Part shown: positions 1-64,000 of the stretch, one piece after another
How positions within the stretch are numbered: the first letter of the stretch is position 1
Layout of the letters: each line of letters starts with the position of its first letter
Assembly (NCBI GenBank): GCA_948099385.1
Contig: CANUEZ040000205.1
Location: 1,984,001-2,048,000, forward strand
Length of the DNA: 64,000 nt
Source: Fasciola hepatica
Taxonomy: Eukaryota > Platyhelminthes > Trematoda > Plagiorchiida > Fasciolidae
Direction of reading: 5' to 3'
Program-made: the position numbers and the translations under genes
Notes under the pieces: model-generated
Told to the model about the DNA's origin: nothing
Seen by the model: the letters and a program-made list of their open reading frames with translations, nothing else
Databases searched by the model: none

Positions 1-196
1 CTTCTCTGTATGGGCCTAAGTACAACCAACGCATTCCCAAATGATAAACCTACACAGCTTCCTTACTATGCATGCAATTGATTAGTAGTAGGAGATTAGA
101 TTAGATTAGATTAGATTAGATTAGAATAGATTTGTATAATATGATTGATCATGCAGCTTGAACGCTCAACTGAGCATTGAAATCCATGGAAGCACT

Positions 197-244
197 CACT
201 GTACAGCTGTTTCATCCTTGTTCGGACTCGACTCATCAGCAGTG
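197..244 (-). ncRNA. Candidate hammerhead self-cleaving ribozyme (first copy in window)
   Basis: Minus strand, 5' to 3': helix I strand CACUG (244-240), core CUGAUGA (239-233), helix II region (232-214), GAAA (213-210), helix III CAGCUG (209-204), then UA (203-202), then helix I strand CAGUG (201-197). Cleavage would fall between the nucleotides opposite 202 and 201. Core positions C3 to A9, G12 A13 A14, A15.1-U16.1, C15.2-G16.2 and G2.1-C1.1 match the hammerhead family; H17 is A. Helix III is two base pairs with loop AGCU, the short-helix-III type I form known from animal satellites. Oddities: 11.1 is U rather than C, and helix II is either three outer pairs with a large loop or a GUCC/GGAU hairpin preceded by five extra nucleotides. 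The same segment lies at anchor +20 to +67 in the other copies. Confidence 0.72.
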
Positions 245-3200
245 CACATCGACCGAGCAACCACGGGCACTCCAACAACCGCTGAACCATTGTGAATTGA
301 ACAACTTAACAACACAAGGCTATCCGGGATCGCTATCAACGCTTTGTTCAACATCTACACTACATCATATATAGCACCTTTCCCAAACTGGCTTCAAATT
401 TCAATGGTAACAACCAGCTTCACGCACACCGATCCACTCCTATGATGGATGACTTCTCTGTAGGGGCCTTAGTACAACCAACGCATTCCCAAATGATAAA
501 CCTACACAGCTTCCTTACTATGCATGCAATTGATTAGTAGTAGGAGATTAGATTAGATTAGATTAGATTAGATTAGATTTGTATAATATGATTGATCACG
601 CAGCTTGAACGCTCAACTGAACATTGAAATCCATGGAAGCACTCACTGTACAGCTGTTTCATCCTTGTTCGGACTCGACTCATCAGCAGTGCACATCGAC
701 CGAGCAACCACGGGGACTCCAACAACCGCTGAACCATTGTGAATCGAACAACTTAACAACGCAAAGCTATCCGGGATGGCTATCAACGCTTTGTTCAACA
801 TCTACACTACATCATATAGCACCCTTCCCAAACTGGCTTCAAATTTCAATGGTAACAACCAGCTTCGCGCACACCGATCGACTCCTATGATGGATAACTT
901 CTCTGTAGGGGCCTTAGTACAACCAACGCATTCCCAAATGATAAACCTACACAGCTTCCTTACTATGCATGCAATTGATTAGTAGTAGGAGATTAGATTA
1001 GATTAGATTAGATTAGAATAGATTTATATAATATGATTGATCATGCAGCTTGAACGCTCAACTGAGCATTGAAATGCATGGAAGCACTCACTGTACAGCT
1101 GTTTCATCCTTGTTCGGACTCGACTCATCAGCAGTGCACATCGACCGAGCAACCACGGGCACTCAAACAACCGCTGAACCATTGTGAATCGAACAACTCA
1201 ACAACGCAAGGCTATACGTGATCGATATCAACGCTTTGTTCAACATCTACACTACATCATATAGCACCCTTCCCAAACTGGCTTCAAATTTCAATGGTAA
1301 CAACCAGCTTCGCGCACACCGATCGACTCCTATGATGGATGACTTCTCTGTAGGGGCCTAAGTACAACCAACGCATTCCCAAATGAAAACCCTACACAGC
1401 TTCCTTACTATGCATGCAATTGATTAATAGTGGGAGATTAGATTAGATTAGATTAGAATAGATTTGTATAATATGATTGATCATGCAGCTTGAACGCTCA
1501 ACTGAGCATTGAAATCCATGGAGGCACTCATTATACAGCTGTTTCATCCTTGTTCGGACTCGACTCATCAGCAGTGCACATCGACCGAGCAACCACGGGG
1601 ACTCCAACAACCGCTGAACCATTGTGAATCGAACAACTCAAAAACACAAGGCTAGCCGGGATCGCTATCAACGCTTTATTCAACATCTACACTACATCAT
1701 ATATAGCACCCTTCCCAAACTGGCTTCAAATTTGAATGGTAACAACCAGCTTCGCGCACACCGATCGACTCCTACGATGGATGACTTATCTGTAGGGGCC
1801 TAAGTACAACCAACGCATTCCCAAATGATAAACCTACACAGCTTCCTTACGATGCATGCAATTGATTAGTAGTGGGAGATTAGATTAGATTAGATTAGAT
1901 TAGAATAGATTTGTATAATATGATTGATCATGCAGCTTGAACGCTCAACTGAGCATTGAAATCCATGGAAGCACTCACTGTACAGCTGTTTCATCCTTGT
2001 TCGGACTCGACTCATCAGCAGTGCACATCGACCGAGCAACCACGGGGACTCCAACAACCGCTGAACCATTGTGAATCGAACAACTTAACAACACAAGGCT
2101 ATCCGGGATGGCTATCAACGCTTTGTTCAACATCTACACTACATGATATATAGCACCCTTCCCAAACTGGCTTCAAATTTCAATGGTAACAACCAGCTTC
2201 GCGCACAGCGATCGACTCCTATGATGGATGACTTCTCTGTAGGGGCCTAAGTACAACCAACGCATTCCCAAATGAAAACCCTACACAGCTTCCTTACTAT
2301 GCATGCAATTGATTAGTAGTAGGAGATTAGATTAGATTAGATTAGATTAGAATAGATTTGTATAATATGATTGATCATGCAGCTTGAACGCTCAACTGAG
2401 CATTGAAATCCATGGAAGCACTCACTGTACAGCTGTTTCATCCTTGTTCGGACTCGACTCATCAGCAGTGCACATCGACCGAGCAACCACGGGCACTCCA
2501 ACAACCGCTGAACCATTGTGAATCGAACAACTCAACAACACAAGGCTATCCGGGATCGCTATCAACGCTTTGTTCAACATCTACACTATATCATATAGCA
2601 CCCTTCCCAAACTGGCTTCAAATTTCAATGGTAACAACCAGCTTCGCGCACACCGATCGACTCCTATGATGGATGACTTATCTGTAGGGGCCTTAGTACA
2701 ACCAGCGCTTTCCCAAATGAAAAATCTTCACAGCTTCCTTACGATGCATGCAATTGATTAGTAGTAGGAGATTAGATTAGATTAGATTAGATTAGATTAG
2801 ATTAGATTAGATTAGATTTGTATAATATGATTGATCATGCAGCTTGAACGCTCAACTGAGCATTGAAATCCATGGAAGCACTCACTGTACAGCTGTTTCA
2901 TCCTTGTTCGGACTCGACTCATCAGCAGTGCACATCGACCGAGCAACCACGGGCACTCCAACAACCGCTGAACCATTGTGAATCGAACAACTTAACAACA
3001 CAAGGCTATCCGGGATCGCTATCAACGCTTTATTCAACATCTACACTACATCATATATAGCACCTTTCCCAAACTGGCTTCAAATTTGAATGGTAACAAC
3101 CAGCTTCGCGCACACCGATCGACTCCTTTGATGGATGACTTCTCTGTAGGGGCCTAAGTACAACCAACGCATTCCCAAATGATAAACCTACACAGCTTCC

Positions 3201-5110
3201 TTACTATGCATGCAATTGATTAGTAGTAGGAGATTAGATTAGATTAGATTAGATTAGATTAGATTAGATTTGTATAATATGATTGATCATGCAGCTTAAA
3301 CGCTCAACTGAACATTGAAATCCATGGAAGCACTCACTGTACAGCTGTTTCATCCTTGTTCGGACTCGACTCATCAGCAGTGCACATCGACCGAGCAACC
3401 ACGGGCACTCCAACAACCGCTGAACCATTGTGAATCGAACAACTTAACAACACAAGGCTATCCGGGATGGCTATCAACGCTTTGTTCAACGTCTATACTA
3501 CATCATTTATAGAACCCTTCCCAAACTGGCTTCAAATTTGAATGGTAACAACCAGCTTCGCGCACACCGATCGACTCCTATGATGGATGAATTCTCTGTA
3601 GGGGCCTAAGTACAACCAACGCATTCCCAAATGAAAAACCTACACAGCTTCCTTACTATGCATGCAATTGATTAGTAGTAGGAGATTAGATTAGATTAGA
3701 TTAGATTAGATTAGTTTTGTATATTATGATTGATCACGCAGCTTGAACGCTCAACTGAGCATTGAAATCCATGGAAGCACTCACTGTACAGCTGTTTCAT
3801 CCTTGTTCGGACTCGACTCATCAGCAGTGCACATCGACCGAGCAACCACGGTGACTCCAACAACCGCTGAACCATTGTGAATCGAACAACTTAACAACGC
3901 AAAGCTATCCGGAATGGCTATCAACGCTTTGTTCAACATCTACACTACATCATATAGCACCCTTCCCAAACTGGCTTCAAATTTGAATGGTAACAACCAG
4001 CTTCGCGCACAGCGATCGACTCCTATGATGGATGACTTCTCTGTAGGGGCCTAAGTACAACCAACGCATTCCCAAATGAAAAACCTACACAGCTTCCTTA
4101 CTATGCATGCAATTGATTAGTAGTAGGAGATTAGATTAGATTAGATAAGATCAGATTTGTATCATATGATTGATCATGCAGCTTGAACGCTCAACTGAGC
4201 ATTGAAATCCATGGAAGCACTCAGTGTACAGCTGTTTCATCCTTGTTCGGACTCGACTCATCAGCAGTGCACATCGACCGAGCAACCACGGGCACTCAAA
4301 CAACCGGTGAACCATTGTGAATCGAACAACTTAACAACACAAGGCTATCCGGGATCGATATCAACGCTTTGTTCAACATCTACACTACATCATATATAGC
4401 ACCCTTCCCAAACTGGCTTCAAATTTCAATGGTAACAACCAGCTTCGCGCACAGCGATCCACTCCTATGATGGATGACTTCTCTGTAGAGGCCTAAGTAC
4501 AACCAACGCATTCCCAAATGAAAAACCTACACAGCTTCCTTACTATGCATGCAATTGATTAGTAGTAGGAGATTAGATTAGATTAGATTAGATTAGAATA
4601 GATTTGTATAATATGATTGATCATGCAGCTTGAACGCTCAACTGAGCATTGAAATCCATGGAAGCACTCACTGTACAGCTGTTTCATCCTTGTTCGGACT
4701 CGACTCATCAGCAGTGCACATCGACCGAGCAACCACGGGCACTCCAACAACCGCTGAACCATTGTGAATCGAACAACTCAACAACGCAAGGCTATCCGGG
4801 ATCGATATCAACGCTTTGTTCAACATCTACACTACATCATATATAGCAGCCTTCCCAAACTGGCTTCAAATTTCAATGGTAACAACCAGCTTCGCGCACA
4901 CCGATCCACTCCTATGATGGATGACTTCTCTGTAGGGGCCTAAGTACAACCAACGCATTCCCAAATGAAAACCCTACACAGCTTCCTTACTATGCATGCA
5001 ATTGATTAGTAGTAGGAGATTAGATTAGATTAGATTAGAATAGATTTGTATAATATGATTGAGCATGCAGCTTGAACGCTCAACTGAGCATTGAAATCCA
5101 TGGAAGCACT

Positions 5111-5158
5111 CACTGTACAGCTGTTTCATCCTTGTTCGGACTCGACTCATCAGCAGTG
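5111..5158 (-). ncRNA. Candidate hammerhead ribozyme, intact core copy
   Basis: This copy has the consensus arrangement: TCATCAG on the + strand (minus CUGAUGA), TTTC (minus GAAA), the ACAGCTGT palindrome that forms helix III, TA giving U16.1 and A17, and the paired helix I arms CAGTG and CACTG at the two ends. The helix II loop is the common GAACAA form. Nothing in the core is mutated. Confidence 0.7.
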
Positions 5159-6473
5159 CACATCGACCGAGCAACCACGGGGACTCCAACAACCGCTGAA
5201 CCATTGTGAATCGAACAACTCAACAACACAAGGCTATCCGGGATCGCTATCAACGCTTTGTTCAACATCTACACTACATCATATAGCACCCTTCCCAAAC
5301 TGGATTCAAATTTGAATGGTAACAACCAGCTTCGCGCACACCGATCGACTCCTATGATGGATGAATTCTCTGTAGGGGCCTAAGTACAACCAACGCATTC
5401 CCAAATGAAAAACCTACACAGTTTCCTTACTCTGCATGCAATTGATTAGTAGTAGGAGATTAGATTAGATTAGATTAGATTAGAATAGATTTATATAATA
5501 TGATTGATCATGCAGCTTGAACGCTCAACTGAGCATTGAAATCCATGGAAGCACTCACTGTACAGCTGTTTCATCCTTGTTCGGACTCGACTCATCAGCA
5601 TTGCACATCGACCGAGCAACCACGGGCACTCCAACAACCGCTGAACCATTGTGAATCGAACAACTCAACAACGCAAGGCTATCCGGGATCGATATCAACG
5701 CTTTGTTCAACATCTACACTACATCATATAGCACCCTTCCCAAACTGGCTTCAAATTTGAATGGTAACAACCAGCTTCGCGCACAGCGATCGACTCCTAT
5801 GATGGATGACTTCTCTGTAGGGGCCTAAGTACAACCAACGCATTCCCAAATGAAAAACCTACACAGCTTCCTTACTATGCATGCAATTGATTAGTAGTAG
5901 GAGATTAGATTAGATTAGATTAGATTAGATTTATATAATATGATTGATCATGCAGCTTGAACGCTCAACTGAGCATTGAAATCCATGGAAGCACTCACTG
6001 TACAGCTGTTTCATCCTTGTTCGGACTCGACTCATCAGCAGTGCACATCGACCGAGCAACCACGGGGACTCCAACAACCGCTGAACCATTGTGAATCGAA
6101 CAACTTAACAACACAAGGCTATCCGGGATGGCTATCAACGCTTTGATCAACATCTACACTACATCATATATAGCACCCTTCCCAAACTGGCTTCAAATTT
6201 CAATAGCAACAACCAGCTTCGCGCACACCGATCGACTCCTATGATGGATGACTTCTCTGTAAGGGCCTAAGTACAACAAACGCATTCCCAAATGATAAAC
6301 CTTCACATCTTCCCTAATGTGCCTGCCAATTATTAGTAGTAGGAGATTAGATTAAATTAGATTAGATTAGATTTATATAATATGATTGATCATGCAGCTT
6401 GAACGCTCAACTGAGCATTGAAATCCATGGAATCACTCACTGTACAGCTGTTTCATCCTTGTTCGGACTCGAC

Positions 6474-7779
6474 TCATCAGCAGTGCACATCGACCGAGCA
6501 ACCACGGGGACTCCAACAACCGCTGAACCATTGTGAATTGAACCACTCAACAACACAAGGCTATCCGGGATCGCTATCAACGCTTTGTTCAACATCTACA
6601 CTACATCATATATAGCACCCTTTCCAAACTGGCTTCAAATTTCAATGGTAACAACCAGCTTCGCGCACACCGATCGACTCCTATGATGGATGACTTCTCT
6701 GTAATGGCCTAAGTACAACCAACGCACTCCCAAATGAAAAACCTACACAGCTTCCTTACTATGCATGCAATTGATTAGTAGTAGGAGACTAGATTAGATT
6801 TGATTAGATTTGTATAATATGATTGATCATGCAGCTTGAACGCTCAACTGAGCATTGAAATCCATGGAAGCACTCAGTGTACAGCTGTTTCATCCTTGTT
6901 CGGACTCGACTCATCAGCAGTGCACATCGACCGAGCAACCACGGGCACTCCAACAACCGCTGAACCATTGTGAATCGAACAACTTAAAAACAAAACGCTA
7001 CTCGGGATCGCTATCAACGCTTTGTTCAACATATACACTACATCATATATAGCACACTTCCCAAACTCGCTTCAAATTTGAATGGTAACAACCAGCTTCG
7101 CGCACACCGATCGACTCCTATGATGGATGAATTCTCTGTAGGGGCCTAAGTACAACCAACGCATTCCGAAATGAAAAATCTACACAGCTTCCTTACTATG
7201 CATGCAATTGATTAGTATTAGGAGATTAGATTAGATTATATTAGATTAGATTTGTATAATATGATTGAGCATGCAGCTTGAACGCTCAACTGAGCATTGA
7301 AATCCATGGAAGCACTCACTGTAAAATTGTTTCATCCTTGTTCGGACTCGACTCATCAGCACTGCACATCGACCGAGCAACCACGGGGACTCCAACAACC
7401 GCTGAACCATTGTGAATCGAACAATTTAACAACACAAGGCTATCCGTGATCGCTATCAACGCTTTGTTCAACATCTACACTACATCATATATAGCACCCT
7501 TCCCAAACTGGCTTCAAATTTGAATGGTAACAACCAGCTTCGCGCACACCGATCGACTCCTATGATGGATGACTTCTCTGTAGGGGCCTAAGTACAACCA
7601 ACGCATTCCCAAATGATAAACCTACACAGCTTCCTTACTATGCATGCAATTGATTAGTAGTAGGAGATTAGATTAGATTTGTATAATATGATTGATCATG
7701 CAGCTTGAACGCTCAACTGAGCATTGAAATCCATGGAAGCACTCACTGTACAGCTGTTTCATCCTCTAAGGGACTCGAA
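6474..7779 (+). repeat. First unit of a 1306-bp tandem duplication
   Basis: Three monomers (anchors 6855, 7297, 7724) equal the next three (8161, 8603, 9030) at a constant displacement of 1306 bp. I saw no difference on reading. Identity starts just after 6473 (C, versus A at 7779). The monomer at 7724 is a chimera: its first part matches the one at 9030 (CTAAGGGACTCGAATC) and the rest matches the one at 6418 (GAATTGAACCACTC), as unequal crossing-over predicts. Confidence 0.85.
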
Positions 7780-9085
7780 TCATCAGCAGTGCACATCGAC
7801 CGAGCAACCACGGGGACTCCAACAACCGCTGAACCATTGTGAATTGAACCACTCAACAACACAAGGCTATCCGGGATCGCTATCAACGCTTTGTTCAACA
7901 TCTACACTACATCATATATAGCACCCTTTCCAAACTGGCTTCAAATTTCAATGGTAACAACCAGCTTCGCGCACACCGATCGACTCCTATGATGGATGAC
8001 TTCTCTGTAATGGCCTAAGTACAACCAACGCACTCCCAAATGAAAAACCTACACAGCTTCCTTACTATGCATGCAATTGATTAGTAGTAGGAGACTAGAT
8101 TAGATTTGATTAGATTTGTATAATATGATTGATCATGCAGCTTGAACGCTCAACTGAGCATTGAAATCCATGGAAGCACTCAGTGTACAGCTGTTTCATC
8201 CTTGTTCGGACTCGACTCATCAGCAGTGCACATCGACCGAGCAACCACGGGCACTCCAACAACCGCTGAACCATTGTGAATCGAACAACTTAAAAACAAA
8301 ACGCTACTCGGGATCGCTATCAACGCTTTGTTCAACATATACACTACATCATATATAGCACACTTCCCAAACTCGCTTCAAATTTGAATGGTAACAACCA
8401 GCTTCGCGCACACCGATCGACTCCTATGATGGATGAATTCTCTGTAGGGGCCTAAGTACAACCAACGCATTCCGAAATGAAAAATCTACACAGCTTCCTT
8501 ACTATGCATGCAATTGATTAGTATTAGGAGATTAGATTAGATTATATTAGATTAGATTTGTATAATATGATTGAGCATGCAGCTTGAACGCTCAACTGAG
8601 CATTGAAATCCATGGAAGCACTCACTGTAAAATTGTTTCATCCTTGTTCGGACTCGACTCATCAGCACTGCACATCGACCGAGCAACCACGGGGACTCCA
8701 ACAACCGCTGAACCATTGTGAATCGAACAATTTAACAACACAAGGCTATCCGTGATCGCTATCAACGCTTTGTTCAACATCTACACTACATCATATATAG
8801 CACCCTTCCCAAACTGGCTTCAAATTTGAATGGTAACAACCAGCTTCGCGCACACCGATCGACTCCTATGATGGATGACTTCTCTGTAGGGGCCTAAGTA
8901 CAACCAACGCATTCCCAAATGATAAACCTACACAGCTTCCTTACTATGCATGCAATTGATTAGTAGTAGGAGATTAGATTAGATTTGTATAATATGATTG
9001 ATCATGCAGCTTGAACGCTCAACTGAGCATTGAAATCCATGGAAGCACTCACTGTACAGCTGTTTCATCCTCTAAGGGACTCGAA
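7780..9085 (+). repeat. Second unit of the 1306-bp tandem duplication
   Basis: Homology with the first unit runs on to 9108 and ends at the T of CGACCGTG (9109), where the first unit has A (7803). Diagnostic shared marks are TTAAAAACAAAACGCTACTC, CAACATATACAC, and TGTAAAATTG. Confidence 0.85.
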
Positions 9086-9476
9086 TCATCAGCAGTGCAC
9101 ATCGACCGTGCAACCACGTGGACTACAACAACCGGTGAACCATTGTGAATCGAACAACTCAACAACGCAAGGCTATCCGGGATGGCTATCAACGCTTTGT
9201 TCAACATCTACACTACATCATTTATAGCACCCTTCCCAAACTGGCTTCACATTTGAATGGTAACAACCAGCTTCGCGCACACCGATCGACTCCTATGATG
9301 GATGAATTCTCTGTAGGGGCCTAAGTACAACCAACGCATTCCCAAATGATAAACCTACACAGCTTCCTTACTATGCATGCAATTGATTAGTAGTAGGAGA
9401 TTAGATTAGATTAGATTAGATTAGAATAGATTTGTATAATATGATTGATCATGCAGCTTGAACGCTCAACTGAGCA

Positions 9477-12400
9477 TTGAAATCCATGGAAGCACTCACT
9501 GTACAGCTGTTTCATCCTTGTTCGGACTCGACTCATCAGCAGTGCACATCGACCGAGCAACCACGGGGACTCCAACAACCGCTGAACCATTGTGAATCGA
9601 ACAACTTAACAACACAAGGCTATCCGGCATGGCTATCGACGCTTTGTTCAACATCTACACTACATCATATATAGCACCCTTCCCAAACTGGCTTCAAATT
9701 TCAATAGCAACAACCAGCTTCGCGCACACCGATCGACTCCTATGATGGATGACTTCTCTGTAGGGGCCTAAGTACAACCAACGCATTCCCAAATGATAAA
9801 CCTTCACATCTTCCCTAATGTGCCTGCCAATTATTAGTAGTAGGAGATTAGATTAAATTAGATTAGATTAGATTTATATAATATGATTGATCATGCAGCT
9901 TGAACGCTCAACTGAGCATTGAAATCCATGGAATCACTCACTGTACAGCTGTTTCATCCTTGTTCGGACTCGACTCATCAGCAGTGCACATCGACCGAGC
10001 AACCACGGGGACTCCAACAACCGCTGAACCATTGTGAATTGAACCACTCAACAACACAAGGCTATCCGGGATCGCTATCAACGCTTTGTTCAACATCTAC
10101 ACTACATCATATATAGCACCCTTTCCAAACTGGCTTCAAATTTCAATGGTAACAACCAGCTTCGCGCACACCGATCGACTCCTATGATGGATGACTTCTC
10201 TGTAATGGCCTAAGTACAACCAACGCACTCCCAAATGAAAAACCTACACAGCTTCCTTACTATGCATGCAATTGATTAGTAGTAGGAGACTAGATTAGAT
10301 TTGATTAGATTTGTATAATATGATTGATCATGCAGCTTGAACGCTCAACTGAGCATTGAAATCCATGGAAGCACTCAGTGTACAGCTGTTTCATCCTTGT
10401 TCGGACTCGACTCATCAGCAGTGCACATCGACCGAGCAACCACGGGCACTCCAACAACCGCTGAACCATTGTGAATCGAACAACTTAATAACAAAACGCT
10501 ACTCGGGATCGCTATCAACGCTTTGTTCAACATATACACTACATCATATATAGCACCCTTCCCAAACTGGCTTCAAATTTGAATGGTAACAACCAGCTTC
10601 GCGCACACCGATCCACTCCTATGATGGATGAATTCTCTGTAGGGGCCTAAGTACAACCAACGCATTCCGAAATGAAAAATCTACACAGCTTCCTTACTAT
10701 GCATGCAATTGATTAGTAGTAGGAGATTAGATTAGATTAGATTAGATTAGATTTGTATAATATGATTGATCATGCAGCTTGAACGCTCAACTGAGCATTG
10801 AAATCCATGGAAGCACTCACTGTAAAATTGTTTCATCCTTGTTCGGACTCGACTCATCAGCACTGCACATCGACCGAGCAACCACGGGGACTCCAACAAC
10901 CGCTGAACCATTGTGAATCGAACAACTTAACAGCACAAGGCTATCCGGGATCGCTATCAACGCTTTGTTCAACGTCTACACTACATGATATATAGCACCC
11001 TTCCCAAACTGGCTTCAAATTTGAATGGTAACAACCAGCTTCGCGCACACCGATCGACTCCTATGATGGATGACTTCTCTGTAGGGGCCTAAGTACAACC
11101 AACGCATTCCCAAATGATAAACCTACACAGCTTCCTTACTATGCATGCAATTGATTAGTAGTAGGAGATTAGATTAGATTTGTATAATATGATTGATCAT
11201 GCAGCTTGAACGCTCAACTGAGCATTGAAATCCATGGAAGCACTCACTGTACAGCTGTTTCATCCTCTAAGGGACTCGACTCATCAGCAGTGCACATCGA
11301 CCGTGCAACCACGTGGACTACAACAACCGGTGAACCATTGTGAATCGAACAACTCAACAACGCAAGGCTATCCGGGATGGCTATCAACGCTTTGTTCAAC
11401 ATCTACACTACATCATTTATAGCACCCTTCCCAAACTGGCTTCAAATTTGAATGGTAACAACCAGCTTCGCGCACACCGATCGACTCCTATGATGGATGA
11501 CTTCTCTGTAGGGGCCTAAGTACAACCAACGCATTCCCAAATGAAAAACCTACACAGCTTCCTTACTATGCATGCAATTGATTAGTAGTAGGAGATTAGA
11601 TTAGATTAGATAAGATCAGATTTGTATCATATGATTGATCATGCAGCTTGAACGCTCAACTGAGCATTGAAATCCATGGAAGCACTCACTGTACAGCTGT
11701 TTCATCCTTGTTCGGACTCGACTCATCAGCACTGCACATCGACCGAGCAACCACGGGGACTCCAACAACCGCTGAACCATTGTGAATCGAACAACTTAAC
11801 AACACAAGGCTATCCGGGATCGCTATCAACGCTTTTTTCAACGTCTACACTACATGATATATAGCACCCTTTCCAAACTGGCTTCAAATTTCAATGGTAA
11901 CAACCAGCTTCGCGCACACCGATCGACTCCTATGATGGATGAATTCTCTGTAGGGGCCTAAGTACAACCAACGCATTTCCAAATGAAAAATCTACACAGC
12001 TTCCTTACTATGCATGCAATTGATTAGTAGTAGGAGATTAGATTAGATTAGATTAGATTAGATTAGATTTGTATAATATAATTGAGCATGCAGCTTGAAC
12101 GCTGAACTGAGCATTGAAATCCATGGAAGCACTCACTGTACAGCTGTTTCATCCTTGTTCGGACTCGACTCATCAGCAGTGCACATCGACTGAGCAACCA
12201 CGGGGACTCCAACAACCGCTGAACCATTGTGAATCGAACAACTTAACAGCACAAGGCTATCCGTGATCGCTATCAACGCTTTGTTCAACGTCTACACTAC
12301 ATGATATATAGCAGCCCTCCAAAACTGGCTTCAAATTTGAATGGTAACAACCAGCTTCGCGCACACCGATCGACTCCTATGATGGATGACTTCTCTGTAG

Positions 12401-12992
12401 GGGCCTAAGTACAACCAACGCATTCCCAAATGATAAACCTACACAGCTTCCTTACTATGCATGCAATTGATTAGTAGTAGGAGATTAGATTAGATTTGTA
12501 TAATATGTTTGATCATGCAGCTTGAACGCTCAACTGAGCATTGAAATCCATGGAAGCACTCACTGTACAGCTGTTTCATCCTTGTTCGGACTGGACTCAT
12601 CAGCAGTGTACATCGACCGTGCAACCACGTGGACTAGAACAACCGGTGAACCATTGTGAATCGAAAAACTCAACAACGCAAGGCTATCCGGGATGGCTAT
12701 CAACGCTTTGTTCAACATCTACACTACATCATTTATAGCACCCTTCCCAAACTGGCTTCAAATTTCAATGGTAACAACCAGCTTCGCGCACACCGATCGA
12801 CTCCTATGATGGATGACTTCTCTGTAGGGGCCTAAGTACAACCAACGCATTCCCAAATGATAAACCTACACAGCTTCCTTACTATGCATGCAATTGATTA
12901 GTAGTAGGAGATTAGATTAGATTAGATTAGATTAGATTAGAATAGATTTGTATAATATGATTGATCATGCAGCTTGAACGCTCAACTGAGCA
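9477..12992 (+). repeat. Displaced duplicate of the 5976-9476 region (3501 bp) and following monomers
   Basis: Anchors 9477, 9919, 10356, 10798 and 11225 match those at 5976, 6418, 6855, 7297 and 7724 at exactly 3501 bp. Shared marks include TTTCAATAGCAACAACC, the linker CTTCCCTAATGTGCCTGCC, GAATTGAACCACTC and TGTAAAATTG. Some point differences show it is older than the 1306-bp duplication. The remaining anchors are 11667, 12114 and 12541. Monomers with only two ATTAG units (spacing 427) belong to this region. Confidence 0.75.
10818..10865 (-). pseudogene. Hammerhead copy with altered helix III
   Basis: The + strand has TGTAAAATTG instead of TGTACAGCTG, so the C15.2-G16.2 pair and the palindrome are lost; the helix I base opposite 1.3 is also changed (CACTGC for CAGTGC). 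Copies anchored at 7297 and 8603 share both changes, marking them as one lineage. Confidence 0.65.
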
Positions 12993-14321
12993 TTGAAATC
13001 CATGGAAGCACTCAGTGTACAGCTGTTTCATCCTTGTTCGGACTCGACTCATCAGCAGTGCACATCGACCGAGCAACCACGGGGACTCCAACAACCGCTG
13101 AACCATTGTGAATCGAACAACTTAACAACACAAGGCTATCCGGGATGGATATCAACGCATTTTTCAACATCTACACTACATCCTATTTAGCACCCTTCCC
13201 AAACTGGCTTCAAATTTCAATGGTAACAACCAGCTTCGCGCACACCGATCGACTCCTATGATGGATGAATTCTCTGTAGGGGCCTAAGTACAACCAACGC
13301 ATTCCCAAATGAAAAATCTTTACAGCTTCCTTACTATGCATGCAATTGATTAGTAGTAGGAGATTGGATTAGATCAGATTAGAGAAGATTTGTATAATAT
13401 GATTGATCATGCAGCTTGAACGCTCAACTGAGCATTGAAATCCATGGAAGCACTCAGTGTACAGCTGTTTCATCCTTGTTCGGACTCGACTCATCAGCAG
13501 TGCACATCGACCGAGCAACCACGGGGACTCCAACAACCGGTGAACCATTGTGAATCGAACAACTTAACAACACAAGGCTATCCGGGATCGCTATCAACGC
13601 TTTGTTCAACATCTACACTACATCATATATAGCACTCTTCCCAAACTGGCTTCAAATTTGAATGGTAACAACCAGCTTCGCGCACACCGATCGACTCCTA
13701 TGATGGATGACTTCTCTGTAGGGGCCTAAGTACAACCAACGCATTCCCAAATGAACAACCTACACAACTTCTTTAATTTGCATGCAATTGATTAGTAGTA
13801 GGAGATTAGATTATATCAGATTAGTTAAGATTTGTATAATATGATTGATCATGCAGCTTGAACGCTCAACTGAGCATTGAAATCCATGGAAGCACTCACT
13901 GTACAGCTGTTTCATCCTTGTTCGGACTCGACTCATCAGCAGTGCACATCGACCGTGCAACCACGGGCATTCCAACAACCGCTGAACCATTGTGAATCGA
14001 ACAACATAACAACACAAGGCTATCCGGGATGGCTATCAACGCTTTGTTCAACATCTACACTACATGATATAGCACCGTTCCCAAACTGGCTTCAAATTTG
14101 AATGGTAACAACCAGCTTCGCGCACACCGATCGACTCCTATGATGGATGAATTCTCTGTAGGGGCCTAAGTACAACCAACGCATTCCCAAATGAACAACC
14201 TACACAGCTTCCTTACTATGCATGCAATTGATTAGTAGTAGGAGATTAGATTAGATAAGATTAGATTAGAATAGATTTGTATAATAAGATTGATCATGCA
14301 GCTTGAACGCTCAACTGAGCA
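12993..14321 (+). repeat. Monomers between two higher-order blocks
   Basis: Anchors 12993, 13435 and 13877. Their ATTAG tracts are degenerate (GATTGGATTAGATCAG, GATTATATCAGATTAGTTAAG). No gene is seen. Confidence 0.75.
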
Positions 14322-17300
14322 TTGAAATCCATGGAAGCACTCAGTGAACAGCTGTTTCATCCTTGTTCGGACTCGACTCATCAGCAGTGCACATCGACCA
14401 AGCAACCACGGGCACTCCAACAACCGCTGAACCATTGTGAATCGAACAACTTAACAACACAAGGCTATCCGGGATGGCTATCAACGCTTTGTTCAACATC
14501 TACACTACATCATATATAGCACCCTTCCCAAACTGGCTTCAAATTTGAATGGTAACAACCAGCTTCGCGCACACCGATCGACTCCTATGATGGATGAATT
14601 CTCTGTAGGGGCCTAAGTACAACCAACGCATTCCCAAATGATAAACCTACACAGCTTCCTTACTATGCATGCAATTGATTAGTAGTAGGAGATTAGATTA
14701 GATTAGATTCGATTAGAATAGATTTGTATAATATGATTGATCATGCAGCTTGAACGCTCAACTGAGCATTGAAATCCATGGAAGCACTCACTGTACAGCT
14801 GTTTCATCCTTGTTCGGACTCGACTCATCAGCAGTGCACATCGACCGAGCAACCACGGGGACTCCAAGAACCGCTGAACCATTGTGAATCGAACAACTTA
14901 ACAACACACAACTATCCGGGATGGCTCTCAACGCTTTGTTCAACATCTACACTACATCATATAGCACCCTTCCCAAACTGGCTTCAAATTTGAATGGGAA
15001 CAACCAGCTTCGCGCACACCGATCGACTCCTATGATGGATGACTTCTCTGTAGGGGCCTAAGTACAACCAACGCATTCCCAAATGATAAACCTACACAGC
15101 TTCCTTAAAAAAGCTTGCACGTTATTAGCAGTAGGAAATTAGATCAGATTAGATTAGAATAGATTTGTATAATATGATTGATCATGCAGCTTGAGCGCTC
15201 AACTGAGCATTGAAATCCATGGAAGCACTCACTGTACAGCTGTTTCATCCTTGTTCGGACTCGACTCATCAGCAGTGCACATCGACCGAGCAACCACGGG
15301 GACTCCAACAACCGCTGAACCATTGTGAATCGAACAACTCAACAACACAAGGCTATCCGGCATAGCTATCAACGCTTTGTTCAACATCTACACTACATGA
15401 TATAGCACCCTTCCCAAACTGGCTTCAAATTTGAATGGTAACAACCAGCTTCGCGCACACCGATCGACTCCTATGATGGATGACTTCTCTGTAGGGGCCT
15501 AAGTACAACCAACGCATTCCCAAATGAACAACCTACCCAACTTCCTTAATTTGCATGCTATTGATTAGTAGTAGGAGATTAGATTAGATTAGATTAGATT
15601 AGATTAGATTTGTATAATATGATTGATCATGCAGCTTGAACGCTCAACTGAGCATTGAAATCCATGGAAGCACTCAGTGTACAGCTGTTTCATCCTTGTT
15701 CGGACTCAACTCATCAGCAGTGCACATCGACCGAGCAACCACGGGGACTCCAACAACCGCTGAACCATTGTGAATTGAACAACTTAACAACACAAGGCTA
15801 TCCGGGATCGATATCAACGCTTTGTTCAACATCTACACTACATCATATAGCACCCTTTCCAAACTGGCTTCAAATTTGAATGGTAACAACCAGCTTCGCG
15901 CACACCGATCGACTCCTATGATGGATGACTTCTCTGTAGGGGCCTAAGTACAACCAACGCATTCCCAAATGATAAACCTACACAGCTTCCTTACTATGCA
16001 TGCAATTGATTAGTAGTAGGAGATTAGATTAGATTAGATTAGATTAGATTAGATTAGATTTGTATAATATGATTGATCATGCAGCTTGATCGCTCAACTG
16101 AGCATTGAAATCCATGGAAGCACTCACTGTACAGCTGTTTCATCCTTGTTCGGACTCGACTCATCAGCAGTGCACATCGACCGAGCAACCACGGGGACTC
16201 CAACAACCGCTGAACCATTGTGAATCGAACAACTTAACAACACAAGGCTATCCGGGATGGTTATCAACGCTTTGTTCAACATCTACACTACATCATACAT
16301 AGCAACTTTCCCAAACTGGCTTCAAATTTGAATGGTAACAACCAGCTTCGCGCACACCGATCGACTCCTATGATGGATGACTTCTCTGTAGGGGCCTAAG
16401 TACAACCAACGCATTCCCAAATGATAAACCTACACAGCTTCCTTACTATGCATGCAATTGATTAGTAGTAGGAGATTAGATTAAATTAGATTAGATTAGA
16501 ATAGATTTGTATAATATGATTGATCATGCAGCTTGAACGCTCAACTGAGCATTGAAATCCATGGAAGCACTCACTGTACAGCTGTTTCATCCTTGTTCGG
16601 ACTCGACTCATCAGCAGTGCACATCGACCGAGCAACCACGGGCACTCCAACAACCGCTGAACCATTGTGAATCGAACAACTTAACAACACAAGGCTATCC
16701 GGGATGGCTCTCAACGCTTTGTTCAACATCTACACTACATCATATAGCACCCTTCCCAAACTGGCTTCAAATTTGAATGGTAACAACCAGCTTCGCGCAC
16801 ACCGATCGACTCCTATGATGGATGACTCATACGTAGGGGCTTAAGTACAATCAACGCATTCCCAAATAAACAACGTACACAGATTCCTTAAAAAAGCTTG
16901 CACGTTGTCAGCAGTAGGAAATTAGATCAGATTAGATTAGAATAGATTTGTATAATATGATTGATCATGCAGCTTGAACGCTCAACTGAGCATTGAAATC
17001 CATGGAAGCACTCACTGTACAGCTGTTTCATCCTTGTTCGGACTCGACTCATCAGCAGTGCACATCGACCGAGCAACCACGGGGACTCCAACAACCGCTG
17101 AACCATTGTGAATCGAAGAACCTTACAATACAAGGCTATCCGGGATCGCTATCAACGCTTTGTTCAACATCTACACTACATGATATAGCACCCTTCCCAA
17201 ACTGGCTTCAAATTTGAATGGTAACAACCAGCTTCGCGCACACCGATCGACTCCTATGATGGATGAATTCTCTGTAGGGGCCTAAGTACAACCAACGCAT

Positions 17301-17437
17301 TCCCAAATGATAAACCTACACAGCTTCCTTACTATGCATGCAATTGATTAGTAGTAGGAGATTTGATTAGATTAGATTAGATTAGAATAGATTTGTATAA
17401 TAAGATTGATCATGCAGCTTGAACGCTCAACTGAGCA
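14322..17437 (+). repeat. Seven-monomer higher-order repeat, unit 1 (3116 bp)
   Basis: Anchors 14322, 14769, 15210, 15655, 16105, 16552, 16993. Monomer marks in order: CAGTGAACAGCTG with CGACCAAGC; CTCCAAGAACCGC; CCGGCATAGC; GGACTCAACTC; CATACATAGCAAC; near consensus; CGAAGAACCTTACAATAC. The second and sixth are followed by the AAAAAAGCTTGCACG linker. Confidence 0.85.
15107..15112 (-). terminator. Minus-strand T6 run in the AAAAAAGCTTGCACG linker type
   Basis: Six A on the + strand give TTTTTT on the minus strand, enough for RNA polymerase III termination if that polymerase is used. The same linker occurs at 16890-16895, 18228-18233, 20006-20011, 21334-21339, 23117-23122 and 24003-24008, twice in each seven-monomer block and once just after. 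Most other monomers lack a T4+ run here. Confidence 0.3.
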
Positions 17438-20400
17438 TTGAAATCCATGGAAGCACTCAGTGAACAGCTGTTTCATCCTTGTTCGGACTCGACTCATCAG
17501 CAGTGCACATCGACCAAGCAACCACGGGCACTCCAACAACCGCTGAACCATTGTGAATCGAACAACTTAACAACACAAGGCTATCCGGGATGGCTATCAA
17601 CGCTTTGTTCCACATCTACACTACATCATATATAGCACCCTTCCCAAACTGGCTTCAAATTTGAATGGTAACAACCAGCTTCGCGCACACCGATCGACTC
17701 CTATGATGGATGAATTCTCTGTAGGGGCCTAAGTACAACCAACGCATTCCCAAATGATAAACCTACACAGCTTCCTTACTATGCATGCAATTGATTAGTA
17801 GTAGGAGATTTGATTAGATTAGATTAGATTAGATTAGAATAGATTTGTATAATATGATTGATCATGCAGCTTGAACGCTCAACTGAGCATTGAAATCCAT
17901 GGAAGCACTCACTGTACAGCTGTTTCATCCTCTAAGGGACTCGACTCATCAGCAGTGCACATCGACCGAGCAACCACGGGGACTCCAAGAACCGCTGAAC
18001 CATTGTGAATCGAACAACTTAACAACACACAACTATCCGGGATGGCTCTCAACGCTTTGTTCAACATCTACACTACATCATATAGCACCCTTCCCAAACT
18101 GGCTTCAAATTTGAATGGTAACAACCAGCTTCGCGCACACCGATCGACTCCTATGATGGATGACTTCTCTGTAGGGGCCTAAGTACAACCAACGCATTCC
18201 CAAATGATAAACCTACACAGCTTCCTTAAAAAAGCTTGCACGTTGTCAGCAGTAGGAAATTAGATCAGATTAGATTAGAATAGATTTGTATAATATGATT
18301 GATCATGCAGCTTGAACGCTCAACTGAGCATTGAAATCCATGGAAGCACTCACTGTACAGCTGTTTCATCCTTGTTCGGACTCGACTCATCAGCAGTGCA
18401 CATCGACCGAGCAACCACGGGGACTCCAACAACCGCTGAACCATTGTGAATCGAACAACTCAACAACACAAGGCTATCCGGCATAGCTATCAACGCTTTG
18501 TTCAACATCTACACTACATCATATAGCACCCTTCCCAAACTGGCTTCAAATTTGAATGGTAACAACCAGCTTCGCGCACACCGATCGACTCCTATGATGG
18601 ATGACTTCTCTGTAGGGGCCTAAGTACAACCAACGCATTCCCAAATGAACAACCTACCCAACTTCCTTAATTTGCATGCTATTGATTAGTAGTAGGAGAT
18701 TAGATTAGATTAGATTAGATTAGATTAGATTTGTATAATATGATTGATCATGCAGCTTGAACGCTCAACTGAGCATTGAAATCCATGGAAGCACTCAGTG
18801 TACAGCTGTTTCATCCTTGTTCGGACTCAACTCATCAGCAGTGCACATCGACCGAGCAACCACGGGGACTCCAACAACCGCTGAACCATTGTGAATTGAA
18901 CAACTTAACAACACAAGGCTATCCGGGATCGATATCAACGCTTTGTTCAACATCTACACTACATCATATAGCACCCTTTCCAAACTGGCTTCAAATTTGA
19001 ATGGTAACAACCAGCTTCGCGCACACCGATCGACTCCTATGATGGATGACTTCTCTGTAGGGGCCTAAGTACAACCAACGCATTCCCAAATGATAAACCT
19101 ACACAGCTTCCTTACTATGCATGCAATTGATTAGTAGTAGGAGATTAGATTAGATTAGATTAGATTAGATTAGATTTGTATGATATGATTGATCATGCAG
19201 CTTGAGCGCTCAACTGAGCATTGAAATCCATGGAAGCACTCACTGTACAGCTGTTTCATCCTTGTTCGGACTCGACTCATCAGCAGTGCACATCGACCGA
19301 GCAACCACGGGCACTCCAACAACCGCTGAACCATTGTGAATCGAACAACTTAAAAACAAAACGCTACTCGGGATCGCTATCAACGCTTTGTTCAACATAT
19401 ACACTACATCATATATAGCACCCTTCCCAAACTCGCTTCAAATTTGAATGGTAACAACCAGCTTCGCGCACACCGATCGACTCCTATGATGGATGAATTC
19501 TCTGTAGGGGCCTAAGTACAACCAACGCATTCCCAAATGATAAACCTACACAGCTTCCTTACTATGCATGCAATTGATTAGTAGTAGGAGATTAGATTAG
19601 ATTAGATTAGATTAGAATAGATTTGTATAATATGATTGATCATGCAGCTTGAACGCTCAACTGAGCATTGAAATCCATGGAAGCACTCACTGTACAGCTG
19701 TTTCATCCTTGTTCGGACTCGACTCATCAGCAGTGCACATCGACCGAGCAACCACGGGGACTCCAACAACCGCTGAACCATTGTGAATCGAACAACTTAA
19801 CAACACACAACTATCCGGGATGGTTATCAACGCTTTGTTCAACATCTACACTACATCATATAGCACCCTTCCCAAACTGGCTTCAAATTTGAATGGGAAC
19901 AACCAGCTTCGCGCACACCGATCGACTCCTATGATGGATGACTGCTCTGTAGGGGCCTAAGTACAACCAACGCATTCCCAAATGAACAACCTACACAGCT
20001 TCCTTAAAAAAGCTTGCACGTTGTCAGCAGTAGGAAATTAGATCAGATTAGATTAGAATAGATTTGTATAATATGATTGATCATGCAGCTTGAACGCTCA
20101 ACTGAGCATTGAAATCCATGGAAGCACTCACTGTACAGCTGTTTCATCCTTGTTCGGACTCGACTCATCAGCAGTGCACATCGACCGAGCAACCACGGGG
20201 ACTCCAACAACCGCTGAACCATTGTGAATCGAAGAACTTTACAATACAAGGCTATCCGGGATCGCTATCAACGCTTTGTTCAACATCTACACTACATGAT
20301 ATAGCACCCTTCCCAAACTGGCTTCAAATTTGAATGGTAACAACCAGCTTCGCGCACACCGATCGACTCCTATGATGGATGAATTCTCTGTAGGGGCCTA

Positions 20401-20553
20401 AGTACAACCAACGCATTCCCAAATGATAAACCTACACAGCTTCCTTACTATGCATGCAATTGATTAGTAGTAGGAGATTAGATTAGATAAGATTAGATTA
20501 GAATAGATTTGTATAATAAGATTGATCATGCAGCTTGAACGCTCAACTGAGCA
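17438..20553 (+). repeat. Seven-monomer higher-order repeat, unit 2 (3116 bp)
   Basis: Anchors 17438, 17890, 18331, 18776, 19221, 19668, 20109, in the same order as unit 1. Two members differ. The one at 17890 has the CTAAGGG loop variant. The fifth, at 19221, has been replaced by the monomer type of 6855, 8161 and 10356 (TTAAAAACAAAACGCTACTC, CAACATATACAC). This suggests gene conversion or exchange across 9 to 12 kb. Confidence 0.85.
17910..17957 (-). ncRNA. Candidate hammerhead ribozyme, alternative loop II form
   Basis: The six bases inside the helix II hairpin are replaced as a block: CUUAGA instead of GAACAA on the minus strand. The flanking GUCC and GGAU, which can pair with each other, are unchanged, as are the core, helix III and helix I. 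Copies anchored at 7724, 9030, 11225, 38754, 39644 and 61324 carry the same loop. A change confined to the loop is what a structured RNA would tolerate, though one replaced block inherited by several copies is a single event, not independent covariation. Confidence 0.66.
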
Positions 20554-23500
20554 TTGAAATCCATGGAAGCACTCAGTGAACAGCTGTTTCATCCTTGTTC
20601 GGACTCGACTCATCAGCAGTGCACATCGACCAAGCAACCACGGGCACTCCAACAACCGCTGAACCATTGTGAATCGAACAACTTAACAACACAAGGCTAT
20701 CCGGGATGGCTATCAACGCTTTGTTCCACATCTACACTACATCATATATAGCACCCTTCCCAAACTGGCTTCAAATTTGAATGGTAACAACCAGCTTCGC
20801 GCACACCGATCGACTCCTATGATGGATGAATTCTCTGTAGGGGCCTAAGTACAACCAACGCATTCCCAAATGATAAACCTACACAGCTTCCTTACTATGC
20901 ATGCAATTGATTAGTAGTAGGAGATTAGATTAGATTAGATTAGAATAGATTTGTATAATATGATTGATCATGCAGCTTGAACGCTCAACTGAGCATTGAA
21001 ATCCATGGACGCACTCACTGTACAGCTGTTTCATCCTTGTTCGGACTCGACTCATCAGCAGTGCACATCGACCGAGCAACCACGGGGACTCCAACAACCG
21101 CTGAACCATTGTGAATCGAACAACTTAACAACACACAACTATCCGGGATGGCTCTCAACGCTTTGTTCAACATCTACACTACATCATATAGCACCCTTCC
21201 CAAACTGGCTTCAAATTTGAATGGTAACAACCAGCTTCGCGCACACCGATCGACTCCTATGATGGATGACTTCTCTGTAGGGGCCTAAGTACAACCAACG
21301 CATTCCCAAATGATAAACCTACACAGCTTCCTTAAAAAAGCTTGCACGTTATTAGCAGTAGGAAATTAGATCAGATTAGATTAGAATAGATTTGTATAAT
21401 ATGATTGATCATGCAGCTTGAGCGCTCAACTGAGCATTGAAATCCATGGAAGCACTCACTGTACAGCTGTTTCATCCTTGTTCGGACTCGACTCATCAGC
21501 AGTGCACATCGACCGAGCAACCACGGGGACTCCAACAACCGCTGAACCATTGTGAATCGAACAACTCAACAACACAAGGCTATCCGGCATAGCTATCAAC
21601 GCTTTGTTCAACATCTACACTACATGATATAGCACCCTTCCCAAACTGGCTTCAAATTTGAATGGTAACAACCAGCTTCGCGCACACCGATCGACTCCTA
21701 TGATGGATGACTTCTCTGTAGGGGCCTAAGTACAACCAACGCATTCCCAAATGAACAACCTACCCAACTTCCTTAATTTGCATGCTATTGATTAGTAGTA
21801 GGAGATTAGATTAGATTAGATTAGATTAGATTAGATTTGTATAATATGATTGATCATGCAGCTTGAACGCTCAACTGAGCATTGAAATCCATGGAAGCAC
21901 TCAGTGTACAGCTGTTTCATCCTTGTTCGGACTCAACTCATCAGCAGTGCACATCGACCGAGCAACCACGGGGACTCCAACAACCGCTGAACCATTGTGA
22001 ATCGAACAACTTAACAACACAAGGCTATCCGGGATCGATATCAACGCTTTGTTCAACATCTACACTACATCATATAGCACCCTTTCCAAACTGGCTTCAA
22101 ATTTGAATGGTAACAACCAGCTTCGCGCACACCGATCGACTCCTATGATGGATGACTTCTCTGTAGGGGCCTAAGTACAACCAACGCATTCCCAAATGAT
22201 AAACCTACACAGCTTCCTTACTATGCATGCAATTGATTAGTAGTAGGAGATTAGATTAGATTAGATTAGATTAGATTAGATTAGATTTGTATAATATGAT
22301 TGATCATGCAGCTTAAACGTTCAACTGAGCATTGAAATCCATGGAAGCACTCACTGTACAGCTGTTTCATCCTTGTTCGGACTCGACTCATCAGCAGTGC
22401 ACATCGACCGAGCAACCACGGGGACTCCAACAACCGCTGAACCATTGTGAATCGAACAACTTAACAACACAAGGCTATCCGGGATGGTTATCAACGCTTT
22501 GTTCAACATCTACACTACATCATACATAGCAACTTTCCCAAACTGGCTTCAAATTTGAATGGTAACAACCAGCTTCGCGCACACCGATCGACTCCTATGA
22601 TGGATGAATTCTCTGTAGGGGCCTAAGTACAACCAACGCATTCCCAAATGATAAACCTACACAGCTTCCTTACTATGCATGCAATTGATTAGTAGTAGGA
22701 GATTAGATTAAATTAGATTAGATTAGAATAGATTTGTATAATATGATTGATCATGCAGCTTGAACGCTCAACTGAGCATTGAAATCCATGGAAGCACTCA
22801 CTGTACAGCTGTTTCATCCTTGTTCGGACTCGACTCATCAGCAGTGCACATCGACCGAGCAACCACGGGGACTCCAACAACCGCTGAACCATTGTGAATC
22901 GAACAACTTAACAACACACAACTATCCGGGATGGCTCTCAACGCTTTGTTCAACATCTACACTACATCATATAGCACCCTTCCCAAACTGGCTTCAAATT
23001 TGAATGGGAACAACCAGCTTCGCGCACACCGATCGACTCCTATGATGGATGACTTCTCAGTAGGGGCCTAAGTACAACCAACGCATTCCCAAATGAACAA
23101 CCTACACAGCTTCCTTAAAAAAGCTTGCACGTTGTTAGCAGTAGGAAATTAGATTAGATTAGATTAGAATAGATTTGTATAATATGATTGATCATGCAGC
23201 TTGAACGCTCAACTGAGCATTGAAATCCATGGAAGCACTCACTGTACAGCTGTTTCATCTATGTTCGGACTCGACTCATCAGCAGTGCACATCGACCGAG
23301 CAACCACGGGGACTCCAACAACCGCTGAACCATTGTGAATCGAAGAACTTTACAATACAAGGCTATCCGGGATCGCTATCAACGCTTTGTTCAACATCTA
23401 CACTACATGATATAGCACCGTTCCCAAACTGGCTTCAAATTTGAATGGTAACAACCAGCTTCGCGCACACCGATCGACTCCTATGATGGATGAATTCTCT

Positions 23501-23664
23501 GTAGGGGCCTAAGTACAACCAACGCATTCCCAAATGATAAACCTACACAGCTTCCTTACTATGCATGCAATTGATTAGTAGTAGGAGATTAGATTAGATT
23601 AGATTAGATTAGAATAGATTTGTATAATATGATTGATCATGCAGCTTGAACGCTCAACTGAGCA
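20554..23664 (+). repeat. Seven-monomer higher-order repeat, unit 3 (3111 bp)
   Basis: Anchors 20554, 20996, 21437, 21882, 22332, 22779, 23220, keeping the order of marks seen in the two preceding units, with the CATACATAGCAAC member present at 22332. The 5-bp length difference from units 1 and 2 reflects ATTAG copy number. Confidence 0.85.
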
Positions 23665-26580
23665 TTGAAATCCATGGAAGCACTCACTGTACAGCTGTTT
23701 CATCCTTGTTCGGACTCGACTCATCAGCAGTGCACATCGACCGAGCAACCACGGGGACTCCAACAACCGCTGAACCATTGTGAATCGAACAACTTAACAA
23801 CACACAACTATCCGGGATGGCTCTCAACGCTTTGTTCAACATCTACACTACATCATATAGCACCCTTCCCAAACTGGCTTCAAATTTGAATGGGAACAAC
23901 CAGCTTCGCGCACACCGATCGACTCCTATGATGGATGACTTCTCAGTAGGGGCCTAAGTACAACCAACGCATTCCCAAATGAACAACCTACACAGCTTCC
24001 TTAAAAAAGCTTGCACGTTGTTAGCAGTAGGAAATTAGATCAGATTAGATTAGAATAGATTTGTATAATATGATTGATCATGCAGCTTGAACGCTCAACT
24101 GAGCATTGAAATCCATGGAAGCACTCACTGTACAGCTGTTTCATCCTTGTTCGGACTCGACTCATCAGCAGTGCACATCGACCGAGCAACCACGGGGACT
24201 CCAACAACCGCTGAACCATTGTGAATCGAACAACTTTACAATACAAGGCTATCCGGGATCGCTATCAACGCTTTGTTCAACATCTACACTACATGATATA
24301 GCACCCTTCCCAAACTGGCTTCAAATTTGAATGGTAACAACCAGCTTCGCGCACACCGATCGACTCCTATGATGGATGACTTCTCTGTAGGGGCCTAAGT
24401 ACAACCAACGCATTCCCAAATGATAAACCTACACAGCTTCCTTACTATGCATGCAATTGATTAGTAGTAGGAGATTAGATTAGATTAGATTAGATTAGAA
24501 TAGATTTGTATAATATGATTGATCATGCAGCTTGAACGCTCAACTGAGCATTGAAATCCATGGAAGCACTCACTGTACAGCTGTTTCATCCTATTTCGGA
24601 CTCGACTCATCAGCAGTGCACATCGACCGAGCAACCACGGGGACTCCAACAACCGTTGAACCATTGTGAATCGAACAACTTAACAATACAAGGCTATCCG
24701 GGATGGCTATCATCGCTTTGTTCAACATCTACACTACATCATATATAGCACCCTTCCCAAACTGGCTTCAAATTTCAATGGTAACAACCAGCTTCGCGCA
24801 CACCGATCGACTCCTATGATGAATGACTTCTCTGTAGGGGCCTAAGTACAACCAACGCATTCCCAAATGATAAACCTACACAGCGTACTTAATATGCAAG
24901 TAATTGATTAGTAGTAGGACATTAGATTAGATTAGATTAGATTAGATTAGATTTGTATAATATGATTGATCATGCAGCTTGAACGCTCAACTGAGCATTG
25001 AAATCCATGGAAGCACTCACTGTACAGCTGTTTCATCCTTGTTCGGACTCGACTCATCAGCAGTGCACATCGACCGAGCAACCACGGGCACTCCAACAAC
25101 CGCTGAACCATTGTGAATCGAACAACTTAACAACACAAGGCTATCCGGGATGGCTATCAACGCTTTGTTCAACATCTACACTACATCATATAGCACCCTT
25201 CCCAAACTGGCTTCAAATTTGAATGGTAACAACCAGCTTCGCGCACACCGATCGACTCCTATGATGGATGACTTCTCTGTAGGGGCCTAAGTACAACCAA
25301 CGCATTCCCAAATGAAAACCTACACAGCTCCCTTACTATGCATGCAATTGTTTAGTAGTAGGAGATTAGATTAGATTAGATTAGATTAGAATAGATTTGT
25401 ATAATATGATTAATCATGCAGCTTGAACGCTCAACTGAGCATTGAAATCCATGGAAGCACTCACTGTACAGCTGTTTCATCCTTGTTCGGACTCGACTCA
25501 TCAGCAGTGCACATCGACCGAGCAACCACGGGGACTCCAACAACCGCTGAACCATTGTGAATCGAACAACTTAACAACACAAGGCTATCCGGCATAGCTA
25601 TCAACGCTTTGTTCAACATCTACACTACATGATATAGCACCCTTCCCAAACTGGCTTCAAATTTGAATGGTAACAACCAGCTTCGCGCACACCGATCGAC
25701 TCCTATGATGGATGACTTCTCTGTAGGGGCCTAAGTACAACCAACGCATTCCCAAATGATAAACCTACACAGCTTCCTTACTATGCATGCAATTGATTAG
25801 TAGTAGGAGATTAGATTAGAATAGATTTGTATAATATGATTGATCATGCAGCTTGAACGCTCAACTGAGCATTGAAATCCATGGAAGCACTCACTGTACA
25901 GCTGTTTCATCCTTGTTCGGATTCGACTCATCAGCAGTGCACATCGACCGAGCAACCACGGGGACTCCAACAACCGCTGAACCATTGTGAATCGAACAAC
26001 ATAACAACACAAGGCTATCCGGGATGGCTATCAACGCTTTGTTCAACATCTACACTACATCATACAGCACCCTTCCCAAACTGGCTTCAAATTTGAATGG
26101 TAACAACCATCTTCGCGCACACCGATTGACTCCTATGATGGATGAATTCTCTGTAGGGACCTAAGTACAACCAACGCATTCCCAAATGAAAAACCTACAC
26201 AGCTTCCTTACTATGCATGCAATTGATTAGTAGTAGGAGATTAGATTAGATTAGATTAGATTAGATTTGTATAATATGATTGATCATGCAGCTTGAACGC
26301 TCAACTGAGCATTGAAATCCATGGAAGCACTCACTGTACAGCTGTTTCATCCTGGTTCGGACTCGACTCATCAGCAGTGCACATCGACCGAGCAACCACG
26401 GGCACTCCAACAACCGCTGAACCATTGTGAATCGAACAACTTAACAACACAAGGCTATCCGGGATGGCTATCAACGCTTTGTTCAACATCTACACTACAT
26501 CATATAGCACCCTTCCCAAACTGGCTTCAAATTTGAATGGAAACAACCAGCTTCGTGCACACCGATCGACTCATATGATA
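23665..26580 (+). repeat. Monomers after the higher-order block
   Basis: Anchors 23665, 24106, 24551, 24998, 25442, 25872, 26312. The first two repeat the last two of the preceding block (22779, 23220) at 886 bp, a dimer extension. The one at 25442 has CCGGCATAGC like the third member of the seven-monomer block. No gene is seen. Confidence 0.75.
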
Positions 26581-26771
26581 GATGACTTCTCTGTAGGGGC
26601 CTAAGTACAACCAACGCATTCCCAAATGAAAAACCTACACAGCTTCCTTACTATGCATGCACGTTGATAGCAGTAGAAAATTAGATTAAATTGTATTAAA
26701 ACAGATTTATATAATATGTTTGATCATGCAGCTTGAACGCTCAACTGAGCATTGAAATCCATGGAAGCACT

Positions 26772-26819
26772 CACTGTACAGCAGTTTAATCGTTGATTGG
26801 TCTCGACTCATCAGCAGTG
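26772..26819 (-). pseudogene. Broken hammerhead copy (GAA core lost)
   Basis: The + strand here reads CAGCAGTTTAATCG where the consensus is CAGCTGTTTCATCC. On the minus strand GAAA becomes UAAA, removing G12, and the helix III palindrome is lost. The helix II arm GGAU is also changed. G12 takes part in catalysis in this family, so this copy should be inactive. The same damaged monomer is present again at 28986-29033 through the 2214-bp duplication. Confidence 0.7.
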
Positions 26820-27081
26820 CACATCGACCGAGCAACCACGGGCACTCCAACAACCGCTGAACCATTGTGAATCGAACAACTTAACAATACAAGGCTATCC
26901 GGGATGGCTATCAACGCTTTGTTCAACATCTACACTACATCATATAGCACCGTTCCCAAACTGGCTTCAAATTTGAATGGTAACAACCAGCTTCGCGCAC
27001 ACCGATCCACTCCTATGATGGATGACTTCTCTGTAGGGGCCTAAGTACAACCAACGCATTCCCAAATGATAAACCTACACA

Positions 27082-27145
27082 GCTTCATTACTAAGCGTGC
27101 ACGTTATAAGTATTAGAATTAAGATCATATAAGAATAGAATAGAT
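27082..27145 (+). repeat. Monomer linker lacking a regular ATTAG tract
   Basis: AGCTTCATTACTAAGCGTGC followed by AT-rich non-periodic sequence replaces the microsatellite. It is repeated at 29296-29359 and, with one change, near 31069-31132. Confidence 0.75.
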
Positions 27146-28794
27146 TTGTATAATATGATTGATCATGCAGCTTGAACGCTCAACTGAGCATTGAAATCCA
27201 TGGAAGCACTCACTGTACAGCTGTTTCATCCTTGTTCGGACTCGACTCATCAGCAGAGCACATCGACCGAGCAACCACGGGGACTCCAACAACCGCTGAA
27301 CCATTGTGAATCGAACAACTTAACAACACAAGGCTATCCGGGATCGCTATCAACGCTTTGTTCAACATCTACACTACATCATATAGCACCCTTCCCAAAC
27401 TGGCTTCAAATTTGAATGGTAACAACCAGCTTCGCGCACACCGATCCACTCCTATGATGGATGACTTCTCTGTAGGGGCCTAAGTACAACCAACGCGTTC
27501 TCAAATGATAAACATACACATCTTCATTAAAATGCATGCACGTTAATAGCAGTAGGAAATAAGATTAGATTAGATTAGAATAGATTTGTATAATATGATT
27601 GATCATGCAGCTCGAACGCTCAACTGAGCATTGAAATCCATGGAAGCACTCACTGTACAGCTGTTTCATCCTTGTTCGGACTCGACTCATCACCAGTGCA
27701 CATCGACCGAGCAACCACGGGGACTCCAACAACGGCTGAACCATTGTCAATCGAACAACTTAACAACACAAGGCTATCCGGGATCGCTATCAACGCTTTG
27801 TTCAACATCTACACTACATCATATAGCACCCTTCCCAAACTGGCTTCAAATTTGAATGGTAACAACCAGCTTCGCGCACACCGATCGACTCCTATGATGG
27901 ATGACTTCTCTGTAGGGGCCTAAGTACAACCAACGCATTCCCAAATGATAAACCTACACAGCTTCCTTACTATGCGTGCAATTGATTAGTAGTAGGAGAT
28001 TAGATTAGATTAGATTAGATTAGATTAGATTAGATTTGTATAATATGATTGATCATGCAGCTTGAACGCTCAACTGAGCATTGAAATCCATGGAAGCACT
28101 CAGTGTACAGCTGTTTCATCCTTTTTCGGACTTGACTCATCAGCAGTGCACATCGACCGAGCAACCACGGGCACTCCAACAACCGCTGAACCATTGTGAA
28201 TCGAACAACTTAACAACACGAGGCTATCCGGGATGCCTATCAACGCTTTGTTCAACATCTACACTACATCATACAGCACCCTTCCCAAACTGGCTTCAAA
28301 TTTGAATGGTAACAACCAGCTTCGCGCACACCGATCGACTCCTATGGTGGATGAATTCTCTGTAGGGGCCTAAGTACAACCAACGCATTCCCAAATGAAC
28401 AACTTACACAACTTCCTTAATTTGCACGCAATTGATTAGTAGTAGGAGATTAGATTAGATTAGATTAGATTAGATTAGATTTGTATAATATGATTGAGCA
28501 TGCAGCTTGAACGCTCAACTGAGCATTGAAATCCATGGAAGCACTCACTGTACAGCTGTTTCATCCTTGTTCGGACTCGACTCATCAGCAGTGCACATCG
28601 ACCGAGCAACCACGGGCACTCCAAGAACGGCTGAACCATTGTGAATCGAACAACTTAACAACACAAGTCTATCCGGGATGCCTATCGACGCTTTGTTCAA
28701 CATCTACACTACATCATATACCACCGTTCCCAAACTGGCTTCAAATTTGAATGGTAACAACCAGCTTCGCGCACACCGATCGACTCCTATGATG

Positions 28795-31008
28795 GATGAC
28801 TTCTCTGTAGGGGCCTAAGTACAACCAACGCATTCCCAAATGAAAAACCTACACAGCTTCCTTACTATGCATGCACGTTGATAGCAGTAGAAAATTAGAT
28901 TAAATTGTATTAAAACAGATTTATATAATATGTTTGATCATGCAGCTTGAACGCTCAACTGAGCATTGAAATCCATGGAAGCACTCACTGTACAGCAGTT
29001 TAATCGTTGATTGGTCTCGACTCATCAGCAGTGCACATCGACCGAGCAACCACGGGCACTCCAACAACCGCTGAACCATTGTGAATCGAACAACTTAACA
29101 ATACAAGGCTATCCGGGATGGCTATCAACGCTTTGTTCAACATCTACACTACATCATATAGCACCGTTCCCAAACTGGCTTCAAATTTGAATGGTAACAA
29201 CCAGCTTCGCGCACACCGATCCACTCCTATGATGGATGACTTCTCTGTAGGGGCCTAAGTACAACCAACGCATTCCCAAATGATAAACCTACACAGCTTC
29301 ATTACTAAGCGTGCACGTTATAAGTATTAGAATTAAGATCATATAAGAATAGAATAGATTTGTATAATATGATTGATCATGCAGCTTGAACGCTCAACTG
29401 AGCATTGAAATCCATGGAAGCACTCACTGTACAGCTGTTTCATCCTTGTTCGGACTCGACTCATCAGCAGAGCACATCGACCGAGCAACCACGGGGACTC
29501 CAACAACCGCTGAACCATTGTGAATCGAACAACTTAACAACACAAGGCTATCCGGGATCGCTATCAACGCTTTGTTCAACATCTACACTACATCATATAG
29601 CACCCTTCCCAAACTGGCTTCAAATTTGAATGGTAACAACCAGCTTCGCGCACACCGATCCACTCCTATGATGGATGACTTCTCTGTAGGGGCCTAAGTA
29701 CAACCAACGCGTTCTCAAATGATAAACATACACATCTTCATTAAAATGCATGCACGTTAATAGCAGTAGGAAATAAGATTAGATTAGATTAGAATAGATT
29801 TGTATAATATGATTGATCATGCAGCTCGAACGCTCAACTGAGCATTGAAATCCATGGAAGCACTCACTGTACAGCTGTTTCATCCTTGTTCGGACTCGAC
29901 TCATCACCAGTGCACATCGACCGAGCAACCACGGGGACTCCAACAACGGCTGAACCATTGTCAATCGAACAACTTAACAACACAAGGCTATCCGGGATCG
30001 CTATCAACGCTTTGTTCAACATCTACACTACATCATATAGCACCCTTCCCAAACTGGCTTCAAATTTGAATGGTAACAACCAGCTTCGCGCACACCGATC
30101 GACTCCTATGATGGATGACTTCTCTGTAGGGGCCTAAGTACAACCAACGCATTCCCAAATGATAAACCTACACAGCTTCCTTACTATGCGTGCAATTGAT
30201 TAGTAGTAGGAGATTAGATTAGATTAGATTAGATTAGATTAGATTAGATTTGTATAATATGATTGATCATGCAGCTTGAACGCTCAACTGAGCATTGAAA
30301 TCCATGGAAGCACTCAGTGTACAGCTGTTTCATCCTTTTTCGGACTTGACTCATCAGCAGTGCACATCGACCGAGCAACCACGGGCACTCCAACAACCGC
30401 TGAACCATTGTGAATCGAACAACTTAACAACACGAGGCTATCCGGGATGCCTATCAACGCTTTGTTCAACATCTACACTACATCATACAGCACCCTTCCC
30501 AAACTGGCTTCAAATTTGAATGGTAACAACCAGCTTCGCGCACACCGATCGACTCCTATGGTGGATGAATTCTCTGTAGGGGCCTAAGTACAACCAACGC
30601 ATTCCCAAATGAACAACTTACACAACTTCCTTAATTTGCACGCAATTGATTAGTAGTAGGAGATTAGATTAGATTAGATTAGATTAGATTAGATTTGTAT
30701 AATATGATTGAGCATGCAGCTTGAACGCTCAACTGAGCATTGAAATCCATGGAAGCACTCACTGTACAGCTGTTTCATCCTTGTTCGGACTCGACTCATC
30801 AGCAGTGCACATCGACCGAGCAACCACGGGCACTCCAAGAACGGCTGAACCATTGTGAATCGAACAACTTAACAACACAAGTCTATCCGGGATGCCTATC
30901 GACGCTTTGTTCAACATCTACACTACATCATATACCACCGTTCCCAAACTGGCTTCAAATTTGAATGGTAACAACCAGCTTCGCGCACACCGATCGACTC
31001 CTATGATG
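28795..31008 (+). repeat. Second unit of the 2214-bp duplication
   Basis: This unit continues into a partial third iteration: matching is lost near 31047, then the anchor at 31179 resembles 27191/29405 (CAGCAGAGCAC), with the same preceding linker apart from AATTTAG for AATTAAG, and the anchor at 31629 resembles 28081/30295. Near-perfect identity means a recent event, or an assembly duplication. Confidence 0.85.
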
Positions 31009-32093
31009 GATGACTTCTCTGTAGGGGCCTAAGTACAACCAACGCATTGACAAATGATAAACCTACACAGCTTCATTACTAAGCGTGCACGTTATAAGTA
31101 TTAGAATTTAGATCATATAAGAATAGAATAGATTTGTATAATATGATTGATCATGCAGCTTGAACGCTCAACTGAGCATTGAAATCCATGGAAGCACTCA
31201 CTGTACAGCTGTTTCATCCTTGTTCGGACTCGACTCATCAGCAGAGCACATCGACCGAGCAACCACGGGGACTCCAACAACCGCTGAACCATTGTGAATC
31301 GAACAACTTAACAACACAAGGCTATCCGGGATGGCTATCAACGCTTTGTTCAACATCTACACTACATGATATAGCACCGTTCCCAAACTGGCTTCAAATT
31401 TGAATGGTAACAACCAGCTTCGCGCACACCGATCGACTCCTATGATGGATGACTTCTCTGTAGGGGCCTGAGTACAACCAACGCATTCCCAAATGATAAA
31501 CCTACACAGCTTCCTTACTATGCGTGCAATTGATTAGTAGTAGGAGATTAGATTAGATTAGATTAGATTAGATTAGATTAGATTTGTATAATATGATTGA
31601 TCATGCAGCTTGAACGCTCAACTGAGCATTGAAATCCATGGAAGCACTCAGTGTACAGCTGTTTCATCCTATTTCGGACTCGACTCATCAGCAGTGCACA
31701 TCGACCGAGCAACCACGGGCAATCCAACAACCGCTGAACCATTGTGAATCGAACAACTTAACAACACGAGGCTATCCGGGATGCCTATCAACGCTTTGTT
31801 CAACATCTACACTACATCATACAGCACCCTTCCCAAACTGGCTTCAAATTTGAATGGTAACAAGCAGCTTCGCGCACACCGATCGACTCCTATGATGGAT
31901 GACTTCTCTGTAGGGGCCTAAGTACAACCAACGCATTACCAAATGATAAACCAACACAACTTCCTTAATTTGCATGCAATTGATTAGTAGTAGGAGATTA
32001 GATTAGATTAGATTAGATTAGAATAGATTTGTATAATATGATTGATCATGCAGCTTGAACGCTCAACTGAGCATTGAAATCCATGGAAGCACT

Positions 32094-32141
32094 CACTGTA
32101 CAGCTGTTTCATCCTATTTCGGACTCGACTCATCAGCAGTG
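32094..32141 (-). ncRNA. Candidate hammerhead ribozyme, loop II form GAAAUA
   Basis: The + strand reads CCTATTTCGG in place of CCTTGTTCGG, so the helix II loop becomes GAAAUA while GUCC and GGAU stay. Core CUGAUGA and GAAA, helix III and both helix I arms are intact. The copies anchored at 24551 and 31629 share this loop; the one at 31629 also has a helix I mismatch. Confidence 0.65.
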
Positions 32142-33280
32142 CACATCGACCGAGCAACCACGGGCACTCCAACAACCGCTGAACCATTGTGAATCGAACA
32201 ACTTAACAACACGAGGCTATCCGGGATGGCTATCAACGCTTTGTTCAACATCTACACTACATCATATAGCACCCTTCCCAAACTGGCTTCAAATTTGAAT
32301 GGTAACAACCAGCTTCGCGCACACCGATCGACTCCTATGATGAATGACTTCTCTGTAGGGGCCTAAGTACAACCAACGCATTCCCAAATGATAAACCTAC
32401 ACAGCTTCCTTACTATGCATGCAATTGATTAGTAGTAGGAGATTAGATTAGATTAGATTAGATTAGAATAGATTTGTATAATATGATTGATCATGCAGCT
32501 TGAACGCTCAACTGAGCATTGAAATCCATGGAAGCACTCAGTGTACAGCTGTTTCATCCTTGTTCGGACTCGACTCATCAGCAGTGCACATCGACCGAGC
32601 AACCACGGGCACTCAAACAACCGGTGAACCATTGTGAATCGAACAACTTCACAACACAAGGCTATCCGGGATCGCTATCAACGCTTTGTTCAACATCTAC
32701 ACTACATGATATAGCACCCTTCCCAAACTCGCTTCAAATTTGAATGGTAACAACCAGCTTCGCGCACACCGATCGACTCCAATGATGGATGAATTCTCTG
32801 TAGGGGCCTAAGTACAACCAACGCATTCCCAAATGAACAACCTACACAGCTTCCTTAATTTGCATGCGAATGATTAGTAGCAGGAGATTAGATTAGATTA
32901 GATTAGATTAGAATAGATTTGTATAATATGATTGATCATGCAGCTTGAACGCTCAACTGAGCATTGAAATCCATGGAAGCACTCACTGTACAGCTGTTTC
33001 ATCCTTGTTCGGACTCGACTCATCAGCAGTGCACATCGACCGAGCAACCACGGGCACTCCAACAACCGCTGAACCATTGTGAATCGAACAACTTAACAAC
33101 ACAAGGCTATCCGGGATGGCTATCAACGCTTTGTTCAACATCTACACTACATCATATAGCACCCTTCCCAAACTGGCTTCAAATTTGAATGGTAACAACC
33201 AGCTTCGCGCACACCGATCGACACCTATGATGGATGACTTCTCTGTAGGGGCCTTAGTACAACCAACGCATTCCCAAATG

Positions 33281-33285
33281 AAAAA
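33281..33285 (-). terminator. Minus-strand T5 run at the variable AAATGANAAACC site
   Basis: Near anchor +316 the monomers fall into classes: AAATGATAAACC, AAATGAACAACC, AAATGAAAACCC and AAATGAAAAACC. Only the last two give four or five consecutive T on the minus strand. If transcription is by RNA polymerase III this site would decide whether a transcript ends or runs into the neighbouring monomer. Confidence 0.25.
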
Positions 33286-36103
33286 CCTACACAGCTTCCT
33301 TACTATGCATGCAATTGATTAGTAGTAGGAGATTAGATTAGATTAGATTAGATTAGATCAGAATAGATTTGTATAATATGATTGATCATGCAGCTTGAAC
33401 GCTCAACTGAGCATTGAAATCCATGGAAGCACTCACTGTACAGCTGTTTCATCCTTGTTCGGACTCGACTCATCAGCAGTGCACATCGACCGAGCAACCA
33501 CGGGCACTCCAACAACCGCTGAACCATTGTGAATCGAACAACTTAACAACACAAGGCTATCCGGGATGGTTATCAACGCTTTGTTCAACATCTACACTAC
33601 ATGATATAGCATCGATCCCAAACTGGCTTCAAATTTCAATGGTAACAACCAGCTTCGCGCGCACCGATCGACTCCTATGATGGATGACTTCTCTGTAGGG
33701 GCCTAAGTACAACCAACACATTCCCAAAAGATAAACATTCGCAGCTTCAATAAAGTGCATGCACGTTAATAGCAGTAGGAAATTAGATTAGATTAGATTA
33801 GAACAGATTTGTATAATATGATTGATCATGCAGCTTGAACGCTCAACTGAGCATTGAAATCCATGGAAGCACTCACTGTACAGCTGTTTCATCCTTGTTC
33901 GGACTCGACTCATCACCAGTGCACATCGACCGAGCAACCACGGGGACTCCAACAACCGCTGAACCATTGTGAATCGAACAACTTCACAACACAAGGCTAT
34001 CCGGGATGGCTATCAACGCTTTGTTCAACATCTACACTACATCATATAGCACCCTTCCCAAACTGGCTTCAAATTTGAATGGTAACAACCAGCTTCGCGC
34101 ACAACGATCGACTCCTATGATGGACGACTTCTCTGTAGGGGCCTAAGTACAACCAACGCATTCCCAAATGATAAACCTACACAGCTTCCTTACTATGCAT
34201 GCAATTGATTAGTAGTAGGAGATTAGATTAAATTAGATTAGATTAGAATAGATTTGTATAATATGATTGATCATGCAGCTTGAACGCTCAACTGAGCATT
34301 GAAATCCATGGAAGCACTCAGTGTACAGCTGTTTCATCCTTGTTCGGACTCGACTCATCAGCAGTGCACATCGACCGAGCAACCACGGGCACTCCAACAA
34401 CCGCTGAACCATTGTGAATCGAACAACTTAACAACACAAGGCTATCCGCGATGGTTATCAACGCTTTGTTCAACATCTACACTACATGATATAGCACCCT
34501 TCCAAAACTGGCTTCAAATTTGAATGGTAACAACCAGCTTCGCGCACACCGATCGACTCCTATGATGGAGGACTTCTCTGTAGGGGCCTAAGTACAACCA
34601 ACGCATTCCCAAATGATAAACCTACACAGCTTCCTTACTATGCATGCAATTGATTAGTAGTAGGAGATTAGATTAAATTAGATTAGATTAGAATAGATTT
34701 GTATAATATGATTGATCATGCAGCTTGAACGCTCAACTGAGCATTGAAATCCATGGAAGCACTCACTGTACAGCTGTTTCATCCTTGTTCGGACTCGACT
34801 CATCAGCAGTGCACATTGACCGAGCAACCACGGGGACTCCAACAACCGCTGAACCATTGTGAATCGAACAACTTAACAACACAAGGCTATCCGGGATCGC
34901 TATCAACGCTTTGTTCAACATCTACACTACATCATATAGCACCCTTCCCAAACTGGCTTCAAATTTCAATGGTAACAACCAGCTTCGCGCACACCGATCG
35001 ACTCCTATGATGGATGACTTCTCTGTAGGGGCCGAAGTACAACCAACGCATTCCCAAATGAACAACCTACACAGCTTCCTTACTATGCATGCAATTGATT
35101 AGTAGTAGGAGATTAGATTAGATTAGATTAGATTAGATTAGATTTGTATAATATGATTGATCATGCAGCTTGAACGCTCAACTGAGCATTGAAATCCATG
35201 GAAGCACTCACTGTACAGCTGTTTCATCCTTGTTCGGACTCGACTCATCAGCAGTGCACATCGACCGAGCAACCACGGGGACTCCAACAACCGCTGAACC
35301 ATTGTGAATCGAACAACTTAACAACACAAGGCTATCCGGGATGGCTATCAACGCTTTGTTCAACATCTACGCTACATGATATAGCACCCTTCCCAAACTG
35401 GCTTCAAATTTGAATGGTAACAACCAGCTTCGCGCACACCGATCGACTCCTATGATGGATGAATTCTCTGTAGGGGCCTGAGTACAACCAACGCATTCCC
35501 AAATGATAAACCTACACAGCTTCCTTACTATGCATGCAATTGATTAGTAGTACGAGACTAGATTAGATTAGATTAGATTAGATTAGAATAGATTTGTATA
35601 ATATGATTGATCATGCAGCTTGAACGCTCAACTGAGCATTGAAATCCATGGAAGCACTCACTGTACAGCTGTTTCATCCTTGTTCGGACTCGACTCATCA
35701 CCAGTGCACATTGACCGAACAACCACGGGGACTCCAACAACCGCTGAACCATTGTGAATCGAACAACTTAACAACACAAGGCTATCCGGGATCGCTATCA
35801 ACGCTTTGTTCAACATCTACACTACATCATATAGCACCCTTCCCAAACTGGCTTCAAATTTGAATGGTAACAACCAGCTTCGCGCACACCGATCGACTCC
35901 TATGATGGATGAATTCTCTGTAGGGGCCTGAGTACAACCAACGCATTCCCAAATGATAAACCTACACAGCTTCCTTACTATGCGTGCAATTGATTAGTAG
36001 TAGGAGATTAGATTAGATTAGATTAGATTAGAATAGATTTGTATAATATGATTGATCATGCAGCTTGAACGCTCAACTGAGCATTGAAATCCATGGAAGC
36101 ACT

Positions 36104-36151
36104 CACTGTACAGCTGTTTCATCCTTGTTCGGACTCGACTCATCAGCAGTG
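36104..36151 (-). ncRNA. Candidate hammerhead ribozyme, consensus copy
   Basis: All core nucleotides and all five helix I pairs are present. The B-box-like and A-box-like motifs at 36201-36209 and 36259-36269 lie on the same strand, upstream of the ribozyme in the minus direction, so an internally started transcript would pass through it about 50 nt after the B box. Confidence 0.72.
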
Positions 36152-36200
36152 CACATCGACCGAGCAACCACGGGCACTCCAACAACCGCTGAACCATTGT

Positions 36201-36209
36201 GAATCGAAC
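36201..36209 (-). promoter_or_regulatory. B-box-like motif of a type 2 RNA polymerase III promoter
   Basis: Minus strand GTTCGATTC matches the B-box core GWTCRANNC. It sits at anchor +117 to +125 in the consensus monomer. The common CpG-loss variant, GAATTGAAC on the + strand (for example 294-302), still fits because R may be A. It lies 49 bp downstream of the A-box-like motif and about 50 bp upstream of the ribozyme. A short degenerate motif can occur by chance; the case rests on the pair and its position. Confidence 0.4.
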
Positions 36210-36258
36210 AACTTAACAATACAAGGCTATCCGGGATGGCTATCAACGCTTTGTTCAA

Positions 36259-36269
36259 CATCTACACTA
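36259..36269 (-). promoter_or_regulatory. A-box-like motif of a type 2 RNA polymerase III promoter
   Basis: Minus strand TAGTGTAGATG fits TRGYNNARNNG at every fixed position. It is at anchor +175 to +185 and is conserved in most copies. The A-to-B gap of 49 bp is longer than in a typical tRNA gene but within what type 2 promoters tolerate. A start of transcription would be expected just upstream, near the TA slippage site. The equivalent in the first copy is 352-362. Confidence 0.38.
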
Positions 36270-36297
36270 CATCATATAGCACCCTTCCCAAACTGGC

Positions 36298-36309
36298 TTC
36301 AAATTTGAA
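36298..36309. other. 12-bp perfect palindrome TTCAAATTTGAA with a G/C switch
   Basis: In most copies in the right part of the array the sequence is TTCAAATTTGAA, a perfect dyad. Other copies have TTCAAATTTCAA, which breaks it. The same base decides whether the + strand frame stops (TGA) or continues (TCA). I see no sign of which role, if any, matters. Confidence 0.6.
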
Positions 36310-36718
36310 TGGTAACAACCAGCTTCGCGCACACCGATCGACTCCTATGATGGATGACTTCTCTGTAGGGGCCTAAGTACAACCAACGCATTCCCAAATG
36401 ATAAACCTACACAGCTTCCTTACTTTGCATGCAATTGATTAGTAGTAGGATATTAGATTAGATTAGATTAGATTAGATTTGTATAATATGATTGATCATG
36501 CAGCTTGAACGCTCAACTGAGCATTGAAATCCATGGAAGCACTCACTGTACAGCTGTTTCATCCTTGTTCGGACTCGACTCATCAGCAGTGCACATCGAC
36601 CGAGCAACCACGGGCACTCCAACAACCGCTGAACCATTGTGAATCGAACAACTTAACAATACAAGGCTATCCGGGATGGCTATCAACGCTTTGTTCAACA
36701 TCTACACTACATCATATA

Positions 36719-38123
36719 GCACCCTTCCCAAACTGGCTTCAAATTTGAATGGTAACAACCAGCTTCGCGCACACCGATCGACTCCTATGATGGATGAATT
36801 CTCTGTAGGGGCCTGAGTACAACCAACGCATTCCCAAATGATAAACCTACACAGCTTCCTTACTATGCATGCAATTGATTAGTAGTACGAGATTAGATTA
36901 GATTAGATTAGATTAGATTAGAATAGATTTGTATAATATGATTGATCATGCAGCTTGAACGCTCAACTGAGCATTGAAATCCATGGAAGCACTCACTGTA
37001 CAGCTGTTTCATCCTTGTTCGGACTCGACTCATCACCAGTGCACATTGACCGAACAACCACGGGGACTCCAACAACCGCTGAACCATTGTGAATCGAACA
37101 ACTTAACAACACAAGGCTATCCGGGATCGCTATCAACGCTTTGTTCAACATCTACACTACATCATATAGCACCCTTCCCAAACTGGCTTCAAATTTGAAT
37201 GGTAACAACCAGCTTCGCGCACACCGATCGACTCCTATGATGGATGAATTCTCTGTAGGGGCCTGAGTACAACCAACGCATTCCCAAATGATAAACCTAC
37301 ACAGCTTCCTTACTATGCGTGCAATTGATTAGTAGTAGGAGATTAGATTAGATTAGATTAGATTAGATTAGAATAGATTTGTATAATATGATTGATCATG
37401 CAGCTTGAACGCTCAACTGAGCATTGAAATCCATGGAAGCACTCACTGTACAGCTGTTTCATCCTTGTTCGGACTCGACTCATCAGCAGTGCACATCGAC
37501 CGAGCAACCACGGGCACTCCAACAACCGCTGAACCATTGTGAATCGAACAACTTAACAATACAAGGCTATCCGGGATGGCTATCAACGCTTTGTTCAACA
37601 TCTACACTACATCATATAGCACCCTTCCCAAACTGGCTTCAAATTTGAATGGTAACAACCAGCTTCGCGCACACCGATCGACTCCTATGATGGATGACTT
37701 CTCTGTAGGGGCCTAAGTACAACCAACGCATTCCCAAATGATAAACCTACACAGCTTCCTTACTTTGCATGCAATTGATTAGTAGTAGGATATTAGATTA
37801 GATTAGATTAGATTAGATTTGTATAATATGATTGATCATGCAGCTTGAACGCTCAACTGAGCATTGAAATCCATGGAAGCACTCACTGTACAGCTGTTTC
37901 ATCCTTGTTCGGACTCGACTCATCAGCAGTGCACATCGACCGAGCAACCACGGGCACTCCAACAACCGCTGAACCATTGTGAATCGAACAACTTAACAAT
38001 ACAAGGCTATCCGGGATGGCTATCAACGCTTTGTTCAACATCTACACTACATCATATAGCACCCTTCCCAAACTGGCTTCAAATTTGAATGGTAACAACC
38101 AGCTTCGCGCACACCGATCGACT
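36719..38123 (+). repeat. Second unit of the three-monomer duplication
   Basis: Anchors 36974, 37424, 37864. The match ends at the T of CTCTTATG (38124). The copies differ from the first unit by a pentamer and a few bases, such as GTACGAGATTAG for GTACGAGACTAG. Confidence 0.78.
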
Positions 38124-38303
38124 CTTATGATGGATGACTTCTCTGTAGGGGCCTAAGTACAACCAACGCATTACCAAATGAACAACCTACACAGCTTCCC
38201 TACAAAGCTTGCACGTTTTTAGCAGTAGGAAATTAGATCAGATTAGATTAGAATAGATTTGTATAACATGATTGATCATGCAGCTTGAACGCTGAACTGA
38301 GCA

Positions 38304-39193
38304 TTGAAATCCATGGAAGCACTCACTGTACAGCTGTTTCATCCTTGTTCGGACTCGACTCATCAGCAGTGCACATCGACCGAGCAACCACGGGGACTTT
38401 AACAACCGCTGAACCATTGTGAATCGAACAACTTAACAACACAAGGCTATCCGGGATCGCTATCAACGCTTTGTTCAACATCTATACTACATCATATAGC
38501 ACCCTTCCCAAACTGGCTTCAAATTTGATTGGTAACAACCAGCTTCGCGCACACCGATCGACTCCTATGATGGATGACTTCTCTGTAGGGGCCTACGTAC
38601 AACCAACGCATTCCCAAATGAACAACCTACCCAACTTCCTTAATTTGCATGCAATTGATTAGTAGTAGGAGATTAGGTAAGATTAGATTAGATTAGATTA
38701 GAATAGATTTGTATAATGTGATTGATCATGCAGCTTGAACGCTCAACTGAGCATTGAAATCCATGGAAGCACTCACTGTACAGCTGTTTCATCCTCTAAG
38801 GGACTCGACTCATCAGCAGTGCACATCGACCGAGCAACCACGGGCACTCCAACAACCGCTGAACCATTGTGAATCGAACAACTTAACAACACAATGCTAT
38901 CCGGGATCGCTATCAACGCTTTGTTCAACATCTACACTACATCATACAGCACCCTTCCCAAACTGGCTTCAAATTTCAATGGTAACAACCAGCTTCGCGC
39001 ACACCGATCGACTCCTATGATGGATGACTTCTCTGTAGGGGCCTAAGTACAACCAACGCATTCCCAAATGATAAACCTACACAGCTTCCTTACTTTGCAT
39101 GCAATTGATTAGTAGTAGGATATTAGATTAGATTAGATTAGATTAGATTTGTATAATATGATTGATCATGCAGCTTGAACGCTCAACTGAGCA
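38304..39193 (+). repeat. First unit of an 890-bp dimer duplication
   Basis: Anchors 38304 and 38754 match 39194 and 39644 at 890 bp. Marks are GGGGACTTTAAC, AATTTGATTGG, the CTAAGGG loop II variant and CACAATGCTATCC. Confidence 0.8.
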
Positions 39194-40083
39194 TTGAAAT
39201 CCATGGAGGCACTCATTATACAGCTGTTTCATCCTTGTTCGGACTCGACTCATCAGCAGTGCACATCGACCGAGCAACCACGGGGACTTTAACAACCGCT
39301 GAACCATTGTGAATCGAACAACTTAACAACACAAGGCTATCCGGGATCGCTATCAACGCTTTGTTCAACATCTATACTACATCATATAGCACCCTTCCCA
39401 AACTGGCTTCAAATTTGATTGGTAACAACCAGCTTCGCGCACACCGATCGACTCCTATGATGGATGACTTCTCTGTAGGGGCCTAAGTACAACCAACGCA
39501 TTCCCAAATGATAAACCTACACAGCTTGTTTAAGAAGCATGCAATTGATTAGTAGTAGGAGATTAGATAAGATTAGATTAGATTAGATTAGAATAGATTT
39601 GTATAATGTGATTGATCATGCAGCTTGAACGCTCAACTGAGCATTGAAATCCATGGAAGCACTCACTGTACAGCTGTTTCATCCTCTAAGGGACTCGACT
39701 CATCAGCAGTGCACATCGACCGAGCAACCACGGGCACTCCAACAACCGCTGAACCATTGTGAATCGAACAACTTAACAACACAATGCTATCCGGGATCGC
39801 TATCAACGCTTTGTTCAACATCTACACTACATCATACAGCACCCTTCCCAAAGTGGCTTCAAATTTCAATGGTAACAACCAGCTTCGCGCACACCGATCG
39901 ACTCCTATGATGGATGACTTCTCTGTAGGGGCCTAAGTACAACCAACGCATTCCCAAATGAAAACCCTACATAGCTTCCTTACTATGCATGCAATTGATT
40001 AGTAGTAGGAGATTAGATCAGATTAGATTAGAATAGATTTGTATAATATGATTGATCATGCAGCTTGAACGCTCAACTGAGCA
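39194..40083 (+). repeat. Second unit of the 890-bp dimer, with a foreign 5' part
   Basis: The first monomer begins with GGAGGCACTCATTATACAG, otherwise found only at anchor 1509, and continues as the 38304 type. This is a clear mosaic, consistent with gene conversion or recombination within the array. Confidence 0.78.
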
Positions 40084-43000
40084 TTGAAATCCATGGAAGC
40101 ACTCACTGTACAGCTGTTTCATCCTTGTTCGGACTCGACTCATCAGCAGTGCACATCGACCGAGCAACCACGGGCACTCCAACAACCGCTGAACCATTGT
40201 GAATCGAACAACTTAACAACACGAGGCTATCCGGGATGCCTATCAACGCTTTGTTCAACATCTACACTACATCATACAGCACCCTTCCCAAACTGGCTTC
40301 AAATTTCAATGGTAACAACCAGCTTCGCGCACACCGATCGACTCCTATGATGGATGAATTCTCTGTAGGGGCCTAAGTACAGCCAACGCATTCCCAAATG
40401 AAAACCCTACACAGCTTCCTTACTATGCATGCAATTGATTAGTAGTAGGAGATTAGATTAGATTAGATTAGATTAGATTTGTATAATATGATTGATCATG
40501 CAGCTTGAACGCTCAACTGAGCATTGAAATCCATGGAAGCACTCAGTGTACAGCTGTTTCATCCTTGTTCGGACTCGACTCATCAGCAGTGCACATCGAC
40601 CGAGCAACCACGGGCACTCCAACAACCGCTGAACCATTGTGAATCAAACAACTTAACAATACAAGGCTATCCGGGATGGCTATCAACGCTTAGTTCAACA
40701 TCTATACTACATCATATAGCACCCTTCCCAAACTGGCTTCAAATTTCAATGGTAACAACCAGCTTCGCGCACACCGATCGACTCCTATGATGGATGACTT
40801 CTCTGTAGGGGCCTAAGTACAACCAACGCATTTCCAAATGATAAACCTACACAGCTTCCTTAATATGCATGCAATTGATTAGTAGTAGGAGATTAGATTA
40901 GATTAGATTAGAATAGATTTGTATAATATGATTGATCATGCAGCTTGAACGCTCAACTGAGCATTGAAATCCATGGAAGCACTCACTGTACAGCTGTTTC
41001 ATCCTTGTTCGGACTCGACTCATCAGCAGTGCACATCGACCGAGCAACCACGGGGACTCCAACAACCGCTGAACCATTGTGAATCGAACAACTTAACAAC
41101 ACAAGGCTATCCGGGATGGCTATCAACACTTTGTTCAACATCTACACTACATCATATAGCACCCTTCCCAAACTGGCTTCAAATTTGAATGGTAACAACC
41201 AGCTTCGTGCACAACGATCGACTCCTATGATGGACGACTTCTCTGTAGGGGCCTAAGTACAACCAACGCATTCCCAAATGATAAACCTACAAAGCTTCCT
41301 TACTTTGCATGCAATTGATTAGTAGTAGGAGATTAGATTAAATTAGATTAGATTAGAATAGATTTGTATAATATGATTGATCATGCAGCTTGAACGCTCA
41401 ACTGAGCATTGAAATCCATGGAAGCACTCAGTGTACAGCTGTTTCATCCTTGTTCGGACTCGACTCATCAGCAGTGCACATCGACCGAGCAACCACGGGC
41501 ACTCCAACAACCGCTGAACCATTGTGAATCGAACAACTTAACAACACAAGGCTATCCGGGATGGCTATCAACGCTTTGTTCAACATCTACACTACATCAT
41601 ATAGCACCGTTCCCAAACTGGCTTCAAATTTGAATGGTAACAACCAGCTTCGCGCACACCGATCGACTCCTATGATGGATGACTTCTCTGTAGGGGCCTA
41701 AGTACAACCAACGCATTCCCAAATGATAAACCTACACAGCTTCCTTACTATGCATGCAATTGATTAGTAGTAGGAGATTAGATTAGATTATATTAGAATA
41801 GATTACATTAGAATAGATTTGTATAATATGATTGATCATGCAGCTTGAACGCTCAACTGAGCATTGAAATCCATGGGAGCACTCACTGTACAGCTGTTTC
41901 ATCCTTGTTCGGACTCGACTCATCAGCAGTGCACATCGACCGAGCAACCACGGGCACTCCAACAACCGCTGAACCATTGTGAATCGAACAACTTAACAAC
42001 ACAAGGCTATCCGGGATGGCTATCAACGCTTTGTTCAACATCTACACTACATCATATAGCACCCTTCTCAAACTGGCTTCAAATTTGAATGGTAACAACC
42101 AGCTTCGCGCACACCGATCCACTCCTATGATGGATGACTTCTCTGTAGGGGCCTAAGTACAACCAACGCATTCCCAAATGATAAACCTACACAGCTTCCT
42201 TACTTTGCATGCAATTGATTAGTAGTAGGAGATTAGATTAGATTAGATTAGATTAGAATAGATTTGTATAATATGATTGATCATGCAGCTTGAACGCTCA
42301 ACTGAGCATTGAAATCCATGGAAGCACACAGTGTACAGCTGTTTCATCCTTGTTCGGACTCGACTCATCAGCAGTGCACATCGACCGAGCAACCACGGGC
42401 ACTCCAACAACCGCTGAACCATTGTGAATCGAACAACTTAACAACACAAGGCTGTCCGGGATCGCTATCAACGCTTTGTTCAACATCTACACTACATCAT
42501 ATAGCACCGTTCCCAAACTGGCTTCAAATTTCAATGGTAACAACCAGCTTCGCGCACACCGATCGACTCCTATGATGGATGACTTCTCTGTAGGGGCCTA
42601 AGTACAACCAACGCATTCCCAAATGATAAACCTACACAGCTTCCTTACTATGCGTGCAATTGATTAGTAGTAGGAGATTAGATTAGATTAGATTAGATTA
42701 GATTAGAATAGATTTGTATAATATGATTGATCATGCAGCTTGAACGCTCAACTGAGCATTGAAATCCATGGAAGCACTCACTGTACAGCTGTTTCATCCT
42801 TGTTCGGACTCGACTCATCAGCATTGCACATCGACTGAGCAACCACGGGCACTCCAACAACCGCTGAACCATTGTGAATCGAACAACTTAACAATACAAG
42901 GCTATCCGGGATGGCTATCAACGCTTTGTTCAACATCTACACTACATCATATAGCACCCTTCCCAAACTGGCTTCAAATTTGAATGGTAACAACCAGCTT

Positions 43001-43197
43001 CGCGCACACCGATCGAATCCTTTGATGGATGAATTCTCTGTAGGGGCCTAAGTACAACCAACGCATTCCCAAATGATAAACCTTCACAGCTGCAATAAAG
43101 AGCATGCACTTTAATAGCAGTAGGAAATTGGATTCAATGGAATTGATCAGATTTGTATAATATGATTGATCATGCAGCTTGAACGCTCAACTGAGCA
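40084..43197 (+). repeat. Near-consensus monomers
   Basis: Anchors 40084, 40524, 40964, 41409, 41864, 42309, 42759. The one at 40964 shares GATGGACGACTTC with 33854. No gene is seen. Confidence 0.75.
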
Positions 43198-43565
43198 TTG
43201 AAATCCATGGAAGCACTCACTGTACAGCTGTTTCATCCTTGTTCGGACTCGACTCATCAGCAGTGCACATCGACCGAGCAACCACGGGGACTCCAACAAC
43301 CGCTGAACCATTGTGAATCGAACAACTCAACAAAACAAGGCTATCCGGGATCGCTATCAACGCTTTGTTCAACATCTACACTACATGATATAGCACCCTT
43401 CCCAAACTGGCTTCAAATTTGAATGGTAACAACCAGCTTCGCGCACGCCGAACCACTCCTATGATGGATGACTTCTCTGTAGGGGCCTAAGTACAACCAA
43501 CGCATTTCCAAATGATAAACCTACACAGCTTCCTTACTATGCATGCAATTGATTAATAGTAGGAG

Positions 43566-43665
43566 ATTAGATTATATTAGATTGGATTAGAATAGATTAG
43601 ATTAGATTAGATTAGATTAGATTAGATTAGATTAGATTAGATTAGATTAGATTAGATTAGATTAG
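43566..43665 (+). repeat. Expanded (ATTAG)n microsatellite
   Basis: A degenerate start containing GATTGGATTAGAATAG is followed by 14 uninterrupted ATTAG units (43596-43665). Ordinary monomers have about two to seven. Confidence 0.92.
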
Positions 43666-45410
43666 ATTTGTATAATATGATTGATCATGCAGCTTGAACG
43701 CTCAACTGAGCATTGAAATCCATGGAAGCACTCACTGTACAGCTGTTTCATCCTTGTTCGGACTCGACTCATCAGCAATGCACATCGACCGAGCAACCAC
43801 GGGCACTCCAACAACCGCTGAACCATTGTGAATCGAACAACTTAACAACACAAGGCTATCCGGGATCGCTATCAACGCTTTGTTCAACATCTACACTACA
43901 TCATATAGCACCCTTCCCAAACTGGCTTCAAATTTCAATGGTAACAACCAGCTTCGCGCACACCGATCGACTCCTATGATGGATGACTTCTCTGTAGGGG
44001 CCGAAGTACAACCAACGCATTCCCAAATGATATTCCTACACAGCTTCAATAAAATGCATGCACTTTAATAGCAGTAGGAAATTGGATTCAATGGGAATGG
44101 AACAGATTTGTATAATATGATTGATCATGCAGCTTGAACGCTCAACTGAGCATTGAAATCCATGGAAGCACTCACTTTACAGCTGTTTCATCCTTGTTCG
44201 GACTCGACTCATCAGCAGTGCACATCGACCGAGCAACCACGGGCACTCCAACAACCGCTGAACCATTGTGAATCGAACAACTTAACAACACAAGGCTATC
44301 CGGGATGGCTATCAACGCTTTGTTCAACATCTATACTACATCATATAGCACCCTTCCCAAACTGGCTTCAAATTTGAATGGTAACAACCAGCTTCGCGCA
44401 CACCGATCGACTCCTATGATGGATGACTTCTCTGTAGGGGCCTAAGTACAACCAACGCATTTCCAAATGATAAACCTACACAGCTTCCTTACTATGCATG
44501 CAATTGATTAGTAGTAGGAGATTAGATTAGATTAGATTAGATTAGATTAGATTTGTATAATATCATTGATCATGCAGCTTGAACGCTCAACTGAGCATTG
44601 AAATCCATGGAAGCACTCACTGTACAGCTGTTTCATCCTTGTTCGGACTCGACTCATCAGCAGTGCACATCGACCGAGCAACCACGGGCACTCCAACAAC
44701 CGCTGAACCATTGTGAATCGAACAACTTAACAACACAAGGCTATCCGGGATCGCTATCAACGCTTTGTTCAACATCTACACTACATCATATAGCACCGTT
44801 CCCAAACTGGCTTCAAATTTGAATGGTAACAACCAGCTTCGCGCACACCGATCGACTCCTATGATGGATGAATTCTCTGTAGGGGCCTAAGTACAACCAA
44901 CGCATTCCCAAATGATAAACCTACAAAGCTTCCTTACTTTGCATGCAATTGATTAGTAGTAGGAGATTAGATTAAATTAGATTAGATTAGAATAGATTTG
45001 TATAATATGATTGATCATGCAGCTTGAACGCTCAACTGAGCATTGAAATCCATGGAAGCACTCAGTGTACAGCTGTTTCATCCTTGTTCGGACTCGACTC
45101 ATCAGCAGTGCACATCGACCGAGCAACCACGGGGACTCCAACAACCGCTGAACCATTGTGAATCGAACAACTTAACAACACAAGGCTATCCGGGATCGCT
45201 ATCAACGCTTTGTTCAACATCTACACTACATCATATAGCACCGTTCCCAAACTGGCTTCAAATTTGAATGGTAACAACCAGCTTCGCGCACACCGATCGA
45301 CTCCTATGATGGATGAATTCTCTGTAGGGGCCTAAGTACAACCAACGCATTTCCAAATGATAAACCTACACAGCTTCCTTACTATGCATGCAATTGATTA
45401 ATAGTAGGAG

Positions 45411-45515
45411 ATTAGATTATATTAGATTGGATTAGAAGAGATTAGATTAGATTAGATTAGATTAGATTAGATTAGATTAGATTAGATTAGATTAGATTAG
45501 ATTAGATTAGATTAG
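45411..45515 (+). repeat. Expanded (ATTAG)n microsatellite
   Basis: The same ATTATATTAGATTGGATTAG lead-in is followed by 15 uninterrupted ATTAG units (45441-45515). Confidence 0.92.
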
Positions 45516-46825
45516 ATTTGTATAATATGATTGATCATGCAGCTTGAACGCTCAACTGAGCATTGAAATCCATGGAAGCACTCACTGTACAGCTGTTTCA
45601 TCCTTGTTCGGACTCGACTCATCAGCAGTGCACATCGACCGAGCAACCACGGGCACTCCAACAACCGCTGAACCATTGTGAATCGAACAACTCAACAACA
45701 CAAGGCTATCCGGGATGGCTATCAACGCTTTGTTCAACATCTACACTACATCATATATAGCACCCTTCCAAAACTGGCTTCAAATTTGAATGGTAACAAC
45801 CAGCTTCGCGCACACCGATCGACTGCTATGATGGATGACTTCTCTGTAGGGGCCGAAGTACAACCAACGCATTCCCAAATGATAAACCTACACAGCTTCA
45901 ATAAAGAGCATGCACTTTAATAGCAGTAGGAAATTGGATTCAATGGGAATGGAACAGATTTGTATAATATGATTGATCATGCAGCTTGAACGCTCAACTG
46001 AGCATTGAAATCCATGGAAGCACTCACTGTACAGCTGTTTCATCCTTGTTCGGACTAGACTCATCAGCAGTGCACATCGACCGAGCAACCACGGGCACTC
46101 CAACAACCGCTGAACCATTGTGAATCGAACAACTCAACAACACAAGGCTATCCGGGATCGCTATCAACGCTTTGTTCAACATCTACACTACATCATATAG
46201 CACCCTTCCCAAACTGGCTTCAAATTTGAATGGTAACAACCAGCTTCGCGCACACCGATCGACTCCTATGATGGATGAATTCTCTGTAGGGGCCTAAGTA
46301 CAACCAACGCATTCCCAAATGATAAACCTACACAGCTTCCTTACTATGCATGCAATTGATTAGTAGTAGGAGATTAGATTAGATTAGATTAGAATAGATT
46401 ACATTAGAACAGATTTGTATAATATGATTGATCATGCAGCTTGAACGCTCAACTGAACATTGAAATGCATGGAAGCACTCAGTGTACAGCTGTTTCATCC
46501 TTGTTCGGACTTTACTCATCAGCAGTGCACATCGACCGAGCAACCACGGGGACTCCAACAACCGCTGAACCATTGTGAATCGAACAACTCAACAACACAC
46601 AACTATCCGGGATGGCTATCAACGCTTTGTTCAACATCTACACTACATCATATAGCACCCTTCCCAAACTGGCTTCAAATTTGAATGGTAACAACCAGCT
46701 TCGCGCACACCGATCCACTCCTCTGATGGATGACTTCTCTGTAGGGGCCTGAGTAAACTAACGCATTTCCAAATGATAAACCCACACAGATTACTTACTG
46801 TGCATGCAAAAGTTTAGCAGTACGA

Positions 46826-46915
46826 GATTAGATTAGATTAGATTGGATCAGAATAGATTAGATTAGATTAGATTAGATTAGATTAGATTAGATTAGATTA
46901 GATTAGATTAGATTA
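46826..46915 (+). repeat. Expanded (GATTA)n microsatellite
   Basis: A lead-in with GATTGGATCAGAATA is followed by 12 uninterrupted GATTA units (46856-46915). The linker just before it is unusual (GATTACTTACTGTGCATGCA). Confidence 0.92.
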
Positions 46916-47863
46916 GATTTGTATAATATATTTGATCATGCAGCTTGAACGCTCAACTGAGCATTGAAATCCATGGAAGCACTCACTGTACAGCTGTTTC
47001 ATCCTTGTTCGGACTCGACTCATCAGCAGTGCACATCGACCGAGCAACCACGGGCACTCCAACAACCGCTGAACCATTGTGAATCGAACAACTTAACAAC
47101 ACAAGGCTATCCGGGATGGCTATCAACGCTTTGTTCAACATCTACACTACATCATATAGCACCCTTCCCAAACTGGCTTCAAATTTGAATGGTAACAACC
47201 AGCTTCGCGCACACCGATCGACTCCTATGATGGATGACTTCTCTGTAGGGGCCTAAGTACAACCAACGCATTCACAAATGAACAACCTACACAGCTTCCT
47301 TACAACGCGTGCACGTTATTAGCTGTAGGAAATTAGATTAGATTAGATTAGAATAGATTTGTATAATATGATTGATCATGCAGCTTGAACGCTCAACTGA
47401 GCATTGAAATCCATGGAAGCACTCACTGTACAGCTGTTTCATCCTTGTTCGGACTCGACTCATCGGCAGTGCACATCGACCGAGCAACCACGGGGACTCC
47501 AACAACCGCTGAACCATTGTGAATCGAACAACTTAACAACACAAGGCTATCCGGGATGGCTATCAACGCTTTGTTCAACATCTACACTACATCATATAGC
47601 ACCGTTCCCAAACTGGCTTCAAATTTCAATGGTTACAACCAGCTTCGCGCACAACGATCGACTCCTATGATGGATGACTTCTCTGTAGGGGCCTAAGTAC
47701 AACCAAGGCATTCCCAAATGATAAACCTACACAGCTTCCTTACTAAGCATGCACGTTATAAGTACTAGGAAATAAGATCAGATTAGATTAGAATAGATTT
47801 GTATAATATGATTGATCATGCAGCTTGAACGCTCAACTGAGCATTGAAATCCATGGAAGCACT

Positions 47864-47911
47864 CACTGTTCAGCTGTTTCATCCTTGTTCGGACTCGACT
47901 CATCACCAGTG
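47864..47911 (-). pseudogene. Broken hammerhead copy (U16.1 and C3 changed)
   Basis: TGTTCAGCTG replaces TGTACAGCTG, so position 16.1 is A instead of U and cannot pair with A15.1. TCATCACC replaces TCATCAGC, changing C3 to G. Two core lesions in one copy make activity very unlikely. Confidence 0.7.
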
Positions 47912-50070
47912 CACATCGACCGAGCAACCACGGGGACTCCAACAACCGCTGAACCATTGTGAATCGAACAACTTCACAACACAAGGCTATCCGGGATGGC
48001 TATCAACGCTTTGTTCAACATCTACACTACATCATATAGCACTGTTCCCAAACTGGCTTCAAATTTGAATGGTAACAACCAGCTTCGCGCACACCGATCG
48101 ACTCCTATGATGGATGACTTCTCTGTAGGGGCCTAAGTACAACCAACGCATTCCCAAATGATAAACCTACACAGCTTCCTTACTATGCATGCAATTGATT
48201 AGTAGTAGGAGATTAGATTAGATTAGATTAGATTAGAATAGATTTGTATAATATGATTGATCATGCAGCTTGAACGCTCAACTGAGCATTGAAATCCATG
48301 GGAGCACTCAGTGTACAGCTGTTTCATCCTTGTTCGGACTCGACTCATCAGCAGTGCACATCGACCGAGCAACCACGGGGACTCCAACAACCGATGAACC
48401 ATTGTGAATCGAACAACTTAACAACACAAGGCTATCCGGGATCGCTATCAACGCTTTGTTCACCATCTACACTACATCATATAGCACCCTTCCCAAACTG
48501 GCTTCAAATTTGAATGGTAAGAACCAGCTTCGCGCACACCGATCCACTCCTATGATGGATGAATTCTCTGTAGGGGCCTAAGTACAACCAACGCATTCCC
48601 AAATGATAAACCTACACAGCTTCCTTACTAAGCATGCACGCTATAATTACTAGGAAATAAGATCAGATTAGATTAGAATAGATTTGTATAATGTGATTGA
48701 TCATGCAGCTTGAACGCTCAACTGAGCATTGAAATCCATGGAAGCACTCACTGTACAGCTGTTTCATCCTTGTTCGGACTCGACTCATCAGCAGTGCACA
48801 TCGACCGAGCAACCACGGGCACTCCAACAACCGCTGAACCATTGTGAATCGAACAACTTAACAATACAAGGCTATCCGGGATGCCTATCAACGCTTTGTT
48901 CAACATCTACACTACATCATATAGCACTGTTCCCAAACTGGCTTCAAATTTCAATGGTAACAACCAGCTTCGCGCACACCGATCGACTCCTATGATGGAT
49001 GAATTCTCTGTAGGGGCCTAAATACAACCAACGCATTCCCAAATGATAAACCTACACAGCTTCCTTACTATGCATGCGATTGATTAATAGTAGGAGATTA
49101 GATTAGATTAGATTGGAATAGATTTGTATAATATGATTGATCATGCAGCTTGAACGCTCAACTGAGCATTGAAATCCATGGGTGCGCTCATTGTACAGCT
49201 GTTTCATCATTGTTCGGACTCGACTCATCAGCAGTGCACATCGACCGAGCAACCACGGGGACTCCAACAACCGCTGAACCATTGTGAATCGAACAACTTT
49301 ACAACACAAGGCTAACCGGGATCGCTATCAACGCTTTGTTCAACATCTACACTACATCATATATAGCACCCTTCCCAAACTGGATTCAAATTTCAATGGT
49401 GACAACCAGCTTCGCGCACACCGATCGACTCCTATGATGGATGACTTCTCTGTAGGGGCCCAAGTACAACCAACGCATTCCCAAATGAACAGCATACAGA
49501 GCTTCCTTAATATGCATGCAATTGATTAGTAGTTGGAGATTAGATTAGATTAGATTAGAATAGATTTGTATAATATGATTGATCATGCAGCTTGAACGCT
49601 CAACTGAGCATTGAAATCCATGGAAGCACTCACTGTACAGCTGTTTCATCCTTGTTCGGACTCGACTCATCAGCAGTGCACATCGACCGAGCAAACACGG
49701 GCACTCCAACAACCGGTGAACCATTGTGAATCGAACAACTTAACAACACAAGGCTATCCGCGATGCCTATCAACGCTTTGTTCAACATCTACACTACATC
49801 ATATAGCACCCTTCCCAAACTGGCTTCAAATCTCAATGGTAACAACCAGCTTCGCGCATACCGATCCACTCCTATGATGGATGACTTCTCTGTAGGGGCC
49901 TAAGTACAACCAACGCATTCCCAAATGAACAACCTACACAGCTTGTTTAAGAAGCATGCAATTGATTAGTAGTTGGAGATTAGATAAGATTAGATATGAA
50001 TAGATTTGTATAATATGATTGATCATGCAGCTTGAACGCTCAACTGAGCATTGAAATCCATGGAAGCACT

Positions 50071-50118
50071 CACTGTACAGCTGTTTCATCCTTGTTCGGA
50101 CTCGACTCATCAGCAGTG
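50071..50118 (-). ncRNA. Candidate hammerhead ribozyme, copy next to the longest ATTAG tract
   Basis: Core, helix III palindrome and helix I arms are consensus. The monomer is followed on the + strand by an expanded ATTAG tract ending at 50530. A minus-strand precursor would carry this tract as a long pyrimidine-rich CTAAT run upstream of this copy's A box. Confidence 0.68.
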
Positions 50119-50420
50119 CACATCGACCGAGCAACCACGGGCACTCCAACAACCGCTGAACCATTGTGAATCGAACAACTTAACAACACAAGGCTATCCG
50201 GGATCGCTATCAACGCTTTGTTCAACATCTACACTACATCATATATAGCACCCTTCCCAAACTGGCTTCAAATTTGAATGGTAACAACCAGCTTCGCGCA
50301 CACCGATCGACTCCTATGATGGATGAATTCTCTGTAGGGGCCTAAGTACAACCAACGCATTCACAAATGATAAACCTACACAGATTACTTATTATGCATG
50401 CAATTGATTACTAGTAGGAG

Positions 50421-50530
50421 ATTAGATTAGATTAGATTGGATTAGAATAGATTAGATTAGATTAGATTAGATTAGATTAGATTAGATTAGATTAGATTAG
50501 ATTAGATTAGATTAGATTAGATTAGATTAG
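50421..50530 (+). repeat. Longest pure (ATTAG)n microsatellite in the window
   Basis: The GATTGGATTAGAATAG lead-in is followed by 16 uninterrupted ATTAG units (50451-50530), giving the largest spacing in the array, 527 bp. Confidence 0.92.
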
Positions 50531-51386
50531 ATTTGTATAATATGATTGATCATGCAGCTTGAACGCTCAACTGAGCATTGAAATCCATCGAAGCACTCAC
50601 TGTACAGCTGTTTCATCCTTGTTCGGACTCGACTCATCACCAGTGCACATCGACCGAGCAACCACGGGCACTCCAACAACCGCTGAACCATTGTGAATCG
50701 AATAACTTAACAACACAAGGCTATCCGGGATGCCTATCAACGCTTTGTTCAACATCTACACTACATCATATATAGCACCCTTCCCAAACTGGATTCAAAT
50801 TTGAATGGTAACAACCAGCTTCGCGCACACCGATCGACTCCTATGATGGATGAATTCTCTGTAGGGGCCTAAGTACAACCAACGCATTCCCAAATGATAA
50901 ACCTACACAGCTTGTTTAAAAAGCATGCAATTGATTAGTAGTTGGAGATTAGATTAGATTAGATTTGAATAGATTTGTATAATATGATTGATCATGCAGC
51001 TTGAACGCTCAACTGAGCATTGAAATCCATGGAAGCACTCAGTGTACAGCTGTTTCATCCTTGTTCGGACTCGACTCATCAGCATTGCACATCGACCGAG
51101 CAACCACGGGCACTCCAACAACCGCTGAACCATTGTGAATCGAACAACTTAACAACACAAGGCTATCCGGGATCGCTATCAACGCTTTGTTCAACATCTA
51201 CACTATATCATATAGCACCCTTCCCAAACTGGCTTCAAATTTCAATGGTAACAACCAGCTTCGCGCACACCGATCGACTCCTATGATGGATGAATTCTCT
51301 GTAGGGGCCTAAGAACAACCAACGCATTCACAAATGATAAACCTACACAGCTTCCTTACTATGCATGCAATTGATTAGTAGTAGGA

Positions 51387-51475
51387 GATTAGATTAGATT
51401 AGATTGGATTAGAATAGATTAGAATAGATTAGATTAGATTAGATTAGATTAGAATAGATTAGATTAGATTAGATT
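51387..51475 (+). repeat. Expanded, interrupted ATTAG microsatellite
   Basis: The tract is broken by several AATAG units and ends in GATTTGATTTG, a form shared with the tract ending near 52435. Interruptions suggest it is older than the pure tracts. Confidence 0.88.
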
Positions 51476-52331
51476 TGATTTGTATAATATGATTGATCAT
51501 GCAGCTTGAACGCTCAACTGAGCATTGAAATCCATGGAAGCACTCAGTGTACAGCTGTTTCATCCTTGTTCGGACTCGACTCATCAGCAGTGCACATCGA
51601 CCGAGCAACCACGGGGACTCCAACAACCGCTGAACCATTGTGAATCGAACAACGTAACAACACAAGTCTATCCGCGATGGCTATCAACGCTTTGTTCAAC
51701 ATCTACACTACATCATATAGCACCCTTCCCAAACTGGCTTCAAATTTGAATGGTAACAACCAGCTTCGCGCACACCGATCGACTCCTATGATGGATGAAT
51801 TCTCTGTAGGGGCCTAAGAACAACCAACGCATTCCCAAATGAACAACCTACACAGCTTGTTTAAGAAGCATGAAATTGATTAGTAGTTGGAGATTAGATA
51901 AGATTAGTTTTGAATAGATTTGTATAATATGATTGATCATGCAGCTTGAACGCTCAACTGAGCATTGAAATCCATGGAAGCACTCACTGTACAGCTGTTT
52001 AATCCTTGTTCGGACACGACTCATCAGCAGTGCACATCGACCGAGCAACCACGGGGACTCCAACAACCGCTGAACCATTGTGAATCGAACAACTTAACAA
52101 CACAAGGCTATCCGGGATCGCTATCAACGCTTTGTTCAACATCTACACTACATGATATAGCACCGTTCCCAAACTGGCTTCAAATTTGAATGGTAACAAC
52201 CAGCTTCGCGCACACCGATCGACTCCTATGATGGATGAATTCTCTGTAGGGGCCTAAGTACAACCAACGCATTCACAAATGATAAACCTACACAGATTAC
52301 TTACTATGCATGCAATTGATTACTAGTAGGA

Positions 52332-52435
52332 GATTAGATTATATTAGATTGGATTAGAATAGATTAGATTAGATTAGATTAGATTAGATTAGATTAGATT
52401 AGATTAGATTATATTAGATTAGATTAGATTAGATT
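52332..52435 (+). repeat. Expanded, interrupted ATTAG microsatellite
   Basis: The same GATTGGATTAGAATAG lead-in is present, with one ATATTAG interruption and a GATTTGATTTG end. It shares the CAGATTACTTAC linker and ATTACTAGTAGG start with the tract at 50421. Confidence 0.88.
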
Positions 52436-53284
52436 TGATTTGTATAATATGATTGATCATGCATCTTGAACGCTCAACTGAGCATTGTAATCCATGGAAG
52501 CACTCACTGTACAGCTGTTTCATCCTTGTTCGGACTCGACTCGTCAGCAGTGCACATCGACCGAGCAACCACGGGGACTCCAACAACCGCTGAACCATTG
52601 TGAATCGAACAACTTAACAACACAAAACTATCCGGGATGGCTATCAACGCTTTGTTCAACATCTACACTACATCATATAGCACCCGTCGCAAACTGGCTT
52701 CAAATTTGAATGGTAACAACCAGCTTCGCGCACACCGATCGACTCCTATGATGGATGACTTCTCTATAGGGGCCTAAGTACAACCAACGCATTCCCAAAT
52801 GAAAAACCTACACAGATTCCTTACTATGCATGCAATTGATTAGTAGTAGGAGATTAGATTAGATTAGATTAGAATAGATTTGTACAATATGATTGATCAT
52901 GCAGCTTGAACAATCAACTGAGCATTGAAATCCATGGAAGCACTCACTGTACAGCTGTTTCATCCTTGTTCGGACTCGACTCATCACCAGTGCACATCGA
53001 CCGAGCAACCACGGGCATTCCAACAACCGCTGAACCATTGTGAATCGAACAACTTAACAACACAAGGCTATCCGGGATCGCTATCAACGCTTTGTTCAAC
53101 GTCTACACTACATCATATATAGCACCCTTCCCAAACTGGCTTCAAATTTGAATGGTAACAACCAGCTTCGCGCACACCGATCGACTCCTATGATGGATGA
53201 CTTCTCTGTAAGGGACTAAGTACAACCAACGCATTCCCAAATGATAAACCTACACAGCTTCCTTACTATGCATGCAATTGTTTA

Positions 53285-53325
53285 GTAGTATGAGACAACT
53301 TTCGTTCAGAATAGTTTTGTATAAT
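53285..53325 (+). repeat. Monomer linker without ATTAG units
   Basis: AGTATGAGACAACTTTCGTT and following bases stand where the tract should be. Related tract-free linkers occur near 54160 and 55040 (AAAAAATAGTAGGAGACTA) and near 56815 and 58127 (AGTACAAAACCGCC or AGTACAAAACTGCT). Confidence 0.75.
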
Positions 53326-53361
53326 ATGTTTGATCATGCAGCTTGAACGCTCAACTGAGCA

Positions 53362-55567
53362 TTGAAATCCATGGAAGCACTCAGTGTACAGCTGTTTCAT
53401 CCTTGTTCGGACTCGACTCATCAGCAGTGCACATCGACCGAGCAACCACGGGGACTCCAACAACCGCTGAACCATTGTGAATCGAACAACTTAACAACAC
53501 AAGGCTATCCGGGATCGCTATCAACGCTTTGTTCAACATCTACACTACATCATATAGCACCCTTCCCAAACTGGCTTCAAATTTGAATGGTAACAACCAG
53601 CTTCGCGCACACCGATCGACTCCTATGATGGATGAATTCTCTGTAGGGGCCTAAGTACAACCAACGCATTCCCAAATGATAAACCTACACAGCTTCCTTA
53701 CTATGCATGCAATTGATTAGTAGTAGGAGATTAGATTAGATTAGATAAGATTAGTTTAGATTTGTATAATATGATTGATCATGCAGCTTGAACGCTCAAC
53801 TGAGCATTGAAATCCATGGACGCACTCACTGTACAGCTGTTTCATCCTTGTTCGGACTCGACTCATCACCAGTGCACATCGACCGAGCAACCACGGGCAC
53901 TCCAACAACCGCTGAACCATTGTGAATCGAACAACTTAACAACACAAGGCTATCCGGGATCGCTATCAACGCTTTGTTCAACATCTACACTACATCATAT
54001 ATAGCACCCTTCGAAAACTGGCTTCAAATTTGAATGGTAACAACCAGCTTCGCGCACACCGATCGACTCCTATGATGGATGACTTCTCTGTAGGGGCCCA
54101 AGTACAACCAACGCATTCCCAAATGATAAACCTACAGAGCTTCCTTACTTTGCATGCAATTAAAAAATAGTAGGAGACTATTTTATGTAAGAATAGATTT
54201 GTATAATATGATTGATCATGCTGGTTGAACAATCAACTGAACATTGAAATCCATGGAAGCACTCACTGTACAGCTGTTTCATCCTTGTTCGGACTCGACT
54301 CATCAGCATTGCACATCGACCGAGCAACCACGGGGACTCCAACAACCGCTGAACCATTGTGAATCGAACAACTTAACAACACAAGGCTATCCGGGATGGC
54401 TATCAACGCTTTGTTCAACATCTACACTACATCATATAGCACCGGTCCGAAACTGGATTCAAATTTGAATGGGAACAACCAGCTTCGCGCACACCGATCC
54501 ACTCCTATGATGGATGAATTCTCTGTAGGGGCCTATGTACAACCAACGCATTCCCAAATGATAAACCTACACAGCTTCCTTACTATGCATGCAATTGATT
54601 AGTAGTAGGAGATTAGATTAAATTAGAATAGATTTGTATAAATTTGTATAATATGATTGATCATGCAGCTTGAACGCTCAACTGAGCATTGAAATCCATG
54701 GAAGCACTCAGTGTACAGCTGTTTCATCCTTGTTCGGACTCGACTCATCAGCAGTGCACATCGACCGAGCAACCACGGGCACTCCAACAACCGCTGAACC
54801 ATTGTGAATCGAACAACTTAACAACACAAGGCTATCCGGGATCGCTATCAACGCTTTGTTCAACATCTACACTACATCATATATAGCACCCTTCGAAAAC
54901 TGGCTTCAAATTTGAATGGTAAGAACCAGCTTCGCGAACACCGATCGACTCCTATGATGGATGAGTTCTCTGTAAGGGACTAAGTACAACCAACGCATTC
55001 CCAAATGATAAACCTACACAGCTTCCTTACTTTGCATGCAAATAAAAAATAGTAGGAGACTACTTTATGTAAGAATAGATTTGTATAATATGATTGATCA
55101 TGCAGGTTGAACAATCAACTGAACATTGAAATCCATGGAAGCACTCACTGTACAGCTGTTTCATCCTTGTTCGGACTCGACTCATCAGCATTGCACATCG
55201 ACCGAGCAACCACGGGGACTCCAACAACCGATGAACCATTGTGAATCGAACAACTTAACAACACAAGGCTATCCGGGATGGCTATCAACGCTTTGTTCAA
55301 CATCTACACTACATCATATATAGCACCCTTCCAAAACTGGCTTCAAATTTGAATGGTAACAACCAGCTTCGCGCACACCGATCGACTCCTATGATGGATG
55401 ACTTCTCTGTAGGGGCCTAAGTACAACCAAGGCATTCCCAAATGATAAACCTACACAGCTTCCTTACTATGCATGCAATTGATTAGTAGTAGGAGATTAG
55501 ATTAGATTAGATTAGATTAGATTTGTATAATATGATTGATCATGCAGCTTGAACGCTCAACTGAGCA
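53362..55567 (+). repeat. Dimer duplication of 882 bp
   Basis: Anchors 53807 and 54244 correspond to 54689 and 55126 at 882 bp. Shared marks are CCCTTCGAAAACTGG, the AAAAAATAG linker, and GGTTGAACAATCAACTGAAC before the second anchor. The anchor at 53362 precedes them. Confidence 0.75.
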
Positions 55568-58500
55568 TTGAAATCCATGGAAGCACTCACTGTACAGCTG
55601 TTTCATCCTTGTTCGGACTCGTCTCATCAGCAGTTGACATCGACTGAGCAACAACGTGCACTCCAACAACCGCTGAACCATTGTGAATCGAACAACTTAA
55701 CAACACAAGGCTATCCGGGATGCCTATCAACGCTTTGTTCAACATCTACACTACATCATATAGCACCCTTCCCAAACTGGCTTCAAATTTGAATGGTAAC
55801 AACCAGCTTCGCGCACACCGATCGACTCCTATGATGGATGAATTCTCTGTAGGGGCCTAAGTACAACCAACGCATTCTCAAATGATAAACCTACACAGCT
55901 TCCTTACTATGCATGCAATTGATTAGTAGTAGGAGATTAGCTTAGATTAGAATAGATTTGTATAGATTTGTATAATATGATTGATCATGCAGCTTGAACG
56001 CTCAACTGAGCATTGAAATCCATGGAAGCACTCAGTGTACAGCTGTTTCATCCTTGTTCGGACTCGACTCATCAGCAGTGCACATCGACCGAGCAACCAC
56101 GGGCACTCCAACAACCGCTGAACCATTGTGAATCGAACAACTTAACAACACAAGGCTATCCGGGATGGCTATCAACGCTTTGTTCAACATCTACACTACA
56201 TCATATAGCACCGTTCCCAAACTGGCTTCAAATTTGAATGGTAACAACCAGCTTCGCGCACACCGATCGACTCCTATGATGGATGACTTCTCTGTAGGGG
56301 CCTACGTACAACCAACGCATTCCCAAATGATGAACCTACTCAGCTTCCTTACTTTGCATGCAATTGATTAGAAGTAGGAGATTATATTAGATAAGATTAG
56401 AATAGATTTGTATAATATGATTGATCATGCAGCTTGAACGCTCAACTGAGCATTGAAATCCATGGAAGCACTCAGTGTACAGCTGTTTCATCCTTGTTCG
56501 GACTCGACTCATCAGCAGTTCACATCGACTGAGCAACAACGGGCACTCCAACAACCGCTGAACCATTGTGAATCGAACAACTTAACAACACAAGGCTATC
56601 CGGGATCGCTATCAACGGTTTGTTCAACAGCTACATTACATCATATAGCACACTTCCCAAACTGGCTTCAAATTTGAATGGTAACAACCAGCTTCGCGCA
56701 CACCGGTCCACTTTTATGATAGATGTCTTCTCCGTAGGGGCATAACTACGACCAACGCATTCCCAAATGATAAACCTACACAGCTTCCTTACTATGCATG
56801 CAATTGATTAATAGTACAAAACCGCCTAATATTAGAAAAATTTGTATAAGATGTTTGATCATGCAGCTTGAACAATCAACTGAACATTGAAATCCATGGA
56901 AGCACTCACTGTACAGCTGTTTCATCCTTGTTCGGACTCGACTCATCAGCATTGCACATCGACCGAGCAACCACGGGCACTCCAACAACCGCTGAACCAT
57001 TGTGAATCGAACAACTTAACAACACAAGGCTATCCGGGATCGCTATCAACGCTTTGTTCAACATCTACACTACATCATATAGCACCGTTCCCAAACTGGC
57101 TTCAAATTTGAATGGTAACAACCAGCTTCGCGCACACCGATCGACTCCTATGATGGATGACTTCTCTGTAGGGGCCTACGTACAACCAACGCATTCCCAA
57201 ATGATGAACCTACTCAGCTTCCTTACTTTGCATGCAATTGATTAGAAGTAGGAGATTATATTAGATAAGATTAGAATAGATTTGTATAATATGATTGATC
57301 ATGCAGCTTGAACGCTCAACTGAGCATTGAAATCCATGGAAGCACTCACTGTACAGCTGTTTCATCCTTGTTCGGACTCGTCTCATCAGCAGTTCACATC
57401 GACTGAGCAACAACGGGCACTCCAACAACCGCTGAACCATTGTGAATCGAACAACATAACAACACAAGGCTATCCGGGATCGCTATCAACGCTTTGTTCA
57501 ACATCTACACTACATCATATAGCACCCTTCCCAAACTGGCTTCAAATTTGAATGGTAACAACCAGCTTCGCGCATACCGGTCCACATTTATGATGGATGA
57601 ATTCTCCGTAGGGGCATAATTACAACCAACGCATTACCAAATGATAAACCTACACAGCTTCCTTACTATGCATGCAATTGATTAGAAGTAGGAGATTAGA
57701 TTAAATTAGATTAGAATAGATTTGTATAATATGATTGATCATGCAGCTTGAACGCTCAACTGAGCATTGAAATCCATGGAAGCACTCACTGTACAGCTGT
57801 TTCATCCTTGTTCGGACTCGTCTCATCAGCAGTTCACATCGACTGAGCAACAACGGGCACTCCAACAACCGCTGAACCATTGTGAATCGAACAACTTAAC
57901 AACACAAGGCTATCCGGGATGGCTATCAACGCTTTGTTCAACATCTACATTACATCATATAGCACACTTCCCAAACTGGCTTCAAATTTGAATGGTAACA
58001 ACCAGCTTCGCGCACACCGGTCCACTTTTATAATAGATGACTTCTCCTTAGGGGCATAATTACGACCAACGCATTCCCAAATGATAAACCTACACAGCTT
58101 CCTTACTATGCATGCAATTGATTAGTAGTACAAAACTGCTTAATATTAGAATAGATTTGTAGAATATGTTTGATCATGCAGCTTGAACGCTCAACTGACC
58201 ATTGAAATCCATGGAAGCACTCACTGTACAGCTGTTTCATCCTTGTTCGGACTCGACTCATCAGCATTGCACATCGACCGAGCAACCACGGGCACTCCAA
58301 CAACCGCTGAACCATTGTGAATCGAACAACTTAACAACACAAAACTATCCGGGATGGCTATCAACGCTTTGTTCAACATCTACACTACATCATATAGCAC
58401 CCTTCCCAAACTGGCTTCAAATTTGAATGGTAACAACCAGCTTCGCGCACACCGATCGACTCCTATGATGGATGACTTCTCTGTAGGGGCCTAAGTACAA

Positions 58501-58641
58501 CCAACGCATTCCCAAGTGATAAACCTACACAGCTTCCTTACTTTGCATGCAATTGATTAGTAGTGGGAGATTAGATTAGATTAGATTAGATTAGATTTGT
58601 ATAATATCATTGATCATGCAGCTTGAACGCTCAACTGAGCA
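55568..58641 (+). repeat. Interleaved dimers and trimers
   Basis: Anchors 55568, 56013, 56453, 56887, 57327, 57767, 58202. 56013 and 56453 resemble 56887 and 57327 at 874 bp; 56887 resembles 58202 at 1315 bp. Marks include CAGTTCACATCGACTGAGC, ATGATGAACCTACTCAGC, CACCGGTCCACTTTTAT and the AGTACAAAAC linker. CAGTTCAC changes the outermost helix I pair of the ribozyme. Confidence 0.72.
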
Positions 58642-61600
58642 TTGAAATCCATGGAAGCACTCACTGTACAGCTGTTTCATCCTTGTTCGGACTCGACTCA
58701 TCAGCATTGCACATCGACCGAGCAACCACGGGCACTCCAACAACCGCTGAACCATTGTGAATCGAACAACTTAACAACACAAGGCTATCCGGGATCGCTA
58801 TCAACGCTTTGTTCAACATCTACACTACATCATATGTAGCACCCTTCCCAAACTGGCTTCGAAGGTGAATGGTAACAACCAGCTTCGCGCACACCGATCG
58901 ACTCCTATGATGGATGAATTCTCTGTAGTGGCCTATGTACAACCAACGCATTCCCAAATGATAAACCTACACAGCTTCCTTACTATGCATGCAATTGATT
59001 AGTAGTAGGAGATTAGATTAGATTAGATTAGATTAGATTAGATTATAATAGATTTGTATATTGTGATTGATCATGCAGCTTGAACGCTCAACTGAGCATT
59101 GAAATGCATCTAAGCACTCACTGTACAGCTGTTTCATCCTTGTTCGGACTCGTCTCATCAGCAGTGCACATCGACCGAGCAACCACGGGGACTCCAACAA
59201 CCGCTGAACCATTGTGAATCGAACAACTTAACAACACAAGGCTATCCGGGATCGCTATCAACGCTTTGTTCAACATCTACACTACATCATATAGCACCCT
59301 TCCCAAACTGGCTTCGAAGGTGAATGGTAACAACCAGCTTCGCGCACACCGATCGACTCCTATGATGGATGACTTCTCTGTAGGGGCCGAAGTACAACCA
59401 ACGCATTCCCAAATGAAAAACCTACTCAGCTTCCTTACTATGCATGCAATTGATTAGAAGTAGGAGATTAGATTAGATTAGATTAGAATAGATTTGTATA
59501 ATATGATTGTTCATGCTGCTTGAACGCTCAACTGAGCATTGAAATCCATGGAAGCACTCACTGTACAGCTGTTTCATCCTTGTTCGGACTCGACTCATCA
59601 GCAGTGCACATCGACCGAGCAACCACGGGCACTCCAACAACCGCTGAACCATTGTGAATCGAACAACTTAACAACACAAGGCTATCCGGGATGCCTATCA
59701 ACGATTTGTTCAACATCTACACTACATCATATAGCACCCTTCCCAAACTGGCTTCAAATTTGAATGGTAACAACCAGCTTCGCGCACACCGATCGACTCC
59801 TATGATGGATGACTTATCTGTAGGGGCCTAAGTACAACCAACGCATTCCCAAATGATAAACCTACACAGCTTCCTTACTATGCATGCAATTGATTAGTAG
59901 TAGGAGATTAGATTAGATTAGATTAGATTAGATTAGATTAGAATAGATTTGTATAATATGATTGATCATGCAGCTTGAACGCTCAACTGAGCATTGAAAT
60001 CCATGGAAGCACTCAGTGTACAGCTGTTTCATCCTTGTTCGGACTCGACTCATCAGCAGTGCACATCGACCGAGCAACCAAGGGTACTCCACCAACCGCT
60101 GAACCATTGTGAATCAAACAACTTAACAACACAAGGCTATCCGCGGTGGCTATCAACACTTTGTTCAACATCTACACTACATCATATAGCACCGGTTCGA
60201 AACTGGCTCCAAATTTGAATGGTAACAACCAGCTTCGCGCACACCGATCGACTCCTATGATGGATGACTTCTCTGTAGTGGCCTATGTACAACCAACGCA
60301 TTCCCAAATGATAAACCTACACAGCTTACTTACTATGCATGCAATTGATTAGTAGTAGGAGATTAGATTAGATTAGATTAGATTAGAATATATTTGTATA
60401 ATATGATTGATCATGCAGCTTGAACGCTCAACTGAGCATTGAAATCCATGAAAGCACTCACTGTACAGCTGTTTCATCCTTGTTCGGACTCGACTCATCA
60501 GCAGTGCACATCGACCGAGCAACCACGGGCACTCCAACAACCGCTGAACCATTGTGAATCGAACAACTTAACAACACAAGGCTATCCGCGATGGCTATCA
60601 ACGCTTTGTTCAACATCTACACTACATCATATAGCACCCTTCCCAAACTGGCTTCAAATTTCAATGGTAACAACCAGCTTCGCGCACACCGATCGACTCC
60701 TATGATGGATGAATTCTCTGTAGGGGCCTAAGTACAACCAACGCATTCCCAAATGATAAACCTACACAGCTTCCTTACTATGCATGCAATTGATTAGTAG
60801 TAGGTGAATAGATTAGATTAGAATAAATTTGTATAATATGATAGATCATGCAGTTTGAACGCTCAACTGAGCATTGAAATCCATGGAAGCACTCACTGTA
60901 CAGCTGTTTCATCCTTGTTCGGACTCGACTCATCAGCAGTGCACATCGACCGAGCAACCACGGGCACTCCAACAACCGCTGAACCATTGTGAATCGAACA
61001 ACTCAACAACACAAGGCCATCCGAGATCGCTATCAACGCTTTGTTCAACATCTACACTACATGATTTAGCACCCTTCCCAAACTGGCTTCAAATTTGAAT
61101 GGTAACAACCAGCTTCGCGCACACCGATCGACTCCTATGATGGATGACTTCTCTGTAGGGGCCTAAGTACAACCAACGCATTTCCAAATGATAAACCTAC
61201 ACAGCTTCCTTACTATGCATGCAATTGATTAGTAGTAGGAGATTAGATTAGATTAGATTAGATTAGATTAGAATAGATTTGTATAATATGGTTGATCATG
61301 CAGCTTTAACGCTCAACTGAGCATTGAAATCCATGGAAGCACTCACTGTACAGCTGTTTCATCCTCTAAGGGACTCGACTCATCAGCATTGCACATCGAC
61401 CGAGCCCACACGGGCACTCCAACAACCGCTGAACCATTGTGAATCGAACAACTTAACAACACAAGGCTGTCCGGGATGGTTATCAACGCTTTGTTCAACA
61501 TCTACACTACATCATATAGCACCCTTCCCAAACTGGCTTCAAATTTGAATGGTAACAACCAGCTTCGCGCACACCGATCAACTCCTATGATGGATGACTT

Positions 61601-64000
61601 CTCTGTAGAGGCCTAAGTACAACCAACGCATTCCCAAATGATAAACCTACACAGCTTCCTTACTATGCATGCAATTGATTAGTAGTAGGAGATTAGATTA
61701 GATTAGATTAGATTAGATTAGAATAGATTTGTATAATATGATTGATCATGCAGCTTTAACGCTCAACTGAGCATTGAAATCCATGGACGCACTCACTGTA
61801 CAGCTGTTTCATCCTTGTTCGGACTCGACTCATCACCAGTGCACATCGACCGAGCAACCACGGGGACTCCAACAACCGCTGAACCATTGTGAATCGAAAC
61901 ACTTAACAACACAAGGCTGTCCGGGATGGCTATCAACGCTTTGTTTAACATCTACACTACATCATATAGCACCCTTCCCAAACTGGCTTCAAATTTGAAT
62001 GGTAACAACCAGCTTCGCGCACACCGATCCACTCCTATGATGGATGAATTCTCTGTAGGGGCCTATGTACAACCAACGCATTCCCAAATGATAAACCTAC
62101 ACAGCTTCCTTACTATGCATGCAATTGATTAGTAGTAGGAGATTAGACTAGATTAGATTAGATTAGAATAGATTTGTATAATATGATTGATCATGCAGCT
62201 TGAACGCTCAACTGAGCATTGAAATCCATGGAAGCACTCACTGTACAGCTGTTTCATCCTTGTTCGGACTCGACTCATCAGCAGTGCACATCGACCGAGC
62301 AACCACGGGCACTCCAACAACCGCTGAACCATTGTGAATCGAACAACTTAACAACACAAGGCTATCCGCGATGGCTATCAACGCTTTGTTCAACATCTAC
62401 ACTACATGATATAGCACCCTTCCCAAACTGGCTTCAAATTTGAATGGTAACAACCAGCTTCGCGCACACCGATCCACTCCTATGATGGATGACTTCTCTG
62501 TAGGGGCCTAAATTCAACCAACGCATTCCCAAAAGTTAAACACACACAGCTTCCTTACTATGCATGCAATTGTTTAGTAGTACGAGATTAGATTAGATTA
62601 GATTAGATTAGATTAGAATAGATTTGTATAATATGATTGATCATGCAGCTTGAACGCTCCACTGAGCATTGAAATGCATGGAAGCACTCAGTGTACAGCT
62701 GTTTCATCCTTGTTCGGACTCGACTCATCACCAGTGCACATCGACCGAGCAACCACGGGCACTCCAACAACCGCTGAACCATTGTGAATCGAACAACTTA
62801 ACAACACAAGGCTATCCGCGATGGCTATCAACGCTTTGTTCAACATCTACACTACATGATTTAGCACACTTCCCAAACTGGCTTCAAATTTGAATGGTAA
62901 CAACCAGCTTCGCGCACACCGATCAACTCCTATGATGGATGACTTCTCTGTAGGGGCCTAAGTACAACCAACGCATTCCCAAATGATAAACCTACACAGC
63001 TTCCTTACTATGCATGCAATTGATTAGTAGTAGGAGATTAGATTAGATTAGATTAGATTAGATTAGAATAGATTTGTATAATATGATTGATCATGCAGCT
63101 TTAACGCTCAACTGAGCATTGAAATCCATGGACGCACTCACTGTACAGCTGTTTCATCCTTGTTCGGACTCGACTCATCAGCAGTGCACATCGACCGAGC
63201 AACCACGGGCACTCCAACAACCGCTGAACCATTGTGAATCGAACAACTTAACAACACAAGGCTGTCCGGGATGGCTATCAACGCTTTGTTCAACATCTAC
63301 ACTACATCATATAGCACCCTTCCCAAACTGGCTTCAAATTTGAATGGTAACAACCAGCTTCGCGCACACCGATCGACTCCTATGATGGATGACTTCTCTG
63401 TAGGGGCCTAAATTCAACCAACGCATTCCCAAATGATAAACCTACACAGCTTCCTTACTATGCATGCAATTGATTATTAGTAGGTGATTAGATTAGATTA
63501 GATTAGATTAGATTAGAATAGATTTGTATAATATGATTGATCATGCAGCTTGAACGCTCCACTGAGCATTGAAATCCATGGAAGCACTCACTGTACAGCT
63601 GTTTCATCCTTGTTCGGACTCGACTCATCACCAGTGCACATCGACCGAGCAACCACGGGCACTCCAACAACCGCTGAACCATTGTGAATCGAACAACTTA
63701 ACAACACAAGGCTATCCGGGATGGCTATCAACGCTTTGTTCAACATCTACACTACATCATATAGCACCCTTCCCAAACTGGCTTCAAATTTCAATGGTAA
63801 CAACCAGCTTCGCGCACACCGATCGACTCCGATGATGGATGACTTCTCTGTAGGGGCCTAAATTCAACCAACGCATTCCCAAATGAACAACATACACAGC
63901 TTCCTTACTATGCATGCAATTGATTAGTAGTAGGAGATTAGATTAGATTAGATTAGATTAGATTAGAATAGATTTGTATAATATGATTGATCATGCAGCT
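58642..64000 (+). repeat. Right-end near-consensus monomers
   Basis: Anchors 58642, 59099, 59539, 59994, 60439, 60874, 61324, 61774, 62219, 62669, 63119, 63569. A trimer tendency is visible: 61774 and 63119 share CAGCTTTAACGC, GGACGCACTC and GGCTGTCCGGG at 1345 bp. The last monomer is cut off by the window end in the leader of the next copy. No gene is seen. Confidence 0.78.
63589..63636 (-). pseudogene. Hammerhead copy with C3 to G change
   Basis: The + strand TCATCACCAG gives GUGAUGA instead of CUGAUGA. C3 normally pairs with G8 in the active fold, so cleavage should be lost or strongly reduced. Twelve copies share this change (anchors 27631, 29845, 33854, 35639, 36974, 47844, 50578, 52925, 53807, 61774, 62669, 63569). 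Confidence 0.7.

Follow-up and report, generated by a model that had tools for sequence, protein, structure and literature searches.

A hammerhead motif, most likely a relic, in a megabase satellite of Fasciola hepatica related to an abundant dispersed element

The window, i.e. the whole 64,000-nt stretch of Fasciola hepatica DNA that was analyzed, was identified by TRF as a tandem satellite array along its full length (positions 1..64000, no strand assigned), with a consensus period of 445 bp and 143.4 copies; it belongs to longer arrays found on C205 and C191. The COX1 of this fasciolid genome is 94% identical to that of Fasciola gigantica. Satellite units were defined by cutting between 143 anchors, and the resulting 142 monomers were all aligned. 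Based on alignment with the monomer of a related dispersed element (the parent), the first unit carries, on the minus strand, the remnant of a tRNA-like head at 250..328 and, within it, a B-box remnant at about 265-280. An (AATCT)n tract on the same strand (93..132; TRF and parent alignment) lies at the position of the parent's 3' tail. The B box is broken throughout the satellite, with at least two mismatches in 142 of 142 units, and a search of the whole window against Rfam at the gathering level gave zero matches, tRNA and hammerhead included.

A hammerhead-like motif is carried on the minus strand of the array. In the first unit, taken as representative, the pattern match spans 197..244 and RF00163 aligned at 245-196; the predicted cleavage site, placed from the hammerhead scheme with the motif and the RF00163 alignment, is at 201..202 (minus strand), after A17 and before C1.1. 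The pattern CACTG-CTGATGA-N{10,30}-GAAACAGCTGTA-CAGTG had 73 exact matches on the minus strand of the window and none in 100 dinucleotide shuffles of it, confirming the motif observed in an earlier note made from the letters alone. A 43-nt version of the motif, allowing up to three mismatches, matched 134 times. The hammerhead core (CUGANGA, GAAA, U16.1 and H17 in order) was intact in 126 of the 142 monomers and broken in the other 16 (C3 to G in 12, U4 to C in one, G12 to U in three), so the same note's statement that each monomer encodes a hammerhead was too strong. The 5-bp helix I that it described was complete, together with an intact core, in 74 monomers; the remaining 68 of 142 lack one or the other. 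Motif position 46, a helix-I G, was altered in 34 of 142 units, with a compensating partner in none of 35 haplotypes.

Two weak points raised in advance, U at 11.1 and an odd helix II, were both real. The U is shared by the dispersed relatives and is therefore a family trait, while helix II looks odd because stem II and its loop (214..232 of the first unit, minus strand) are five bases longer than in the main dispersed family. The 5-nt insertion can bulge out, as read from the sequence, leaving three core-proximal stem-II pairs. An extra AGTG, recognized by alignment with the parent and not present in the dispersed family, lies directly 3' of helix I (193..196 of the first unit, minus strand). 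The stem-II insertion, this 4-nt duplication and the broken B box are the changes that distinguish the satellite from the parent.

The parent is an element of about 400 bp, found both dispersed and in tandem arrays. It combines a tRNA-like head with a type I hammerhead and a fixed 3' tail, plus about 190 bp of further sequence. Its tandem units measure 401 bp at C2, and its copies showed a 400-bp spacing among the matches listed. The exact 45-nt parent hammerhead occurs 11,154 times in the genome; the head, whose abundance was judged from pattern counts, numbers about 17,000 in the genome. The main-family hammerhead, thousands of exact copies of which carry U.U at 10.1/11.1, scored 28.8 bits with RF00163, below the gathering score of 34 bits; rarer variants scored 36.0-39.1 bits. 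Scoring of 74 candidates, a second family included, placed 37/38 genome matches over the cut-off. The 36-bit copies with G10.1 were rejected as the family norm, at 18 copies versus 11,154. All five full units of L064 matched the Rfam tRNA model at 33.1 bits, above its cut-off of 29, and five of the 12 loci scored (L064, L003, L067, L080 and L091) exceeded the RF00005 cut-off, giving the parent the head with A and B boxes that characterizes tRNA-derived SINEs. ARAGORN found no tRNA genes in 10 loci.

Comparison of the satellite with the parent unit gave 84% identity over 412 alignment columns, and in the dispersed relatives the same hammerhead lacks the extra bases. By this alignment the satellite monomer is shown to be a diverged copy of the abundant ~400-bp element. 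The covariance-model scan that had been proposed as a check aligned RF00163 end to end (full model, 1-45), but at 19.1 bits, under the gathering score; the case for a hammerhead therefore draws on homology to the cleaner dispersed copies and not just on the covariance model. That low score, with an E value of 0.65 for 4.5 kb, would fit a chance resemblance, a reading that the empty shuffles oppose and that is ruled out, to near certainty, by homology along the full length with elements whose hammerheads are cleaner and in several cases exceed the Rfam cut-off. Judged by this homology, the satellite motif is real and a hammerhead descendant. By descent it is, as described earlier, a type I hammerhead; its helix III is very short, and it lies in a tandem satellite.

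Several loci form step-wise intermediates between the two. The stem-II insertion is present in L097 and L101, which are 95% and 92% like the parent, respectively, and L098 is 97% like the satellite, yet without the AGTG duplication, which was absent in L097-L101. Copies with the insertion were themselves dispersed, so function may survive the insertion.

We consider it likely that the element is a non-autonomous retroelement, one subfamily of which became a megabase satellite, and that the satellite hammerhead is a relic, weakly active at most. The element would be a tRNA-SINE/retrozyme hybrid akin to schistosome Sm-alpha, whose multimeric transcripts would be cut by the hammerhead and possibly circularised, its RNA then being copied into DNA at nicked targets. 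A subfamily with the stem-II insertion would have lost the B box, gained the 4-nt duplication beside helix I and then expanded at the DNA level into megabase satellite arrays, in which the hammerhead would most likely be a relic and not a maintained processing signal.

Folding predictions are in line with impairment of the window copies. Over 126 satellite units, the median predicted cost of adopting the hammerhead fold was 11.3 or 7.8 kcal/mol, and stem II there competes with other predicted folds; the cost was 1.4 kcal/mol in the parent main-family sequence and 0.1-4.8 kcal/mol in L098, all of these energies leaving tertiary contacts out of account. The main-family sequence was folded separately because the first comparison used a biased set of 28 copies chosen by the Rfam model. 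The 142-unit alignment gave no clear excess conservation of the motif over the rest of the monomer, and clear support for selection on it was not found in an earlier, anchor-biased set of 98 units either. The core columns had a conservation of 0.988, slightly above average and matched by 5.6% of random column sets, so there may be weak selection on the hammerhead core.

The earlier proposal that the ribozyme cuts multimeric satellite transcripts into monomers did not gain support: the motif bears two small insertions or duplications, other conformations are predicted to outcompete its hammerhead fold strongly, the position-46 changes are uncompensated, and the motif is not clearly better conserved than the remainder of the monomer. 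A still active satellite hammerhead, perhaps dimeric, that processes satellite transcripts is rather unlikely. It would agree with the intact core of 126 units and with an insertion that can be bulged out while three core-proximal pairs are kept; a double hammerhead is conceivable since helix III and its loop (ACAGCUGU) form an 8-nt palindrome, and amphibian hammerheads in which helix III is very weak and the tetraloop palindromic are described as needing dimers (PMC7229834). Such activity is opposed by the predicted cost of about 8-11 kcal/mol, by the 68 units without an intact core or full helix I, and by the lack of clear conservation and the 19.1-bit RF00163 score. The hammerhead copies in the window are probably impaired.

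Insertions of the parent were examined in a non-random sample of 57 records (26 from Rfam-chosen loci, 30 first-listed pattern matches, and L096); 11 truncated at a locus end were removed, and matches shorter than 150 bp were left uncounted. Head-to-head arrangements made up 27 of 43 sampled insertions and simple tail-to-tail ones 0 of 43; all 28 two-arm records were oriented 5'-to-5'. Target duplications of at least 8 bp were present in 17 of 46 insertion records, compared with 2.7% of mismatched pairs, and 12 of 28 head-to-head records had direct target duplications of 8-14 bp. A head-to-head tandem array of 19 units at C8 has an 11-bp target duplication. Overlaps of at least two bases were seen at 20 of 27 head-to-head junctions versus 66 of 292 simulated blunt junctions.

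These composites might instead be assembly fold-back artefacts or later inverted duplications, as could be argued from L096, whose flanks are inverted repeats of each other and whose junction lies within 2-3 bases of that of the two L014 composites, themselves 99% identical with one common junction. We regard this as improbable, given the direct target duplications (including that at C8), the uniform 5'-to-5' orientation, the excess of junction overlaps and the fact that junctions differ between composites, L014 and L096 excepted. The two L014 composites have different target duplications, so it appears that a whole composite can be copied; a separate fresh origin for every head-to-head unit is weakened by the same pair.

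The orientation bias, target duplications and junction microhomology suggest that both target strands prime reverse transcription, perhaps with circles made by the ribozyme as template. One specific form of this, which we put forward tentatively, as a proposition of nearly even standing, is that the parent integrates by two-sided, rolling-circle target-primed reverse transcription of hammerhead-made circular RNA, yielding head-to-head arrays. Both nicked target strands would prime at the same 3' tail of the circular RNA, each growing cDNA would run round the template, in some cases many times, and microhomology would join the two arms 5'-to-5' into a head-to-head tandem array with one flanking target duplication. 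If true, arrays of this kind would provide an obvious starting point for satellites like that of the window.

The satellite hammerhead is broadly of the same kind as schistosome and newt examples. Sm-alpha and Sj-alpha are described as schistosome tRNA-related, SINE-like elements with a type I hammerhead and very high copy number (PMC2770079, PMC8490949); by description the fluke element resembles them in being trematode, tRNA-related, abundant and equipped with a type I hammerhead, and differs in having ~400-bp units arrayed in tandem and head to head, and in its derived megabase satellite. Metazoan non-LTR retrozymes are characterized in PMC7229834 as 150-450-bp tandem repeats with type I hammerheads, a GC content under 50% and target duplications exceeding 4 bp. 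As far as DNA features go, the parent (GC 47.6%) has the repeat size, hammerhead type, GC content and target duplications of this group, whereas neither a tRNA-like head nor head-to-head insertion is listed there as a retrozyme feature. Newt and axolotl satellite-type hammerheads share, according to the same source, a very short helix III, a palindromic loop (there a tetraloop) and a repeated-DNA setting with the fluke satellite, although the fluke hammerhead is disrupted and the hosts are unrelated. Penelope-like elements, as portrayed in PMC11167929, likewise combine tandem or partial-tandem copies with hammerhead motifs, but at ~400 bp the fluke element is too small for a reverse transcriptase. 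The description of PcH-sat of Patella caerulea mentions no hammerhead, unlike the fluke satellite.

One genome holds a series of copies that connects a mobile element bearing a hammerhead with a megabase satellite in which the motif persists, while its activity probably does not; a hammerhead in a satellite therefore need not be a maintained processing signal. Since U.U at 10.1/11.1 is present in thousands of exact copies of the main mobile family, a cleavage assay could address whether the ribozyme is needed for mobility. Head-to-head tandem insertions with target duplications leave a footprint in DNA that could be used to test the circular-RNA retrotransposition proposed for retrozymes.

The window (C205:1984001-2048000) was occupied by a single tandem array of 64 kb, in a genome of 1.5 Gb, with a consensus period of 445 bp and a mean identity between random pairs of units of 94.9%. 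Mitochondrial COX1 from the assembly, translated with code 9, showed 94% identity to Fasciola gigantica and 84% to Fasciolopsis buski, which identifies the source as a fasciolid fluke. A genome search with a window unit (40 candidates scored) gave at least 147 matches, those listed all lying either on contig C205, at 1.89-2.79 Mb, or on contig C191, at 8.72-9.83 Mb. The 16-nt stem-II tag of the satellite, CTGATGAGTCGAGTCC, occurred 18,588 times genome-wide and never in the reversed control; the roughly 100 places listed fell within C187 and C191 arrays, with a few more on C112, C120, C178, C179, C182 and C189. In six window monomers the AGATT tract was expanded to 19-23 copies, the usual number being 6-10 (43564-43668, 45409-45518, 46825-46919, 50419-50533, 51386-51480 and 52331-52440). 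Motif haplotypes repeated at approximately 1306, 2195 and 2214 bp (6875-11292 and 27211-30807), resembling higher-order repeats built of three or five monomers. Elsewhere in the assembly, COX1 copies were repeated roughly 14-15 kb apart on C429, C468, C471 and other contigs, as if mitochondrial genomes had been concatenated, and a COX1 fragment with stops was present at C46:3930449-3930778.

The earlier note had claimed that each monomer encodes a candidate minus-strand hammerhead ribozyme, inferred to cut multimeric satellite transcripts. The motif itself was confirmed, with 73 exact minus-strand copies in the window compared to none in 100 shuffles, and 134 matches to a 43-nt version allowing three mismatches. 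It did not extend to every monomer: when all 142 units lying between 143 anchors were aligned, the core was intact in 126. These had five (74 units), four (51) or three (one) helix-I pairs, and the 15.2-16.2 pair was missing from three of the 51. The 16 broken cores resulted from C3 to G (12 units), U4 to C (one) and G12 to U (three). Motif position 46, a helix-I G, was C in 31 units and A in three, and none of 35 haplotypes carried a compensating change restoring this pair. Mean conservation was 0.976 in the 48 motif columns versus 0.964 overall, with 160 of 398 same-size windows better conserved; the 12 core columns averaged 0.988, a value reached by 5.6% of random sets. This is no clear evidence of selection, and satellite homogenisation blurs such tests. 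The Rfam hammerhead model RF00163 aligned to the motif over its whole length, but at 19.1 bits against a cut-off of 34, and no Rfam match at gathering level was present in the window. The observation was right; that the motif functions in this satellite is less well supported than had been thought. Since the ACAGCUGU segment is an 8-nt palindrome, dimeric hammerhead action is possible.

Dispersed relatives were identified by searching the genome with RF00163 (74 candidates scored of 288,504), which listed 38 matches, 37 of them above the cut-off. Reading of loci L001-L035 yielded 32 hammerheads in which four or more helix-I pairs were contiguous; 28 belonged to the satellite's family and four to a second one. 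Alignments of the 445-base satellite consensus to dispersed copies spanned as many as 417 columns (L026; L014, L016 and L019 were also aligned). A 31-nt B-box pattern, allowing two mismatches, was found at 17,005 places, compared with none in the reversed control, and 400-bp spacing was common among the places listed. Contig C2 carried an array of five complete 401-bp units plus a partial one, 100% identical to one another; the unit was 84% identical to the satellite over 412 columns. At locus L064, each of the five full units scored 33.1 bits with the tRNA model (cut-off 29) and 28.8 bits with the hammerhead model. The Rfam tRNA model scored above cut-off in five of 12 loci searched, and no tRNA gene was called by ARAGORN in 10 loci.

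The exact 45-nt hammerhead of this parent family was present in 11,154 copies, while the G10.1 form preferred by Rfam (36.0 bits in L012) had 18, which makes U at positions 10.1 and 11.1 the norm for the family. In the 401-bp unit a TTTT run at 331, just 3' of the hammerhead, is a possible Pol III stop; only three of the 142 window units had TTTT shortly after GAAAC. The second family has C at H17 and the form GCACCA ... TC-TGGTGC (L002:1501-1545, L022:1151-1195, L031:1131-1175 on the minus strand, and L032), scoring above the hammerhead cut-off in L002, L022 and L031. Its upstream sequence appeared tRNA-like by eye, and no Rfam tRNA match at E 0.1 or better was found there.

Schistosomes have SINE-like elements, Sm-alpha and Sj-alpha, that carry hammerheads; the count of hammerhead candidates in S. 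mansoni exceeded 38,000, and schistosome tRNA-Gln-like copies were traced to Sm-alpha-similar elements (PMC2770079, PMC8490949). Metazoan retrozymes are described in PMC7229834 as tandem arrays of 150-450-bp repeats that contain type I hammerheads, have a low GC content and target duplications above 4 bp, and are expressed as both linear and circular RNAs; the parent element agrees with this description and adds a tRNA-like head. Tandem occurrence and hammerheads are also noted for Penelope-like elements in PMC11167929. "Fasciola" and "hammerhead ribozyme" were not found together in titles or abstracts of the open-licence papers listed, and "head-to-head" was counted once, in PMC10162972, among the 15 of 132 papers listed; the element or its head-to-head form may already have been published.

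Compared with the main family, the satellite has five extra stem-II bases, an AGTG duplication following helix I, a longer (AATCT)n tract and a changed B box, with at least two mismatches to GGTTCGANTCC in all 142 units. Folding cost was calculated as the free energy of the hammerhead relative to the whole ensemble, with chosen pairs enforced and tertiary contacts omitted. The predicted cost was 1.4 kcal/mol for the T10.1 and G10.1 main-family forms alike, a median of 1.3 (range 0.1-10.0) for 28 Rfam-chosen dispersed copies, and 5.9-6.7 for the four second-family copies. The 126 core-intact satellite units had a median of 11.3 (minimum 5.9) with a core-proximal stem II and of 7.8 (minimum 3.5) with a distal one. 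Among copies that have the stem-II insertion but lack the AGTG duplication, the cost was 0.4-2.7 for L101 and one L097 arm and 0.1-4.8 kcal/mol for L098; it was 4.3-7.8 for the second arm of L097 and for L099, both of which have substitutions in helix I. The duplication allows GCACU-AGUGC pairing and, by this comparison, much of the predicted damage in the satellite appears to be due to it.

The dispersed insertion-type copies suggest the order of changes. Both arms of L097 carry the insertion with a parent-like head (95% identity to the parent unit); L101, at 92% identity, carries it too, and L100 and L099 are more diverged (87% each), the head of L099 being decayed. L098 is 97% identical to the satellite over 399 columns; it carries the insertion and lacks the AGTG duplication. 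A CTTAGA loop type was shared by L101 and a few window units. That insertion-type copies are dispersed shows that mobility was not lost immediately with the insertion. Given the scale and single orientation of the 142 units, the satellite probably expanded at the DNA level.

Of 57 parent insertion records, 11 were cut by a locus end and dropped. The remaining 46 comprised 28 minus-plus (head-to-head), 12 plus, four minus, two plus-minus-plus and no plus-minus. Three places were recorded twice (L063/L064, L069/L070 and L078/L079), leaving 43 distinct insertions: 27, 11, four, one and none, respectively. A tail-to-tail boundary was present inside the plus-minus-plus case. In our own count of neighbours within 700 bp, from two pattern lists of about 100 listed places each, minus-then-plus occurred at 11 distinct loci and plus-then-minus at none. 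Flanking direct repeats of at least 8 bp were found in 17 of 46 records (12 of the 17 head-to-head) versus 2.7% of mismatched-flank pairs, and of at least 9 bp in 13 versus 0.7%. Overlaps of at least two bases occurred at 20 of 27 junctions versus 66 of 292 simulated blunt junctions, and of at least three bases at 14 versus 50.

Junction positions varied, except that two composites in L014 had one in common and that of L096 lay within 2-3 bases of it. The L014 composites (1082-1733 and 8164-8820), both head-to-head and 7 kb apart, are 99% identical with an identical junction, but the repeats that flank them differ (12 bp and 13 bp), as if the composite had been copied as one unit. At L096 (G000:C10:3085700-3087900) the unique flanks of the head-to-head composite are mutually inverted repeats, which fits an assembly fold-back artefact or a real inverted duplication. 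An array on contig C8, with eight minus and 11 plus heads, was flanked by the 11-bp repeat ACTAAATCTTG. Six units sampled from both arms had four differences from the C2 unit in common, with two variants within the array; this would be expected from a single template, or could have been caused by later homogenisation.

The analysis establishes the homology and anatomy, the copy numbers, the bias in orientation, the target duplications and the microhomology at junctions. We infer that the parent retrotransposes, with both target strands priming at the 3' tail of the element and the resulting pair of cDNAs being joined 5'-to-5'. With less certainty, the templates may be circles made by the hammerhead, as suggested by the tandem units being seamless and identical; alternatively, an older array could have supplied a linear multimeric transcript as template. 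Of greater interest than the satellite motif are the parent element and its two-sided insertions.
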